This document shows positions 1 through 60,221 of a stretch of 60,221 nt of DNA, in pieces (the stretch's first letter is position 1; each line of letters begins with the position of its first letter). The position numbers and the translations under genes were made by a program. The notes under the pieces were generated by a model that ran no database searches, was not told the origin of the DNA, and saw only the letters and a program-made list of their open reading frames with translations. The DNA lies in NCBI GenBank assembly GCA_020832655.1, contig JAFIEF010000015.1, forward strand, positions 1 through 60,221, in the 5' to 3' direction. This DNA is from Paracoccaceae bacterium (GTDB taxonomy: Bacteria; Pseudomonadota; Alphaproteobacteria; Rhodobacterales; Rhodobacteraceae).

Positions 1-40
<40 letters not shown>

Positions 41-101
41 ACGCCGCATGGGCGCATCCACCTTGCCGCCATGTCGCAGGATCAGGCTAAGGCAGTCGGG
101 G

Positions 102-980
102 TCAGTTGATCAAGCCCGCATGGCGCATCGCGTCATCCATGCGCGCCTTTGCGCCGTCGCTCAGCCCCAGCAGCGGCAGGCGCACTTCATCGCTGCATCT
201 GCCCAGCCGCCACAGCCCGTATTTCGCCCCTGCCAGCCCCGGCTCCATGAAGATCGCGACATGCAGCGGCATCAGCTTGTCATGCAACTCCAGCGCGCGG
301 GCATAGTCACCGGCCAGCGTGGCTTCCTGAAATTCGGCGCAAAGTTTGGGCGCGACATTCGCCGTGACAGAGATGCATCCCACCCCCCCTTGCGCATTGA
401 AACCCGGCGCGGTTGCGTCCTCGCCCGACAACTGGATGAAATCAGGGCCGCACGCCATGCGTTGCAGGCTCACGCGTTCCAGCTTGCCGGTGGCGTCCTT
501 GACCCCGATGATGCGCGGTAGTTGCGCCAGCCGCGCCATCGTTTCGGGCGACATATCCACCACCGAACGGCCGGGAATGTTATAGATGATGATCGGCAGG
601 TTGCTTGCATCATGCACTGCCCTGAAATGGGCATAAAGCCCCTCTTGCGTGGGCTTGTTGTAATAGGGGGTGACGACCAGCGCGGCATCGGCCCCCACTG
701 CCTCGGCATGGCGGATGAAGCCAATCGCTTCGGTGGTGTTGTTCGACCCGGTGCCCGCGATCACCGGCACACGGCCCGCAGCGGCCTTGACCACCTCCTC
801 GATCACGCGCTCATGTTCGGCATGGCTTAGCGTCGGGCTTTCGCCGGTGGTGCCCACTGGCACCAGCCCGTGGCTGCCCTCGGCAATCTGCCAGTCAACC
901 AGCTTGTGCAGCGCATCCATATCCAGCGCACCGTCCTTGAACGGTGTGACCAGTGCAGGAATGGAACCTCTGATCTGCAT
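102..980 (-). CDS. dapA: 4-hydroxy-tetrahydrodipicolinate synthase (DapA)
   Basis: Cytoplasmic enzyme that condenses pyruvate with aspartate semialdehyde, the first committed step of lysine and meso-diaminopimelate synthesis. The 292-residue product has the normal family length. Residues known from the E. coli enzyme are at identical numbers: Thr44 and Thr45 in GTTGES, Tyr107 in PYYNKP, Tyr133 and Arg138 in YNIPGR, and the Schiff-base Lys161 in GVKDATG. The ATG is preceded by a perfect AAGGAGG ribosome-binding site, which fixes the start. It is transcribed divergently from the lytic transglycosylase gene, with about 115 bases between them. Its 3' end lies only about 60 bases from the poly-C window edge. 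The assignment is secure. Confidence 0.97.
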
Positions 981-1095
981 ATGCGCCTCCTTGACCGGGC
1001 GGGGACTGCCCTTTCGGAAATGTGTGTTGTGACAGTGTCACAGGCGGTTAGAACTATGCCACGCGGTTTTCAAGGTGAAAAAGGATTTCGGACAG

Positions 1096-3078
1096 ATGCC
1101 AGGTATGATGTTCCCGCGGATTGCAGCGATCCGGGCTGTGCTGAGTATGCTGATGGTCATTGTGGCAGGCGTCGCTGCGCTGGCCCAGACCAGCCCGCCC
1201 CCCTCGCGCGAGGCGGGATTGCTGGCCTTGGCGCTCGATGCGGCGCGCAGCCGCGACTGGGATCAGGCGCGCGCGCATCTGGCGCAGGAAACCGCCACGG
1301 CTCAGGCGCTGATCGACTGGCACGCCTTGCCCGCGGGCGAAGGCGATTTCGGGCAGTATCTGGCGTTTCTGGACCAGCGCGGCCACTGGCCGCTGATCAA
1401 CGCCGTGCAGCGCCAGGCCGAGGCGCTGCTGCCCGATCAGACCCCGCAACAGATTGTCGCGTTTTTTGACCAGCGCCAGCCGCTGACCGAAGACGGCCAT
1501 ATCGCGCTGACACTGGCGCTGCGCAATCTGGGCGAAAGCGAACAGGCGCAGACGATGGCGCGCGCGCTCTGGGCCGAAACCCCGCTTGGCCCCGCCGCCG
1601 AGGCCGTGCTGGAACAGCATTTCGGCCCTGCCCTGCGCGCGCTGGATGCGGCGCGGGTTGACATGCTTTTGTGGGAAGGCGCGCATGAGGCCGCCCAGCG
1701 CCATCTGGACCGGCTTGATGCGGGCACGCGCGCGGTGGCACGCGCGCGCATCGCGCTGCAACAGCGCGCGCAGGGCGTGGATGCGCTGGTTGCCGCCGTG
1801 CCCGACGCGCGCGCCCATGATCCGGGGCTGATGCATGACCGCTTTCAGTTCCGCATGCGCGCGCGCAACCATGATGGCGCAGGCGATCTGGTGATTGCGC
1901 AATCGCGCCATGCGGGCGGGTTGGGCCGCCCAGAAAACTGGGGCGGCAGCCGGGTCTTTCTGGTGCGGCAGGCGCTGGGGGATGGCGCCTATCAGCGCGC
2001 CTATGATCTGGCCGCGCCGCACGGGCTGAAAGACGGGCTGCATTTCGTCGATCTGGAATGGCTGGCGGGCTTCATCGCGCTGGTGCATCTGAACCGCCCG
2101 GAGGCCGCGCTGACCCATTTCCGCAGCTTGCGCGTGCGCGCAGGCAGCCCGATCAGCCTGGGCCGCGCAGGCTATTGGGAAGGCCGCGCCCATGAGGCGA
2201 TGGGCGACATGATCGCCGCGCAGGCGGCCTATGAATTGGGGGCAGAGCACCAGACCAGCTATTACGGCCAGCTTGCCGCCGACCGGCTGGGCATGGTGCT
2301 GGACGCTGCCCTGCTGCGCGCCCCTGACACCCCGCATTGGCAGGACACCGAACTGGCGCAATCCGATCTGTTGCAGGCGGCGTTGCTGCTGCGCGAGGCG
2401 GGCGAATGGCATGAGGCACGCCGCTTCGTGCTGTTTCTGGCCCGCCAGATTGACGATGCCGCGACACTGGGCGCGCTGGCCGATCTGATGCTGGCGCTGG
2501 AAGAACCGAATTTCGCGCTGAATATCGCCAAGATTGCCGTGCAATCCGAGATCATCCTGCCGCAAGCCTATTTCCCGCTGACCGATCTGGCGCAGGCAGC
2601 GCTGCCGGTGCCGATGGATCTGGTCAAGGCGATTGCACGGCGCGAAAGCGAATTTGACCCTGCCGTGGTCAGCCCCGCCGATGCGCGCGGGCTGATGCAG
2701 GTCTTGCCCGGCACCGGGCAGTTGATGGCACGCAAGCTGGGTGTGCCGTTCCAGCCTGCCGATCTGATCCATGACCCGGATTTGAATGCCCGGCTGGGGG
2801 CGGCCTATTTGCAGGAACTGCGCGGTGAATTCGGCCCCTCGCTGGCCTTGGTGGCGGCAGGCTATAATGCTGGCCCCGGACGGCCCCGCCAATGGATTTC
2901 CCGGCTCGGCGATCCGCGCGCGCCGGATGTTGATGTGATCAATTGGGTCGAAAGCGTGCCCTTTGCCGAAACCCGCAACTATATCATGCGGGTGGCGGAA
3001 TCGCTGGTGATCTATCGCAGCCTTCTGGCAGGCGAATCGCGCCCGATCGAGATGGAAGCCCTGCTGCGCGGGAAATAG
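1096..3078 (+). CDS. Soluble lytic murein transglycosylase (Slt70-like)
   Basis: Periplasmic enzyme that cleaves the MurNAc-GlcNAc bond of peptidoglycan with 1,6-anhydro product formation. The N-terminus carries a hydrophobic signal peptide ending near GVAALAQ. It is followed by a long alpha-helical, Ala/Arg/Leu-rich superhelical region rich in tetratricopeptide-like helices. A C-terminal GH23 SLT domain starts near ARRESEFD, whose Glu is the expected catalytic acid, and continues with ARGLMQVLPGTG and AAGYNAGPGR. The length of about 660 residues matches Slt70. ATG 1096 is preferred because AAGGA lies 10 bases upstream; a GTG at 1075 and ATGs at 1105 and 1108 are alternatives. The gene sits between dapA and recF; a dispersed repeat follows its stop. 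Confidence 0.9.
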   Translation: MPGMMFPRIAAIRAVLSMLMVIVAGVAALAQTSPPPSREAGLLALALDAARSRDWDQARAHLAQETATAQALIDWHALPAGEGDFGQYLAFLDQRGHWPLINAVQRQAEALLPDQTPQQIVAFFDQRQPLTEDGHIALTLALRNLGESEQAQTMARALWAETPLGPAAEAVLEQHFGPALRALDAARVDMLLWEGAHEAAQRHLDRLDAGTRAVARARIALQQRAQGVDALVAAVPDARAHDPGLMHDRFQFRMRARNHDGAGDLVIAQSRHAGGLGRPENWGGSRVFLVRQALGDGAYQRAYDLAAPHGLKDGLHFVDLEWLAGFIALVHLNRPEAALTHFRSLRVRAGSPISLGRAGYWEGRAHEAMGDMIAAQAAYELGAEHQTSYYGQLAADRLGMVLDAALLRAPDTPHWQDTELAQSDLLQAALLLREAGEWHEARRFVLFLARQIDDAATLGALADLMLALEEPNFALNIAKIAVQSEIILPQAYFPLTDLAQAALPVPMDLVKAIARRESEFDPAVVSPADARGLMQVLPGTGQLMARKLGVPFQPADLIHDPDLNARLGAAYLQELRGEFGPSLALVAAGYNAGPGRPRQWISRLGDPRAPDVDVINWVESVPFAETRNYIMRVAESLVIYRSLLAGESRPIEMEALLRGK

Positions 3079-3136
3079 GGCGTGGGGCGCATCTGGCGGT
3101 GCTGCGGCCCGGATCGCGCAGCATTTTGCTTGCAAA

Positions 3137-3188
3137 GCGGGCCTTGCGGCCCGCTGCCTTCGGCGAGAGTATTTTGGGCAAGATGAAA
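3137..3188 (+). repeat. Dispersed intergenic repeat, copy A (short)
   Basis: A hairpin GCGGGCC/GGCCCGC with a TTGC loop is followed by TGCCTTCGGCGAGAG and then TATTTTGGGCAAGATGAAA. The same order of parts is found at 12237-12286, 23561-23612, 38225-38269 and 44785-44836. This copy lies 58 bases after the transglycosylase stop in the same orientation, so it may act as a weak terminator or a 3'-end stabilising structure. The remainder of the gap (3079-3292) contains nothing else I recognise. Confidence 0.7.
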
Positions 3189-3292
3189 TCAGGGCGTATG
3201 CAACGCGCGGATGGCGCAAGCTGAGCGCGTGCATCACCGGGGCAGTGTTTTCCCTCTGGCATCGGGCGGGATTTCTTTTTACCGCTGGGGGC

Positions 3293-4384
3293 ATGGTGAC
3301 TTTCATCCGAAACCTGACCCTGTCGCATTTCCGTTCGCACCAGCGCGGGCGGCTGGTGCTGGATGGGCGGCCCGTGGCGTTGTTCGGGCCGAATGGCGCG
3401 GGCAAGACCAATATTCTGGAAGCCGTGTCGCTCTTGTCACCGGGGCGGGGCTTGCGCCGCGCGGGGGCGGATGATCTGGCGCGCAAGCCCGAGATGCTGG
3501 GCTGGAAGGTCAGCGCAGAAATTTCCACAGCCGGACTGATCCGGCAGGTAGAGACATGGGCCGAACCCGGCCAGCCCCGCCAGCTGCGTATTGACGCCAA
3601 AGCCGCCCCCCAGACCGCGCTGGCGCGGCTGTTGCGCATGGTCTGGCTGACCCCGGTGATGGACCGGCTCTGGCTGGAAGGGGCCGAAGGGCGGCGGCGC
3701 TTTCTGGACCGCATGGTGTTAAGCTTCCAGCCTGATCATGCCGCCCATGTGCTGGCCTATGACAAGGCGATGCGCGAACGCAACCGGCTGCTGCGCGACG
3801 GGGTGGGCGATGGCCATTGGTATGGCGCGCTGGAAGCGCAGATGGCGCAGGCGGGCGCGCAGATCAGCGCCAATCGCCGCGCTGCGCTGGGCGTGCTGGC
3901 CGGGCATGCCGACCCCGCCAGCGCCTTTCCGGTGGCCGATCTGATGCTTGATTGCACCGCGCCGCAGGATCACGCCGATCTGGCCACCGCGCTGGCCGAA
4001 GGGCGCAGGCAGGACATGGCGGCAGGGCGCAGCCTGACCGGCCCGCATCGCGCCGATCTGCGCGCGTACTGGGCGGCCAGGGGGATGGAAGCCGCGCAAT
4101 GTTCAACCGGCGAGCAGAAGGCGCTGCTGATCTCGGTGCTGCTGGCCAATGCCCGCGCCCTGGCCGCAGCCGAAGGCCCACCCGTGCTGCTGCTGGACGA
4201 GGTTGCCGCCCATCTGGACGCGGATCGCCGCGCGGCCCTGTTCGACGAGATCTGCGCCCTGCGCGCGCAAGCCTTCATGACCGGCACCGGGGCAGAGCTG
4301 TTCGCCAGCCTTGGCGCGCGCGCGCAGGGTTTCGCACTGTCAGAGCAGGCAGGGGCATCGCGCATCACCACCGCACCGCTGTAA
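3293..4384 (+). CDS. recF: DNA replication and repair protein RecF
   Basis: SMC-like ATPase that helps load RecA at gaps in single-stranded DNA during recombinational repair and replication restart. The 363-residue product shows the Walker A motif GPNGAGKT close to the N-terminus. The C-terminus has the ABC-type signature STGEQKALL, a Walker B LLLDEVAAHLD and the D-loop. The reading frame is open from a GTG at 3245, but the family begins with a short strand such as MVTFIRNLTLSHFRSH, so the ATG at 3293 is chosen. RecF normally follows dnaA and dnaN; here it stands between a lytic transglycosylase and an amine dehydrogenase with neither present. The identification is secure. Confidence 0.93.
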   Translation: MVTFIRNLTLSHFRSHQRGRLVLDGRPVALFGPNGAGKTNILEAVSLLSPGRGLRRAGADDLARKPEMLGWKVSAEISTAGLIRQVETWAEPGQPRQLRIDAKAAPQTALARLLRMVWLTPVMDRLWLEGAEGRRRFLDRMVLSFQPDHAAHVLAYDKAMRERNRLLRDGVGDGHWYGALEAQMAQAGAQISANRRAALGVLAGHADPASAFPVADLMLDCTAPQDHADLATALAEGRRQDMAAGRSLTGPHRADLRAYWAARGMEAAQCSTGEQKALLISVLLANARALAAAEGPPVLLLDEVAAHLDADRRAALFDEICALRAQAFMTGTGAELFASLGARAQGFALSEQAGASRITTAPL

Positions 4385-4487
4385 CGTGCCAAGGTCGTTT
4401 TTCCGCGCTCTCATGTCGTCGCGGCTTGCCCCTGGGGGCGCGGAATTTGCAATCTAGGGTCAAAGAAGTCATGCCGGAGTCGTGCCG

Positions 4488-6986
4488 ATGAAAACTCATG
4501 TCAAAGCGCTTGTTGTCGGGGGCGGGGCGGTTGGAGCCTCTATCGCCTATCATCTGGCCCGCGCGGGCTGGCAGACCACGCTGCTGGAACGCGACGAGCT
4601 GACCTCTGGCTCGACATGGCACGCGGCGGGGCTGCTGCCCTTGTTCAATATGGGCTATGCCACCAGCCATATTCATGACTACAGCGTGAAATTCTACAAG
4701 GGGTTGGAGGCAGAGACCGGCCTGAATGCGGGCTTCTATGTGGTGGGCAATCTGCGCATGGCGCAAACCGATGCGCGCATGGATGAATACAGACTCTATG
4801 CCAGCACGGCGGAAACCGTGGGCATTCCCTATGAATGGATGACCCCTGCCCAGATCAAGGAGCGCTGGCCGCTGGTGCGCACCGAGGATCTGAAGGGCGC
4901 GATCTATCACCCCACCGATGGCTATATCAACCCGGCGGACGTGACCCAGGCAATGGCCAAAGGCGCGCGCCAGCATGGCGCAGAAATCATCCGCCGTGTG
5001 CAGGTTGATGGCTATCGCTGGACCGGGTCGGAATGGGTGGTGTCCTGCACGCGCATGGTGGAAAAGGGCGGCAATCTGGTTCCATCGGACGAGCGCTTCG
5101 AGATCACCGCCGAGCATGTCGTCACCGCCACCGGCAACCACGCCCAGCGCACGGCGCGCCTGTTGGGCATCAAGATCCCCGCGATCCCGGTCGAGCACCA
5201 GTATATCGTCACCGAACCTGACCCGATGCTGCGCGACTATCGCGCGGCAGGCAATCCCGAGCACCCGGTTCTGCGCGATGCCGATGCCAAATGGTATGTG
5301 CGCGAGGAACGCGGCGGCTGGATCCTTGGCCCCTATGAACGCAACGCGCCCGCGCGGTTCCTGTATGATGTACCCGAAAGCTTCCGCGCCGATCTGTTCC
5401 CGCTCGATCTGGAACGGATCGAGGAAGAATACATGTCGATGATCCACCGTATCCCGTCCTCGGAAACCGTGGGGCTGAAGGACGACTATAACGGCCCGAT
5501 CTGCTACACGCCTGACGGCAACCCGCTGGTCGGCCCCGCGCCCGGCCTGCGCAATATGTGGCTGGCCGAGGGCTTCAGCTTCGGCATTACCGCCGCAGGC
5601 GGCACTGGCCATTATCTGGCGCAGATGATGGTTGACGGCGAAGCAGAGATCGACATGGCCAGCCTTGACCCCAAGCGCTATGGCGACTGGATGACCACCG
5701 AATACGCCGCGCGCAAGAACGAGGAATGCTACGAACACGTCTATATTCTGCACCACCCCGATGAAGAGCGCGAAGCCTGCCGCCCGCTGCGCACCGCGCC
5801 TTGCTATGATCGCGTGAAGGCGCGCGGCGCGCAATTCGGGCAGGTCAATGGCTGGGAACGGCCCAATTATTTCGGCCCGCTGGATGCGCCTGACAGCTTC
5901 GATCATGACGCGCGCAGCTTCCGCCGCGGCGGCTGGTGGCAATATGCGGTGGATGAAGCCCGCGCGATCCGCGAAGGCGTCGGCATGATCGATGCCACGG
6001 CGTTCACCAAGCATCTGGTCCGCGGCCCCGGCGCGACCGCGTTTCTGGACTGGTTCACCTGCAACCGCCTGCCCAAGGTGGGCCGCATCAACCTGACCTA
6101 TGCGCTGACCGAGGCAGGCACCACGCGCACCGAATATACCATCGTGCGGCTGGCAGAGGATGAGTATTACCTGATCTCGGCGGGCGCCTGGACCGCCTAT
6201 GACGGCGATTATCTGCGCAAGGCCGCCGAAGACCGCATGGCAGATTTCGGCTGGATCGACATCCATGATGTCACGACGCAATGGGGTGTTTTCGCCGTGG
6301 CAGGGCCGAAATCGCGCGACCTGCTGGGCAAGCTGGTGCGCGATGCCGACCCGGCAACCGTGCTGTCGAACAAGCGCTTCCCCTGGCTGTCGATGCGCAA
6401 TATCGAGCTGGGCATGTGCCCGGTGCGTGCCGTGCGCGTGGCCTATACCGGTGAACTTGGCTGGGAGTTGCACCACCCCATCGAGATGCAGAACTACCTG
6501 TTTGATCAGTTGATGGCAGCGGGCGAGGATGTGGGGCTGAAGCTGGTGGGCGCACGCGCGCAGAACTGGTTGCGGCAGGAAAAGAGCTACCGCGCCTTCG
6601 GCAATGAACTGGGCCGCGACGCCACGCCCCTTGAAGCCGATCTGCCGCGCTTTGTCGATCTGTCCAAGGATTTCCACGGCAAGACAGCGATGGAGGCCAC
6701 CGGCATCCGCTCGAAATGCTGCACATTGCTGATCGACGGGCCGGAAGATGCCGACCCCTGGGGGCGCGAGGCGCTGTATGCGGGCGACACCAAGGTCGGG
6801 CGGCTGACCTCTGGCGGCTATTCGGTGGCGTTCGGCAAATCCATCGGCATGGGCTATATCCGCCCCGATCTGGCGGTCGAAGGCACGAATCTGAAGGTCA
6901 GGATGCTGGGCCAGCTTTGGGGCGCGACCGTCACCTGCGACAGCCCCTATGACCCGCAAAACGCCACCATCCGCAAGGATGGCTGA
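4488..6986 (+). CDS. Dimethylglycine/sarcosine dehydrogenase-like FAD and GcvT-domain protein
   Basis: Predicted oxidative N-demethylase of methylated glycines, passing the one-carbon unit to tetrahydrofolate. The N-terminal half is a D-amino-acid-oxidase-type FAD domain with the dinucleotide motif VVGGGAVGASIAYHLA. STWHAAGL follows, where mammalian dimethylglycine and sarcosine dehydrogenases attach FAD covalently through this His (residue 45 here). From about residue 430 a GcvT-like aminomethyltransferase domain begins, with RGPGATAFLDW, VAGPKSRDLL and GELGWELHHP; the C-terminal barrel ends near TCDSPYDPQN. The 832 residues fit the two-domain family. GGAG eight bases before ATG 4488 supports this start over the GTG at 4482. 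The exact substrate is inferred, because related GcvT-family proteins act on other methylated amines. Confidence 0.85.
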   Translation: MKTHVKALVVGGGAVGASIAYHLARAGWQTTLLERDELTSGSTWHAAGLLPLFNMGYATSHIHDYSVKFYKGLEAETGLNAGFYVVGNLRMAQTDARMDEYRLYASTAETVGIPYEWMTPAQIKERWPLVRTEDLKGAIYHPTDGYINPADVTQAMAKGARQHGAEIIRRVQVDGYRWTGSEWVVSCTRMVEKGGNLVPSDERFEITAEHVVTATGNHAQRTARLLGIKIPAIPVEHQYIVTEPDPMLRDYRAAGNPEHPVLRDADAKWYVREERGGWILGPYERNAPARFLYDVPESFRADLFPLDLERIEEEYMSMIHRIPSSETVGLKDDYNGPICYTPDGNPLVGPAPGLRNMWLAEGFSFGITAAGGTGHYLAQMMVDGEAEIDMASLDPKRYGDWMTTEYAARKNEECYEHVYILHHPDEEREACRPLRTAPCYDRVKARGAQFGQVNGWERPNYFGPLDAPDSFDHDARSFRRGGWWQYAVDEARAIREGVGMIDATAFTKHLVRGPGATAFLDWFTCNRLPKVGRINLTYALTEAGTTRTEYTIVRLAEDEYYLISAGAWTAYDGDYLRKAAEDRMADFGWIDIHDVTTQWGVFAVAGPKSRDLLGKLVRDADPATVLSNKRFPWLSMRNIELGMCPVRAVRVAYTGELGWELHHPIEMQNYLFDQLMAAGEDVGLKLVGARAQNWLRQEKSYRAFGNELGRDATPLEADLPRFVDLSKDFHGKTAMEATGIRSKCCTLLIDGPEDADPWGREALYAGDTKVGRLTSGGYSVAFGKSIGMGYIRPDLAVEGTNLKVRMLGQLWGATVTCDSPYDPQNATIRKDG

Positions 6987-6988
6987 CA

Positions 6989-7031
6989 GGCGCGGGGCGC
7001 CGCGCGCGGTAGTCCGCGCCGCCGCCCCGCC
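6989..7031 (+). terminator. Imperfect GC-rich hairpin after the dehydrogenase gene
   Basis: Beginning three bases after the stop codon, an almost purely G/C stretch folds back on itself: an inner GCGCGG/CCGCGC stem around TAGT and an outer GGGGCG/CGCCCC pairing. There is no T-run. The position between two converging genes suggests a transcription stop for either strand. Confidence 0.5.
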
Positions 7032-7108
7032 ACGTTCAGAAAATCATGTTTCCACCCGACAAATGGGTAGGGAACGCCCGCGCGCGACTTGCATGCGCCC
7101 TTGGCGGC

Positions 7109-7567
7109 TCAGGGCTGTGCCGCTTGCAGCGCCTTGATCCAGCGCTCCAACCTTGCGCGGTTGACACCAAAATCCGAACGCCCGAATCGCGCGCGCGCAA
7201 AGGCCAGAAGCATCGCCCCCTCGCCCGCCGGATCGATCAGAACCGAGGTGTAATCAGGAAAGCCCATCAGCTTGGTGCGCGTCACATAGGTCATGTGCAA
7301 GTCCTTCACCGACCCGGCCAGCAGCACCGCGCCCTCTGCCTGCGCGATCACGTCCAGCCTTGCGGCCAGTTGTTCCGCTGTGATCTGGAACACGGGCGGC
7401 ATCGCATCCCCGCCCACCAGCCGGATCAGATGGTAATTCGGCGTGGTGGGGCGCGACACCAGGCGCGGGTCTTCGTGCCAGCGCGCGGGGTCCGATGGCG
7501 CAAGCCGGATCCAGGCCAGCCCCCCCAAACCCAGCGCGATTACAGCCAGCAGCGCCAGTTTGATCAT
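7109..7567 (-). CDS. DUF1499-like small membrane-anchored protein
   Basis: A 152-residue protein with one N-terminal transmembrane segment or uncleaved signal (MIKLALLAVIALGLGGLAW). A soluble domain follows, containing ITAEQLAARLDVIAQAEG and the Arg/Asp-containing stretch TRTKLMGFPDYTSVL, which resembles the DUF1499 family. The function of that family is not established. The start ATG at 7567 overlaps the stop of the agmatinase-like gene by four bases (ATGA), so the two are translationally coupled and probably belong to one transcript. A reading frame continues upstream to 7603 but lies inside the neighbouring gene and adds no domain. The family call is by eye. Confidence 0.7.
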   Translation of the reverse strand: MIKLALLAVIALGLGGLAWIRLAPSDPARWHEDPRLVSRPTTPNYHLIRLVGGDAMPPVFQITAEQLAARLDVIAQAEGAVLLAGSVKDLHMTYVTRTKLMGFPDYTSVLIDPAGEGAMLLAFARARFGRSDFGVNRARLERWIKALQAAQP

Positions 7568-8535
7568 CCACGCCCCTTCCCCAGCCCATAAGTGCAAAGG
7601 CACATCAACTCGGTCGCCACATGCGCGCCGATGACGCCCGTGACCCCGGCAGGGTCATGCGCGGGGCAGATCTCGACCACATCCGCGCCGCGCAGATCCA
7701 GCCCTGCCAGCGCACGCAGGATGACCGCGGCCTGATTGGGCGTCAAGCCGTTCCAGACCGGCGTTCCGGTGCCCGGCGCGAAGGCCGGGTCAAGCGCGTC
7801 GATATCGAAACTCAGATAGCAGGGTGCATCGCCCACAATCGCGCGCACCTGCGCGGCGACGGCGGCAGGGCCAAGCGCATGGACCTCGAACGCGTCGATC
7901 ACATTCATGCCCAGATAATCCGCACAATAGGTGCGAATCCCGATCTGGACAGAACGTTCCGGCACCACCAGCCCTTCGCGCACCGCCTTGTACATCATCG
8001 TGCCGTGATCAATGCGGCCTGGGTCGTCATCGGGCCAGAGATCGGAATGCGCATCGAACTGGATCACCGCCAGCGGGCCATACCTGGCGGCATGGGCGCG
8101 CAATATCGGCAGGGTGATGTAATGATCGCCCCCAAGCGTCAGTACCCGCGCACCGCTGTCCAGTATCGTGGCGATATGGGCCTGCAAGCGACCCGGAAAA
8201 TCCTGAATGCGGGCATGATCATAGGCCAGATCGCCATAATCGATGATGTTGCAGGCGCTTAAGGGGTCGAAATCCCAGCCATAGGGCGGGTAGCAGGGTT
8301 GCAGGCTGCTGGCTTCGCGGATCGCACGCGGTCCCAGCCGCGCCCCCGGCCGGTGCGAGGTCGCCTGATCGAAACCCACCCCGGTCACGGCCAGATCAAC
8401 GCCCACCAGATCCTTGCTGTAGCGGCGGCGCAGGAAACTGGTTGCCCCGCCAAAGGTCGCCTCGAAAGCCAGCCCGCGCGAGTCGGGGCGGGTGAAGGCG
8501 CTGTCAACCTCGGTTCCCGGAATTTCCAATGCCAT
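7564..8535 (-). CDS. speB: Agmatinase / ureohydrolase family protein (SpeB-like)
   Basis: Binuclear manganese hydrolase of the arginase superfamily that releases urea from a guanidino compound, typically agmatine to putrescine. The metal ligands are visible in order: GGDH, DAHSD, and SFDIDALDPAFAPGTGTP with the two conserved aspartates. The length of 323 residues fits agmatinases. GGAGGAAA seven bases before the ATG defines the start. It forms an operon with the DUF1499-like gene and is transcribed divergently from a FAD amine oxidase gene. That placement, and a class III aminotransferase nearby, suggest polyamine or guanidino-acid breakdown. Guanidinobutyrase or another guanidino-acid hydrolase is a real alternative, since sequence alone rarely separates these. 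Confidence 0.85.
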   Translation of the reverse strand: MALEIPGTEVDSAFTRPDSRGLAFEATFGGATSFLRRRYSKDLVGVDLAVTGVGFDQATSHRPGARLGPRAIREASSLQPCYPPYGWDFDPLSACNIIDYGDLAYDHARIQDFPGRLQAHIATILDSGARVLTLGGDHYITLPILRAHAARYGPLAVIQFDAHSDLWPDDDPGRIDHGTMMYKAVREGLVVPERSVQIGIRTYCADYLGMNVIDAFEVHALGPAAVAAQVRAIVGDAPCYLSFDIDALDPAFAPGTGTPVWNGLTPNQAAVILRALAGLDLRGADVVEICPAHDPAGVTGVIGAHVATELMCLCTYGLGKGRG

Positions 8536-8596
8536 CTTGCTTTCCTCCTGCGGCGGGGGGCCATATGTCTGGGCCGGAATGATTGGGGTCTTGCAG

Positions 8597-9913
8597 ATGT
8601 TTTACGAAGCCGAAGCCTATGACACCACGCGCTGGCCTGCCAGCTACTGGCGCGCCACGCGGCCTGCGCCCGCGCCCTGCGCGGCGCTGGAGGGCGCGCA
8701 ACGCACCGATATCGCCATCATCGGGGCGGGCTATGCAGGGCTGAATGCCGCGCTGGAACTGGTCGAGCACCACGGCGCCGATGTGACGGTGCTGGAAGCC
8801 GCGCAGCCGGGCTGGGGCGCGTCGGGGCGCAATGGCGGGTTTTGCTGCCTGGGTGGCACCATGCTGGATGAGGCGGCGATCACACGCCGCCACGGCACCG
8901 AAACCGCGCGCGACTGGGACGGTTTCGAAACCCGCGCGATCGAGCGGGTGCGCGACAATCTTTCCCGCTACGCGATTGACGCCGACCCGGTCGAAACCGG
9001 CGAGTTGTTGCTGACGGGCAGCGCGCGGCGATGGGCCGCGATACAGGCCACACAGCGCGCGCCGGATGCGGTGTTGCTTGACCGCGCGGCGCTGCGCGAT
9101 CAGGGCTTTGCCACGGCCTGCTATCATGGCGGGCGCATGGCGGCACAGGGTTTCGGGCTGAACCCCTATGCCTATGCGCTGGGGCTGGCGCGGGGGGCAC
9201 AATCTGCCGGGGTGCGGCTGCATGGCGATAGCGCGGTCATAGGGCTGCACCGCAAGGGCGGGCGCTGGCAGTTGCACACGCAGCGCGGGCAGCTCAGCGC
9301 ACGCCATGTGCTGATCGCCAGCAATGGCTATAGCAGCGAAACCCTGCTGCCCTGGCTGAAAGGGCGCATCCTGCCAGTGATCTCGAACATCATGGTGACA
9401 CGCCCGATCACGCCCGCCGAATTGCAGGCGCAGGGCTGGACCCGGCAGATGATGGCCCATGATGATCGCCGCTTGCTGCATTACTTCCGCCTTCTGCCCG
9501 ATAACCGCCTGCTCTTTGGCGCACGCGGCGGGCTGTCCTTCACCGCCCGATCCGTGGCCGCTTTCGCCGCCCGCGCGCGGGCAGATTTCGACTGCATCTT
9601 CCCCCATTTCGCCCGCGCTAAGTCCCAGTTCACCTGGAACGGGCTGGTCTGCCTGACCAGCAGCCGCGCCCCCTATATCGGCCCGGTGCCGGGGCCACAG
9701 GGGCTGTGGCTGGCGCTGGGCTGGCATGGCAATGGCGTCGCCGCCGCATCCGAAGGCGGGCGGCGCGTGGCCCGCGCGATGATGGGCCAGCCCGATGCCC
9801 CGCCGCGTCTTGCCCGCCATCATCCCCCGCGCCTTGCGGTGCCGCGCAAATTCGCCTTGCGCGCCGCGATGGCGCTGGCGGGCTTGCGCGACGGGCCAAT
9901 GCGCCCGCTCTGA
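8597..9913 (+). CDS. FAD-dependent amine/amino-acid oxidase (DAO family)
   Basis: Flavoenzyme of the D-amino-acid-oxidase fold, with the FAD-binding motif DIAIIGAGYAGLNAALEL near residue 45 and the GASGRNGG motif typical of gamma-glutamylputrescine oxidase (PuuB) relatives. The C-terminal part contains WNGLVCLTSSRAPYIGPVPG and GWHGNGVAAASEGGRR, the second FAD-contact region. It begins MFYEAEAYDTTRWPASYW, the usual start of this subfamily; an in-frame ATG at 8579 is possible. It is divergent from the agmatinase-like gene and paralogous to the oxidase at 32456-33760. The likely role is oxidation of an amine or its gamma-glutamyl derivative. The substrate is not determinable here. Confidence 0.82.
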   Translation: MFYEAEAYDTTRWPASYWRATRPAPAPCAALEGAQRTDIAIIGAGYAGLNAALELVEHHGADVTVLEAAQPGWGASGRNGGFCCLGGTMLDEAAITRRHGTETARDWDGFETRAIERVRDNLSRYAIDADPVETGELLLTGSARRWAAIQATQRAPDAVLLDRAALRDQGFATACYHGGRMAAQGFGLNPYAYALGLARGAQSAGVRLHGDSAVIGLHRKGGRWQLHTQRGQLSARHVLIASNGYSSETLLPWLKGRILPVISNIMVTRPITPAELQAQGWTRQMMAHDDRRLLHYFRLLPDNRLLFGARGGLSFTARSVAAFAARARADFDCIFPHFARAKSQFTWNGLVCLTSSRAPYIGPVPGPQGLWLALGWHGNGVAAASEGGRRVARAMMGQPDAPPRLARHHPPRLAVPRKFALRAAMALAGLRDGPMRPL

Positions 9914-9928
9914 ATCCGATGCCTCCCC

Positions 9929-10004
9929 GCCCAATGCCACCGGCATTGGGCCAGCGCCTGCAAGGCGTGCAGGGGCGGGTGGGTGGGCACGGCTTGCAGG
10001 CGCT
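9929..10004 (+). ncRNA. Two-hairpin structured element with G-quadruplex loop, copy 1
   Basis: Hairpin 1 (9929-9951) is GCCCAATGCC paired perfectly with GGCATTGGGC around ACC. Hairpin 2 (9953-10004) pairs an 18-base arm starting AGCGCCTGCAAGG with its near-perfect complement ending CTTGCAGGCGCT. The 16-base loop 9971-9986, read into the following G, gives GGGG-C-GGG-T-GGG-T-GGG, an ideal G-quadruplex sequence. The element starts 15 bases after the FAD oxidase stop, on the same strand, and ends before the converging aminotransferase gene. It is probably a 3'-end or terminator structure. Copies are at 14554-14629, 23736-23810 and, reversed, 35909-35983. Confidence 0.7.
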
Positions 10005-10040
10005 TCTGCCCCCCGCCGATTCGCGCGCGCCCGCAACCGC

Positions 10041-11435
10041 TCAGGCCGCGGCCTGCAACATCCCCTCGCGCCGCAGATGATCATGCGTCTGGTCCAGCGT
10101 CAGGCGCGCGCGGCGAACCAGCTCGTCGATATCGTCACGCGTGATCACCAAAGGTGGCGCAATGATCATCCGGTCCCCCACATGGCGCATCACCAGATTA
10201 TTGGCAAAGGAATATTCGCGGCAGATATAGCCCACTGTCCCCGGCTCAGTGACGAAACGCGCGCGGGCGGCCTTGTCGGGCGTCAGCGCAACGCTTGCCA
10301 TCATCCCGCGCGACACCGCTTCGCCCACCAGCGGGTGGTCGGCCAGCGACCCCCAGGCCCGCGCCAGATAGGGCGCGACATCGTCGCGCACACGCTCGAT
10401 GATGCGCTCTTCCTCCAGGATGCGCAGATTTTCCAGCGCCACGGCGGCGGCAACCGGATGGCCGGAATAGGTATAGCCGTGGTTGAACTCGTCGCGCCCG
10501 ATCACGCCCGCCACCTCGTCACAGATGATCGAGCCGCCAATCGGCTGGTAGCCCGAACTCAGCCCCTTGGCGATGGTCATGATATGCGGGCGAATGCCAT
10601 AGCTTTGCACCCCGAACCAGTGACCGAGCCGCCCGAAGCCGGTGATCACCTCATCGGCGATCAGCAGGATACCATATTGATCAACAATGCGCTGAACCTC
10701 CGGCCAGTAGCTGTCGGGCGGAATGATCACGCCGCCTGCGCCCTGCACCGGTTCGGCGATGAAGGCGGCCACATTTTCCGGCCCCAGTTCCAGTATTTTC
10801 GCCTCCAGCTGGCGCGCACGGGCAAGGCCGAATTCCTCGGCCGTCATCTCACCGCCCTCGCCCCACCAATAGGGCTGGTCGATATGCACGATATCGGGGA
10901 TCGGCAGCCCCCCTTGCGCATGCATCGCCGCCATGCCGCCCAGAGAGCCGCCGCCCATTGTCGAGCCGTGATAGCCATTGCGCCGCGAAATGATCACCCG
11001 CCGCTCTGGCTTGCCCTTCAGCGCCCAGTAGTGGCGCACCATGCGGATATTGGTGTCATTGGCCTCTGACCCCGAACAGGCAAAGAAGACATGGTTCAGA
11101 TCACCCGGTGCAAGCTCGGCCAGCCTTGCCGCCAGTTGCAGTGCGGGCACATGGCTGGTCTGGAAGAAGGTGTTGTAATAGGGCAATTCGCGCATCTGGC
11201 GCGCGGCGGCCTCGGCCAGTTCCTCGCGGCCATAGCCGATATTGACGCACCACAGCCCGGCCATGCCGTCGATCAGCTCGACCCCGTCACTATCGGTCAG
11301 CCGCACGCCTTGGGCGCGGGTAATGATGCGCGCGCCTTTCCTGCCCAGCGCCGTATTGGCGGTGAAAGGGTGCATGTGATGGGCCGCATCCAGCGCCTGC
11401 AATTCGGGCGTTGGGGCAATATTGGTCAGGCGCAT
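10041..11435 (-). CDS. Class III pyridoxal-phosphate aminotransferase (omega-amine:pyruvate type)
   Basis: Transfers an amino group from a terminal amine (for example putrescine, beta-alanine or another diamine) to pyruvate or a keto acid. Fold type I features are visible: ACSGSEANDTN binding the cofactor phosphate, NGYHGSTMGGGSLGG, the Asp of IADEVITGFGRLG, and the Schiff-base Lys in TIAKGLSSGYQPIGG. The 464-residue length is typical. GGAGGA seven bases upstream supports ATG 11435 rather than an earlier one at 11474. It is transcribed away from the adjacent GntR regulator gene, and the palindrome at 11497-11510 lies 62 bases upstream. The neighbours point to polyamine catabolism (SpuC-like), but the donor amine is inferred. 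Confidence 0.87.
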   Translation of the reverse strand: MRLTNIAPTPELQALDAAHHMHPFTANTALGRKGARIITRAQGVRLTDSDGVELIDGMAGLWCVNIGYGREELAEAAARQMRELPYYNTFFQTSHVPALQLAARLAELAPGDLNHVFFACSGSEANDTNIRMVRHYWALKGKPERRVIISRRNGYHGSTMGGGSLGGMAAMHAQGGLPIPDIVHIDQPYWWGEGGEMTAEEFGLARARQLEAKILELGPENVAAFIAEPVQGAGGVIIPPDSYWPEVQRIVDQYGILLIADEVITGFGRLGHWFGVQSYGIRPHIMTIAKGLSSGYQPIGGSIICDEVAGVIGRDEFNHGYTYSGHPVAAAVALENLRILEEERIIERVRDDVAPYLARAWGSLADHPLVGEAVSRGMMASVALTPDKAARARFVTEPGTVGYICREYSFANNLVMRHVGDRMIIAPPLVITRDDIDELVRRARLTLDQTHDHLRREGMLQAAA

Positions 11436-11496
11436 GGCATTCCTCCGGCAGATCAGTTGCCTGCGAGGATACAACCCACCCGATCCGCGTCAAGCA

Positions 11497-11510
11497 AATT
11501 TGATCAAATT
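11497..11510. promoter_or_regulatory. Perfect palindrome AATTTGATCAAATT, candidate GntR operator (site 1)
   Basis: A 14-base perfect palindrome in otherwise GC-rich sequence, 62 bases before the aminotransferase start and touching the stop codon of the GntR-family regulator gene. The core ATTTGATCAAAT recurs at 35858-35869 and, with one change, at 40841-40852, each upstream of an amine-metabolism operon. FCD-type GntR proteins bind short palindromes as dimers, so the adjacent regulator is the natural candidate. Confidence 0.7.
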
Positions 11511-12219
11511 ATCCGAACAACCCCTGCGCCTGCCCGGCGCGGATATTGGCCACGCCCTGCGCGATATCGGCCTTGATCGCCGCGACCAGCCCGGCCTCGT
11601 CGCCAATCGCCAGCGCGGCCAGCGCGCGCTTGTGGTTGTCAGGCTCATGCAGCGGCGCGCCATCGGCCCCGCGCGCCACCGCCCCTTCCGGCCCCTGACA
11701 CACCACCCGCAAGGACGGCCCGATCCGCAACCAAAGCGACGCCGCCAGCGCTTCCAGCACCGGGGAACCCGCCCGCGCATAAAGCGTGAAATGAAAGGCA
11801 TGGTTCTGGCGCAGATAGCCGGGAATATCGCCCGCCGCGATCGCCTGATCAAGTTGCGCATCAATCGCCTGCAGCTTTGCAATCAGCCCGGTATCACAAC
11901 CCGCCAGCGCCTGCACGGCCAGCCGCGTCTCGATGGCCTTGCGCGCATAGCCCAGATCCTCCAGCGCCGCCAGATCAAGCCGCGGCACACAGACACGCCG
12001 ATTGCCCAGAAGCTGCAACGCGCCTTCGGCAATCAGCCGCCTTATCGCCTCGCGCACCGGGGTCATGCCCAGCGCCAGTCGCGCAACCAGCCCCTCGATG
12101 GTCACCGCCGCCCCCGGCGCCAAGTCGCCAAACAGCACCATGTCGCGCAACCGCGCATAGGCGATCTGATGGGCAGGCACCCGTCCTGTCACCCCGTCCC
12201 CATCACCCGACAGCCCCAT
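11509..12219 (-). CDS. GntR-family transcriptional regulator with FCD domain
   Basis: Predicted cytoplasmic DNA-binding repressor. The N-terminal winged helix contains AYARLRDMVLFGDLAPG and the recognition region GMTPVREAIRRLIAEG, the hallmark of the FadR/VanR-type GntR proteins. The all-helical FCD effector domain follows, with NHAFHFTLYARAGSPVL and a late His (LHEPDNHKRAL), residues that usually bind a metal and a carboxylate effector. ATG 12219 is preferred: GGGGGA lies nine bases upstream, and the longer frame to 12291 would run through the terminator of gcdH. It precedes the aminotransferase gene on the same strand and probably controls it and two distant operons sharing the ATTTGATCAAAT site. 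The effector is unknown. Confidence 0.85.
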   Translation of the reverse strand: MGLSGDGDGVTGRVPAHQIAYARLRDMVLFGDLAPGAAVTIEGLVARLALGMTPVREAIRRLIAEGALQLLGNRRVCVPRLDLAALEDLGYARKAIETRLAVQALAGCDTGLIAKLQAIDAQLDQAIAAGDIPGYLRQNHAFHFTLYARAGSPVLEALAASLWLRIGPSLRVVCQGPEGAVARGADGAPLHEPDNHKRALAALAIGDEAGLVAAIKADIAQGVANIRAGQAQGLFG

Positions 12220-12236
12220 TTTCCGCCATCCCCCTG

Positions 12237-12286
12237 TTTCATCTTGCCCCAAATACTCAAAAAATCGCCGGGCGTCAGCCCGGCGA
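12237..12286 (-). repeat. Dispersed intergenic repeat, copy B, containing the gcdH terminator
   Basis: On the minus strand: a hairpin, a T-run, then GAGTATTTGGGGCAAGATGAAA, the same core as the other repeat copies. Here the hairpin and T-run form a clear intrinsic terminator (see 12259-12286). The ATGAAA end runs directly into the ribosome-binding site of the GntR gene. Confidence 0.65.
12259..12286 (-). terminator. Intrinsic terminator downstream of gcdH
   Basis: On the minus strand TCGCCGGGC pairs with GCCCGGCGA around a TGAC loop: a perfect 9-base-pair stem followed at once by six T residues. It lies about 35 bases after the gcdH stop codon, on the same strand. Confidence 0.85.
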
Positions 12287-12319
12287 GTCATCCTGTTGCA
12301 AAATGCCGCGCCCGAAGGG

Positions 12320-13543
12320 TCAGAAAAACGCCTGCAAGCCGGTCTGCGCGCGGCCCAATATCAGCGCATGCACATCATGCGTGCCTTCATAAGTGTTCAC
12401 GGTTTCCAGATTCATCATGTGGCGGATGACCTGAAACTCCTCGGAAATACCGTTGCCGCCATGCATGTCGCGCGCCTGGCGCGCAATCTCCAGCGCCTTG
12501 CCGCAATTGTTGCGCTTGATCAGGCTGATCATTTCCGGCGCGGCCTGCGCCTGATCCATCAAGCGGCCCACCTGCAACGCGGCCTGCAACCCCAGCGTGA
12601 TCTCGGTCTGCATATCGGCCAGCTTCTTCTGATAAAGCTGCGTGCCTGCCAGCGGCTTGTCGAATTGCTTGCGGTCCAGCCCGTATTGGCGCGCGCCATG
12701 CCAGCAGAACTCCGCGGCCCCCATCACGCCCCAGGCAATGCCGTAACGCGCGCGGTTCAGGCAGCCAAACGGTCCCTTAAGCCCCTCGACATGCGGCAAA
12801 AGCGCCTCCTCGCCAACCTCGACCCCCTCCATCACGATCTCGCCGGTGGTCGAGGCGCGCAGGCTCAGCTTGCCATCGATCCTGGGCGCGGACAGCCCTG
12901 CCATGCCACGTTCCAGCACAAAACCGCGAATGCGCCCGCCATGTGCATCCGATTTGGCCCAGACCACGAAGACATCGGCAAAGGGGCTGTTCGAAATCCA
13001 CATCTTCGACCCGGTAAGCCGGTAACCATTGGCCGTTTTCTCGGCCCGCGTCTTCATGCCCGCCGGGTCCGACCCGGCATCGGGTTCGGTCAGGCCGAAA
13101 CAGCCGATCAATTCACCCGAACACAGGCCGGGCAGGTATTTGCGGCGCTGCTCTTCGCTGCCATAGGCATAGATCGGATAGATCACCAGGCTCGATTGCA
13201 CCGACATCATGCTGCGATAGCCCGAATCGACGCGCTCGATCTCGCGCGCGATCAGCCCATAGGTGACATAGCCCGCGCCCAGGCCGCCATATTCCTCGGG
13301 CAGGGTCGCGCCCAGCAGCCCTGCCTGCCCCATCAAAGGGAACAATTCGGGGTCAGAGGCTTCATTGCGATAGGCGGCGATCACGCGCGGCTGCAGGGTG
13401 GATTGCGCAAATTCATGCGCCGCATCGCGCAACATGCGCTCATCCTCGCTCAACTGGCTTTCCAGCCGCAGCGGGTCATCCCAGTTGAATTTGCCCAGAT
13501 CAGGCGCGTCCTTCGCTTTCAGGGCAGGTTTGTCGAGTGGCAT
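12320..13543 (-). CDS. gcdH: Glutaryl-CoA dehydrogenase
   Basis: FAD-dependent acyl-CoA dehydrogenase that oxidises and decarboxylates glutaryl-CoA to crotonyl-CoA in lysine, tryptophan and glutarate breakdown, passing electrons to ETF. The 407-residue protein starts with the typical N-terminal extension before FNWDDPL. It has [13 protein letters not shown] and [16 protein letters not shown] of the middle beta domain. It ends with the catalytic Glu in [17 protein letters not shown], a signature specific for this member of the family. AAGGA lies about ten bases upstream of the ATG. A LysR-type gene is divergent, the usual GcdR arrangement. The identification is secure. Confidence 0.93.
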
Positions 13544-13578
13544 GGATCATGTCCTTCTTCAGCAGCAATCATTCATTC

Positions 13579-13591
13579 TACGCATAGCGTA
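13579..13591. promoter_or_regulatory. Palindrome TACGC-ATA-GCGTA between gcdH and the LysR gene
   Basis: A perfect interrupted palindrome in the 111-base divergent promoter region, 36 bases from the gcdH start. LysR-type regulators bind such dyads upstream of divergent targets, so it is a candidate operator. The call rests on symmetry and position only. Confidence 0.45.
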
Positions 13592-13654
13592 GCTTGAATA
13601 TTGGCCGCATAAAAACGATATTGCGGTATATCCTCATTCCAAAACGGTATACCC

Positions 13655-14548
13655 ATGACACTGCCCCGCCGTTTTCTGCCCACCACCCAGACGCTTCAGG
13701 CCTTTGACGCCGTGCTGCGGCTGGGCAGCTTCACTGCAGCGGCGGCGGAATTGTCGCTGACGCAATCGGCCGTTTCGCGACAGGTGGCGGCGCTGGAACG
13801 TCAGCTGGGCCGGGCGCTGCTTCAGCGCAGCGCGCGCGGGGTCCAGCCCACGCCCGAAGGGCGCATCTATGCCCGTGCCGCCCGCAGCGCGCTGGAAGAA
13901 TTGCAGCGCGCCGCGCTTGCGCTGCAGGGCGCGGGACGTCGGGGGCAGTTGACGCTGGCGATATTGCCCACTTTCGGCACGCGCTGGCTGATCCCGCGCA
14001 TTCCGCGCTTTTTGCGCGCGCATCCCGAAATCACGCTGCATTTCACCACCCGCATCGGGCAGTTCGACCTTCTGGCCGCGCAGGTGGATGCCGCGATCCA
14101 TGCCGGGCGCGCCGACTGGCCAGAGATCAGCGCCACGCTGCTGTTCGAAGACCGCGTGCAACCCTTTGCCGCGCCCGCATTACAGGCCAGCACCGCTGAC
14201 GAAATCGCGCGGCTGCCGCAATTGGGGATTGCCTCGCGCCCCGATGAATGGCGCGGCTGGGCGGAAGCGCATGGCCTGCCCGCCCCGCCGCCTGCGCAGA
14301 TGGTGTTCGAACATCTGGCGGCGCTTGCACAAGCCTGCGCCGCCGGGCTGGGGGTGGCGCTGTTGCCGCCCTTCCTGTTTCGCACCGAAATTGCGCGGGG
14401 CGAGCTGGTCGCGCTGGGGCCGGGCTGGGCCAATGGCGCGGGCTATTGGCTGATCACCCCCGATCAGGCCCGCCCCAGACCCGAAGTCGCGGCCTTTCGC
14501 GACTGGCTGCTGACCGAGATCACGCGCGAGGAAGGCGTCTATGCGTGA
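13655..14548 (+). CDS. LysR-type regulator divergent from gcdH
   Basis: A 297-residue LysR-family protein. The N-terminal helix-turn-helix reads GSFTAAAAELSLTQSAVSRQVAALERQLG, preceded by the linker helix start LPTTQTLQAFDAVLRLG. The effector-binding domain begins near LTLAILPTFGTRWLIPRIPRF and includes AQACAAGLGVALLPPFL. The overall pattern is that of GcvA/GcdR-like members that regulate a divergent catabolic gene, here gcdH. The effector is probably glutarate or a related metabolite, by inference from GcdR of other Proteobacteria. The stop codon is followed after five bases by a very long hairpin (14554-14629). Confidence 0.88.
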   Translation: MTLPRRFLPTTQTLQAFDAVLRLGSFTAAAAELSLTQSAVSRQVAALERQLGRALLQRSARGVQPTPEGRIYARAARSALEELQRAALALQGAGRRGQLTLAILPTFGTRWLIPRIPRFLRAHPEITLHFTTRIGQFDLLAAQVDAAIHAGRADWPEISATLLFEDRVQPFAAPALQASTADEIARLPQLGIASRPDEWRGWAEAHGLPAPPPAQMVFEHLAALAQACAAGLGVALLPPFLFRTEIARGELVALGPGWANGAGYWLITPDQARPRPEVAAFRDWLLTEITREEGVYA

Positions 14549-14553
14549 GCGCT

Positions 14554-14629
14554 GCCCTGCCCCTGCCCGCGCGGGGCGCGTGCAAGGGCGGGCGGGTGGG
14601 CATGCGCCCCGCGCGGGCAGGGGCAGGGC
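14554..14629 (+). ncRNA. Long hairpin with G-quadruplex loop, copy 2
   Basis: Two 30-base arms (14554-14583 and 14600-14629) pair with only one non-Watson-Crick position, a G·U. The loop AAGGGCGGGCGGGTGG plus the next G forms four GGG runs separated by single bases. The GTGC before the loop and GCAT after it match the closing pairs of the other copies. The element fills almost the whole gap between the converging LysR and SixA-like genes. There is no T-run and no preceding small hairpin in this copy. Confidence 0.7.
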
Positions 14630-14632
14630 GGA

Positions 14633-15139
14633 TCACTCCAGATCGCGCGGGACCACGAAATCCAGCGCGCGGCCGGCGCCGAAGGCCAGATCGTTCCAGC
14701 CCGCCAGCCCGTCAAATTCGGCCACCAGCGTGGCGCAGGTCGGATAGCTGCCAAAGCCCGGATGGGCAGGACGCTGCGCCAGCAACAGATCGGCAAAGGC
14801 GGCGATGCCGGGATTATGGCCGATCATGATCACGCATTCCGCCTTGGCCCCTTGCAGCACGCGCAGCATCACATCCGGCGCAGCATGATAAAGCGCAGGC
14901 TCAAACCGCGCGGGCACCGGGGCGGGCAGTTCCGCGCCAAGCTTCGCCCATGTCTGGCGCGTGCGCGCGGCATCCGACACCAGCGCTTCGCCCGGCAGAT
15001 AGCCCTTTTGTGCCAGCCAGCGCCCGATCAGCGGCGCGGCGTGCTGCCCGCGCGCATTCAGCGGGCGCTGATGGTCACTGTCCAGCGGGTTGTCCCAGGC
15101 GGATTTGGCGTGGCGGGTCAGGATCAGGCGCAGGGTCAT
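14633..15139 (-). CDS. SixA-like histidine phosphatase
   Basis: A 168-residue protein of the histidine phosphatase (phosphoglycerate mutase-like) clan. The catalytic RHG-type motif is at the N-terminus as LILTRHAKSAW, and the second catalytic His lies in VIMIGHNPGIAAFADLL. The length and the HAKS variant match SixA-type proteins, which in E. coli remove phosphate from histidine-containing phosphotransfer domains. Whether this one acts on a phosphorelay such as the one at 49-57 kb is not known. The start ATG at 15139 overlaps the stop of the ferredoxin-like gene (ATGA), so it is the last gene of the yidC-to-argB run. Confidence 0.82.
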   Translation of the reverse strand: MTLRLILTRHAKSAWDNPLDSDHQRPLNARGQHAAPLIGRWLAQKGYLPGEALVSDAARTRQTWAKLGAELPAPVPARFEPALYHAAPDVMLRVLQGAKAECVIMIGHNPGIAAFADLLLAQRPAHPGFGSYPTCATLVAEFDGLAGWNDLAFGAGRALDFVVPRDLE

Positions 15140-15783
15140 GGATGAAAATGCCTCATGTGAAATGCGGATTGCTCGGGCGCGCGCCCGCTTGCTCGCGATA
15201 TTGGGCAGGCCGCGCGCACCGCGCAACCCTGTTCCATGCAGCCCTGCCCCGCATCACTGTCAAGAAAGGCATGGCAGGCGGGCAGATCATAGCCCTTGTC
15301 GCTTAGCGCACCCACAGGGCAGGCACTGACACAGGGGCGCGGGCAGCCGGTGCAGGGGTTTGCGCCGGGCGCGGGCAGATCAAGCGCCGTGCCGAATCCC
15401 AGCGCGCCGCGAAACGACAGCCACAACCCCGCGCGCGGATGCACCAGCCACATGACAGGCGAGGCAAAGATCTGCCCGCTCGCCAAGGCCCAGGCGTAGA
15501 AAGGGTGCGGCGGGCTGGCCCCGAAGGGATAGATGGCCTGCGCGCCGAAATCTGCCGCCAGCGCATCGATCACGCGCCCGGACCAGCGGTCCAGCGGGGC
15601 GGGGCGGCCATCGCCATATTCGGGGCTGGCGGTGAAATGCGGCCAGAAGCGCGCCCCGTCCGGGGCCAGCAGCAGCAGGGTTTCAACGCCATCGGGCAAG
15701 GGCGCCGCACCGCGCGCCACCCCGCCTGCCACCATCAGCGCATGCGGGGCCAGCGCGGCCTTTATCTGCGCCAACCCTGCCAT
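15136..15783 (-). CDS. Ferredoxin-like [4Fe-4S] protein
   Basis: A 215-residue cytoplasmic protein. Residues about 135-155 hold CTGCPRPCVSACPVGA, a cluster-binding motif of the bacterial ferredoxin type. Further cysteines follow in GCMEQGCAVRAACP, enough for a second, partial site. The N-terminal two thirds carry no recognisable catalytic motif but have a WPHF-containing core seen in conserved Rhodobacterales ferredoxin-like proteins, with distant likeness to epoxyqueuosine reductase accessory domains. Function is unknown. ATG 15783, four bases after the argB stop, is the sensible start; the frame continues to 15873 inside argB. The gene is coupled downstream to the SixA-like gene. Confidence 0.72.
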   Translation of the reverse strand: MAGLAQIKAALAPHALMVAGGVARGAAPLPDGVETLLLLAPDGARFWPHFTASPEYGDGRPAPLDRWSGRVIDALAADFGAQAIYPFGASPPHPFYAWALASGQIFASPVMWLVHPRAGLWLSFRGALGFGTALDLPAPGANPCTGCPRPCVSACPVGALSDKGYDLPACHAFLDSDAGQGCMEQGCAVRAACPISRASGRAPEQSAFHMRHFHP

Positions 15784-15787
15784 CTGA

Positions 15788-16678
15788 TCAGCCCCGCGGC
15801 GTGATCTGCGGCGCGCTGTCGCGGATGATGCTGCCAGCACCATGTTCGGTGAACAGCTCCAGCAGGCAGGCATTGGGCGCGCGCCCGTCCAGGATCACCA
15901 CCGCGCGCACACCGCCGTCTATCGCGGCCAGCGCGGTTTCGGTCTTGGGGATCATGCCGCCCGCGATCACGCCCGCCGCGGTCAGTTCGCGCACATGGGC
16001 GGGCGAAAGCTGGGTGACAACATCGCCATTTTCATCCTTCACCCCGGCCACATCGGTCAGCAACAGCAGGCGGTCGGCCTTCAGCGCGGCGGCAATCGCA
16101 CCCGCCGCCGTGTCGCCATTGATGTTATAGGTCTGCCCCCCCTGCCCCATGCCCAAAGGCGCGATCACCGGGATGAAGCCGCCGGTGAACAGGTGATGCA
16201 GCAGATCGGGGTTGACCGCGACCGGGCGACCGACAAGGCCAAGTTCGGGGTCATCGGCCGCGCATGTGACCATGCCGCCATCCTTGCCCGACAGCCCCAC
16301 CGCCTTGCCGCCCTCATCCTGAATTGCCTGCACGATGCGCTTGTTGACCGCGCCCGAGAGCACCATTTCCACCACTTCCATCGTGGCGGCATCGGTGACG
16401 CGCTTGCCGCGCACGAAATCAGAGCGGATGTCCAGCCGCTTGAGCATCTGGTTGATCATCGGCCCGCCACCATGCACGATGACCGGGTTCACCCCCACTT
16501 GCCGCATCAGCACGACATCGCGCGCGAAGCTGGCCATTTCGCGCGCATCGCCCATCGCGTGACCGCCGAACTTGATCACGACAATCGCGCCGGAATAGCG
16601 TTGCAGATAGGGCAGCGCCTCGGACAATGTCCGGGCCGTGGCAAACCAGTCCTGGGTCATGGGCTTTTGCTTCTTCAT
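15788..16678 (-). CDS. argB: Acetylglutamate kinase
   Basis: Phosphorylates N-acetylglutamate in the second step of arginine synthesis. The 296-residue protein shows the amino-acid kinase fold signatures: [25 protein letters not shown] (substrate-binding glycines), [28 protein letters not shown], and the C-terminal [21 protein letters not shown]. An N-terminal helix ([20 protein letters not shown]) typical of arginine-sensitive hexameric enzymes is present, suggesting feedback control. A second in-frame ATG at 16660 is possible. It lies between engB (three bases upstream) and the ferredoxin-like gene (four bases downstream) in one operon. Confidence 0.96.
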
Positions 16679-16681
16679 GTT

Positions 16682-17335
16682 TCAGGTAAGTCCCGCGATA
16701 ATCGCGCGCAAGGTAGGGATACCGTCGCCCTTTTCAGACGAGGTGACAACCAGTTCGGGATAGGCCGCAGGGTGACGCGCCAGGGCCGCGCGCAGCTGCG
16801 CCAGCGTCTTTTCCTGCGCCGCCGCGCCCAGCTTGTCGGCCTTGGTCAGCACCACCTGAAAGGTGACGGCCGACTGGTCCAGCAGCTTCATGATCTGGGC
16901 ATCCACATCCTTGACCCCGTGGCGCATGTCAATCAGCAGGAAGGCGCGGCGCAGCGTGGCGCGGCCTGACAGATAGGATTTCAGCAGGCGCTGCCATTTT
17001 TCCACCACCGGCACCGGCGCCTTGGCAAAGCCGTAACCCGGCAGATCGACCAGATAATGGCTGTCGCCAACAGTGAAATAGTTGATTTCCTGCGTGCGCC
17101 CCGGCGTGTTCGAGGTGCGCGCAATCGCCTTGCGCCCTGTCAAGGCGTTGATCAGGCTGGATTTGCCGACATTCGAACGCCCCGCGAAACAGACTTCCAT
17201 CCGGTCGGCAGGGGGCAGGCCATCCATCGCAACCACGCCCTTCAGGAATTCGACCTGGCCGGTCAGCAGCTTGCGGCCTGCTTCCAGCGCGAAGGCATCG
17301 GGTTCGGGGGCCAGCGGGAAGGGCAGCGCGGTCAT
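16682..17335 (-). CDS. engB: Ribosome biogenesis GTP-binding protein YihA/YsxC (EngB)
   Basis: Small GTPase required for late assembly of the large ribosomal subunit. All nucleotide-binding motifs are present: G1 AGRSNVGKSSL, G2 region SNTPGRTQ, G3 DLPGYG, G4 TKAD and G5 TSSEKG. The 217-residue length is normal, with an N-terminal extension before EVCFAGRS. Its start overlaps the stop of the MOSC gene (ATGA at 17332-17335) and it is followed three bases later by argB, so translation is probably coupled along the operon yidC-MOSC-engB-argB. Confidence 0.95.
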   Translation of the reverse strand: MTALPFPLAPEPDAFALEAGRKLLTGQVEFLKGVVAMDGLPPADRMEVCFAGRSNVGKSSLINALTGRKAIARTSNTPGRTQEINYFTVGDSHYLVDLPGYGFAKAPVPVVEKWQRLLKSYLSGRATLRRAFLLIDMRHGVKDVDAQIMKLLDQSAVTFQVVLTKADKLGAAAQEKTLAQLRAALARHPAAYPELVVTSSEKGDGIPTLRAIIAGLT

Positions 17336-18084
17336 TGGACAATCTCCACCTTGTCGCCGGCACGGATCGGGCCGGGCTGTGTGACCACGGCATAGACGCC
17401 GAAATCACTGTGCTCATAAGCCTGTTCCAGCAAGGCGAGCATGTCCAGATCAATCCGGCCGGTGGCGCAATCGACCATTGTGGCGCGGCAGCGGCCAATG
17501 CGTTCGCGAATCGCCAGCCGCGCTGCGCCGATGCTGATCTCGCGCCCGATCAGGTCAAACTCTTCCCAGGGGGCCAGCCCGTCAAGCCACAGATTGCCGC
17601 GCCAGCGGTCCAGCCCAAGATCGCGCCCCGCGCGCTGCGACAGCGCGCGCAGGGAAGACAGGTTCAGCAGGGACACGCTTTCATAATCGGTATCGGTCAT
17701 GCCGCGGCCTGCACTGACCAGCCGCGCGGGCTGCGCGCGCCCGCCCGCCATCAGCGGCGCAACCCAGTTCAGGAAGGCGGCCTGCCCTTCGGCGCTGTCA
17801 GGGTCAAAGCTGACCGGCGCGCGCGAAGGATGGGTCAGGGTGATCTGGCCTGTGCCCTCGTCAAATTCGGCAGTGATCGCCTGAAGCGCGGGGGTCTTGG
17901 CGCCACGGGTGAAGTTCATGCAGGGGTTCCAGCCCGCGACCAGCCGCGCGGCCTCATGCGCAACGGCCCAGGCCCGGTCATGGGGCAGGCAGCGCCCGGC
18001 CGCAAGCAGGACACCGGACAGTTCCTGCCGCCCATGCGCCTTGATGGGATGGCGGAAGATATGCGCCAGCCGCCACCCTGTCAT
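17332..18084 (-). CDS. MOSC domain protein
   Basis: A 250-residue protein with the N-terminal beta-barrel segment WRLAHIFRHPIKAHGRQEL and a C-terminal MOSC domain, the molybdenum-cofactor sulfurase C-terminal fold. The characteristic DRWRGNLWLDGLAPWEE and the conserved Cys in GRCRATMVDCATG are present. Related proteins (YcbX, YiiM, mARC) bind the molybdenum cofactor and reduce N-hydroxylated compounds, but the substrate of this type is unknown. ATG 18084, four bases after the yidC stop, is chosen over the open frame to 18147 inside yidC. It is sandwiched between yidC and engB in the same operon. Confidence 0.85.
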   Translation of the reverse strand: MTGWRLAHIFRHPIKAHGRQELSGVLLAAGRCLPHDRAWAVAHEAARLVAGWNPCMNFTRGAKTPALQAITAEFDEGTGQITLTHPSRAPVSFDPDSAEGQAAFLNWVAPLMAGGRAQPARLVSAGRGMTDTDYESVSLLNLSSLRALSQRAGRDLGLDRWRGNLWLDGLAPWEEFDLIGREISIGAARLAIRERIGRCRATMVDCATGRIDLDMLALLEQAYEHSDFGVYAVVTQPGPIRAGDKVEIVQ

Positions 18085-18088
18085 TGCG

Positions 18089-19861
18089 CTAGCCCTTGCC
18101 CTTCTTCTTGACACCGATATTGCCCAGAAGATCAGGCCGCGAGCCATTCATCGCCATGATCGAATATTGCTGGGTAAAGGTGATCACGTTGTTCGCGATC
18201 CAGTACAGCACCAGCCCCGAGGCGAACCAGCCCAGCATGAACATGAAGATCCACGGCATCCAGGTCATCACCGCCTGCTGGATCGGTTCGGTCGGTGTCG
18301 GGTTCAGCTTCATCTGCAACCACATCGACACGCCCAGCAGAATCGGCAGGATGCCGATGAAGATCAGCGACAGAAAACTGTCGGGATGCGGGGCCGCCCA
18401 GGGCAGCCAGCCGAAGAAGTTGAAGATAGAGGTCGGGTCCGGGGCCGACAGGTCATTGAATACCCCGAACCACGGCGCATGGCGCAGATCGATGGTGACG
18501 AAGATCACCTTGTAGAGCGAGAAGAAGATCGGGATCTGCAACAGGATCGGCAGACAGCCCGCCGCCGGGTTGACCTTCTTTTCCTTGTAAAGCTTCATCA
18601 TCTCCTGCTGCATGACCTGCCGGTCATCGCCTGCGCGTTCCTTGATCGCCATCATCTCTGGCTGAAGCTCTTTCATCTTGGCCATGCTGACATAGGATTT
18701 CCATGCCAGCGGCAGCAGAACCGCCTTGATCAGCAGGGTCAGGGTGATGATCGACCAGCCCATATTGCCGATGATGCCGTTGATGAAATAGAGCGTGGCA
18801 AAGATCGGCTTGGTCAGGAAGAAGAACCAGCCCCAGTCGATCGCATCGATGAAGCGGTCAATTCCCAGATCGCTTTCATAATTGCGGATGACGGTCCATT
18901 CCTTGGCCCCGGCAAACAGCATCGTGCGGACCTGATCGCGTTCGCCCGGTCCAACCGTGATGGTGGGCAGATCGGCGCGGGTCTGATAGACATCGCGGCC
19001 GGGGATATAACGCGACACGGCGGTAAAGCTTTGTCCCGGCTGCGGGGCCAGCATCGCCATCCAGTATTTATCGGAAATGCCCAGCCAGCCATTCTCAGTG
19101 ACATCGGTCACGCGCGCATTGGTGCGTTCCTGATCATGCACGCTGAAATTGCGAACATTGCGGTAGCTGTCTTCGTTCAGGCGGCCATCGGCCACTTCGA
19201 TGAAGCCTTCATGGCTGATGAAGAAGTTTTCCAGATCCGATGGCTCGCCATGCCGCGACAGCAGCCCGTAAGGGGCCATGCGCGCGGTGACATCGCCGGT
19301 GTTTTCAACCCCCTGGGTGACGGTGAACATGTAGTTCTCGTCCACCTCGAAGCGCTGGGTAAAGCGCAGCCCGGCCGCATTGACCCATTCCAGCATGACA
19401 GGGCTGCCGGGCGACAGGCGGCTGCCTTCGATCAGTTGCCAGGGCGTGGTGGCACCGGGCACATCATCCCAGCCCATATCGCGGCCCGGACGCCAGCCAT
19501 AAAGCGCATAAAACGCCTCGGGCTGTGCTTCGGGTTTCAGAAGCTGGACGATATCTGCGCCGGGTTCCACGGTTTCGCGGTAATCCTTCAGCGACAGGTC
19601 ATCGATGCGCCCGCCCATCAGGTTGATCGATCCGGTCAGGCGCGGGGTGTCGATCTCGATGCGGGGCAGCTCTGCCTCGGGCGCTTCGGCCTCTGCCTCG
19701 CCCATCGCGCGCGCGCTTTCATCTGCATCGGCGGCAAGTTCCGCGACCTCGGCAGGGTCTTGCACCGGCGGTTCGGGGGGCGGGAACATCCACATCCATC
19801 CGACAAGCACCAGAAGGCTGAGCGCGAAGGCCAGTAGCAGATTGCGGTTCTGATCGTTCAT
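18089..19861 (-). CDS. yidC: Membrane protein insertase YidC
   Basis: Inner-membrane insertase and foldase that acts alone or with SecYEG. The 590 residues have the Gram-negative layout: an N-terminal membrane segment (LLLAFALSLLVLVGWMWMF), a large periplasmic beta-sandwich domain (about residues 70-340), then the conserved five-segment Oxa1 core. The core begins near WGWFFFLTKPIF and continues with MGWSIITLTLLIKAVLLPLAWKS, an Arg/Lys-rich cytoplasmic hairpin (MQQEMMKLYKEKKVNP) and further membrane helices up to VLYWIANNVITFTQQY. It heads the operon with MOSC, engB and argB. The usual upstream genes rpmH and rnpA are not in the 171 bases before it or beyond. Confidence 0.96.
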   Translation of the reverse strand: MNDQNRNLLLAFALSLLVLVGWMWMFPPPEPPVQDPAEVAELAADADESARAMGEAEAEAPEAELPRIEIDTPRLTGSINLMGGRIDDLSLKDYRETVEPGADIVQLLKPEAQPEAFYALYGWRPGRDMGWDDVPGATTPWQLIEGSRLSPGSPVMLEWVNAAGLRFTQRFEVDENYMFTVTQGVENTGDVTARMAPYGLLSRHGEPSDLENFFISHEGFIEVADGRLNEDSYRNVRNFSVHDQERTNARVTDVTENGWLGISDKYWMAMLAPQPGQSFTAVSRYIPGRDVYQTRADLPTITVGPGERDQVRTMLFAGAKEWTVIRNYESDLGIDRFIDAIDWGWFFFLTKPIFATLYFINGIIGNMGWSIITLTLLIKAVLLPLAWKSYVSMAKMKELQPEMMAIKERAGDDRQVMQQEMMKLYKEKKVNPAAGCLPILLQIPIFFSLYKVIFVTIDLRHAPWFGVFNDLSAPDPTSIFNFFGWLPWAAPHPDSFLSLIFIGILPILLGVSMWLQMKLNPTPTEPIQQAVMTWMPWIFMFMLGWFASGLVLYWIANNVITFTQQYSIMAMNGSRPDLLGNIGVKKKGKG

Positions 19862-20032
19862 GAAGGGCCGTGTCCTATCACATCCAGAGTCCGGGCCGGT
19901 TCAACTAAAGCCCCGCCCAAAGGTCAAGCGGTTTTCCCGCCCAATCGCCGTGTCAGCCATCACAACCGGCCTGCGCGCGCGCAAAACCCGGCATCGCGGG
20001 CGCGGCAGGGGTGGTTCGGGCGGCGGACAGCG

Positions 20033-21421
20033 TCAGAACAGAACCGAGGGCAGCCACAATACCAGACCGGGGAAGATGAACAGCAGCGCAATCCCCACAA
20101 TCTGCAACAGCACGAAAGGAATCGCCCCGCGATAGATCATGCCGGTCGAAACCGAATTCGGCGCCACCCCGCGCAGATAGAACAACGAGAAGCCGAAAGG
20201 CGGTGTCAGGAAGCTGGTTTGCAGATTGACGCCGATCATCACCCCCAGCCAGACCGGATCAACCCCCAGCAGCAACAGCGTGGGCGCGGTGATCGGCAGC
20301 ACGATGAAGATGATCTCGAACGTGTCCAGAATGAAGCCCAGAACGAACATGATGATCATCACCACGATCATCGCGCCCAGTGCGCCGCCGGGCATCGAGG
20401 TCAGGAATTCGCGCACCAGATGGTCGCCCCCCATCTGCCGGAACACGATGGCAAAGACCGACGCGCCAAACAGGATGATGAAGATCATCGAGGTGATCAC
20501 CGCCGTGCGCCGCGCCACTTCCATGAACACGGCGAATGACAGCCGCCAGCGCAGCGCCGCCAGCAGCGTTGCACCCACGGCCCCGACCGAAGCGGCCTCT
20601 GTCGGGGTGGCAATGCCGCCCAGAATCGACCCCAGCACGGCGGTGATCAGCAGAAGCGGCGGAACAAGGGCGAACAGGATTTCCTTCCACAACCCTTTCT
20701 TTTCTTCCGGCGGGACGGGCGTGGCCGGGCAGCTTTCGGGGTCAAAAATTGCCTTGAAGATGATATAGCCGATATACAGCACCACCAGCAGCAGACCGGG
20801 GATCATCGCACCCGCAAACAGATCGCCCACCGACACGGTCTTGGGGGCGAAATTGCCAAGGCTCATCTGCACCTGGCTGTTCATGCCCGCAATCATGTCG
20901 CCCATGAAGATCAACACGGTCGAGGGCGGGATGATCTGGCCCAGCGTGCCGCTGGCGCAGATCGAGCCGCAGGCCAGTTTCGGGTCATAGCCCGCGCGCA
21001 TCATCGCCGGCAGGCTGATCAGCCCCATCGTGACCACTGTCGCGCCGACAACGCCCGTGGACGCCGCCAGCAGCGCGCCCACCAGAATCACCGATATCCC
21101 CAAGCCCCCGCGCATATTGCCGAACAGGCGGCCCATCGTGGACAAAAGCTGCTCGGCGATATTGCTGCGTTCCAGCATCACCCCCATGAAGATGAACAAG
21201 GGCACCGCGACCAGCACCTCGTTGATCATGTAGCCTGTGTAGCGCCCGGCCAGCGCGCGCAGGTTCGACAGGTCGAACACGCCGAAATAGACGCCCAGAT
21301 AGGCAAACAGCACCGAGGTTCCGGCCAGTGTGAAGGCCACCGGAAACCCGATCAGCAAAAAGCCGATCACGACAAAGAACATCAGCCCGGCGAGGATCTC
21401 GCCAATCAGAACGGGGTCCAT
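20033..21421 (-). CDS. dctM: TRAP transporter large permease (DctM)
   Basis: Main membrane subunit of a sodium-coupled tripartite ATP-independent periplasmic transporter. The 462-residue protein has about twelve hydrophobic segments. It shows TRAP-specific stretches such as VPLFIFMGVMLERS, LLAASTGVVGATVVTMGLI, GSICASGTLGQIIPPS and NLQTSFLTPPFGFSLFYLRGVAP. The start MDPVLIGEI at 21421 is one base after the dctQ stop; a longer frame to 21487 lies inside dctQ. It is the last gene of a dctP-dctQ-dctM operon. The substrate is set by the binding protein, probably an organic or keto acid. Confidence 0.94.
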   Translation of the reverse strand: MDPVLIGEILAGLMFFVVIGFLLIGFPVAFTLAGTSVLFAYLGVYFGVFDLSNLRALAGRYTGYMINEVLVAVPLFIFMGVMLERSNIAEQLLSTMGRLFGNMRGGLGISVILVGALLAASTGVVGATVVTMGLISLPAMMRAGYDPKLACGSICASGTLGQIIPPSTVLIFMGDMIAGMNSQVQMSLGNFAPKTVSVGDLFAGAMIPGLLLVVLYIGYIIFKAIFDPESCPATPVPPEEKKGLWKEILFALVPPLLLITAVLGSILGGIATPTEAASVGAVGATLLAALRWRLSFAVFMEVARRTAVITSMIFIILFGASVFAIVFRQMGGDHLVREFLTSMPGGALGAMIVVMIIMFVLGFILDTFEIIFIVLPITAPTLLLLGVDPVWLGVMIGVNLQTSFLTPPFGFSLFYLRGVAPNSVSTGMIYRGAIPFVLLQIVGIALLFIFPGLVLWLPSVLF

Positions 21422-21422
21422 C

Positions 21423-21980
21423 TCAGCCGTGCTCCGTATCGTATTTGTATTTGTAGTCGTCCGGCACCAGATCATAGCGTCCGGCAATGATCAGGATCGA
21501 CCGGATCGCCATTGCCACCCCTTGCAGCGCGATTACCACGGCAAAGACAATGATGAAGCTTTTTAGAACCCAAAGCCCCGGCATGCCGCCGGGATTGGCC
21601 GAGGCTTCCATCAGCCGGATCGAGCGCTGCACGAAAGGCAGGCAAAAGGTCCACACCACCCAGGCAAAGGGCAGCAGGAAGATGCACACCCCCAGCAAAT
21701 CCAGCCATGCCTTGCGCAGGGTGGAGGCAGGCCGATAAAAGATGTCCACCCGCACATGATCATTGCGATACAGCGCATAGCCTGCAACCGCGGTGAACAT
21801 CACCCCGTTCATCCACGGATACAGATCCTGCATCCAGAGCCGGGTGTTCAGGAAGACATAGCGTTCCACCACCACCCAGAAGCAGACCAGCACAATGCCG
21901 ACCGACAGCCACATGAAGATATTGCCGATCAGGCGGTTGGTCAGATTGATCAGGCGCATCAGATAAGAAAGCGCTGTCAC
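21423..21980 (-). CDS. dctQ: TRAP transporter small permease (DctQ)
   Basis: Small integral membrane subunit of the TRAP transporter, with four predicted transmembrane helices in 185 residues. The first follows LMRLINLTNRLIGNIFMWLSVGIVLVCFWVVVERY. The characteristic WMQDLYPWMNGVMFTAVAGYALYRNDHVRVDIFY lies at the second helix and its cytoplasmic loop. It stands between dctP and dctM. A perfect hairpin (22011-22040) separates it from dctP, which may lower expression of the membrane genes relative to the binding protein. Confidence 0.92.
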   Translation of the reverse strand: MTALSYLMRLINLTNRLIGNIFMWLSVGIVLVCFWVVVERYVFLNTRLWMQDLYPWMNGVMFTAVAGYALYRNDHVRVDIFYRPASTLRKAWLDLLGVCIFLLPFAWVVWTFCLPFVQRSIRLMEASANPGGMPGLWVLKSFIIVFAVVIALQGVAMAIRSILIIAGRYDLVPDDYKYKYDTEHG

Positions 21981-22010
21981 GGCTGCCTCCGGTGAGTGTT
22001 AACAAGTGGC

Positions 22011-22040
22011 GGGCTGCCCCGGATGCGTCCGGGGCAGCCC
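22011..22040 (-). promoter_or_regulatory. Perfect 13-base-pair hairpin between dctP and dctQ
   Basis: GGGCTGCCCCGGA pairs with TCCGGGGCAGCCC around a four-base loop. There is no following T-run. Its place between the binding-protein gene and the permease genes suggests partial termination, or protection of the dctP message from 3' decay, to give an excess of binding protein. Confidence 0.7.
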
Positions 22041-22082
22041 TGCGATTTCGGTTTCGATCAGGCATGAAGCCTGACCGGCGGA

Positions 22083-23192
22083 TCAGCCCAGATCGGAAAT
22101 GTCGAAATACTTCTCGCGCGCCAGCGCGAAGGTCAGATCGGTATTCTCGGTCCGGGTGCGCAGCAGGTTGAGGTTCTTCACGAAGCTCTCTGCCGTGGCC
22201 TTGGTCTTTGCGTCACCACTGTCAAGGATTTCCACGATCAGCTCGCGCGACGCTCTTGCACCGGCCTCAAGAATGCTGTCGGGCCAGTCCTTGTGGACGA
22301 TGGTGCCGTGATTTTCGACCATATCGGCCAGCGCAATCGGGTCATTGGCATAGAATTCCGACGGCACCTGATCATATTCGGCCTGGCAGACATCGCGAAT
22401 GATGCTTTGCAGATTGGTCGGCAGTTCCTGATATTTGGCCTTGTCCACCACCAGTTCGGTCGCCAGACCGGGTTCGATGAACGAGCTGGTATAGTAATGG
22501 TTGCGCACCTGATGGAAGCCCAGCGCGCGGTCATTATAGGGGCCGACGAATTCGGCCGCATCCAGCGCGCCCGATTGCAGCGCGGCAAAGATTTCGCCCC
22601 CGGCAAGGTTGGTGACCGAGGCCCCCATCTTCTGCCAGACCTGACCACCCAGACCCGGTGTGCGGAAGCGCAGACCCTGAACATCCTCGATGCCGGTCAG
22701 TTCGTTCTGGAACCAACCGCCAGCCTGGGTGCCGGTATCACCCGACAGGAAGCCTTGCACGCCGAAATCATCATAGATGTCGTCCCACAGCTCCTGCCCG
22801 CCCAGATAACGCATCCAGGCCGCCAATTCGCGCGAGGTCATGCCAAAGGGCACCCCGGTATAGAAGCCCAGACCCTGTGACTTGTTCAGCCAGTAATAGG
22901 CCGCGCCGTGGCTCATCTCGGCCGAGCCGTCGATGACGGCATCGAGCGATTGCAGCGCGGGAACCATCTCGCCTGCGGCAAAGACCTCAATCGTCAGCGC
23001 GCCATCAGCAGCGGCATTGATGCGGTCGGCGACGCGCTGCGCGCCAGTGCCCAGACCGGGGAAATTGCGCGGCCAGGTCGTGACCATGCGCCAGGTGATG
23101 CGCCCCTGCGCAACGGCCGGCGCGGCCAGCGTCGAGGCCGCCGCAGCCGTGCCCCCCAGCGCCGAGGTCTTAAGAAATGAACGACGATCCAT
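22083..23192 (-). CDS. dctP: TRAP transporter periplasmic substrate-binding protein (DctP/TakP-like)
   Basis: Periplasmic receptor that captures the substrate for the DctQM permease. The 369-residue precursor starts with a twin-arginine type signal (MDRRSFLKTSALGG) and an AAPAVAQ cleavage site. The mature part has the family motifs FAAGEMVPALQSLDAV, GLRFRTPGLGGQVWQKMG, the binding Arg in LRFRT, and GALDAAEFVGPYNDRALGF. The whole resembles TakP of Rhodobacter sphaeroides, an alpha-keto acid binder, so a keto or carboxylic acid substrate is a reasonable inference. GGAGGAA precedes the start. Confidence 0.92.
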   Translation of the reverse strand: MDRRSFLKTSALGGTAAAASTLAAPAVAQGRITWRMVTTWPRNFPGLGTGAQRVADRINAAADGALTIEVFAAGEMVPALQSLDAVIDGSAEMSHGAAYYWLNKSQGLGFYTGVPFGMTSRELAAWMRYLGGQELWDDIYDDFGVQGFLSGDTGTQAGGWFQNELTGIEDVQGLRFRTPGLGGQVWQKMGASVTNLAGGEIFAALQSGALDAAEFVGPYNDRALGFHQVRNHYYTSSFIEPGLATELVVDKAKYQELPTNLQSIIRDVCQAEYDQVPSEFYANDPIALADMVENHGTIVHKDWPDSILEAGARASRELIVEILDSGDAKTKATAESFVKNLNLLRTRTENTDLTFALAREKYFDISDLG

Positions 23193-23508
23193 GTTTTCCT
23201 CCCATGAAGCTTATTGTTCTGGCGCGGCCTTTCATGGCGCGCGCATTGATAAAGAGCACAGTAGGTCAGGACTGTGAACCCTTTTTTTCCAGCACATTCG
23301 GCTAACGCGTGACATTCTTGCGAAGATCGCATGCACCTTTCCGAATATGTCGAAGACAGGCATGAAAACGATATTTTGTTTCAATGGAAACCTTCGCGCG
23401 GGCAATCAGGTCAAATGACAAAACCACAACAACACTGCTTGCTTGACAGCGCGACTGCCCCAAGGCGCGCCGCCATGCCCGCAAAAGCCCCCGCAAAACA
23501 ACCCGCTG

Positions 23509-23659
23509 GAATTGTCCCCGATCAGCTTGTGCCAGATGAAACCCATCATCCGCGCCCCGACTTCATCTTGCGCCAAATACTCTCACCGAAGGTAGCGGGC
23601 CGGAAGGCCCGCATCCCCGCGCAAACAGGGCCAAAGCGCTGCAACCAGCGCCCTGCCCC
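23509..23659 (-). repeat. Dispersed intergenic repeat, copy C (long, about 150 bases)
   Basis: On the minus strand this stretch matches 44739-44888 through most of its length. The order is a GGGCAGG-GCGCTGGTTGCAGC start, GCGCGGGGAT, the hairpin GCGGGCC/GGCCCGC, CTACCTTCGG, GAGAGTATTTGGCGCAAGATGAA, a second TTTCATC, and GGGACAA near the end. The core with the hairpin is 23561-23612. It lies downstream of the DUF6746-like gene in the same orientation. Confidence 0.75.
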
Positions 23660-23735
23660 AAGCCGCAATGCAGCCAACTGCTCAAGCCTGGTCGAGTTTC
23701 ACTACAGCGTCGGTCGGTACCCCAAGGTGATTCTT

Positions 23736-23810
23736 GCCCGATGCGGGCACCGCATCGGGCGCGCCCGCAAGCCGTGCATGGGCGGGCGGGCGGGTGCCGC
23801 TTGCGGGCGC
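23736..23810 (+). ncRNA. Two-hairpin structured element with G-quadruplex loop, copy 3
   Basis: Hairpin 1 (23736-23760) pairs GCCCGATGCGG perfectly with CCGCATCGGGC around GCA. Hairpin 2 (23761-23810) pairs GCGCCCGCAAGC perfectly with GCTTGCGGGCGC. Its apical part has GTGC, then ATGGGCGGGCGGGCGG, then GTGC, closing by wobble pairs and presenting four GGG runs with single-C spacers. Unlike the other copies there is no gene ending just upstream on the plus strand, so this copy may be an orphan or mark the 3' end of an unrecognised transcript. Confidence 0.6.
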
Positions 23811-23927
23811 CACAGCGCTGATCCGCTTCGGCTCAAGGCTGCGCCAACATGGCCGATGCGCGGGCTCTGTGAACCCGAAGGTGGGAATGATCAGGCGCGG
23901 GCGCTACGCCACCCTCGGGTCATGCAC

Positions 23928-24296
23928 TCAAGGCACAAGCTGCCGGGCTACGGCCAGATAAGCCTTGGAAAGCCCCACGAGTTTTTCTGCATCTGCCCCT
24001 TCAGAGGCCAGATGAACCTCTTCCAGCAGATCGGCCAGTTCGGTTGCCTCGGCGATGATCCTTTCAAGGGCAACTTCCAGCGTATAGGTTAGCTGGTGGA
24101 TATCCTCCATATTGTCCCGCGTCATTTCCGGGCGGGCCAGAACAGCCGCCATGCGCTTGTTATAGGTTGAAAAATTGTCGAGCGCTTCGGCCAGAGTCGC
24201 CGAACCCTCGGCGGCGTAATGGTCAACACGTTCATCAGCAAATACGGGCATTGTGCTCAGGGCCAATGCGGCAATCAGCGCAGTTCTTCTTTTCAT
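23928..24296 (-). CDS. Small exported protein, DUF6746-like
   Basis: A 122-residue protein with a cleavable signal peptide (MKRRTALIAALALSTMPVFA) and a mature part that is almost entirely alpha-helical and acidic. It contains DNFSTYNKRMAAVLARPEM, DIHQLTYTLEVALERI and EATELADLLEEVHLASEG. The Glu/His-containing helices recall the DUF6746 family and, more loosely, small periplasmic four-helix proteins. No catalytic or metal motif is certain and the function is unknown. It stands alone between metG and the repeat-rich gap, on the minus strand. Confidence 0.7.
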   Translation of the reverse strand: MKRRTALIAALALSTMPVFADERVDHYAAEGSATLAEALDNFSTYNKRMAAVLARPEMTRDNMEDIHQLTYTLEVALERIIAEATELADLLEEVHLASEGADAEKLVGLSKAYLAVARQLVP

Positions 24297-24429
24297 GGGA
24301 AATTCCTTCAGCCGGGTGGATGTGAACGCTCACAGGTGGCTGTCCGTCACATCAGATCCCGGCTGCCTTAAGCCCCACCATTTCTATCAGGTATCAGGCG
24401 GCGGGCACAAGCCCTTTTCACCCGCGATC

Positions 24430-26145
24430 TCAGCGCGGCCCGGCAAAGCAAGCTTCCCACTCGCCGCGTTGCGCATCGGTGATCTTGGCAAACAACACCT
24501 CGGGCGTGGTGAAGCCATGGCCCGCGGGCAAGGTGCCAAGGGCCATAGCCACGTCATCGGGCCAGGACCAGTCATCGCAGCCCATCGCCGCCATGACCGC
24601 GCGTGCCGCATCAGGGATGAAGGGGCGCGAGACGACGGCATAAAACCGGATCAGGTTCAGCGCCAGCCGGATCTGCATGGCCGCCCTGTCGGGGTCGGAC
24701 TTGTAGGTCGCCCAGGGCGCGGCTTCCTGCAGATATTCGTTGCCCAACACCCAGAGCGCGCGCAATTCACCCGCCGATTTGCGGATTTCCATTGCTTCCA
24801 TCTGCGCCTCATAGGCGCGCAGCCGCGCGGTCAGATCAGCCATAAGCTGCGCCTCGCGCGGGCCATGTTCCCCGCCTTCGGGCACCGTTTCGCCGAATTT
24901 CGAGCGGCAGAATTTCGTCACCCGCGACACCAGATTGCCCAACACATCGGCCAGATCCTTGTTCACCGATACCTGAAAATTCTCCCATGTGAATTCAGCG
25001 TCGCTGTTTTCGGGCGCATGGGACAGCAGCCACCAGCGCCAGTAATCGGCGGGCAGCAATTCCAGCGCCGTGTCCATGAACACGCCGCGCCCCTGGCTGG
25101 TGGAAAACTGCCCGCCATCATAATTCAGATAGTTGAACGACTTGATGTAATCGACCAGTTTCCACGGCTCGCCCGACCCCATCAGCGTGGCCGGAAAGCT
25201 CAGCGTGTGGAAGGGTACATTGTCCTTGCCCATGAACTGGACATAGCGCACATCCTGTGCGCCCTCATCGGTGCGCCACCAGCGCCGCCATGCGGCATCG
25301 TCCAGCCCGTTGGCATCGGCCCATTCGGCGGTCGCGGCGATATATTCGATGGGCGCGTCAAACCAGACATAGAACACCTTGCCCTCCATCCCGCCCCAGG
25401 GCGCACCGTCAAACTGCACCGGCACGCCCCAATCCAGATCTCGGGTGATGCCCCGATCCTGAAGCCCGTCGCCATCATGCAGCCATTTCCTGGCGATAGA
25501 GGTCGTCAGCAGCGGCCAGCCGCGCTGGCTGTCGATCCACTGATCAAGCTTTTCGCGCATCAATGACTGGCGCAGATACAGATGGCGGGTCTCGCGCACT
25601 TCCAGATCGGTCGAGCCGGATACCGCCGAGCGCGGATTGATCAGATCGGTGGGATCCAGCTGCTTGGTGCAGTTTTCGCACTGGTCCCCCCGCGCGCGTT
25701 CATAGCCGCAATTGGGGCAGGTTCCCTCGATATAGCGGTCGGGCAGAAAGCGCCCATCCGCATGGGAATATACCTGTTTTTCCGCCACTTCCTGAATCAG
25801 CCCGGCCGCGCCCAGACGCGCGGCCAAGGCTTGGGTCAGCGCATGGTTGCGCGCGCTGGAAGAACGCCCGAAATGGTCGAAGGACAGCCCGAAGCCGCGC
25901 GCCAGATCGGCCTGAACCTGATGCATTTCGGCACAGTATTGCGCCACGGGCTGGCCTGCCTTGGCCGCCGCCAGCTCGGCAGGGGTGCCGTGTTCGTCGG
26001 TGGCGCAGATGAACATCACCTCATGCCCGCGCGCGCGGCAATAGCGGGCATAAAGATCGGCGGGCAACTGGCTACCGACCAGATTGCCCAGATGCTTGAT
26101 CCCGTTGATATACGGCAGGGCCGAGGTAATCAGAACGCGCGCCAT
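24430..26145 (-). CDS. metG: Methionyl-tRNA synthetase
   Basis: Class I aminoacyl-tRNA synthetase that charges tRNA-Met. The N-terminal catalytic domain has [16 protein letters not shown] (the HIGH-like motif is HLGN) and [10 protein letters not shown] zinc-binding knuckle [17 protein letters not shown] follows. At the KMSKS position the sequence is [11 protein letters not shown], a divergent form lacking the first and second Lys. The anticodon-binding helices end around [15 protein letters not shown]. The 571-residue length implies the form without the C-terminal dimerisation domain. It is a single gene between a small exported protein and a RocB-like gene. Confidence 0.95.
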
Positions 26146-26250
26146 GTATGTCCCCTTGCTGCGGCTTGATGGTGGTTTAGACCAGTTCGGGGCATAGGGG
26201 AAAGCGGTTTTCTGCCAGCAGCGCGGCGTGCAGGCAGGCCGGATACCGCC

Positions 26251-27942
26251 TCAGCGCGGGGCTGTGTCGTCCTGACCCAGGAAATGCGCCGCCACCAGCG
26301 CCAGAATCCGCGGCAGGGTCTGGAAGGCATAGGGCGCGTAGACCCGTTCCAGCTTTTGGTGAAATTCGCGCCCCCAGGGGCCGATATTGACCACCGGGAA
26401 GTCCAGCGCGTCCGGTTCCGGCCGGTCCACCAGCCGCGCGGCGGGGGTGTTGGCGGCAACCACCTCTGCCCCTGCCTGCGCGGGCTGACCCAGAAAGCTG
26501 ATATCGGAAATGCCCTGAAAATGGGGCCGGTGCAGCAGCCGCGCCTGCGGGTCATCGTTCAGTGCCGCCTGGGCGCGGGCAATCGCGCGCAACAGCGCGC
26601 CATCGCGCCGCCGCGCCGGGTCCAGCCGCGCGGGCGGGTAATGCAGCCCGGCGAACCCCACCACCACGGCAGGGCCGGTCAGTTGCGCGGCATCGACCAG
26701 CCATTCGACCAGCCGCCGCGACAGTTCCAGCGGGTTGTCGATCTGCGCCAAGCCCTGCTCGAATTCCGCGAAAGCCGCGCGGGCGCGCGCATCAGGGCAG
26801 GCGCGCGCGCGCAATTCAGCCAGTGTGAGGATCGGCGCTGCGGCCGCTTCCGCGCGCGTGCCGGTTGTGCCCGAAAGTGCTGCGAAATCCGCAGCCTTTG
26901 CGGCGAAGGCGCGCTGTGCCTGCTCTGCGGCCCCGGCCACCAGATCATGGAATTGCGCGAAGCGCTCTGCCGCACTGCCCGACTGATACAGCCAGTTGAA
27001 CGACAGCCAGACGCGTTCAGGGGTGGTGACTTCATAGCCGCCGCGCAGATCGCGCGCCTCCAGACAGATCGGCGGGGGCGCGATATCCCCGCCATCTGTG
27101 TCAGCCAGCGCGGCATTGCCCTCAATGGCGCGCACTATCTCGGCGCCGATCAGCGCCGCGCTGGAGCCTTCGAACGGATAGGCGGCATGGGCCGATTGCC
27201 CGATCACCAGCGCAAAGGGCAGAAGCTTGCCGATGCTGCCATGATAGACCGCGCGGCCCGCCTGCCCGTCCCCCTGATCAGAGGTCACATCCATGTTGAT
27301 CGCGCCCTCGATGCGCAGCCCGCGCGCGTTCATCAACGCGGGCAGATCGCGGCGCAGCGCACGCATGCCACGGCTTTCGCGTTCTTCATCAGGGGTGATC
27401 AGCATCACCAGATTGCCTTGGCGGTCGGGCAGGCTGGCGAAGCGTTCCAGCACCGCAAGCCCGGCGGCCAGCCCCGATTTCATGTCCAGCATCCCGCGAC
27501 CAGGCACAAAATCGCCACTGGCCAGATCGTCGCGCGCGCGGGCCTCCTGCGCGGTAAGCGGGCGCGATGACAGATCATCGAGCAGCGCCTTCAGCAGTTT
27601 GTCCGGCTGGCAGGCCAGCGGGGCCAGATCATGATAATTGTCAATTGCCACCGTGTCATAATGCCCCGCCAGCGCCAGCGCGCGGCTGCCGGTGCCGCGG
27701 ATGATGGCCACCAGATTGCGGGTCATCGGGCTGCCATGACTGTCCAGCAACACCAGATCATCGGGATTGGCGCGGAAACAGGGCCATTGCGCCAGATGCG
27801 CGTGCAGGCGGGGGGCAAATTCGGCCTCTCCCGCGGTGCCACCGACGCTGGGCCAGCGCACCAGCAATTCCGCCAGCTTCAGAACCTGCGCCGGGTCCGG
27901 CCAGCCGGGGGCAGGCTGCGGCGGGTGCGCGGCGTCAGTCAC
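26251..27942 (-). CDS. M20-family peptidase, RocB-like
   Basis: A 563-residue zinc-dependent hydrolase of the M20 family. The catalytic metal centre is visible as ALAGHYDTV, the bridging Asp in GRGMLDMKSGLAAGLAVL, and the catalytic Glu pair in LITPDEERESRGMRAL. The long insert and the C-terminal part (HRPHFQGISDISFLG, NIGPWGREFHQKLERVY) match RocB of Bacillus, a protein of arginine utilisation whose exact reaction is not settled. A GTG codon is the start. It is followed on the same strand by metG, about 105 bases on, and lies 47 bases after phaZ, so co-transcription is possible. Its role in arginine metabolism is inferred. Confidence 0.8.
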   Translation of the reverse strand: MTDAAHPPQPAPGWPDPAQVLKLAELLVRWPSVGGTAGEAEFAPRLHAHLAQWPCFRANPDDLVLLDSHGSPMTRNLVAIIRGTGSRALALAGHYDTVAIDNYHDLAPLACQPDKLLKALLDDLSSRPLTAQEARARDDLASGDFVPGRGMLDMKSGLAAGLAVLERFASLPDRQGNLVMLITPDEERESRGMRALRRDLPALMNARGLRIEGAINMDVTSDQGDGQAGRAVYHGSIGKLLPFALVIGQSAHAAYPFEGSSAALIGAEIVRAIEGNAALADTDGGDIAPPPICLEARDLRGGYEVTTPERVWLSFNWLYQSGSAAERFAQFHDLVAGAAEQAQRAFAAKAADFAALSGTTGTRAEAAAAPILTLAELRARACPDARARAAFAEFEQGLAQIDNPLELSRRLVEWLVDAAQLTGPAVVVGFAGLHYPPARLDPARRRDGALLRAIARAQAALNDDPQARLLHRPHFQGISDISFLGQPAQAGAEVVAANTPAARLVDRPEPDALDFPVVNIGPWGREFHQKLERVYAPYAFQTLPRILALVAAHFLGQDDTAPR

Positions 27943-27989
27943 GCGCGGGTCTTGTCATCAGGCGCTGCTATCTCCGGCACGGCAGCCCC

Positions 27990-29267
27990 TCAGCCGCCAG
28001 TGGCGACGCTGCGCAGTTTCGGACGGCCCTCGCGGGGGCCGGAATGGGCGTCCATGAAGTCCATCACCAACGGGCGGATATTGTTGCGCCAGGACTTGCC
28101 CGCAAAGATGCCGTAATGGCCCGCGCCGGGTTCCAGATGGCTGGCCTTCTGGTCGTCGCTCAGCCCGGTCAGCAGATCAAGCGCGGCAAGGCACTGGCCG
28201 GGTGCGCTGATATCGTCTTCCTCGCCCTCGACCACCTTGACCGCCACTTGCGTGATCTTGCCGATATCGACCCTGTGGCCATCGACCACGAATTCATTGC
28301 GTGCAATCTCGCGGTCCTTGAAGATGCGTTCAACCGTAGAGAGGTAGAATTCTGCGGTCATGTCCATCACCGCAAGATATTCATCATAGAAGCGGTTATG
28401 CTTGTCACGCTCGCCGCCCGTGCCGCGCGCTTCAGCGGTGATCTTGTCGGAAAACGCCTGTGCATGGCGATCGATATTCATCGAGATGAAGCCGCCAAGC
28501 TGCAACAGCCCCGGATAGACCAGCCGCCCCACGCCGGGGTATTTGAAACCCACGCGCTGGATCGCCAGATGTTCAAGCTGGCCCATTGTCACGCTGCGCC
28601 CGAAATCCGTCACCTCGGTCGGCGCGGCATGGGGATCGACCGGCCCCCCGGTCAAAGTCAGGGTGCGCGGCTGGGCCTCGGGGTCCAGCTCTGCCAGATA
28701 GGCGGTGGCGGCCAGCGCCAGCGGCACTGGCTGGCAGACTGCCAGCACATGCGTATCCGGCCCCAGATAGCGCATGAAATCAACCAGATAGAGAGTATAA
28801 TCCTCGATATCGAACTTGCCTTCGGAAACCGGGATATCGCGGGCATTATGCCAGTCGGTGATCCAGACCTCGCAATCGGGCAGCAGGCTGGCCACGGTAG
28901 AGCGCAGCAGCGTTGCGTAATGGCCCGACATCGGCGCGCAGATCAGAACGCGGCGGTCCTTTTCGGGGCGGCCATGCACCTTGAAGCGCAAAAGATCGCC
29001 AAAGGGGCGGGCGATTTCCACCACCTCTTCGACGATATGGTCGCGCCCGTCTTCGGCAACAACAGAGGTGATGCCCCAATCGGGCTTGATCACCATGCGC
29101 GCGAAACTGCGCTCCGTGACACGGCCCCAGGCGGACATGACCTTGAACATCGGATTTGGCACCATGCCCCAGATCGGATATGATGCAAACGCCCGCGCTG
29201 ACGCGCCCATCCACTCATTCGTGTTGCGGATGGTTTCCATCAGATCATAGGTCGCCATGCCCTTCAT
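27990..29267 (-). CDS. phaZ: Intracellular polyhydroxyalkanoate depolymerase
   Basis: Breaks down stored poly(3-hydroxybutyrate) granules inside the cell. The 425-residue protein is an alpha/beta hydrolase whose nucleophile is the Cys of LAVCQPVPLALAA, as in intracellular PhaZ1 of Ralstonia. CAPMSGHYATLLRSTV and ITDWHNARDIPVSEGKF are family blocks, and the catalytic His is in PGAGHYGIFAGKSWR. AGGA seven bases before ATG 29267 fixes the start; an apparent upstream extension to 29540 runs antisense to phaC. It is divergent from phaC with 114 bases between them, the standard Rhodobacteraceae arrangement. Confidence 0.93.
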   Translation of the reverse strand: MKGMATYDLMETIRNTNEWMGASARAFASYPIWGMVPNPMFKVMSAWGRVTERSFARMVIKPDWGITSVVAEDGRDHIVEEVVEIARPFGDLLRFKVHGRPEKDRRVLICAPMSGHYATLLRSTVASLLPDCEVWITDWHNARDIPVSEGKFDIEDYTLYLVDFMRYLGPDTHVLAVCQPVPLALAATAYLAELDPEAQPRTLTLTGGPVDPHAAPTEVTDFGRSVTMGQLEHLAIQRVGFKYPGVGRLVYPGLLQLGGFISMNIDRHAQAFSDKITAEARGTGGERDKHNRFYDEYLAVMDMTAEFYLSTVERIFKDREIARNEFVVDGHRVDIGKITQVAVKVVEGEEDDISAPGQCLAALDLLTGLSDDQKASHLEPGAGHYGIFAGKSWRNNIRPLVMDFMDAHSGPREGRPKLRSVATGG

Positions 29268-29381
29268 GCCCGTATCCTTTCCACCAACCCGCGTGCCCTG
29301 AAACAAAACCGGATTCACAGGTTTACATAATTTGCAGTGTCGATATTCTGCACTAGCGAAGGATAGGGGGGAAATCTTTCC

Positions 29382-31184
29382 ATGACAATGTCCGAATATG
29401 ATGATGATGCAAAAGCCGAACGGATGAAGGCAAATATGGCACGCATCGAAGAGCTGACAGCGCGCCTGACCAATGCGCTTGCACAGCGCAAGATGCCGCG
29501 CCCCAGCCTGCAAGCCCCTGATACGGACATGTTTCTGCAAGCCACCGCCGCTTATTGGAGCGAGATGGTCAAGAACCCGTCAAAGGTTCTTGAAAAGCAG
29601 ATCGACTATTGGGGGAAGTCGCTGAAGCACGTGGTCGAGGCGCAGGAGGCGTTGCGCGGCGGAAAGCTGCATCCGCCCGAGGACAACACCCCCGATGACC
29701 GGCGATTCTCGAACCCGTTATGGAAGACGCACCCCTATTTCAACTATATCAAGCAGCAATATCTGATGGCCACAGAGGCCATGCAGCGCACGGTCGAGGA
29801 TCTGGAGACGCTGTCGCCGCGCGAAAAACGCAGGCTGGGCTATTTCACCCAGCAGATCGCCGATATGATGGCGCCCACGAACTTCATCGCCACCAACCCC
29901 GATGCGCTGATGAAAGCGGTTGAAACCGAGGGCGAAAGCCTGATCAGGGGCTTGGAAAACCTGGTCCGCGATGTCGAAGCCAATGACGGCGAATTGCTGG
30001 TCACGCTGGCCGACAAGGACGCTTTCAGGGTCGGCGAAAATCTGGCCACCACGCCGGGCAAGGTGGTGTTCCGCAACCGCATGTTCGAACTGATCCAGTA
30101 TGCACCAAGCACTGAAAAGGTGCATCGCACGCCCGTGATGATCTTCCCGCCCTGGATCAACAAATTCTACATCATGGATCTGAAACCCCAGAACAGCCTG
30201 ATCAAATGGATCGTCGATCAGGGCTACACGCTGTTCATCGTGTCCTGGGTGAACCCCGATGCAAGCTATGCCGATGTCGGCATGGATACCTATGTCGAAG
30301 AGGGCTATCTGGAAGCGATCCGCGTCGCGCGCGAGATCACGGGCGAAAACCAGGTCAATGCCGTGGGCTATTGCATTGCCGGCACCACCCTGTCGCTGAC
30401 GCTGGCGCTGATGAACAAGCGCAAGGACAAATCCGTGCGCTCTGCCACCTTCTTCACGACGCTGACGGATTTTTCCGATCAGGGAGAGGTCGGCGTGTTC
30501 CTTGAAGATGATTTCGTCGACGGGATCGAGGCCGAATGCAATGACAGCGGCTATCTGGACAGTTTCTTCATGTCGCGCACCTTTTCCTTCCTGCGCAGCA
30601 ACGACCTGATCTATGGTCCGGCCATTCGCAGTTACATGATGGGCGAGGCACCGCCTGCCTTCGACCTTCTCTACTGGAATGGCGACGGCACCAACCTGCC
30701 GGGGCGGATGTGTGTCGAATATCTGCGCGGGCTGTGCCAGACCGACCGCTTTGCCGGAGCGACGTTCAGCATCTGCGGCGAGGAGGTCAGCATCGCGGAT
30801 GTCAAACATCCACTTTGCGCGATTGCCTGCGAAACCGATCATATCGCGGCATGGCGGTCCAGTTTCCGCGGCGTGACAAGGATGGGCAGTCGCGACAAGA
30901 ACTTCATCCTGTCGCAATCGGGCCATATCGCGGGGATCATCAACCCACCCTCGAAAATGAAGTACGGCCATTATGCCGGCCCCAAGCCCGAAGGCACCCC
31001 CGAAGAGTGGCTGGAAGCGGCAGAATTCCATGAAGGATCATGGTGGCCGCGCTGGGAAGCCTGGCTGAAACGGCGCTCGGGCGCGATGGTCGAGGCCCGC
31101 ATTCCTGGTGATTCGGGTTATCCCGCGCTGGCAGATGCCCCCGGCACCTATGTCATCAGCACGAAAAACGAAGATATGTCATAG
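29382..31184 (+). CDS. phaC: Class I poly(3-hydroxyalkanoate) synthase
   Basis: Polymerises 3-hydroxyacyl-CoA into polyhydroxyalkanoate on the granule surface. The 600-residue protein has the N-terminal PhaC domain (WKTHPYFNYIKQQYLM). The lipase-box-like catalytic Cys is in VGYCIAGTTLSLTLA, and the catalytic His in LSQSGHIAGIINPP. The Asp of ACETDHIAAW, which completes the triad, is also present. GGGGGGAAA lies about seven bases before the ATG. The size and the absence of a PhaE or PhaR partner of other classes make it class I. It is followed by phaP and phaR on the same strand. Confidence 0.95.
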   Translation: MTMSEYDDDAKAERMKANMARIEELTARLTNALAQRKMPRPSLQAPDTDMFLQATAAYWSEMVKNPSKVLEKQIDYWGKSLKHVVEAQEALRGGKLHPPEDNTPDDRRFSNPLWKTHPYFNYIKQQYLMATEAMQRTVEDLETLSPREKRRLGYFTQQIADMMAPTNFIATNPDALMKAVETEGESLIRGLENLVRDVEANDGELLVTLADKDAFRVGENLATTPGKVVFRNRMFELIQYAPSTEKVHRTPVMIFPPWINKFYIMDLKPQNSLIKWIVDQGYTLFIVSWVNPDASYADVGMDTYVEEGYLEAIRVAREITGENQVNAVGYCIAGTTLSLTLALMNKRKDKSVRSATFFTTLTDFSDQGEVGVFLEDDFVDGIEAECNDSGYLDSFFMSRTFSFLRSNDLIYGPAIRSYMMGEAPPAFDLLYWNGDGTNLPGRMCVEYLRGLCQTDRFAGATFSICGEEVSIADVKHPLCAIACETDHIAAWRSSFRGVTRMGSRDKNFILSQSGHIAGIINPPSKMKYGHYAGPKPEGTPEEWLEAAEFHEGSWWPRWEAWLKRRSGAMVEARIPGDSGYPALADAPGTYVISTKNEDMS

Positions 31185-31209
31185 GCTTGGCATCTTGCAG
31201 CCGAAAAAA

Positions 31210-31222
31210 TGCTGCAGTGCAG
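31210..31222. promoter_or_regulatory. TGC-rich palindrome TGCTGCAGTGCAG upstream of phaP
   Basis: A candidate PhaR-binding site 98 bases before the phaP start. In Paracoccus denitrificans PhaR is known to bind TGC-rich sites in the phaP and phaR promoters. A second, stronger TGC cluster lies within the promoter just downstream. Confidence 0.6.
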
Positions 31223-31232
31223 AAAAAATCCT

Positions 31233-31262
31233 TGAAATGCTGCGCTGCAGCGTGCATATTAT
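31233..31262 (+). promoter_or_regulatory. phaP promoter with overlapping PhaR-type operator
   Basis: A -35 box TTGAAA (31233-31238) and a -10 box TATTAT (31257-31262) are separated by 18 bases. That spacer is the dyad-rich TGCTGCGCTGCAGCGTGCA (31238-31256). A repressor bound there would block RNA polymerase directly, consistent with PhaR repressing the phasin gene until polymer granules titrate it away. Confidence 0.65.
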
Positions 31263-31319
31263 GTGCAGACGCAGAGAGCACGACGCAAACTGCGGACCAG
31301 TTAACCAAGGAGAGCTGAC

Positions 31320-31766
31320 ATGGCTGCTGCAAACCCCGACTACACCAAGCTGATGAAAGACATGATGGGCGCATTCCCGGTGGACACCACCGCGATGCAG
31401 GACGCGTTCAAATCGCAAGCCGCTCTGGCAGAGAAGATGAGCAAGGTTGCTCTGGAAGCTGCCGAGAAGTCGACCGAAGTTTCGACCAAATGGACCAAGG
31501 CAACCCTGGCCAAGGTCGGCGAAGTTTCGACCGTCAAGGAAGACCCGGCTGACTACTCCAAATCCGTCACCGATTTCGCTTCGGCTTCGGCTGAAATGGC
31601 TGCCGAGCATGTTGCCGCTTTCGCTGAAATCGCGAAAAAAGTCCAGATGGACACGGTCGAGCTGCTGATGGCTGCCGGCAAGGACATGCAGGAAGAAACC
31701 GCGGCTGCTGTCAAGAAAGCCACCGACACCGCGACCAAAGCTGCCAAGACCGCTTCGGCGAAGTAA
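31320..31766 (+). CDS. phaP: Phasin (polyhydroxyalkanoate granule protein)
   Basis: A 148-residue Ala/Lys/Glu-rich, wholly alpha-helical amphipathic protein that coats polyhydroxyalkanoate granules. It begins MAAANPDYTKLMKDMMGAFP, has repeated AAEKSTEVSTKW-type helices, and ends in an Ala/Lys/Thr-rich tail (KKATDTATKAAKTASAK). AAGGAGAG precedes the ATG. Codons are noticeably less GC-biased than in neighbouring genes, as expected for a very abundant protein. Upstream lies a promoter overlapped by TGC-rich PhaR-type sites, and downstream a strong intrinsic terminator. It lies between phaC and phaR. Confidence 0.92.
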   Translation: MAAANPDYTKLMKDMMGAFPVDTTAMQDAFKSQAALAEKMSKVALEAAEKSTEVSTKWTKATLAKVGEVSTVKEDPADYSKSVTDFASASAEMAAEHVAAFAEIAKKVQMDTVELLMAAGKDMQEETAAAVKKATDTATKAAKTASAK

Positions 31767-31817
31767 GCTGCCAGACTTCGCAAGGCCCGTTCCTCCTCCC
31801 ATTCGGGCCGCATCAGG

Positions 31818-31849
31818 GGGCGAGCGTTCAACGCTCGCCCTTTTCTTTT
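31818..31849 (+). terminator. Intrinsic terminator after phaP
   Basis: GGGCGAGCG pairs with CGCTCGCCC around TTCAA, followed by TTTTCTTTT. This classical terminator lies 51 bases after the phasin stop and separates it from phaR. Confidence 0.93.
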
Positions 31850-31868
31850 GCATTCGCCTGTCCTAATC

Positions 31869-31883
31869 TTGCTGCAATGCAAA
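31869..31883. promoter_or_regulatory. Palindromic TTGCTGCAATGCAAA upstream of phaR
   Basis: A TTGC...GCAA-type dyad 20 bases before the phaR start, sharing TGCTGCA with the sites upstream of phaP. It is a candidate autoregulatory PhaR operator, by analogy with Paracoccus. Confidence 0.6.
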
Positions 31884-31903
31884 AGTCTCGGGAGGGGACG
31901 AAG

Positions 31904-32446
31904 ATGACCGAAGACCCAAAGCCGCTGCTGATCAAGCGCTACGCCAGCCGCAGGCTCTATAACACCGAGACCAGCGATTACGTCACGCTTGAAGATATCG
32001 CGGGTTTCATCCGCGCCGGGCGCGAAGTGCAGATCGTCGATCTGAAATCAGGCGATGACCTGACACGCCAGTATCTTTTGCAGATCATCGCAGAGCATGA
32101 AAGCCGCGGTGAGAATGTTCTGCCGCTGGGCGTGCTGACCGATCTGGTGCGCAGCTACACCACCCAGGCGCAAAGCGTGGTGCCGCAATTCCTTGCGATG
32201 TCCTTCGAGATGCTGCGCGAGGGCCAGTCCAAGATGGTTGAAAACATGACCCGCGCCAGCCCGATGGCCGCGATGCCGGGATTCGAGGAAATGCAGCGCC
32301 AGCAACAGGCCTTCATGAAAACCATGATGGCCGGATGGCCCGGCACGGCCGGGGCGTCAGACGACAAGGATGGCGGCGACGATCTGGACGAGATCAAGAA
32401 GCAATTGGCCGAATTGCAGCAGAAGCTGTCAAAGCTGAACAAGTAG
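31904..32446 (+). CDS. phaR: Polyhydroxyalkanoate synthesis repressor PhaR
   Basis: DNA- and polymer-binding repressor of phasin expression. The 180-residue protein starts with the highly conserved PhaR domain (LLIKRYASRRLYNTETSDYVTLEDI, then IVDLKSGDDLTRQYLLQII). A second helical region for granule binding follows. A charged C-terminal coiled coil (DEIKKQLAELQQKLSKLNK) probably makes it oligomeric. ATG 31904 has GGAGGGGA at ideal distance; an earlier in-frame start at 31877 lies within the probable operator. It converges with the PuuB-like gene with only nine bases between the stop codons and no visible terminator. Confidence 0.94.
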   Translation: MTEDPKPLLIKRYASRRLYNTETSDYVTLEDIAGFIRAGREVQIVDLKSGDDLTRQYLLQIIAEHESRGENVLPLGVLTDLVRSYTTQAQSVVPQFLAMSFEMLREGQSKMVENMTRASPMAAMPGFEEMQRQQQAFMKTMMAGWPGTAGASDDKDGGDDLDEIKKQLAELQQKLSKLNK

Positions 32447-32455
32447 AGCCGCGCG

Positions 32456-33760
32456 CTACAGCCCCAGCCGGTCGCGCAGGGCAAACCATGTCATTGCCAG
32501 CGCCAGCAGCGGGCTGCGCAGCGCGCGCCCGCCGGGAAAGCGCGGCAGTTTCAGCCCTGCCATCAGATCAAAACGCTCTGCCTGCCCGGCCACGGCTTCG
32601 GCCATGATCTTGCCCGCCAGCGTGGCCAGCGCCACCCCATGCCCCGAATAGCCCGAGGCCGACAGGATATTGGGCGCCACCCGCATGAAACAGGGCAGCC
32701 GCGTCATGGTGATGGCCAGCGTCCCGCCCCAGGCATAATCGATGCGCGTGTCTTGCAGCTGCGGAAACACCTGCAACATCGGCTTGCGCACGGTTCTGAT
32801 GATGTCAGGGAAGCGATAGCCATAGCTTTCCCCGCCCCCGAACAACAGCCGCCCGTCTTGCGACAGGCGGAAGTAGTTGATCACGAACTTGCTGTCAGCC
32901 ACGGCCACATCGCGGGTCAGAACCGTGCCCTGCGCCAATGGTTCGGTGGCGATGATGAAATTATTGATCGGCATGACCCGCGCGGCCACTTTCGGTGCCA
33001 GCCCGCCCAGGTAGCCATTTGCGGCAAGGATGACATGATCGGCCTTGACATGGCCATATTCGGTCTGAACCCGCGCCTTCTGGCCCTGCGCGATATCCAC
33101 CACCAGCGAGTTTTCGAATATCTGCGCACCCGCCGCCTGTGCCGCGCGCGCAAGCCCCAGCGCATAGCGCAGCGGGTGGACATGGCCTGCCCCGTGATCC
33201 AGCACCCCGCCCTGATAGGCCGGTGCCTTGACAATGGCCTGCACGCCCGCGCGGTCCAGCGCCTCGATCCGGTCATAACCATAATCGCGCGCCAGCTTTT
33301 CTGCATAGGCATGGGCATGGGGCAGATCGCGCGCGCGCCAGTCAGCGTGCACCACACCAGGGCGAAACGGGCAATCCATGTCATGGCGGGTGATCAGGTC
33401 AACCACCAGATCGCGCGCTTCCAGCCCGACATCCCACAGCTTGCGCGCGATCTCTGGGCCGAACATCGCCTCGATCCGGTCCTGTTCGATGCGCTGGCCC
33501 GGCCCGACCTGCCCGCCATTGCGCCCCGAGGCGCCAAAGCCCACGCGATGGGCTTCCAGCACCATCACCGAATAGCCCCGCTCGGCCAGATGCAGCGCCG
33601 CCGACAGCCCGGTATAGCCCGCACCTATGACGCAGATATCGGCCTTATGCGCGCCTTTCAGCCTTGGACAAGGCGCCAGCGGGGTGGCAGTGGCCGCATA
33701 ATAGCTGGGCGGATACTGCCCCGCATGGTCATTGGCAAAAAGCAGGTTCATGCGGCTCAT
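32456..33760 (-). CDS. puuB: FAD-dependent oxidoreductase, gamma-glutamylputrescine oxidase-like (PuuB)
   Basis: D-amino-acid-oxidase-type flavoenzyme of 434 residues. It has DICVIGAGYTGLSAALHLAERG as the FAD-binding fold, GASGRNGGQVGPGQ next to the flavin, and a C-terminal GTLAITMTRLPCF and SASGYSGHGVALATLAGKI. These features place it with PuuB, which oxidises gamma-glutamylputrescine to the aldehyde. Its start overlaps the stop of the glutamine synthetase-like gene (ATGA), so they are translationally coupled, and the amidotransferase lies first in the same operon. This context strongly suggests a gamma-glutamylated amine as substrate, though which amine is unknown. Confidence 0.85.
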   Translation of the reverse strand: MSRMNLLFANDHAGQYPPSYYAATATPLAPCPRLKGAHKADICVIGAGYTGLSAALHLAERGYSVMVLEAHRVGFGASGRNGGQVGPGQRIEQDRIEAMFGPEIARKLWDVGLEARDLVVDLITRHDMDCPFRPGVVHADWRARDLPHAHAYAEKLARDYGYDRIEALDRAGVQAIVKAPAYQGGVLDHGAGHVHPLRYALGLARAAQAAGAQIFENSLVVDIAQGQKARVQTEYGHVKADHVILAANGYLGGLAPKVAARVMPINNFIIATEPLAQGTVLTRDVAVADSKFVINYFRLSQDGRLLFGGGESYGYRFPDIIRTVRKPMLQVFPQLQDTRIDYAWGGTLAITMTRLPCFMRVAPNILSASGYSGHGVALATLAGKIMAEAVAGQAERFDLMAGLKLPRFPGGRALRSPLLALAMTWFALRDRLGL

Positions 33761-35112
33761 ACATTCAGCAGCAGATGTTCACGTTCCCAGGGGCTGATGA
33801 CCTGCAGGAATTCATTGTATTCATCGCGCTTGACTGCGGCATAGATGCGGCAGAATTCCGGGTCGAGAATTTCATGCAGCCGCGCGGCCTCGTCAAAGGT
33901 GTCCAGCGCGCTGCCCAATGTGCGCGGCAATTCGTCTTCATCCATATAGGCGTTGGTGCGGCAATCCTCGCGCGGGGCGACGCGTTCCTTCAGCCCCAGA
34001 TAGCCGCAGGCCAACGAGGCGGCGATGCCCAGGTAGGGGTTGCAATCCATCCCCGCCAGCCGGTTTTCCACCCGCCGCGACGCCGGCGAGGAAATTGGAA
34101 TGCGCAGCCCCGTGGTGCGGTTGTCATAGCCCCATTCCAGATTGATGGGTGCGGCGAAATCCGGCACATAGCGGCGATAGCTGTTCACATAGGGCGCAAT
34201 CAGCGCCACGGCCGAAGGCAGGTGGCGCTGCAACCCGCCGATGAAATGCATGAACATGTCGGTGCTGTCGCCGGTTTCGGTGGAAAACAGGTTCTGCCCG
34301 GTTTCAGCGTCGATCACCGAATGATGCAGATGCATGGCGCTGCCCGGCTCGCCCTCGATCGGTTTGGCCATGAAGGTGGCGAACATGTCATGGCGCAGCG
34401 CGGCTTCGCGGATCATGCGCTTGAAATAGAACACCTGATCGGCCAGCTTCAGCGGGTCGCCATGCACCAGATTGATCTCGACCTGGCCCGCACCGCCTTC
34501 CTGCATGATGCCGTCGATTTCCAGCCCCATCACTTCGGCGAAATCATAGATGTCGTCAATCACCTTGCCGTATTCATCCACCGCCGACATCGAATAGGCC
34601 TGCCGCGCAGCCGCGCGCCTGCCGGAGCGCCCCATTGGCGGGATGATCGGCATGTTCGGGTCGGTGTTGCGCGCGACAAAGAAGAACTCCATCTCTGGCG
34701 CGATCACCGGCGTCCAGCCTTCGCGACGATAGAGGTCAAGCACGCGCTTCAGGACATTGCGCGGGGCTGTGGGGATGGGGGCGCCATTGGGGTCTTCGGC
34801 GTCATGGATGATCTGCAAGGTCCAGTCGGCAGTCCAGGGTGCAGCGGTGGCGGTGGTGAAATCGGGGCGCATGATCATGTCGGGTTCCAGATCGGCCCCG
34901 TCGCGAAACTCTGCCCAGCCACCAGTGATGGTTTGCAGGAAGATCGAGGTCGGCAGATAGTATTTCGACCCGTCGCCGAATTTGAAGGCGGGCATGGCCT
35001 TGCCGCGGGCGACACCGGCCATATCCGCGATGATGCATTCGACCTCGTCCAGACGACGCCCGGACAGGTAGTCGCGCGCCGATTGCGGGATTTGTTCGCG
35101 CCAGTCTGACAT
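33757..35112 (-). CDS. Glutamine synthetase family protein, gamma-glutamylamine synthetase-like (PuuA-type)
   Basis: A 451-residue member of the glutamine synthetase superfamily. It has MEFFFVARN and QEGGAGQVEINLVHGDPL for metal and glutamate binding, MAKPIEGEPGSAMHLHHSV, and YDNRTTGLRIPISSPASRRVE at the ATP site. True nitrogen-assimilating GlnA adenylylation and feedback regions are not evident, and the length and context fit gamma-glutamylpolyamine synthetases, which join glutamate to an amine using ATP. It lies between an amidotransferase and a PuuB-like oxidase in one operon. A second paralogue is encoded at 36002-37327. Confidence 0.85.
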   Translation of the reverse strand: MSDWREQIPQSARDYLSGRRLDEVECIIADMAGVARGKAMPAFKFGDGSKYYLPTSIFLQTITGGWAEFRDGADLEPDMIMRPDFTTATAAPWTADWTLQIIHDAEDPNGAPIPTAPRNVLKRVLDLYRREGWTPVIAPEMEFFFVARNTDPNMPIIPPMGRSGRRAAARQAYSMSAVDEYGKVIDDIYDFAEVMGLEIDGIMQEGGAGQVEINLVHGDPLKLADQVFYFKRMIREAALRHDMFATFMAKPIEGEPGSAMHLHHSVIDAETGQNLFSTETGDSTDMFMHFIGGLQRHLPSAVALIAPYVNSYRRYVPDFAAPINLEWGYDNRTTGLRIPISSPASRRVENRLAGMDCNPYLGIAASLACGYLGLKERVAPREDCRTNAYMDEDELPRTLGSALDTFDEAARLHEILDPEFCRIYAAVKRDEYNEFLQVISPWEREHLLLNV

Positions 35113-35141
35113 GAATAACCTGTGATATCCTTTCTGCCGCG

Positions 35142-35840
35142 TCAGCCGGGCTGCGCACGGCTGCGCTGATGATCCTTGAAGAATGCAACAATCCGCGCGC
35201 CGATGACAGCGCTATCGCGCACCCCGCCCAAAGTCTGGCGCGCCTGATCCAGAACCGCATCGGGCACGACGCCCTTGCCGCGCGCTTCAATCAGACCCTT
35301 GATGAAGCCATCATCGAATTCGGGATGGGGCTGAAGCGAATAGCCGGTATCGCCATAGCCCAGCGCGGCGTAGCGGCAGAAATCGCTGCTGCCAAGCGTG
35401 CGGGCCTGTGGCGGCGGTTCCAGCACCTGATCCTGATGCCAGGCATTCAGCACCAGCGGCTTGCCTTCGAACTCATAGCCCTGCGCGCCCACCGCCCAGC
35501 CGCCCGGAAACTTGCCGACCCTGCCACCCAGCGCCTGCGCCATGATCTGATGGCCAAAGCAGATGCCCACCACCGGCTTGCCCGCAGCAAAAGCATCGCG
35601 GATGAACTGTTCCAGCGGCGCGATGAAGGGGTGATCTTCGTAGACGCCGTGGCGCGAGCCGGTGATCAGCCAGCCATCGGCCTGATCGACAGTGGCGGGA
35701 AACGCCATCGCCTCGACATGCCAGGTCGCAAAATCCAAGCCCGCCCCGGCCAAAAGCTGTTCGAACAGCGCCGGATAGTCGCCCTGGGTCGCGCGCAATT
35801 CGTCAGGCGCCTGCCCCGTCTGAAGGATACCGATTTTCAT
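35142..35840 (-). CDS. Class I glutamine amidotransferase-like protein
   Basis: A 232-residue protein with the complete catalytic triad of class I amidotransferases: the nucleophile Cys in VVGICFGHQIMAQALGG, and His and Glu in LQPHPEFDDGF. The oxyanion region is WLITGSRHGVYED. It resembles the GMP-synthase-like free-standing amidotransferases rather than PuuD. Beside two gamma-glutamylamine synthetase-like genes and an oxidase it may hydrolyse a gamma-glutamyl bond, releasing glutamate from the end product. That is inference. It heads the operon and is preceded by the palindrome ATTTGATCAAAT at 35858-35869. Confidence 0.83.
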   Translation of the reverse strand: MKIGILQTGQAPDELRATQGDYPALFEQLLAGAGLDFATWHVEAMAFPATVDQADGWLITGSRHGVYEDHPFIAPLEQFIRDAFAAGKPVVGICFGHQIMAQALGGRVGKFPGGWAVGAQGYEFEGKPLVLNAWHQDQVLEPPPQARTLGSSDFCRYAALGYGDTGYSLQPHPEFDDGFIKGLIEARGKGVVPDAVLDQARQTLGGVRDSAVIGARIVAFFKDHQRSRAQPG

Positions 35841-35857
35841 GCGCGTCTCTTGTCAGA

Positions 35858-35869
35858 ATTTGATCAAAT
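35858..35869. promoter_or_regulatory. Perfect palindrome ATTTGATCAAAT, candidate GntR operator (site 2)
   Basis: It lies 18 bases upstream of the amidotransferase start, where a bound repressor would block transcription. It has the same core as the 14-base palindrome at 11497-11510 beside the GntR gene. Confidence 0.7.
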
Positions 35870-35908
35870 CCTAATGCGCGGCGCGGTCTGGTGCAAGGGG
35901 CAAAGAAA

Positions 35909-35983
35909 AGCGCCCGCAAGGGGCACCCACCCACCCGACCCCGCACCCCTTGCGGGCGCTGCCTGATGCCGGGGACATCAGGC
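35909..35983 (-). ncRNA. Two-hairpin structured element with G-quadruplex loop, copy 4 (reverse strand), with T-run
   Basis: Read on the minus strand, hairpin 1 (35983-35961) pairs GCCTGATGTC with GGCATCAGGC around CCC. Hairpin 2 (35960-35909) pairs AGCGCCCGCAAGGGG perfectly with its complement. Its loop is GTGC-closed and reads GGGG-TC-GGG-T-GGG-T-GGG, a G-quadruplex motif. Immediately after the stem comes TTTCTTTG. It starts 18 bases after the stop of the glutamine synthetase-like gene 36002-37327 on the same strand, so termination is the likely role of this copy. Confidence 0.75.
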
Positions 35984-36001
35984 AGATCGCGCGCGGCGCG
36001 A

Positions 36002-37327
36002 TCACACGGCTTCAAGATAGAGCGCGCGGATATCATCGGGCGCCATCTGGGCAATGCCTGCCATCTCCTGCAATTTGGTGCGGCGCATATTGTCGATCAG
36101 CATCGGGTCGAACACATGTTGCATCCCCGCGGATCCGGTGAAGGCGTCCAGCGCATCTTGCCATGTGGCAGGGATCTGGGGCAGCGTCTGGGCATAGGCA
36201 TCGCCGGTGATCGGCGCAGGCGGCGTGATCCGGTCTTCCAGCCCCAGCGCCGTTGCCCCCAGCACGGCGGCCATCAGCAGATAAGGGTTCACATCGCCCC
36301 CGGCGGTGCGGTGTTCCAGCCTGCGCGCGCTGGGCGGCCCGACCGGCACGCGCACCGAAGCGGTGCGGTTTTCATAGGCCCAGGCCACGCCGGTGGGCGC
36401 ATGGGCATGGGGCACGAGCCTTTCATAGCTGTTGGCATGCGGCGCGAAGATCAGTGTCGAGGCCGGCATCAGCGCCAGCACGCCCCCTATGGCGTGGCGC
36501 AGCGCCTGCGTGCCCTCTGCGCCGCCATTGTCGAAGATGTTGCGCCCCTGCCCATCCAGCAGCGAGGCATGCAGATGCAGCCCGCTGCCCGAGGCCTGCG
36601 CATAGGGCTTGGCCATGAAGCTGGCCGCCATGCCATGCGCACGCGCCAGCCGCCGCACCAATATCTTGAACAGCCATGTATCATCGGCCATGCGCAGCGG
36701 GTCATCGCTGTGATTGAGGTTGATCTCGAACTGGCCCGGCCCGGCCTCTGAGGTGGCGGTGTCGGCATTGATCCCCATCGCCTCGCAGCCCGCATAGAGC
36801 GCGTCAAAGAAAGCGTTGAATTCATCAAGCATACGCAGTGACAGCGTGGCCGCCCCCATCGCGCGCCGACCCGAGACCGGGCTGCGCGGGGGCTGGAAGG
36901 CGGCCTCGGTGTCATCGATCAGGTAGAATTCCAACTCGGTCGCGGTGACTGCGCGCAGCCCCATCGCCGCCAGCCGCTGCACCACAGCCGCCAGCGCATG
37001 ACGCGGGTCGCCCGCGAATACCCGGCCATCGGGGTGATACATCGCCATTGGCAGCATCGCGGCCTCTGGCCCGATCCAGGGCATGGGCAAAAGCCCGCGT
37101 TCGGTGGGGCGCAGCATCCCATCGGCATCGCCGGTTTCGAACAGCAGCGGGCTGCCTTCGATATCATTGCCCCAGATATCGAGATTGAGCGCCGAAAGTG
37201 GCATCTTGGCCTGACCCGCCATCAGCTTTTCATAGGCGCTGGCGGGCATGCGCTTGGCGCGGGCCTGCCCGTTGAGATCGGAAATCGCGATGCGGATATT
37301 GTGGAGTGTTGCGGGGTCGGGTGTCAT
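36002..37327 (-). CDS. Glutamine synthetase family protein, second gamma-glutamylamine synthetase-like paralogue
   Basis: A 441-residue member of the glutamine synthetase superfamily. Visible motifs are TATELEFYLI, SEAGPGQFEINLNHSDDPL, ASGSGLHLHASLLDG and AYENRTASVRVPVGPPSARRLE, covering the glutamate, metal and ATP sites. It is clearly paralogous to 33757-35112, but it lacks the canonical N-terminus of assimilatory GlnA. It follows the ABC permease gene by three bases, so the transporter and this enzyme are made together, suggesting that the imported compound is gamma-glutamylated on entry. The G-rich two-hairpin element terminates the operon. Confidence 0.84.
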   Translation of the reverse strand: MTPDPATLHNIRIAISDLNGQARAKRMPASAYEKLMAGQAKMPLSALNLDIWGNDIEGSPLLFETGDADGMLRPTERGLLPMPWIGPEAAMLPMAMYHPDGRVFAGDPRHALAAVVQRLAAMGLRAVTATELEFYLIDDTEAAFQPPRSPVSGRRAMGAATLSLRMLDEFNAFFDALYAGCEAMGINADTATSEAGPGQFEINLNHSDDPLRMADDTWLFKILVRRLARAHGMAASFMAKPYAQASGSGLHLHASLLDGQGRNIFDNGGAEGTQALRHAIGGVLALMPASTLIFAPHANSYERLVPHAHAPTGVAWAYENRTASVRVPVGPPSARRLEHRTAGGDVNPYLLMAAVLGATALGLEDRITPPAPITGDAYAQTLPQIPATWQDALDAFTGSAGMQHVFDPMLIDNMRRTKLQEMAGIAQMAPDDIRALYLEAV

Positions 37328-37330
37328 CGC

Positions 37331-38182
37331 CTATCTCAGATATTGCGGGCGGAAGCGAATGCGCGCGCGGCGTTCGCGCGGCAGATGCCGGTTCAGATAA
37401 CGGTTGGCAATGCCGAAAACGCCGATAATGGCCAGCGTCAGCAGGATGAAATACCCCGCCACCAGCGGATAGGCGACAAAGGGGTTGAAGGTCTGATCGA
37501 CGAAATAGCGCGCGTAATAGAACGCCTCGCCCGCTTGCTGGCGCGCGGGGAAGGCCGACAGAAAGACCAGCGTGGTGGAATGGGTCAGGAAGATCGCCTC
37601 ATTTGTGTAGCTGGGCCAGGCCAGCCGCAGCATGGACGGAAACACCACCCGGCGGAATTTGGTCAGGCCCGTCATGCCATAGGCATCGGCGGCTTCCAGA
37701 TCGCCCTTGGGGATGGTGCGCAGCGCGCCGTAAAACAGCTCTGCCGAATAGGCGGTGGTGTTCAGGATCAGCACGATCAACCCGCCAAGCTGCGCCGTGG
37801 TCAGCGCCGAGGTCTGCACGGTGATGGTGGTAAACCCCAGCGGGATGTCGATGCCCGCCCGCGGCAGAAGCACAAACGCCGAATAGAAGAAGAAGAACTG
37901 GATGAAGAGCGGCGAGCCGCGAAAAGCGAACACAAAGGCGCTGGCGGGGATGCGCAAAAGCGCGCGATCAGAGAATTTCGCCACCGCCACCGCGACGGCC
38001 AGAAAGAAGCCGAAGAAGATTGCCAGTGCCGCGAAATAGACATTCCACATCAACCCGCTGGCGACCAGAAAGATCTGGTCGCAAAAGGTGATGTCCAGCC
38101 CGCGCGGCAACAGCCGCTCACCCCAGTCGCGCCCCAGCGCGCGCAGGATATAGCCCTCGAAGCTTTCGGTGCATGTCCTCAT
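37331..38182 (-). CDS. ABC transporter permease, polar amino acid type (HisM-like)
   Basis: Inner-membrane permease of 283 residues with several hydrophobic helices. It carries the permease-ATPase contact (EAA) loop, seen as GDLEAADAYGMTGLTKFRRVVFPSML. The stretch RGSPLFIQFFFFYSAFVLLP is typical of the polar amino acid/opine permease family. AGGGGC precedes ATG 38182; the frame continues upstream to 38359 only through a repeat and the neighbouring gene. It is the fourth gene of an ATPase, binding protein, permease, permease, glutamine-synthetase-like operon. Confidence 0.88.
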   Translation of the reverse strand: MRTCTESFEGYILRALGRDWGERLLPRGLDITFCDQIFLVASGLMWNVYFAALAIFFGFFLAVAVAVAKFSDRALLRIPASAFVFAFRGSPLFIQFFFFYSAFVLLPRAGIDIPLGFTTITVQTSALTTAQLGGLIVLILNTTAYSAELFYGALRTIPKGDLEAADAYGMTGLTKFRRVVFPSMLRLAWPSYTNEAIFLTHSTTLVFLSAFPARQQAGEAFYYARYFVDQTFNPFVAYPLVAGYFILLTLAIIGVFGIANRYLNRHLPRERRARIRFRPQYLR

Positions 38183-38224
38183 GGCGCGGCCCCTTGCCAG
38201 GCGGCGATTGGGGGCGCTGCCCCC

Positions 38225-38269
38225 GCGCGCTGACGCGCGCCCCCCCGGAGTATTTGGCGCAAGATGAAG
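38225..38269 (+). repeat. Dispersed intergenic repeat, copy D
   Basis: In the 100-base gap between the two permease genes, on the opposite strand to them: GCGCGC pairs with GCGCGC around TGAC, then CCCCCCGGAGTATTTGGCGC and AAGATGAAG. The TATTTGGCGCAAGATGAA core is identical to copies C and E, whereas the hairpin sequence differs. Confidence 0.65.
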
Positions 38270-38282
38270 AGGGGGGCGGGGT

Positions 38283-39164
38283 TCATGCCGCGGCCTTTCG
38301 CAGCTTTTCGCCCGCCGCTGTGGCCTGCCCATGCGAAAGCCGCGCATTGAGCCGCGCAAAGCCGCGTTCGGAGGCCCAGGTCAGGAACAGGTAGAAGCAC
38401 AGCAGCACAAGGAAATACCACACCCGCCAGTCGGGATGCGGATAGGTATAGAGCGAGGTTTTCTGCCCCCCCAATTCGCGCGCCCAATAGACCGCATCCT
38501 GCAAGCCCAGCAGGAACAGAAGCGGGGTCGCCTTGATCAGGATCTGCCAGATATTGGACAGCCCCGGCAGCGCATAGACCCACATTTGCGGCATGATCAC
38601 ACGGCGGAATGCTTGCGCGCGGGTCATGCCATAGGCTTCGGCGGTTTCCACCTGCGCGCGCGGCACCGCCTGCATCGCCCCGTGAAGCGTATTGGCGGCA
38701 AATGCCCCGAAGACCAGCGCAAAGGCCACCACCGCCATCGAAAACGCATAGATATCGCGCACCCAGGCGGGCGCGTTCACGCCGGGTACCTTGGCCTCTC
38801 GGCAGACGATGAAATCACTGCCCTGCCGGATCGGCTGGTCCCAGTCGGGGCACTGGATATGGTGCATCACCCATTCGATCCCCTGCCCCAGCGCGATGGG
38901 TACGAACATGAAGAACACGATATCGGGCACGCCGCGCACGACATTCACATAGCCCTTGCCCAGCAGCGACAGCGGCAGGAAGCGCGCACGCACCGCCAGC
39001 GCGCCCAGAAGCCCCATGCCCAGCGCGATGGGCGCGGTGATGGCCAGAAGCAGCATCACCATCAGGAAAGAGCGATAGAATGCGAAATGGGTCGGCGTTG
39101 TCAGATAACACGCAAACCATTGCCATTGCGGCAGCGTCGAGGGGTCAGCGCAGAAGGCAAACAT
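38283..39164 (-). CDS. ABC transporter permease, polar amino acid type (HisQ-like)
   Basis: Inner-membrane permease of 293 residues. The N-terminal membrane segment (FYRSFLMVMLLLAITAPIALGMGLLGALA) and VNVVRGVPDIVFFMFVPIALGQ are standard for the family. The EAA loop is AQVETAEAYGMTRAQAFRRVIMPQM. An unusually long, cysteine-containing external loop (HHIQCPDWDQPIRQGSDFIVCREAKVPG region) separates two helices and is not usual in HisQ. It pairs with the permease at 37331-38182. The binding protein lies 63 bases upstream. Confidence 0.87.
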   Translation of the reverse strand: MFAFCADPSTLPQWQWFACYLTTPTHFAFYRSFLMVMLLLAITAPIALGMGLLGALAVRARFLPLSLLGKGYVNVVRGVPDIVFFMFVPIALGQGIEWVMHHIQCPDWDQPIRQGSDFIVCREAKVPGVNAPAWVRDIYAFSMAVVAFALVFGAFAANTLHGAMQAVPRAQVETAEAYGMTRAQAFRRVIMPQMWVYALPGLSNIWQILIKATPLLFLLGLQDAVYWARELGGQKTSLYTYPHPDWRVWYFLVLLCFYLFLTWASERGFARLNARLSHGQATAAGEKLRKAAA

Positions 39165-39227
39165 GGCACATGCCCATGATCGACCCCCAAAGCCCGGTCA
39201 TGGGCCTTGGGGGCACTTTGAAACGGA

Positions 39228-39959
39228 TCAGAACTTGGCGATACCGTCGCCGAACCATTCTTCGATCAAGGCATTGATCGAGCCGTCCTCTTTCATCTCG
39301 TTGATGATGCGGGTGAAGGTCTCGCGCAGGTCATCATCCGACTGGCGGATGCCTGCACCTGTGCCAGCGCCGGGGTAGAAGTCATCACCGATGAAGACCA
39401 GTTCGCCATTCGAATCGTTGACATAGGGCATCAGGAAGTTCTTGTCGGCCAGCACCGCATCGGCTTCGCCATTGCGCACCGCAGAGATGGTTTCATCCGG
39501 TGTGGGGAATTCCAGCCCGTCTGCGGTTCCATCCGCCACGATGCCCGCCTGCACAGTGTTCGACTGCACGGCAATCACGCCATTGTCGATGACCGACACG
39601 TCGGTTCCCGCCAGCGCCATATAGGCCGACGGATCAGAGGGCAGGTAATTTGTGGTGAATGAAATCACCTGGCTGCGCGCCTCGGTGATGCTCATGCCCG
39701 CCATGATCACATCATAATTGCCCGCAACCAGATTGGGGATGATCGTGTCCCAGTCATTGATCACCCATTCGCAGGTGAGTTCGGCGCGCGCACAGATCTC
39801 GTTGCCCAGATCGATCTCGAAGCCGACGACTTCATTGGCATCATTGATGAAGTTCCACGGAGGATAGGCGCCTTCAGTGCCGATGCGCACCACATCCTGG
39901 GCCATCGCGCCCGATGCCATCACGGCAAGGGCGGCAAGTGTCAGGGCTGTCTTTTTCAT
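39228..39959 (-). CDS. Periplasmic amino-acid/amine binding protein of ABC transporter
   Basis: A 243-residue family-3 solute-binding protein. The signal peptide is MKKTALTLAALAVMASGAMAQ. The mature protein starts DVVRIGTEGAYPPWNFIND, with the typical VGFEIDLGNEIC, NYDVIMAGMSITEARS, AVRNGEADAVLADKNFL and GAGTGAGIRQSDDDLRETF blocks. GGAG lies before ATG 39959, eight bases off, so the longer frame to 39998 is rejected. The ligand is unknown; histidine, lysine, ornithine and opines are bound by relatives, and the surrounding gamma-glutamylation genes suggest a compound with a free amine. Confidence 0.91.
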   Translation of the reverse strand: MKKTALTLAALAVMASGAMAQDVVRIGTEGAYPPWNFINDANEVVGFEIDLGNEICARAELTCEWVINDWDTIIPNLVAGNYDVIMAGMSITEARSQVISFTTNYLPSDPSAYMALAGTDVSVIDNGVIAVQSNTVQAGIVADGTADGLEFPTPDETISAVRNGEADAVLADKNFLMPYVNDSNGELVFIGDDFYPGAGTGAGIRQSDDDLRETFTRIINEMKEDGSINALIEEWFGDGIAKF

Positions 39960-39994
39960 TCTTACTCTCCTGTTGCTGTGGTTTATGTTATGCC

Positions 39995-40768
39995 TCATTC
40001 CACCATCGAGTGGCTGAGGAATTGCTTCAGCCGCGCAGATTGCGGCGACTTGAACAGGCTGTCTGGCGGGCCTTGTTCTTCGATCAGACCATTATGCAGG
40101 AAAATGACGTGATCGGACACATCCGCCGCAAGGCGCATGTCATGGGTGACAATCAGCATGGTGCGCCCTTCTTCGGCCAGCGCGCGAATGACGCGCACCA
40201 CTTCCTGTTCCAGTTCGGGGTCCAGCGCGGATGTGGGTTCGTCGAACAACAATGCCTCTGGCTGCATGCACAGCGCGCGCGCGATCGCGGCGCGCTGCTG
40301 CTGGCCGCCCGACATCTGGGCGGGGTAAACATCGGCCTTGTCGCCAATGCCGACCTTGTCCAGAAGCGCGCGGGCGCGGGCCTCTACCTCGGCGCGGGGT
40401 TGTTTCAGCACATGCAGCGGCGCTTCCATCACATTTTCCAGCACGCTCAGATGTGCCCATAGATTGAAGCTTTGAAACACCATCGACAGATTGGTGCGGA
40501 TGCGTGTGACCTGCGCGCGGTCAGCGGGCTGGCGCGCCGCGCCCTGCCCCTTCCAGCGCACCGGATCGCCATTGAACAGGATCTCGCCCTGCTGGCTGTC
40601 TTCGAGCAGGTTGCAGCAGCGCAGCAGCGTCGATTTGCCCGACCCTGAAGAGCCGATCAGCGACACCACATCGCCCTTCTGGGCATTGATGCTGACCCCC
40701 TTGAGCACTTCGAGCGTGCCATAGGATTTGTGCAGGTCGCGGATTTCGATGACCGGGGTGGCTGGCAT
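39995..40768 (-). CDS. ABC transporter ATP-binding protein, polar amino acid type (HisP-like)
   Basis: A 257-residue ATPase that powers the importer encoded by the next three genes. Walker A is GSSGSGKS, the Q-loop is MVFQSFNLWAH, the signature is MSGGQQQRAAIARAL, Walker B is ALLFDEPTSALDPEL, and the switch His is in VTHDM. ATG 40768 matches the usual start of the family (PVIEIRDLHKSYG). The frame could extend to a TTG at 40810, which is less likely. It heads the transporter operon; the operator-like sequence at 40841-40852 lies 73 bases upstream. Confidence 0.92.
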   Translation of the reverse strand: MPATPVIEIRDLHKSYGTLEVLKGVSINAQKGDVVSLIGSSGSGKSTLLRCCNLLEDSQQGEILFNGDPVRWKGQGAARQPADRAQVTRIRTNLSMVFQSFNLWAHLSVLENVMEAPLHVLKQPRAEVEARARALLDKVGIGDKADVYPAQMSGGQQQRAAIARALCMQPEALLFDEPTSALDPELEQEVVRVIRALAEEGRTMLIVTHDMRLAADVSDHVIFLHNGLIEEQGPPDSLFKSPQSARLKQFLSHSMVE

Positions 40769-40840
40769 TGTCCCTGCATTTCCGTTGCCGATGTTACCAC
40801 TAACGCGCAAATTTCGCGCCTTGGCAAGAGCGGATGCAGG

Positions 40841-40852
40841 ATTTGATCAGAT
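40841..40852. promoter_or_regulatory. Near-palindrome ATTTGATCAGAT, candidate GntR operator (site 3)
   Basis: It differs from ATTTGATCAAAT at one base. It lies 73 bases upstream of the ABC ATPase start, in the gap between the FadJ-like gene and the transporter operon. Confidence 0.55.
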
Positions 40853-40856
40853 TCCT

Positions 40857-40888
40857 CCCCTTTGCCCGGTCGCTGCCGCGCAAAGGGG
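40857..40888 (-). terminator. Hairpin directly after the FadJ-like gene
   Basis: CCCCTTTGC pairs with GCAAAGGGG around a 14-base loop, two bases after the stop codon on the minus strand. There is no T-run, so it may terminate or merely stabilise the transcript. Confidence 0.55.
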
Positions 40889-40890
40889 CA

Positions 40891-42828
40891 TCAGCCATCA
40901 TGCAGATGCATCGGCCCGCCACTCCAGCGCGGAAAGCCGAACGCATTGATCATCACCACATCGATATCGCTGGCGCGCGCGGCAATGCCTTCATCCACAA
41001 TCGCCTGGCCCTCGGCCTGGATGGTGGTCAGGATGCGGTTCATGATCTGATCGGCGCTGAAGCGCGTGCGGGTGATGCCCTTGCGCGCGGATTCGGCCTC
41101 GATCAGCGCGGTCACTTCGGGGTCGGGCAGGGCTTTGCCATCCTGATGCAGATACCAGCCGCGCCCGGTTTTCTGCCCCAACCGCCCGGCTTCGCACAAA
41201 AGATCAGGGATGCGGACATAATCAGCGGGCTGGCGGCCTTCAGCGGCACGGCGCTTGCGCATCGCCCAGGCGATATCCAGCCCCGCCAGATCCTGCATGC
41301 GAAACAGCCCCATCGGAAAACCGAATTCGACCATCGCCGCGTCGATTTCCCAAGGCAGGGCACCGGCTTCCAGCATGCGTTCACATTCGGCGCGATAGGC
41401 TGACATGATGCGATTGGCGATGAAACCGTCACAGACACCCGCAAACACCGCGATCTTGCCCAGCCTTTTGGCCAGCGCAGCCCCCATCGCCAGCGCGCGG
41501 TCGCCGACCTGATCGGGCACCACAATCTCCAAGAGTTTCATCACATGCGCGGGCGAGAAGAAATGCAGCCCCACAACGCGCGCGGGGTCGGCCACAGCGC
41601 GCGCAATTTCGTTGATATCCAGATAGGATGTGTTGCTGGCCAGCACCGCATCCGACTTGCAGGCGGCATCAAGGCGGGCGAACACCTCGCGCTTGACGCC
41701 CATATCCTCGAACACCGCCTCTATCACCAGATCGGCCCTGGCCAGCGCGCGGGCCTCGGTCGCGGTGGCAAAGCGGGCCAGCGTCGCGGCATGGGATCGC
41801 GGCGTCAGCACTCCGCGCGTCAGACTGTCCGCCAGAATGCCCTCGACTCGGTCGCGCGCGGCCTTGGCGGCCTCGTGCGTCTGTTCCAGAAGCGTTACCG
41901 TAAACCCGCGCAGCAGACAGGCCGCGGCAATGCCCGCGCCCATTGTGCCACCGCCGACCACGCCAACGTCGGACAGTTCGGGTGCATCGACGCCCTTCAG
42001 CCGGTCCAGCCGCCCCGCCTGCCGTTCGGCAAAGAAGACATGCGAAAGCGCTTTCGATTGCGGGTCATCGCGCAGCGCCAGAAACTTTGCGCGTTCGCGC
42101 GCCAAGGCCTGGTCAGCGGGCAGGCTGAGCGCCGCGCGCAGCGCATCCACCGCCGCGCGGGGCGAGTTCTGCCCGCGCGCGCGCCTGATCAGCGCTTCGG
42201 CGCGCGGCTCAAATTCGGGGCCGGGGGTTTTGGGCGCGCGGCCCAGCACCGGGCCGGGATCATCGGGCAGGTTCTGCGCAAATGACTTGGCAAATTCGCT
42301 CAGATCGCCCTCTGCCAGCGCGTCAATCAGCCCCATCGCCTGCGCCCTGGTGGCATTTACAGGCTTGCCGGTGACGATCATCTCCAGCGCGTCTTCGGCG
42401 GCGACCAGCCGCGGCAGGCGCACCGTGCCGCCCGCGCCTGGGATCAGCCCCAGCGTGACCTCTGGCAGGCCAAGCCTGGCGCGCGGATCGGCAATGCGAA
42501 AGCGGCAGGCCAGCGCCAGTTCCAGCCCGCCCCCCAGCGCAGTGCCATGAATCGCGGCAATCCAGGGCGCGCGCGCGTTTTCAATCGCCAGTAGCACATC
42601 GGGCAGATGCGGGGGTTGCGGCGGCTTGCCGAACTCGCGGATATCAGCCCCGGCGACAAAGCTGCGCCCGGCGCATTTCACGATCACCGCCGCGATTTCC
42701 GGCATCTGATCAAGCTGGCCCGCCGCATCCAGCAGCCCTGCACGGACCTCTTGGCCCAATGCGTTCACCGGCGGGTTGTCGATGGTGACAATGGCGATCC
42801 GGCCTTCGGTGGTAAGCTGAACAGACAT
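40891..42828 (-). CDS. fadJ: Fatty-acid beta-oxidation multifunctional protein (FadJ-like), C-terminally short
   Basis: Fusion of enoyl-CoA hydratase/isomerase and 3-hydroxyacyl-CoA dehydrogenase. The N-terminal half has GADIREF, the oxyanion-hole region HGTALGGGLELALACRFRI and the catalytic-Glu region GLPEVTLGLIPGAGGTVRLPR. From about residue 285 the NAD-binding fold VGVVGGGTMGAGIAAACL starts, followed by SNTSYLDINEIA, GLHFFSPAHVMKLLEIV and ANRIMSAYRAE. The last helical domain ends abruptly at SGGPMHLHDG. Most relatives continue for roughly 50 residues after GGPM, so this copy looks truncated at the 3' end but may still work. A hairpin follows at once. Confidence 0.85.
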   Translation of the reverse strand: MSVQLTTEGRIAIVTIDNPPVNALGQEVRAGLLDAAGQLDQMPEIAAVIVKCAGRSFVAGADIREFGKPPQPPHLPDVLLAIENARAPWIAAIHGTALGGGLELALACRFRIADPRARLGLPEVTLGLIPGAGGTVRLPRLVAAEDALEMIVTGKPVNATRAQAMGLIDALAEGDLSEFAKSFAQNLPDDPGPVLGRAPKTPGPEFEPRAEALIRRARGQNSPRAAVDALRAALSLPADQALARERAKFLALRDDPQSKALSHVFFAERQAGRLDRLKGVDAPELSDVGVVGGGTMGAGIAAACLLRGFTVTLLEQTHEAAKAARDRVEGILADSLTRGVLTPRSHAATLARFATATEARALARADLVIEAVFEDMGVKREVFARLDAACKSDAVLASNTSYLDINEIARAVADPARVVGLHFFSPAHVMKLLEIVVPDQVGDRALAMGAALAKRLGKIAVFAGVCDGFIANRIMSAYRAECERMLEAGALPWEIDAAMVEFGFPMGLFRMQDLAGLDIAWAMRKRRAAEGRQPADYVRIPDLLCEAGRLGQKTGRGWYLHQDGKALPDPEVTALIEAESARKGITRTRFSADQIMNRILTTIQAEGQAIVDEGIAARASDIDVVMINAFGFPRWSGGPMHLHDG

Positions 42829-42925
42829 GGTGCCCCTTGCAATATCGGCTGCGTCTTGCCGCGCGCAAGATGACCGCCAGCGCGCCGAAGGGCAAGCAGA
42901 AATGTATCAGATGCAACGATGCCGG

Positions 42926-43405
42926 TCAGTTGGCAAAGACCTGCAGGCGCACAAGCTGTGTCAACGGCACGCCCAGCGCCTGATAAGCCGCCAGCGACAT
43001 CTGGCTGCCGCTGCCCGGCGCCTGTCCCGAAGGGCGCAGTTCCAGCTGCACCGACTGGCCCGATGGCACCACCACCCGGCCTTGTGCGACGCGCGTCACC
43101 AGCCCGGTGCGCAACCACAACCCGCCTTCGGTCGGGCTGCCCAGACCGGCCAGGGTGGTACCCAGTGCGCCGGGGGCGGCGACCGGTTGCGCCGCGGGCG
43201 TGGTGGTGGCGGCGGCGGTGATGGCAGTCTCTGGCCGCGACATCGGGCGGGCGGTGTCGGCGGTGGCGGTCTGCACCTGCGGTGCAGGCTCGCGCGGGGC
43301 ATCTGCCTGCCGTGCAAAGGGCAGCGATATCGGCCCGCAGGCCGACAGCACCGCAAGGATCAGAACCTGGGCCGGAACACGGGCGGGGCGCGCAGCAATC
43401 TTCAT
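42926..43405 (-). CDS. Putative lipoprotein, function unknown
   Basis: A 159-residue protein with a lipoprotein signal (MKIAARPARVPAQVLILAVLSAC), the lipobox LSAC and Cys23 as the likely lipidated residue. A low-complexity Ala/Thr/Pro linker (about residues 35-75) leads to a compact domain: GLWLRTGLVTRVAQGRVVV, then LELRPSG and GSQMSLAAYQALGVPLTQLVRLQVF. That domain end resembles, by eye, the tail of the double-psi beta-barrel of RlpA-type proteins, but the catalytic part is missing. Conserved in Rhodobacteraceae to my knowledge, without known function. It is divergent from moaA. Confidence 0.65.
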   Translation of the reverse strand: MKIAARPARVPAQVLILAVLSACGPISLPFARQADAPREPAPQVQTATADTARPMSRPETAITAAATTTPAAQPVAAPGALGTTLAGLGSPTEGGLWLRTGLVTRVAQGRVVVPSGQSVQLELRPSGQAPGSGSQMSLAAYQALGVPLTQLVRLQVFAN

Positions 43406-43487
43406 GGCGCAAGGCTAACCGCGAAACCTGACGCCCGCAATCCTGTTCCCACTTGCCCGCGCCTGCCTGTGCGACTAGGTTTCCCCA

Positions 43488-44492
43488 ATGACAACGCCCC
43501 TGATCGACCCGTTCGCCCGCCCGATTTCTTACCTACGTGTCTCCGTCACCGACAGATGCGATTTTCGCTGTGTCTATTGCATGGCCGAGAACATGACCTT
43601 CCTGCCGAAGAAGGAACTTCTGACGCTGGAGGAACTTGACCGGATGTGTTCCACCTTCATCCGGCTGGGGGTGGAAAAGCTGCGCATCACCGGGGGCGAG
43701 CCGCTGGTGCGCAAGGGGATCATGACCTTCTTTCATGCGATGACGCGCCATCTGGAAAGCGGCGCGCTGAAGGAACTGACGCTGACCACCAATGGCAGCC
43801 AGCTACGCCGCTTTGCGCGCGAACTGGCCGAATGCGGGGTGCGGCGGGTCAATGTCTCGCTCGATACGCTGGACGCGCAGAAATTCGCCGATATCACCCG
43901 CTGGGGGCGGCTGGCGCAGGTGCTGGACGGGATCGAGGCCGCGCAGGAAACCGGACTGCGCGTCAAGATCAACGCGGTGGCGCTGAAGGGCTTCAATGAA
44001 GACGAGTTGTTCACCCTGCAAGACTGGTGCGCCGATCGCGACATGGATCTGACCTTTATCGAGGTCATGCCGATGGGGGATCTGGGCAATGAGGACCGGC
44101 TGGATCAATACTGGGCGCTCAGCGATCTGCGCGCGCGGCTGGCCGAGCGCTTCACCCTGACCGATCTGGCGGAACGCACCGGCGGGCCTGCGCGCTATGT
44201 GCGGCTGGACGAAACCGGGCAGAAGATCGGCTTCATCACGCCGCTGACGCATAATTTCTGCGAAAGCTGCAACCGCGTGCGGCTGACCTGCACGGGCGAG
44301 TTGTATATGTGCCTTGGGCAGGAAGACATGGCCGATCTGCGCGCGCCGCTGCGCGCGTCAGAGGATGACAGCGTGCTGGAAGCCGCGATCCGCGACGCCA
44401 TCACCCGCAAGCCCAAGGGGCATGATTTCGACTATTCCCGCCAGAAGGTCGACGGGCAGATGTCGCGCCATATGAGCCATACCGGGGGGTAA
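43488..44492 (+). CDS. moaA: GTP 3',8-cyclase MoaA (molybdenum cofactor biosynthesis)
   Basis: Radical SAM enzyme that rearranges GTP in the first step of molybdopterin synthesis. The SAM cluster cysteines are 24, 28 and 31 ([10 protein letters not shown]), followed by [12 protein letters not shown]. The C-terminal second cluster is visible as [21 protein letters not shown], and the essential C-terminal Gly-Gly is present (HTGG). The length of 334 residues is standard. No other moa or moe gene is next to it. Downstream lies 600 bases of non-coding sequence with a transposase fragment and a repeat. Confidence 0.97.
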
Positions 44493-44620
44493 GGCGCGGC
44501 ATCCGCAAAGGCCATCACAATAGTGATTTCTGATATCAGTCCCTGCCAGGCCACGCACTCATACAAGTGGAGCGGCTTTCGAGGAGTGCTGACTCACTCT
44601 TTGGATAAGAGCAGAGCGGC

Positions 44621-44719
44621 ATGACCCGGCGTCGCGATGAACTGACAGCGTTCGAGTGGTCGTTCATCAGGCCATTTTTACCCAACAAGCCGCGTAAGTT
44701 CTACGGATGCGCCCCGTAA
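44621..44719 (+). pseudogene. Remnant of an IS5-family (IS427-like) transposase, N-terminus only
   Basis: The ATG at 44621 opens the sequence MTRRRDELTAFEWSFIRPF and continues LPNKPR, which matches the opening of IS5/IS427-type transposases (typically LTDFEWxxIxPLLPNKPRG). After 25 codons the resemblance stops at 44695 and a stop codon comes at 44717. No rest of the transposase and no second end are seen before the repeat beginning at 44739. The bases just before the ATG (44582-44620, with GAGTGCTGACTCACTCTTTGG) could be the left end of the former element. Too short to be functional. Confidence 0.75.
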
Positions 44720-44738
44720 AATAGGGGAAGATTACCCT

Positions 44739-44888
44739 GGGCAGGACGCTGGTTGCAGCCCAGTGGAGCTGTCTGCGCGGGGATGCGGGCCTTCCGGCCC
44801 GCTACCTTCGGAGAGAGTATTTGGCGCAAGATGAAAGCGAGGCGCGGATGAAGGTTTCATCCGGCGCAAGTTGATCAGGGACAACTCT
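44739..44888 (+). repeat. Dispersed intergenic repeat, copy E (long, about 150 bases)
   Basis: It aligns along its whole length with the minus strand of 23509-23659. The core 44785-44836 contains the hairpin GCGGGCC/GGCCCGC with a TTCC loop, CTACCTTCGGAGAGAGTATT and TGGCGCAAGATGAAA. It is followed by ATGAAGGTTTCATCCGGCGC, which can pair as a second small stem. It begins 20 bases after the transposase fragment. Confidence 0.75.
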
Positions 44889-45094
44889 GGTATTCGCCAC
44901 CGGCCCCAATATACCAAAAAGCAAAGAAACAGGGCGGGCGCCGCGCGGCGGCCACGGCCGCCGGGCCAAACGCGGCAAATCCCGGTCGCGCCACAGGACC
45001 GATGAGTCCCCATATCCGACCCGCGCATCGCAGGGCGTTTGCGGCATGGATGGCTTGTGCCAGCGGGCAAACATCCGCAGGGCAGAAAAACCGC

Positions 45095-46231
45095 TCAGCC
45101 CAAAAGCGTCGCGCGGCTGGCGCGGAAATCTGACGCGATCCAGCGGGCCTCCAGTGCCTTCAGGGCCGCGCCAAGTTCCGGTCCGTGCAGATGCGGCAGG
45201 TCGCGCGCGCGGACGGGGAAGCGGGCTTCTGCGCCGCGTGTGATCTCGGCCTGCCAGCCTTCGGGCAGGGGATGGCCCAGCAACGCGGCGCGGGCCAGAC
45301 AGATATCACCCGCCAGTTCCGCGCCCAGACGATAGCCCAGCTCGGCGGCGCGCGGATTTTCGGCCAGTGCTGCGCGGATGCGCGTCAGATCGCGCGTCTC
45401 TGCCCTGGTCAGGCGCAGCCGGTCGGTCGCACCCCCCAGCACGGCCAGACGGCGCAGCCAGCGCGGCGGGGCTGGCCCTTCCAGATGCACCAGCGGGGCC
45501 AGCGCCGTGATATCCGCCCCCGGCAGCACCCGCGCCAGCGCCCCGCATTGCGCCATTGCCGCAACCGCAGGGGCCGGGTCGGGGGCGGCCAGAAGCTTGC
45601 GCATCTCTGCACCAAGGCGTTCGGCAGATAGCTGGTCGATCCCGCCCACCCCATCGGCGCAGGCGGCCAGCGCGTCGGCATCCAGCCCCCGCGCGGGGTC
45701 GCCATATTGCGCATGAAAGCGAAAGAAGCGCAGGATGCGCAGATAATCTTCATGGATGCGGTGGGCGGCGGTGCCGACAAAGCGCACCCGCCTTGCGTGC
45801 AGATCGGCCAGCCCGCCGCCCAGCGGGTCGATCACATGGCCCAAAGCGTCGGCATAAAGCGCGTTCATGGTGAAATCGCGGCGGCTGGCATCCTCAGCGA
45901 CATCATCGGAAAAGGCGATGGTGGCGTGGCGGCCATGCGTTTCGACATCGCGCCGGAAGGTCGTGACCTCGAACCCCTGCCCGTCGCAGACCAGCGTCAC
46001 CGTGCCATGTGGCAACCCTGTCGGCACTGCGCGCAGCCCCGCCGCGCCGGCCAGTTCCATCACCTGTTCAGGCCGCGCGCTGGTGGCGATATCGACATCG
46101 GTGACATCGACGCCCAAAGCGGCATTGCGCACGCAGCCGCCCACGACATAGGCCTGATGACCGGCCTGCCCCAGCAGCCCCAGCACAGTCTGGGTGGCGG
46201 GGTTGTCAAGCCATGCGCCTGAGAGTTTCAT
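45095..46231 (-). CDS. cca: CCA tRNA nucleotidyltransferase / poly(A) polymerase family
   Basis: Class II nucleotidyltransferase of 378 residues that adds or repairs the CCA end of tRNAs. The head domain has VVGGCVRNAALG and the metal-binding DVTDVDIATSARPE. The template-forming RRDFTMNALYAD and HEDYLRILRFFRFHAQYG follow, with a variable helical tail. The ATG at 46231 overlaps the stop of the Nudix gene (ATGA); the frame continues to 46324 inside that gene and is ignored. It is the last of three coupled genes hslO-Nudix-cca. Whether it makes CCA or poly(A) tails cannot be told from motifs alone. Confidence 0.93.
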   Translation of the reverse strand: MKLSGAWLDNPATQTVLGLLGQAGHQAYVVGGCVRNAALGVDVTDVDIATSARPEQVMELAGAAGLRAVPTGLPHGTVTLVCDGQGFEVTTFRRDVETHGRHATIAFSDDVAEDASRRDFTMNALYADALGHVIDPLGGGLADLHARRVRFVGTAAHRIHEDYLRILRFFRFHAQYGDPARGLDADALAACADGVGGIDQLSAERLGAEMRKLLAAPDPAPAVAAMAQCGALARVLPGADITALAPLVHLEGPAPPRWLRRLAVLGGATDRLRLTRAETRDLTRIRAALAENPRAAELGYRLGAELAGDICLARAALLGHPLPEGWQAEITRGAEARFPVRARDLPHLHGPELGAALKALEARWIASDFRASRATLLG

Positions 46232-46827
46232 CGCGCCATCCCGTCTGTCAGCGCGCGCAGCATCCGCGCGGTTGCCCCCCAGATGTAATACGGCCCCCAG
46301 GGCACGGTATAGTAGTTCCGCCACTGCCCGCGCCAGATGCGCCGTTCAACACGGAAATGCCGCGGATCGGTGACATGGTGCAGCGGCACGGCAAAGATTT
46401 CCGCGACCTCGCCCGGTTCGGGGCGGGCCGGGAATTCGCGGCTGATGCGCGCCAGAACCGGCGTGACCTGAAAGCCGGTCACGGTTTCATGCGCGGGCAG
46501 GGTGCCCAGCACCTCTGCCGCATCTGGCGGCAGGCCGATTTCCTCGGACGCCTCGCGCAGCGCGGTGGCGGTCAGATCGGCATCGCCCGCATCGCTGCGC
46601 CCGCCGGGAAAGGCGATCTGGCCGGGGTGGTGGTGCAGATGCGAGGCGCGCTTGGTCAGGATCACGCGCGGCCCCACTGCGCTGTCCTGCACGCCGATCA
46701 GCACGGCGGCAGGGCGCAGCACGCGGTTTTCGGGCAGCACCACGCCGGGGTTCAGATCGAAATCGCTGGACCCTGTGCCCGCATGCGCCAGCGCCGCGCG
46801 CAGCCTGGCGCCCAGATCATCCGGCAT
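46228..46827 (-). CDS. Nudix hydrolase, coenzyme A pyrophosphatase type (NudL-like)
   Basis: A 199-residue Nudix hydrolase. The Nudix box is GGRSDAGDADLTATALREASEEIGL, preceded by HHHPGQIAFPGG, the pattern of the CoA pyrophosphatase (NudL/CoAse) subfamily, which splits CoA into phosphopantetheine and 3',5'-ADP. The start overlaps the end of hslO by 11 bases and its stop overlaps the cca start, so translation is coupled through the three genes. Confidence 0.88.
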   Translation of the reverse strand: MPDDLGARLRAALAHAGTGSSDFDLNPGVVLPENRVLRPAAVLIGVQDSAVGPRVILTKRASHLHHHPGQIAFPGGRSDAGDADLTATALREASEEIGLPPDAAEVLGTLPAHETVTGFQVTPVLARISREFPARPEPGEVAEIFAVPLHHVTDPRHFRVERRIWRGQWRNYYTVPWGPYYIWGATARMLRALTDGMAR

Positions 46828-47770
46828 GGCCGCTATCCCTGCCCTCGAACCCCAATTCGGCGGGGTCCATCACGTAATGCGCCCCGCAGAACTGGCAATC
46901 AGCGGTTACCGTGCCTTCGGGCGTGGTCATGGTGGCGATGTCCCTGGCCGAATAGATCGACAGGCTCTGGCGCACCTTGTCTTCGGAACACGAACAGCCG
47001 AAATGCACCGCCTGCGGGTCAAAGACGCGCGGGGTTTCTTCGTGAAACAGCCGCAGCAGCAATTCGGGGGGCTGCACATTGGGGCCGACAAGTTCCAGCT
47101 CCTCGACGGTATCAAGCAGCAGATTGACGCGGCCCCAATCTTCGGCCTGCGCCTCTTGCGCGCGCATCGTGCTGCCAGAGGCTTGCGGCATATGCTGCAG
47201 CATCACGCCGCCTGCGCGCCATTTCTCTGCCTGGCCGGGCAGGGTAGAGCGGCCAAAGGACAGTGCAAAGCGCGTGGGCAGTTGCTCGGATTGTTCGAAA
47301 TAGGCCTGCGCGCAATCAGACAGCGATGTGCCTGCCAAAGGCGTGATGCCCTGATAGGGGGTCATGCCCCTGCCCTGATCGATGACAATCGCGAAATAGC
47401 CCTTGCCGATGCGCGTCATCGGCGGCGCGCTCTCATCCAGCCGCGCTGCATCATAGCTGGCATAGGCGCGGATATGGGCAGGCTGGCCTTCGGATTTGGG
47501 GGCGAAGTAGTCGGTGGCGATCAGCCGCAGCGGCCCGTCGCCGCGGATTTGCAGCGACAGCCGCCAGCGCAGCTTGATGGTCTGGCCGATCATCGCGGTC
47601 AGAAGAGCGGCTTCGGCGACAAGGCTTTCGACCGCCGCCGGGTAGGCATGGCGCGACAGGATCTGTTCCAGCGCCGTATCCAGCCGCGCGACCCGCCCGC
47701 GAATATCGCTGCGATCCAGTTGAAACGGCAGCACCGTGTCATCCCAGGCGATCTGGCTTCCTATGCTCAT
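46817..47770 (-). CDS. hslO: Redox-regulated chaperone Hsp33
   Basis: Holdase chaperone activated by oxidation. The N-terminal substrate-binding domain contains VAEAALLTAMIGQTIKLRWRLSLQIRG and TPYQGITPL. The C-terminal redox switch has the zinc-binding CSCSEDKV and CQFCGAHYV cysteine pairs, complete here. The 317-residue length is normal. The gene is first in the hslO-Nudix-cca operon; 308 bases separate it from the glycosyltransferase-like gene. Confidence 0.95.
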   Translation of the reverse strand: MSIGSQIAWDDTVLPFQLDRSDIRGRVARLDTALEQILSRHAYPAAVESLVAEAALLTAMIGQTIKLRWRLSLQIRGDGPLRLIATDYFAPKSEGQPAHIRAYASYDAARLDESAPPMTRIGKGYFAIVIDQGRGMTPYQGITPLAGTSLSDCAQAYFEQSEQLPTRFALSFGRSTLPGQAEKWRAGGVMLQHMPQASGSTMRAQEAQAEDWGRVNLLLDTVEELELVGPNVQPPELLLRLFHEETPRVFDPQAVHFGCSCSEDKVRQSLSIYSARDIATMTTPEGTVTADCQFCGAHYVMDPAELGFEGRDSGHAG

Positions 47771-48078
47771 ATCCGGTCATGTCCTTGCATTTGCAGCACC
47801 GCTTGGCGCAATGGCCCCTGCATATAGGAAGCCTGCACCAATGGCCAAGGGGGGAAGGGATATGTGGGTGGCGGCCATGCGTTTGGCGCGCAAGCAGTGC
47901 GGGTGGAAACGCTTAGCCGTTTCGTGCCTGAAACAACCTGAAACAAGATGCCCAGCGGCAGCTTCAAGGCCGGGCGCGGACCTGCATCAAGAAAACCCGC
48001 ACGGGAACAAGGCGCGCTTCGCGCGCCGTCCCGCATGGCCGACCGCCGCCACTCATGGCGGAACCTTGTGTCAGATGA
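47771..48078. other. 308-base intergenic region with a terminator-like hairpin
   Basis: A perfect stem GGCGCGC/GCGCGCC with loop TTC sits at 48011-48027, flanked by GGGA and TCCC that extend it. It lies just beyond the 3' end of the glycosyltransferase-like gene, to which it may serve as terminator. The Hsp33 promoter should lie near 47771-47850. An open frame from 47862 with a purine-rich leader was considered and not accepted. Confidence 0.55.
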
Positions 48079-49056
48079 TCAGCGCACCCAATGCCCCAGC
48101 GCGCGGATCTGGCGCCTCAGCGCACCATAGGTGAAGGGCGGATGCGCGCGGTCGATCTGGCCGCGCAGCACCTGCCCATTGCCCCTGAACACCATCCGGC
48201 GAAAGGCGACATGCTGGTTGAAGATATCCCACAGATGCGCGGCCCCGCTTACGCTTTCCAGCACCTTGACCGCATGGTCGCTGCCGATGGCATAGATCAC
48301 CGGCAGCGCGCGGTAATGCAGCGACAGCGGCCCGTCCAGCCCCGGCGCGGGCAAAGGGCGGCCCCCGCCCAGGGCCGCGATGACCAGCGGCAGCGCGATC
48401 TGATCAAGCCAGGGAAACAGCGTCTGGGTCGCAATCTGGGGCGGCGGGTCGGTCTGTATCGCGCGGGCATAATCGGCAAACACCCGGCCAAATTCCTGCG
48501 GGCAGGGGCCAGCGAACCAGCCCGCATTGAAATACATGTAGCGCCGCCAGTCATCTTCCGGGTGGCGCAGATCCAGCGTGGGCGCGATATCCAGCCCGAA
48601 GCGGTCATAAAGCGCGCCCCAGATCTGCGCGTATCCCGGCCCGTAAAGCGCGATGCGTGGCCATGTCGGTTCCACCTGCACCGAGGCTGTGGGCCGCGCG
48701 GCATCCACCCCGTCCAGCGGCCCGGTGATCAGCGTGTCAGTGTCGAAGAACATGAAAGGCTCGCCTTCGGGCAGCAGCGCCAGCGCTTCGATCTTGTTGC
48801 CATGCGGGTATTCCGCGCCCCAGATGCGGTTGTGCAGCGGCACGACCCTGGCCCCCAGCGCGCGCAATTCGCGCCGGATCGCGGGGCGGGTCATGCGCGG
48901 GTCATCGGGCCAGAGCGGGCCGGGCTGCGGTTCGGCCACGAACAGCCGCAATTCGCGGTTTTGCAGGAAATGGTGCAGCGAGGCTGCGAATAAAAGCGCC
49001 TCATATTGCCAGCGCCCGTTCTGGGCGATGATCAGGATATTGGTGGGTGCGGACAT
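48079..49056 (-). CDS. Glycosyltransferase-like protein, function unknown
   Basis: A 325-residue cytoplasmic protein starting MSAPTNILIIAQNGRWQYEALL. It carries a DxD-type motif in EPFMFFDTDTLITGPLDGV, as in GT-A-fold (GT8-like) glycosyltransferases. HNRIWGAEYPHGNKIEALALL precedes it, and MYFNAGWFAGPCPQEFG lies further on, a typical acceptor-side loop. No membrane segment is present. The family is found in related bacteria as a hypothetical protein to my knowledge, and donor and acceptor are unknown. An open frame to 49125 precedes the chosen ATG. No sugar-nucleotide genes lie nearby. Confidence 0.6.
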   Translation of the reverse strand: MSAPTNILIIAQNGRWQYEALLFAASLHHFLQNRELRLFVAEPQPGPLWPDDPRMTRPAIRRELRALGARVVPLHNRIWGAEYPHGNKIEALALLPEGEPFMFFDTDTLITGPLDGVDAARPTASVQVEPTWPRIALYGPGYAQIWGALYDRFGLDIAPTLDLRHPEDDWRRYMYFNAGWFAGPCPQEFGRVFADYARAIQTDPPPQIATQTLFPWLDQIALPLVIAALGGGRPLPAPGLDGPLSLHYRALPVIYAIGSDHAVKVLESVSGAAHLWDIFNQHVAFRRMVFRGNGQVLRGQIDRAHPPFTYGALRRQIRALGHWVR

Positions 49057-49439
49057 CTGCGCGCCTTCATCTGTGCCCTCTGACAAAGGGGGGGCGTCCC
49101 ATTGCATGCCCGCCAACACTGCCACAGATGGCCTGCCGGGTCAGGCCCAGTGTCGCCGCAAGGGTGGTTCTGTTTCAAGGCATTAGTACGCTTTGGGGCG
49201 CGGATTTCGCGCGCTGGCGGGTTTGTGCTGGCGCCGCCCAATGCCGTCTGGCGATCAGCTCGGCACAATGCGGGTGGTGCAAGGCATTGATTTGAAAGCA
49301 TTCATGCAAGCGCAGCGGGGGTTTTCGGGCGGCGCGCGCCATCGGTCCCCGGACCCGGCAGATCGGTCGGCAGGGGCCAGTCTTCGGCCATATCACTGCC
49401 AGTTCTGCGACATAATCGCCTGTTATCCAGACAAGGCAG
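49057..49439. other. 383-base divergent intergenic region
   Basis: It separates the glycosyltransferase-like gene from the histidine kinase gene. It should hold both promoters, but I cannot identify convincing boxes, an operator or a small gene. Confidence 0.5.
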
Positions 49440-51731
49440 ATGAAACAATCTGCCAGTTTAATCTTGGTTAACGATCCTGTGTCATCCAAACTGGGGTCAG
49501 CTTCCGCCAGGGATAGAGGTTCAGAATTGAAACGAGGGACAGCGCGATCCATTCTGGCAGGACGGCGTGGCCGGATCAGTGTCGTGATCCTCAGCCTGAC
49601 GGCAGCGATTGCCATGCTGGCGACCTCTTTGAATTTCCTGCAACTGCTGGAAGCCGATCGCGGTATTGACGACATGATCCGCGAAGATGCAGTCGTGGCC
49701 GTGTTTCAACTTGACCGGCAGATGCGCGAACTTGACCTGCGCGCGCAGCATGTCGCGCTGACAGGGCGTGGTGATGACCATCCCGAATTTCTGCGCCAGT
49801 TCGCTGCCACGTCCCGCCTGACGCCTTCGCTGGAACGTGCTGTATCGCATCTGGACCGCGACAACACGCATGGTCTGATCGACAAGGCGCGCGAATTTGC
49901 CGATCATGGTCGGGTGATGGAGGCGATGATTTCCCGCCTCGACCCGGCAAGGGCCGACTATCCGCCGATCATGCAGGACCTGGCCGATCATATCTCTGGC
50001 GCATCAGTGCTGGCCAGTGGCTTGCTGGTCGAAGCGAACGCCGCGCTGAACCAGCAACGCAGCGCGGCGCGTCTGCATCGGGCAGAGTTGCAGGAACAGC
50101 TTGCACGCATGTTGTTGATCCTGATCGTGGCGTTTTCGGCGATCTTCATGCTGCTGATGGTACAGCTGCGCCAGCTTGCGGCGGCGGGGCGTCATATGGC
50201 GCTATTGCAGGAACGCAGCAATCGCCGGGCCGTGCGCGCACAGGCTGCCAGCCGCGCGAAATCTGCCTTTCTGGCGACGATGAGCCATGAAATGCGCACC
50301 CCCCTGAACGGGATCATCGGCAACACAGAGCTGATGGCACAGGATGAATCCGGCGCGCAGCATGAACACAGGTTGAGCGCGATCCATGCCTCGGGTGTTT
50401 TGCTGCGCGATCTGATCGACGGGATTCTGGACTTCTCTCGGATGGAGAAGGGAGAGCCGGAAATTGAAGCGGAACCAGTGGCGCTGCAGGAATTGGGCAG
50501 CTCGCTGGAACTGGCATTTGCAGAGCAGGCGCGCCAGCGCGGCCTGACGCTGTCGATTGACCTGCCCGACACGGTGATCCTGTCCGATGAAGGGCTGTTG
50601 CGGCAAGTGCTGGCGAAGCTTATTGATAATGCGCTGAAATTCAGCGAGTCGGGGCAGATCAGCATTCGCGCCAGCCATCCCGAACCCGGCCAGTTGCAGC
50701 TGGAGGTCGAGGATCAGGGCATCGGCATCGCACCGCAGCACATCCCCGATATTTTCGAGGAGTTCTATCAGGTCGATCCGTCGCATTCGCGCCGCTTCGG
50801 CGGCAGTGGTCTGGGGCTTGCGATCTGCAGGCGCATCGTCACGGCGCTGGGCGGCACTATCCATGCCAGCAGCATTCTGGGCAAGGGCAGCCTGGTGCGC
50901 ATCGATCTGCCGGTGGAACTGGTCGATACCCCCGAGGAAGCGCTGTCGCAAAGCGATGCAGGGGCATATGCGGCCCCGAAACTGCATGTGCTGATCGCAG
51001 AGGACAACCCGATCAATTCGGATGTGCTTTGCGCGCATCTGCAAGAGTTGGGGCATCAATGTTCTATGGTCGTCAATGGCCAGCAGGCGGTCGATTTCGT
51101 TGCACAGCATCAGCCCGATCTGGTGATGATGGATATGCAGATGCCGGTCATGGACGGGATCGAGGCAACCCGGCTTATCCGCAAAAAGGGGTTTGACATG
51201 CCGATCATCGCAGTCACCGCCAATGCGTTTGATCATGACCGCATCGCCTGTCTTGCCGCAGGGATGACCGAATTCATGCCCAAACCCGTGACGCGCACAG
51301 CGCTGATTGCCATGATCCACAGAGCCGCCGCTGGCAATAGCGGTGCCGCCGGCGCTGTCGGCGGCCCGGCAGTGCAAGACATGGATTCGGGCGATCAGGG
51401 CAGCCCGCAGTCAACACAGTTCAGTGACCTGATTGCTGCGCTTGGTGAAGATGCGGCCCTGTCCTTCCTTGATCGGTTCGAGGCTGATTTGCAGTCATTT
51501 CAGGGCGATATGCAGGCAGTAATGGCCCCGCCCGACACGACCCGTCAGGATGGCCTGCTGCATACCTTCAAGGGCGCGGCCCTCACCCTTGGGTTGACTT
51601 CATCGGGCATGTTCGCGCAAGAGTTGCGATCAGAAATGCCGGTGTCAGCGGATCAGCTGGACAGGCTGATCGCGCTGGCACAGCGCGATGTCATCGCGTG
51701 CCGGGACAGCATGAAAGCGATTGCCTCGTGA
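49440..51731 (+). CDS. Hybrid sensor histidine kinase (HK-REC-HPt)
   Basis: A 763-residue membrane kinase of the tripartite type. Two membrane segments (about residues 45-65 and 220-242) frame a periplasmic helical sensor. The HisKA domain follows with phospho-acceptor His283 in MSHEMRTPLNG. The ATPase domain has LIDNALKFSESG, DQGIGIAPQH and GGSGLGLAICRRIV. A receiver domain has Asp565 in MMDMQMPVMDG, and a C-terminal HPt domain has His708 in LHTFKGAALTLG. The full phosphorelay chain is present in one chain. The ATG has AAGG upstream. Its stop overlaps the GTG start of the second kinase (GTGA), so both are translated together. Confidence 0.93.
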   Translation: MKQSASLILVNDPVSSKLGSASARDRGSELKRGTARSILAGRRGRISVVILSLTAAIAMLATSLNFLQLLEADRGIDDMIREDAVVAVFQLDRQMRELDLRAQHVALTGRGDDHPEFLRQFAATSRLTPSLERAVSHLDRDNTHGLIDKAREFADHGRVMEAMISRLDPARADYPPIMQDLADHISGASVLASGLLVEANAALNQQRSAARLHRAELQEQLARMLLILIVAFSAIFMLLMVQLRQLAAAGRHMALLQERSNRRAVRAQAASRAKSAFLATMSHEMRTPLNGIIGNTELMAQDESGAQHEHRLSAIHASGVLLRDLIDGILDFSRMEKGEPEIEAEPVALQELGSSLELAFAEQARQRGLTLSIDLPDTVILSDEGLLRQVLAKLIDNALKFSESGQISIRASHPEPGQLQLEVEDQGIGIAPQHIPDIFEEFYQVDPSHSRRFGGSGLGLAICRRIVTALGGTIHASSILGKGSLVRIDLPVELVDTPEEALSQSDAGAYAAPKLHVLIAEDNPINSDVLCAHLQELGHQCSMVVNGQQAVDFVAQHQPDLVMMDMQMPVMDGIEATRLIRKKGFDMPIIAVTANAFDHDRIACLAAGMTEFMPKPVTRTALIAMIHRAAAGNSGAAGAVGGPAVQDMDSGDQGSPQSTQFSDLIAALGEDAALSFLDRFEADLQSFQGDMQAVMAPPDTTRQDGLLHTFKGAALTLGLTSSGMFAQELRSEMPVSADQLDRLIALAQRDVIACRDSMKAIAS

Positions 51732-54700
51732 AAGTGGAACCAATCCAGCAGGAATGGCTCGATGTGCTGGCCGAGCACATGATTGCCATTGCAGAGCACA
51801 GCAATACCTGCGCGGCGCTAAAGGCGTTTCTGAATGCGATCTGCACGCATTTCGGGGCTGAACGCTGTGCCCTTGTCACCTTCGGGGCGGCGGGGGGTCA
51901 GGTTTTGCTGGAGACCTGCCCGCCGGGGGCGGCGCGGGGCACATTGCCGGAACTGGACGCGCTGTCGCAGGCCGGGACCGCCCGCCAAGACGCGGGGCCG
52001 GTCATCATGCACCCGACACCCGATCAACTGGTGATGATGCTGGAACCGGCAGGCGACGGGGATGCGCCACTATTGCTGCTGCTGGAAGGCGTGCGCGCGC
52101 TGGATGCAGCGGCCACCGCCCGGCTGGGGTCAGCCCGCGCGCTGATCCGGCTGGCCCATGCCTATCTGTTGGACCGGCAGCGCAGGCCGGATGCCGCGAC
52201 ACCGTCAGCCACGCAGGATGCGCATGATCCCGCTGCGGTCGATGATTCCGCCTTGCGCGATGCCATTGAACGCCTGACCGCAGCCCAGAGCCTGAGTGTG
52301 GAACTGATCAATGACCTGCTCTCGGCCAGCCATGAGCGGCTGGATGCGGTGATCAACACGGTGCTGGCGCGGATGGGCCGGTTTTGTGGCTGCGACCGAA
52401 CCTATCTGTTCCGCGACGTGCCGGGGCGCGGGATCATCAACACCCATGAATTCTGCGCGCCGGGGATCGCGCCGCTGACGCAATGCCTGCAAGATCAGTC
52501 GGCGCATATGGCGCAGCTTCTGTCGCAGGCGCTGAACAGCACGGATCTGTGCATCGCGCGCAGTGCCGAACTGCCCGAAGACAATGATCTGCGCAAGCTG
52601 CTGGACGCGCGCGGGGGGCAGGCATTGCTGGCCGTGCCGCTGCGCTATGACGGCAGGGTGTTCGGCTTTGTCGGCTATGATGCCGGGCCGCAGAAGCGCC
52701 GTTTCCTGAGGGGAGAGATTTCGCTGATCCAGTCGGTCGCCAATGTCATGGCCACCATGCTGGCCAAGCGTGATGTGGATGAACGCCTGTCCGAAATCCA
52801 TGCACAGCAGGACATGCAACGCCAGCGGCTGCATGCCACGCTCAACGTCATTCCCGATATCCTGATAGAGCTGGACGAGGATCTGCGCATCCTGAGCTAT
52901 CACGCCAACCCCCAGATCGAGCTGCTGATCGATCTTGACAAGATGATCGGGCTGTCCGTGCTCGAACATTCCCCCCCAGAGGTGGCGGCGATCGCGCAGC
53001 AGGTGCAGCTGGACCTTGAAGAAGAAGACGTGGTGCAGGGATATTCCTTTCCCTGCACGGGACGGGGGCAGACCCGGCATTATTCGATATCGGCGGCGCG
53101 CAGCCCCTATGGGTCCGGCAAGGGCGCGCCGCGCTATGTCGCGATCTTGCGCGATGTGACCGAACGCCATGAACAGGGCCGCAAGATCGAACGGCTAAGC
53201 CGGATTGCACGGACCACCACCAATCTGGTGGTCATCACGGACCGGCACGCGCGTATCGAATGGGTCAACCCCGCTTTCGAGGCCCGCACCGGCTATCAGC
53301 TTTCCGAACTTGTCGGGCGCAAGCCCGGCGAATTGCTGCAAGACCCCGAAACCGATCAGGCCGTGATCGCCGAAATCCGCGAGGCGCTGCGCCGCGTGCA
53401 GCCGATCACCTGCGAATTGCTCAACGTGTCGCGGATGGGGGCAAAATACTGGGTGCGGATGACGATCCAGCCGATTTTTGACGAAAATGGCGATCATCAG
53501 GGCTTCATGGCAGTTCAGGTGGATGTCACCGGCACCCGTCGGCTGATGCAGGATATGCGCGCCGCGCTGGCATCCGAGCAAGAGGCACGGATGCAGCTTC
53601 GCAGCGCCGTGGACAACATGCAGGAAGCGCTGATCATTTTTGATGCCAATCAGCGCCTTGTCATCTGCAATGAACGCTACCGCGCGCTTTACCCGGAAAT
53701 GGCCGATATGCTGACGCCCGGCACGGCGCGCGAATTGCTGCTGCGCGAGGGGCTGCGCAAGGGTCTTTTTGGCACGGACATATCGAACCCGAAGGAATGG
53801 TTCCAGCATCAGGCGCGCAAGTTTCACATGCGCCATTCGCAAAACAAGCTGCGACAGGTTGCCGGACGGTGGTATCGCGAGACCCAGCAACCCACACCGG
53901 ATGGCGGGCGGATATGCCTGATGTCGGATGTCACCGACTGGAAGGATGCCGAACAGCAGGCCGTTGCCGACCGTGCCCGCGCAATGGATGCCTCGCGCGA
54001 CGGCATCGTTCTGATCACCGCCGAAGGGCATATCCGCTATGTGAATGCCGCAGCCGGGGAAATCATGCGCCGCGACAGCACCGAACAGATGCTGGGCCAG
54101 AAATGGACCGAGCTGCTGCTGGGCACAGAGGCCGAGCGGCTTTATCCCATCGTGCGCCGCGCCTGGCATGACAGCGGGTTCTGGCAAGGCGAAAGCCGCA
54201 TCATCCTGCCCGACGGCACCGCCAGAGAGCTGGAGATTTCTGCCACGCTGAATGCCGATCAGACGATCCTGTGCATCTTCCGCGACATCAGCGACAAGCG
54301 CCGCGACGAGGCAGAGCGCGAAGCGCTGCGCGAAGCGCTGACACTGGCCCGGCGGCGCGAGGAAATCGGCCATATCGCCGCGGGCCTGACGCATGATTTC
54401 AACAATCTGCTGTCGGTGATTTCCAGCGCCTCGCAGATGATACAGCATGCCGATCAGATCTCGCTGGCGCAAGGCATGGCCGCGCGCATCGCCGAAGCCG
54501 CGGATCAGGCAGGAGGGCTGTTGCGCCGGATGCTGGCACTGGGCAAGAGCAGCGCAGTGCGCGATCAGATCGATCTGCGCCGCCCCTTGCGCGATGCCGA
54601 AGCACTGGTGCGTCCGGGGCTGCGCGCGCCGGTCAGCCTGTGTGTGGACCTGCCGAATGAGGCCGTGATCGCCTATGCCGACAGCACGGCGGTGGTGCAG

Positions 54701-55495
54701 ATGCTTATGAATCTGATCATCAATGCGCGCGATGCGCTGATGGATGCGCCGCCCCCTGATGGCACGGCCCGGATTGCGGTGGCGCTTTCTGTGCCCGACC
54801 GGATCGACCCGGACCGCGCCTATGATATCGGGCAGGTCGATCCGTCGCGCCGCTATGCCTGCATTGTGGTGCAGGATAACGGACCGGGCATGAATGACGA
54901 GGTGCGGGCCAACATCTTCACCCCGTATTTTTCCACCAAGGGCGATGCCGGAACCGGGCTGGGCGTGCCGATGGTGGTGAATACCGTGCAGGATCAGGGC
55001 GGCGCTTTGCTGCTGGAAAGCGGCGCGGGTCAGGGAACCCGCTTCACCATCATGTGGCCGCTGGAAGATATTGTCGCGGGCGCGGAACTGCCCGAAAGCC
55101 CTGATGCAGGCGCAAGCTGGGCCGGACAGACAGCGCTGGTCTATTCGCCCTGCCCTGAACGCTCTGACCAGCTTGTTGCGCTTCTGGAAGCCGCAGGCGC
55201 GCTGGCCGTGCCCTGCCGGGCGCAATCGGAACTTGTTGCGCTGATGGCGGAAGATGACAGTTGGGATGCAGTTTTGCTGGACATACCCGATACCGACAGC
55301 TTGCGCAGGGCCGAAAAGCTTCTGGCTGACATGCCTGAAGCCGGCCCGCCGGTTCTGGCCATTGCCGAAGGGGCGCTGCTGAAACAGCCCAACTCCGGCT
55401 TCGCGGTCTGCGCCGGTCCGCTGGGGCGGGAAAATCTGGCCCATGATCTGCGCAGGACGCAGATGCAGGCATTGCGCCAGACGCCACGCACATAG
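51728..55495 (+). CDS. Large cytoplasmic multi-sensor histidine kinase (GAF-GAF-PAS4-HK-REC-like)
   Basis: A 1255-residue soluble kinase with no membrane segment. Approximate layout: an N-terminal GAF-like domain (1-150), a second GAF domain with RMGRFCGCDRTYLFRDV (about 200-350), and four PAS domains starting near 370, 495, 627 and 752. A HisKA helix pair has phospho-acceptor His889 in LTHDFNNLLSVISSA. The ATPase domain has LIINARDAL, DNGPGMNDEV and GTGLGVPMVVNTV. The tail (about 1130-1250) resembles a receiver with DAVLLDIPDTD but is diverged. The start is the GTG at 51728 overlapping the stop of the upstream kinase; an in-frame GTG at 51698 lies inside that gene. The signal is unknown. Confidence 0.88.
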   Translation: MKVEPIQQEWLDVLAEHMIAIAEHSNTCAALKAFLNAICTHFGAERCALVTFGAAGGQVLLETCPPGAARGTLPELDALSQAGTARQDAGPVIMHPTPDQLVMMLEPAGDGDAPLLLLLEGVRALDAAATARLGSARALIRLAHAYLLDRQRRPDAATPSATQDAHDPAAVDDSALRDAIERLTAAQSLSVELINDLLSASHERLDAVINTVLARMGRFCGCDRTYLFRDVPGRGIINTHEFCAPGIAPLTQCLQDQSAHMAQLLSQALNSTDLCIARSAELPEDNDLRKLLDARGGQALLAVPLRYDGRVFGFVGYDAGPQKRRFLRGEISLIQSVANVMATMLAKRDVDERLSEIHAQQDMQRQRLHATLNVIPDILIELDEDLRILSYHANPQIELLIDLDKMIGLSVLEHSPPEVAAIAQQVQLDLEEEDVVQGYSFPCTGRGQTRHYSISAARSPYGSGKGAPRYVAILRDVTERHEQGRKIERLSRIARTTTNLVVITDRHARIEWVNPAFEARTGYQLSELVGRKPGELLQDPETDQAVIAEIREALRRVQPITCELLNVSRMGAKYWVRMTIQPIFDENGDHQGFMAVQVDVTGTRRLMQDMRAALASEQEARMQLRSAVDNMQEALIIFDANQRLVICNERYRALYPEMADMLTPGTARELLLREGLRKGLFGTDISNPKEWFQHQARKFHMRHSQNKLRQVAGRWYRETQQPTPDGGRICLMSDVTDWKDAEQQAVADRARAMDASRDGIVLITAEGHIRYVNAAAGEIMRRDSTEQMLGQKWTELLLGTEAERLYPIVRRAWHDSGFWQGESRIILPDGTARELEISATLNADQTILCIFRDISDKRRDEAEREALREALTLARRREEIGHIAAGLTHDFNNLLSVISSASQMIQHADQISLAQGMAARIAEAADQAGGLLRRMLALGKSSAVRDQIDLRRPLRDAEALVRPGLRAPVSLCVDLPNEAVIAYADSTAVVQMLMNLIINARDALMDAPPPDGTARIAVALSVPDRIDPDRAYDIGQVDPSRRYACIVVQDNGPGMNDEVRANIFTPYFSTKGDAGTGLGVPMVVNTVQDQGGALLLESGAGQGTRFTIMWPLEDIVAGAELPESPDAGASWAGQTALVYSPCPERSDQLVALLEAAGALAVPCRAQSELVALMAEDDSWDAVLLDIPDTDSLRRAEKLLADMPEAGPPVLAIAEGALLKQPNSGFAVCAGPLGRENLAHDLRRTQMQALRQTPRT

Positions 55496-55501
55496 CTAAA
55501 G

Positions 55502-55602
55502 CAATTTCAGAAAAAGTTGACAGACTTTTTCGGTTCGAAATTGCGACAGAACAAAAGGTTAAAGCATTGAAGGCGATTCAACGAAAAGCCGAAACGCTTT
55601 AA
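55502..55602. terminator. Two AT-rich hairpins between converging kinase and regulator genes
   Basis: The first hairpin pairs GAAAAAGT (55510-55517) with ACTTTTTC (55524-55531), enclosed by CAATTTC (55502-55508) and GAAATTG (55537-55543). The second pairs TTAAAGC (55559-55565) with GCTTTAA (55596-55602) around TTGAA/TTCAA. The A/T-rich arms supply a T-run in each direction, fitting a bidirectional terminator. The sequence is strikingly AT-rich for this genome. Confidence 0.7.
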
Positions 55603-55619
55603 GGTTGTGGGTCCGCGCG

Positions 55620-56264
55620 TCAGACCAGCCCCATCTCTTTGGCGATGATGACGGCATGGGTGCGGTTATTCGCACCGATCTTGCGGCAGATGCCCGTGAC
55701 ATGCATCTTGACCGTGGCCTCGGCCAGATCAAGCGCGTGGGCGATTTCCTTGTTCGACAGCCCTTCGGCCAGATGGCCCAGCACATCGGTTTCCTTCTGG
55801 CTCAACTCGCCATTCTGCGCGCTGGTGGCGCTTGTCGACATCTGGACCAGTTCCATCGGCAGATAGCGTTCGCCCGCATGCATGAAGCGGATGGCATTGG
55901 CCAGCGAACGCAGCGGCGTTGTCTTCAGCACGATCCCGGCAGCACCCGTGGCCATGATTTCCTGCATCATGCGCGGGGGCGCGTTGCCGGTCAGAATAGC
56001 AACCGGCTTGCCGTCATTCAGCCGCAGCGCGCGTTTCAACCCGTTCACGCCATTCATGCCGGGCATATTCAGATCCAGAAGCACCACATCGAAACTGCCC
56101 TCGGCTGCCAGGATATCCGCGGCCTGATCCAGCGTTTCGGCAGTCGTTACTTCCATGCTTGCCGCATCGGTCAGGAAAAGCTGGAACATGTCGATGATCA
56201 TCCGGTGATCATCGGCCAGCAGCACGCGAATCTGATCGGTGATAATCTGGCTCATCTTGGTCAT
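55620..56264 (-). CDS. LuxR/NarL-family response regulator
   Basis: A 214-residue two-domain regulator. The receiver domain has acidic residues in VLLADDH, phospho-acceptor Asp64 in VVLLDLNMPGMNG, the Thr of AILTGN and the Lys of IVLKTTPL. The C-terminal LuxR-type helix-turn-helix is LSQKETDVLGHLAEGLSNKEIAHALDL followed by EATVKMHVTGICRKIGANNRTHAV. It converges with the large kinase gene and is divergent from the OmpR-type regulator gene. Its partner is probably one of the two neighbouring kinases. Its promoter lies in the 246 bases upstream, 56265-56510. Confidence 0.92.
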   Translation of the reverse strand: MTKMSQIITDQIRVLLADDHRMIIDMFQLFLTDAASMEVTTAETLDQAADILAAEGSFDVVLLDLNMPGMNGVNGLKRALRLNDGKPVAILTGNAPPRMMQEIMATGAAGIVLKTTPLRSLANAIRFMHAGERYLPMELVQMSTSATSAQNGELSQKETDVLGHLAEGLSNKEIAHALDLAEATVKMHVTGICRKIGANNRTHAVIIAKEMGLV

Positions 56265-56510
56265 GATCTGGTCTTATGCCTGATATTGTTCGCAATTCAT
56301 CGTCTTGAAATACATACTGGGTTAACTTTGCGGCCATTTTGGGGCGGGCGCATGACAGGCATGGGCAAACCCTGTTTGCGCGGCCACCGGGATACAGACG
56401 AAAGTCGGTATCCCATACCTTTTGGCGCGAAACCCGTCCGAAATCGGATTTGTCACCTAAGCAGACCGGGATCATACTTAACCCAGGATGAATTGATGGT
56501 GGGATAAGAT

Positions 56511-57182
56511 ATGCGTTTGCTTTTGGTAGAAGACGACAAGTTCATGGCGCAGATGATTGCCGCCCTGCTTGCGACAAAGAAGTTTCAGGTCACCACGGCC
56601 AACACCAAGGATGATGCGCTGGAAAACCTGCGTTCCTTCCAGTTTGATGCGGTGATCCTTGATTTGCGGCTGAAGGAAGAATCCGGCCTTGATGTGATTG
56701 CCGCGGCGCGCGCGCTGGATGTCGAATGCCCCTTCGTGGTGTTGTCGGGCGATCTGGATACCGACACCAAGGTGCAGGCACTGCGCGCGGGGGCGGATGA
56801 CTATGTCACCAAACCCTTCAAGATCGAAGAGCTGTCCGCGCGCATTCTGGCCGTGGTGCGGCGCAGCAATGGCCACCAGTCCAGTTGTATCGAGCTTGGC
56901 CCGCTGCGGCTGGATCTGGAAGAAAAGCTGGCGCAGGTGAATGACCAGCCGCTTAGTCTGACGCGCAAGGAATACGAGGTGCTGGAAGCGCTGATCCTGC
57001 GTTCCGGGCGCACGCTGAGCAAGGATGCGATCCTTGGCCTGCTTTATGGCGGGATGGACGAGCCGAACCCCAAGATCATCGATGTGTTCGTCTGCAAGCT
57101 GCGCAAGAAGCTGTCGCAGGCGCTGAACGGGCTAAGCCCGATCCAGACGGTTTACGGGATCGGCTATTCCTTCCGCATGTGA
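56511..57182 (+). CDS. CtrA-like OmpR-family response regulator
   Basis: A 223-residue regulator. The receiver has VEDD, phospho-acceptor Asp51 in VILDLRLKEESG, a Ser in VVLSGDLDT, and Lys in DDYVTKPF. The winged-helix domain contains LTRKEYEVLEALILRSG, LYGGMDEPNPKIIDVFVCKL and RKKLSQAL. These closely follow the DNA-binding domain of CtrA, the cell-cycle regulator of alphaproteobacteria (LYGGMDEP and KIIDVFxCKLRKKL are shared). The N-terminal half is more diverged, so it is probably a paralogue rather than CtrA itself. It follows the two kinases and is divergent from the LuxR-type regulator. A GC-rich hairpin ends it. Confidence 0.9.
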   Translation: MRLLLVEDDKFMAQMIAALLATKKFQVTTANTKDDALENLRSFQFDAVILDLRLKEESGLDVIAAARALDVECPFVVLSGDLDTDTKVQALRAGADDYVTKPFKIEELSARILAVVRRSNGHQSSCIELGPLRLDLEEKLAQVNDQPLSLTRKEYEVLEALILRSGRTLSKDAILGLLYGGMDEPNPKIIDVFVCKLRKKLSQALNGLSPIQTVYGIGYSFRM

Positions 57183-57197
57183 CGGCCATCACGGGCC

Positions 57198-57223
57198 GCC
57201 CGCCCCCCCCTATCGGGGCGGGC
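57198..57223 (+). terminator. GC-rich hairpin between the CtrA-like gene and hutU
   Basis: GCCCGCCCC pairs with GGGGCGGGC around CCCCTATC, 15 bases after the CtrA-like stop and ten bases before the hutU stop on the other strand. It may terminate both converging transcripts. There is no T-run. Confidence 0.65.
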
Positions 57224-57232
57224 GCCAGCAGT

Positions 57233-58906
57233 TCAGTTGCCCAATATGCCCGGCAGGCGCAAGCCGTGATCGCGCGCGCATTGCAGCGCATCTTCATAGC
57301 CTGCATCGGCATGCCGCCACACGCCCGACGCCGGGTCATTCCACAACACCCGTTCCAGCCGCCGCGCGGCCTCTGGCGTGCCATCGGCGACAATGACCAC
57401 CCCGGCATGTTGCGAAAACCCCATCCCGACCCCACCGCCATGATGCAGGCTGACCCATGTCGCCCCTGACGCGGTGTTCATCAGCGCATTCAGCAGCGGC
57501 CAGTCCGACACTGCGTCAGAGCCGTCGCGCATCGCCTCGGTCTCGCGGTTGGGGCTGGCGACAGAGCCGCTATCGAGATGGTCGCGGCCAATGACGATGG
57601 GGGCTTTCAATTCGCCCGAGGCCACCATTTCGTTGAATTTCAGCCCGGCGCGGTGCCGGTCCCCCAGCCCCAGCCAGCAAATGCGCGCGGGCAATCCCTG
57701 AAAGGCGATGCGCTCGCGCGCCATGTCCAGCCAGCGATGCAGATGGGTGTTGTCGGGAAACAGCGCGCGCATCGCCTGATCAGTCTTGTAAATGTCTTCC
57801 GGGTCGCCCGACAGCGCGCACCAGCGAAACGGCCCGATGCCCTTGCAAAACAGTGGCCGGATATAGGCGGGCACGAAACCGGGAAAGGCAAAGGCGTTTT
57901 CCAGCCCTTCCTCCTTGGCCATCTGCCGGATATTATTGCCATAATCCAGTGTCGGCACGCCTGCATTCCAGAAATCGACCATCGCCGCGACATGGGTTTT
58001 CATGCTGGCGCGCGCGGCTTTTTCCACCGCAGCGGGGTTGCTTTCCTGCTTTTCGCGCCATTCAGCCACCGACCAGCCGATGGGCAGATAGCCATGCACC
58101 GGATCATGCGCCGATGTCTGGTCGGTGACGATATCGGGGCGGATGCCGCGCCTGAACAACTGTGGGAAGACCTCTGCGGCATTGCCGATCAGCGCCACGG
58201 ATTTGGCCTCTGCGGCCTTGGTCCAGCGGCTGATCATCTCCAGCGCTTCATCCAGATCATGGGTCTTGGCGTCGCAGTAGCGGGTGCGGATGCGAAAATC
58301 GGCGCGGGTTTCGTCGCATTCCACCGCCAGACAGCACGCGCCCGCCATCACCGCCGCCAGGGGCTGCGCACCACCCATGCCGCCCAGACCCGCGGTCAAT
58401 ATCCAGCGCCCGCGCAGATTGCCGTCATAATGCTGGCGGCCCGCCTCGGCAAAGGTTTCATAAGTGCCCTGCACAATGCCTTGCGTGCCGATATAGATCC
58501 ATGACCCGGCGGTCATCTGGCCATACATCATCAGCCCGCGCCGGTCGAGTTCGTTGAAATGCGCCCATGTCGCCCAATGCGGCACAAGGTTCGAATTGGC
58601 GATCAGCACGCGCGGGGCGTCGGCATGGGTGCGGATGATGGCGATGGGCTTGCCCGATTGCACGATCAGGGTTTCATCGGCCTCCAGATCCTTCAGCCCG
58701 GCGACGATACGGTCGAAATCCTCCCATGTGCGCGCAGCCCGGCCAATGCCGCCATAGACCACCAGCTCATGCGGGTTTTCGGCGACATCGGGGTGCAGAT
58801 TGTTCATCAGCATCCGCATCGCGGCTTCGCCCTGCCAGTGCTTGGCGGTGATATCGGGGCCGGTGGGGGGGTATATGTCGCGCTGGTTGTGGCGTGGGTT
58901 GGTCAT
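57233..58906 (-). CDS. hutU: Urocanate hydratase
   Basis: Converts urocanate to imidazolone propionate in histidine degradation, using tightly bound NAD+ as an electrophile. The 557-residue protein has the typical N-terminus ([26 protein letters not shown]), an NAD-binding [15 protein letters not shown], and the conserved Cys in [14 protein letters not shown]. The C-terminus has [17 protein letters not shown]. Its ATG overlaps the stop of hutG (ATGA), so hutG and hutU are translationally coupled. The gene converges with the CtrA-like regulator gene. Confidence 0.97.
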
Positions 58907-59733
58907 GGCTGGCCTCTGAGTGTTGGGGCGAGGGTTTCAAGGGTTTGCAGGATTTCGCGCAGGATCGGGCGCAAGCGTCCGGCCCTGTCGGGGTCATAGG
59001 CGAAGGGGGGTGTTTCACTGGCCAGATGCGTGATTTGTGCAAGCTCCATCTGGATGGCGTGAATGCCGCGCGCGGGCTGGCCGTAGTGGCGTGTTGTCCA
59101 GCCCCCCTTGAAGCGACCATTGCAAACAGTGCTGTAGCCGTCGGCCTTCGTGCAAATTGCGCTCACGGCGGCTTCGATCTGCGCAGCGCATGTGGTGGTG
59201 CCATTGGTACCAATGTTGAAATCCGGCAAGCGCCCGTCAAACAGAAACGGAACATGGCTGCGGATCGAATGGCAGTCATACAGGATCGCCACGCCGTGGC
59301 GCGCGCGCACCCGCGCCAGCTCTGCCGCCAGCGCCGCATGATAGGGGGCGTGATAGCCCGCACGGCGCGCTTCGACCTCATCTGCATCGGGTGGGGTGGT
59401 CCAGATCGGTTCGCCGTCGAAATCGGTCATCGGCACCAGCCCGGTGGTGTTCTGCCCCGGATAGAGGCTTTCGCCGGACGGGTCGCGATTGGCGTCGATC
59501 AGATAGCGGTGGAAATTTGCGGCGACGATGGTCACGCCCGGCAACAGATCGGCATAGAGACGCGCCATGTGCCAGTCGGTATCGGACAGGCCGCGACCGG
59601 TGTCGTTGAGCGCAGACAGAACCGGGTCAGGCAGGAAAGTGCCCCCATGCGGCACGCCCAGAACCAGCGCGGATCCGCCTTGCGTGACGGAAACGGCGGG
59701 CTGGTCAATCCCGGCAATCGCCTTGTCGTGCAT
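58903..59733 (-). CDS. hutG: N-formylglutamate deformylase / amidohydrolase
   Basis: A 276-residue protein of the N-formylglutamate amidohydrolase family, which releases formate and glutamate in the last step of the HutF branch of histidine breakdown. Motifs are [30 protein letters not shown] and the metal-binding [10 protein letters not shown]. The start MHDKAIAG at 59733 follows the intergenic region shared with hutF; a frame open to 60180 runs antisense through hutF and is not used. The gene is coupled to hutU by an ATGA overlap. Confidence 0.92.
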
Positions 59734-59767
59734 TTTGCTATTCCCAGATGACGGCCTTTGTGCAATT

Positions 59768-59783
59768 TTATGCTTAAACATAA
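59768..59783. promoter_or_regulatory. Dyad TTATG-N6-CATAA in the hutG/hutF divergent promoter
   Basis: In the 63-base gap between hutG and hutF, an inverted repeat TTATG...CATAA with a CTTAAA spacer stands out in AT content. HutC-type repressors bind dyads in such hut promoters, though their known site is different in sequence, so this is a candidate only. Confidence 0.4.
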
Positions 59784-59796
59784 TAAGCGTGTCAAC

Positions 59797-60221
59797 ATGA
59801 AGATGAATCCTGCAAAAACTCTCTGGGCGCGTGCCGCGCTGCTGCCCGAAGGCTGGGCAAAGGATGTCCGGGTCGATCTGGACGATATGGGCCGGATCGC
59901 ACAGGTCACTCCGGATCATCCGCCCGTCGGAACCCGGACCGGCACCTTGCTGCCCGCCCCTGTCAACCTGCACAGCCATGCCTTTCAGCGTGCCATGGCA
60001 GGACTGACCGAAGCGCGCGGCCCTGATCCGCGCGATACGTTCTGGACCTGGCGGCGGCTGATGTTCCGGTTTCTGGACCATCTGAGCCCCGAGGATTGTC
60101 AGGCCATTGCCGCGCTTGTGCAGATGGAATCGCTCGAATCGGGCTATGGCGCGATGGTCGAGTTCCATTACCTGCATCACCAGCCCGGCGGCCTGCCCTA
60201 TGACAGTCGCGCCGAGATGGC
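59797..60221 (+). CDS. hutF: Formimidoylglutamate deiminase, 5' part (runs off the window)
   Basis: First 141 codons of an amidohydrolase-superfamily enzyme that converts N-formimidoyl-glutamate to N-formylglutamate plus ammonia. The sequence begins MKMNPAKTLWARAALLPEGW. The metal-binding motif HSHAFQRAMAGLTEARG is the clear HutF signature, and EFHYLHHQPGG is the next conserved block. An ATG two codons later (59803) is an alternative start. It is divergent from hutG and hutU. HutF with HutG implies the five-step histidine pathway. The gene is open to the end of the window, so its 3' part is not seen. Confidence 0.93.
   Translation, partial: MKMNPAKTLWARAALLPEGWAKDVRVDLDDMGRIAQVTPDHPPVGTRTGTLLPAPVNLHSHAFQRAMAGLTEARGPDPRDTFWTWRRLMFRFLDHLSPEDCQAIAALVQMESLESGYGAMVEFHYLHHQPGGLPYDSRAEM

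Follow-up and report, generated by a model that had tools for sequence, protein, structure and literature searches.

The window, the whole 60,221-nucleotide stretch of Paracoccaceae DNA analysed here, carries four copies of a hairpin whose tip holds four runs of G. An initial annotation had picked these out as one structured family, and the sequence confirms all four copies and their loops at the places it gave. The hairpins, and the second hairpins lying directly before three of them, are as follows, with the lines of evidence in brackets.

9929..9951, + strand: upstream (second) hairpin of copy 1 (sequence; RNA fold)
9953..10004, + strand: hairpin copy 1, capped by a quadruplex motif (sequence, loop pattern, gene calls, covariance model, RNA fold)
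9972..9987, + strand: the four G-runs of copy 1, GGGG C GGG T GGG T GGG (sequence, motif search, RNA fold)
14552..14631, + strand: hairpin copy 2, capped by a quadruplex motif (sequence, gene calls, RNA fold)
23736..23760, + strand: upstream (second) hairpin of copy 3 (sequence)
23761..23810, + strand: hairpin copy 3, capped by a quadruplex motif (sequence, gene calls, RNA fold)
35909..35960, - strand: hairpin copy 4, capped by a quadruplex motif (sequence, gene calls, RNA fold)
35961..35983, - strand: upstream (second) hairpin of copy 4 (sequence)

Copy 1, whose stem has one G.G mismatch, lies between the convergent genes 8579-9913(+) and 10041-11435(-). Copy 2, with a long, near-perfect stem and no second hairpin, is also flanked by convergent genes, 13655-14548(+) and the SixA-like 14633-15139(-). 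Copy 3 has mismatches close to the loop and stands between the minus-strand genes 22083-23192 and 23928-24251, its G-rich strand being antisense to both. Copy 4 follows gene 36002-37327(-) and precedes gene 35142-35840(-), and is one of the few copies with the G-rich strand sense between tandem genes. When quadruplexes were allowed in RNA folding, each of the four copies was predicted to carry a three-layer quadruplex at its tip on the G-rich strand, and the C-rich strand had none in any copy. A motif search found five four-run motifs with 1-3-base spacers in the window, four of them being the four copies; three of the five passed the stem threshold of the script, which set the boundary of copy 4 too wide, and with so few motifs and so high a shuffled null (0.43) this test alone proves nothing.

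A dispersed family in the genus

Across the 3.24-Mb genome the loop pattern matches exactly 21 times, and once when read backwards, which bears out a real family. The covariance-model search called for in the initial annotation returned 31 such hairpins in the window genome, to which a pattern search for arms plus G-runs added one (C19:31501), and it matched 33 of the 37 genomes of the genus, some weakly (near E = 0.01). As 150 candidates were scored per genome, and near-palindromic copies can match on both strands (observed in G404 and G417), the counts are neither exact nor upper bounds. The arms-plus-G-run pattern is present in 38 genomes, about the background level, because its reversed control matches about 32 (by eye; 41 matches in total, five in G000); only multi-copy genomes rise above that background. 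In a separate genus the same pattern gave 104 matches and the reversed control none. Within the Rhodobacteraceae, 53 of 59 matches of the loop word are placed on hairpins; among 49 matches elsewhere, none is. Rfam 15 had no match in the window, and across 20 loci it gave 12 matches with E no higher than 10, every one below the gathering score; the best paired the L003 hairpin with a microRNA-precursor model, at 41.1 bits where 74 are required. No description of the family was found in the literature searched.

The tip, the stem and the strand that folds

A stem-arm search blind to the loop found four GGG runs in 20 of 21 loops in G428, 14 of 14 in G422 and 10 of 10 in G423, the last two being closely related genomes that may have copies in common; together this is 44 of 45 loops, where letter permutation expects 0.4. 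The spacers between these kept runs vary in both letter and length, with up to 14 spacer sets per genome. In G402, 29 of 30 arm-found loops have the four runs. Of the 25 short-spacer motifs in 393 kb of sequence from another genus, 16 are carried at the tip of a hairpin, against 19% in the shuffled null. With runs kept and spacers varying in three species, the quadruplex itself appears to be under selection. Upkeep is weaker in G404 (8 of 20 model-found copies) and G400 (36 of 47 arm-found copies). The initial annotation had proposed that loss of the runs from a retained stem would count against the element, and at one locus compared in ten genomes the outcome was mixed: all four runs are intact in seven elements, a single run is broken in two, and the tenth retains the stem without its G-rich part. 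The GTGC/GCAC box said to close the loop holds in the window and not as a general rule, since tip closure is mostly GGC/GCC in G428, G422 and G423 and GCGCC/GGCGC in other genomes.

Pairing in the stem is kept by covariation, as had been claimed from the four copies: changes on both sides number 195 against 54 +/- 6 in shuffles, and paired cells of the alignment make up 88% against 33-55% after sliding, although copies in one genome are kin, and shuffles and counts overstate independent events. The mismatches that remain distinguish the strands. Among copies with four runs and stems of at least 10, purine-purine mismatches of the inner stem number 165 on the G-rich strand and 8 on the other, a count not built in by the copy-finding pattern; the excess of G.T over A.C (61 to 12) is in part a product of that pattern, which permitted G.T, and not A.C, in closing pairs. 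Judged by these mismatches, the strand that folds is the G-rich one. We had initially favoured a functional RNA that is C-rich, since the neighbouring stop codon is usually that of the gene whose transcript would be C-rich; the C-rich strand was dropped as the folding strand on the mismatch test, and in a convergent pair both orientations give the same class.

Gene ends, second hairpins and T-tracts

Genes were oriented with a codon-usage caller for which the window genome and G037 served as separate training sets; it was applied to some other genera without retraining. The initial annotation placed three of the four copies 3' of a same-strand gene; this is so for all but copy 3 and does not extend across the genus, where 170 copies include 83 between convergent genes, 46 in tandem gaps and antisense to both genes, 17 tandem sense and 5 divergent. 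The broader claim of a terminator-like location at gene ends is upheld by this concentration between convergent genes. In 393 kb of another genus, on contigs chosen for holding matches, the motif is present in 10 of the 36 gaps between convergent genes and in 5 of the 126 between tandem genes (odds ratio 9.3, p = 1.3e-4). As in an intrinsic terminator, most copies in convergent and tandem gaps place a GC-rich hairpin within ~100 nt after a stop codon.

The U-rich tract expected directly after the hairpin of an intrinsic terminator is not a feature of the family. The T-run that had been pointed out after one copy is there, copy 4 being followed by TTTTCTTT, and does not generalize: the mean is 2.2 T in seven bases, and 23% of the 83 convergent copies have at least four T in the first seven. 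The idea that the quadruplex replaces the U-tract was rejected, as T-tracts behind capped hairpins do not differ from those behind plain hairpins of G037 (32 vs 10, p = 0.65). The second hairpin lies directly before copies 1, 3 and 4 and is likewise not general (73 of 169 distinct copies by our detection rule, 1 of 39 in G400). At convergent junctions with two hairpins, T after the G-rich hairpin averages 2.46 of 7 and A before the second hairpin 1.41 (p = 2e-4, n = 41). Between minus-minus genes two hairpins show no such T-over-A excess (n = 17, p = 0.95), and the comparison in plus-plus copies covers six copies only (p = 1.0).

Function and origin of the elements

The interpretation to which we give about an even chance (roughly 0.5) is that the family consists of dispersed, terminator-like or insulating punctuation elements at gene ends, each a hairpin with a freely changing stem and, on its G-rich strand, a tip that would form a three-layer, short-spacer G-quadruplex. 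When transcribed into RNA, toward the short T-tract, hairpin and quadruplex would form behind RNA polymerase and most likely bring about termination; for a polymerase arriving from the opposing gene, that folded strand would be the DNA template and may hold it back, so that an element between convergent genes would separate both. Dispersal to new loci would involve a copying mechanism of some kind. Hybrid quadruplexes reportedly mediate transcription termination in bacterial cells, to go by the title of one study (Wu 2015, cited in PMC7023247). Intrinsic (Rho-independent) terminators and their twin-hairpin clusters, as portrayed in part of PMC8355165, are alike in the hairpin soon after stop codons, the convergent enrichment, the frequent paired hairpins and the one-sided short T-tract; they differ in having a small loop where the family has a kept four-run motif of ~16 bases, and the family's T-tract is weak, and in 46 of 170 copies the folded strand is sense to neither neighbouring gene. 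The weak T-tract, the ribA-ldt operon described below, the next-gene distances that do not differ significantly between the two tandem orientations, the three genomes without tandem bias and the run loss in G404 and G400 are points against a terminator.

A serious rival, albeit an unlikely one, is a mobile or selfish palindromic repeat of the REP kind, copied by an enzyme as yet unknown that acts on the folded G-rich single strand, gene ends being merely the least harmful places for insertion. Folding of one strand would fit single-strand transposition, and model matches differ sharply among species, from 148 among the 150 candidates scored in G400 (where both-strand counting is possible) to 0-4 in a set of 12 genomes falling into two groups of the tree. 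G428 has near-identical units at many loci. At sixA the element occurs in the window genome only, the other 29 of 30 loci having no four-run motif up to 400 nt from the stop; at metK a 400-nt search found it in the window genome and in G400, and the two look independent because orientation is opposite and distance different in G400. At ribA-ldt, where empty sites exist, an antisense element lies between two genes that overlap in 12 of the 30 loci read, an overlap that would make a terminator costly there. On the other side, several species have retained the tip at one locus while the stem turned over, which suggests maintenance in situ, and no target-site duplication was demonstrated. Membership of the RAYT/REP class was rejected on a search for the Y1 transposase (PF01797), which was not found in the high-copy genomes G000, G400, G402, G418, G417 and G428; four of 37 genomes had any match, two over the cut-off, with high-copy G399 included.

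The family does share with REP and CGTC repeats, in the portion of PMC3733652 drawn on here, the form of a short palindrome scattered between genes, and CGTC repeats too are described there as lacking a dedicated transposase. It differs in a stem that varies across copies and species around a kept quadruplex tip, and alignment A1 holds no GTAG or CGTC end tag, its consensus flanks reading AGCGCCC...GGGCGCTT by eye. The PIT/BoxC repeats (PMC4666352, in part) are likewise G-rich bacterial repeats in which a single strand folds; they are described as intrastrand triplexes without terminator activity, whereas our family has paired arms with a quadruplex motif at the tip. Integron attC sites are a further possible analogy. 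E. coli is said to possess a conserved quadruplex-hairpin-duplex switch. Judged by title alone (Kaplan 2016, cited in PMC6539912, PMC7023247 and PMC11343134), its likeness to the family would be that of a conserved bacterial sequence forming quadruplex or hairpin.

We consider it distinctly improbable that the element is a roadblock in DNA only, in which a quadruplex hairpin on the template strand of the adjoining gene's end stops RNA polymerase and the G-rich RNA is irrelevant. Among the 63 tandem copies the G-rich strand serves as template 46 times and is sense 17 times (p = 3e-4), a bias that also speaks for the terminator-like reading; in 43 of the 46 antisense copies the stop codon lies 14-99 nt away from the loop, and outside the genus all five tandem matches are antisense, one without a hairpin. 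Set against this, convergent copies do not distinguish the strands, T-tract polarity is significant at convergent junctions only, and the bias is missing in G428, G422 and G417 (sense/antisense 5/4, 2/1 and 2/2). Tolerance of read-through was rejected as the cause of the bias: the direction is right (next gene within 60 nt in 9 of 46 antisense and 0 of 17 sense copies, p = 0.10) and significance is missing, as in next-gene distance overall (p = 0.34). Least probable is an RNA structure that faces proteins or 3' nucleases and serves mRNA 3'-end protection or protein binding in place of termination. In its favour are the recurring non-canonical stem features (tandem G.A in 45 of 157 stems, single G.G in 57 of 157) and the weak T-tract; against it, the 46 of 170 copies that are antisense to both neighbours have no known mRNA 3' end that would carry the element.

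More tentatively, and with the odds somewhat against it, the terminator-like reading can be extended to an undescribed Rhodobacteraceae element in which a selected quadruplex on a hairpin acts as a directional, strand-specific boundary, as RNA one way and as template DNA the other, and which would be able to spread from locus to locus. To our knowledge, the case for functional selection of bacterial quadruplexes has mostly been made with counts of motifs or with individual promoters. In this family, setting the kept runs beside the changing spacers gives evidence from sequence that selection acts on the quadruplex itself, and the bias of mismatches toward one strand points to the strand that folds. 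Many loci per genome offer natural variants that keep or lose runs, and named species exist in the probable genus. If the extended reading is true, scores of genes in more than one genus would have a maintained quadruplex at their ends. The suggested type of terminator would escape predictors built on U-tracts.

Hairpins in the window and its genome

All four structured hairpins with G-rich loops reported by the initial annotation are borne out by the window sequence. When quadruplexes were allowed in RNA folding, every G-rich tip (4/4) was predicted to form one, with a gain of 27-34 kcal/mol, and the C-rich strands of the four copies showed zero gain. The exact loop pattern matched 21 times in the 3.24-Mb genome, against a single match for the reversed-pattern control, and the flanks of these 21 loops pair as judged by eye; three scored poorly by ungapped automatic stem extension, owing to interrupted arms in L001 and L020 and to a short stem in L014. 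A covariance-model search, which the initial annotation had proposed, was run with 69 copies from several genus genomes as input and recovered 31 separate sites in the window genome. The gap that holds copy 3 (window 23193-23927) is 735 nt long and flanked by minus-strand genes; no plus-strand gene is predicted ahead of the copy, and its hairpin could be the end of a small RNA.

No Rfam match was obtained at the gathering score, and none of the papers listed by our literature searches described this family. The closest by title concerns an E. coli quadruplex-hairpin-duplex switch.

Conservation and spread of the element

Double changes occur in 17 of the 21 stem pairs (195 cells against 54 expected), so that, at the level of sequence, the stem is kept by covariation. 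The tip was examined blind to the loop in seven genomes, using a two-arm pattern with any 10-40 bases between; duplicates across the two strands and an unrelated match in G422 were left out of the counts. Four GGG runs were found in 20/21 copies in G428, 14/14 in G422, 10/10 in G423, 29/30 in G402, 3/3 in G404, 2/2 in G000 and 36/47 in G400. The spacers vary (C, T, A, G, CA, TC, TT, AT and others) and the runs stay. Since the stem changes freely and the tip mostly keeps its four runs, the element would seem to be a structure rather than a sequence word. The GTGC/GCAC box said to close the tip did not prove uniform, being GTGC/GCAC, GGC/GCC or GCGCC/GGCGC by species. The model-found set of G404 is an exception, with four intact runs in only 8 of 20; many of its loci (L286, L302, L307, L311, L324-L337) have kept stems and degenerate tips, as if upkeep of the quadruplex had ceased in that species.

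At E up to 0.01, the covariance model matched 33 of 37 genus genomes, with 1 to at least 148 matches in each, the lowest counts including weak matches. This genus includes soda-lake assemblies titled Natronohydrobacter and probably corresponds to Roseinatronobacter. The strict loop pattern matched 15 of 394 family genomes, in which each genus is represented about once, and several of these matches are hairpins. A looser pattern of arms and three G-runs matched 38 genomes and its reversed control about 32, which gives an isolated match little meaning; multi-copy genomes nevertheless exceed the control in counts that include overlapping matches (G037 104 vs 0, G000 22 vs 5, G318 20 vs 2, G004 9 vs 0, G233 6 vs 0). 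In G037, which belongs to another genus, the element has expanded separately (104 matches genome-wide; loci L443-L462). Loci L025 and L031, from two further family genomes, show a loop-like word without a hairpin inside a predicted gene, adjoining related proteins; here the pattern has probably picked up a coding motif as a false positive. Among the matches listed with enough flank from a general genome collection, the stem was present in 53 of 59 from Rhodobacteraceae, most of them supplied by a few related genomes, and in 0 of 49 from other taxa, a split made from record titles with one unclear locus set apart. No Y1 transposase was found in six high-copy genomes, and one was found in a seventh.

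The folded strand, gene position and a putative role

We counted oppositions in the inner part of the stem for 157 distinct copies, with every non-Watson-Crick pair scored alike and lettered as on the G-rich strand: 165 are purine-purine and 8 pyrimidine-pyrimidine, which points to the G-rich strand as the one that folds. The excess holds in each of the eight larger sets (13 vs 0 in G037), although copies within a genome are related and the 157 are therefore not independent tests. G.T outnumbered A.C by 61 to 12, a count that the design of the search pattern partly favours, with an excess in seven of eight sets and neither opposition in G422. Two recurring stem forms, with a single G.G and a tandem G.A, are present both in the genus of the window and in G037; their opposite-strand equivalents would be C.C and T.C oppositions.

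By our own gene calls, 83 of 170 fetched genus copies lie between convergent genes, 46 have the G-rich strand antisense to both neighbours, 17 have it sense to both and 5 lie between divergent genes; 3 are inside a predicted gene and 16 have a missing neighbour, mostly at contig ends. Of 25 short-spacer motifs in 393 kb of G037, 16 sit at the tip of a hairpin (convergent in 10 cases, antisense-tandem in 4, sense-tandem in 1 and within a gene in 1), and gaps of at least 40 nt hold the element in 10 of 36 convergent against 5 of 126 tandem cases. The polarity of short T-tracts is significant only at convergent junctions. The gene-end position, the rarity between divergent genes and the T-tract polarity together point to a role in transcription punctuation, in which the folded G-rich strand would fit both as sense-direction RNA and as the DNA template of the facing gene. 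Among tandem copies the bias of 46 to 17, which G428, G422 and G417 lack, suggests a tendency to keep the G-rich strand out of RNA where neighbouring genes are co-directional. Either transcription would terminate there, or transcribed G-rich strands may be unstable; transcription-dependent instability with the G-rich strand as non-template is reported in PMC7023247.

Single loci across the genus

At sixA (copy 2), a four-run motif lies within 400 nt of the stop in the window genome only, among 30 loci. At metK it does so in 2 of 30 loci, those of the window genome and G400; among the 30, one locus offers less than 150 nt after its stop. The G400 motif, a four-run hairpin 151 nt after metK (L425), is farther from the stop and in the opposite orientation, which suggests two separate gains of the element at this gene end.

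At the junction of ribA with an L,D-transpeptidase-like gene, the genes overlap at stop and start in 12 of the 30 loci read (L239-L268); 9 have the element or its stem, 1 a C-tract and 5 other spacers, and 3 are cut by contig ends. The C-tract (L249, in G418) runs for about 45 bases with few interruptions where relatives have the element; it may be a decayed copy of the element or an artefact of assembly. G417, outside the 30, is a tenth locus with the element. The initial annotation had taken loss of the G-runs with the stem kept as evidence against its proposal; four runs persist in seven of the ten elements, one run is broken in each of G404 and G428, and in G409 the stem is kept and the G-rich part lost. 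Stems differ greatly here and most tips remain. Carriers are scattered over several clades of a midpoint-rooted tree, and thus one old insertion followed by losses and repeated insertion are both possible. Where the genes are apart, the spacer is 39-115 nt where measured and is often the element, making this junction a natural experiment in operon uncoupling.
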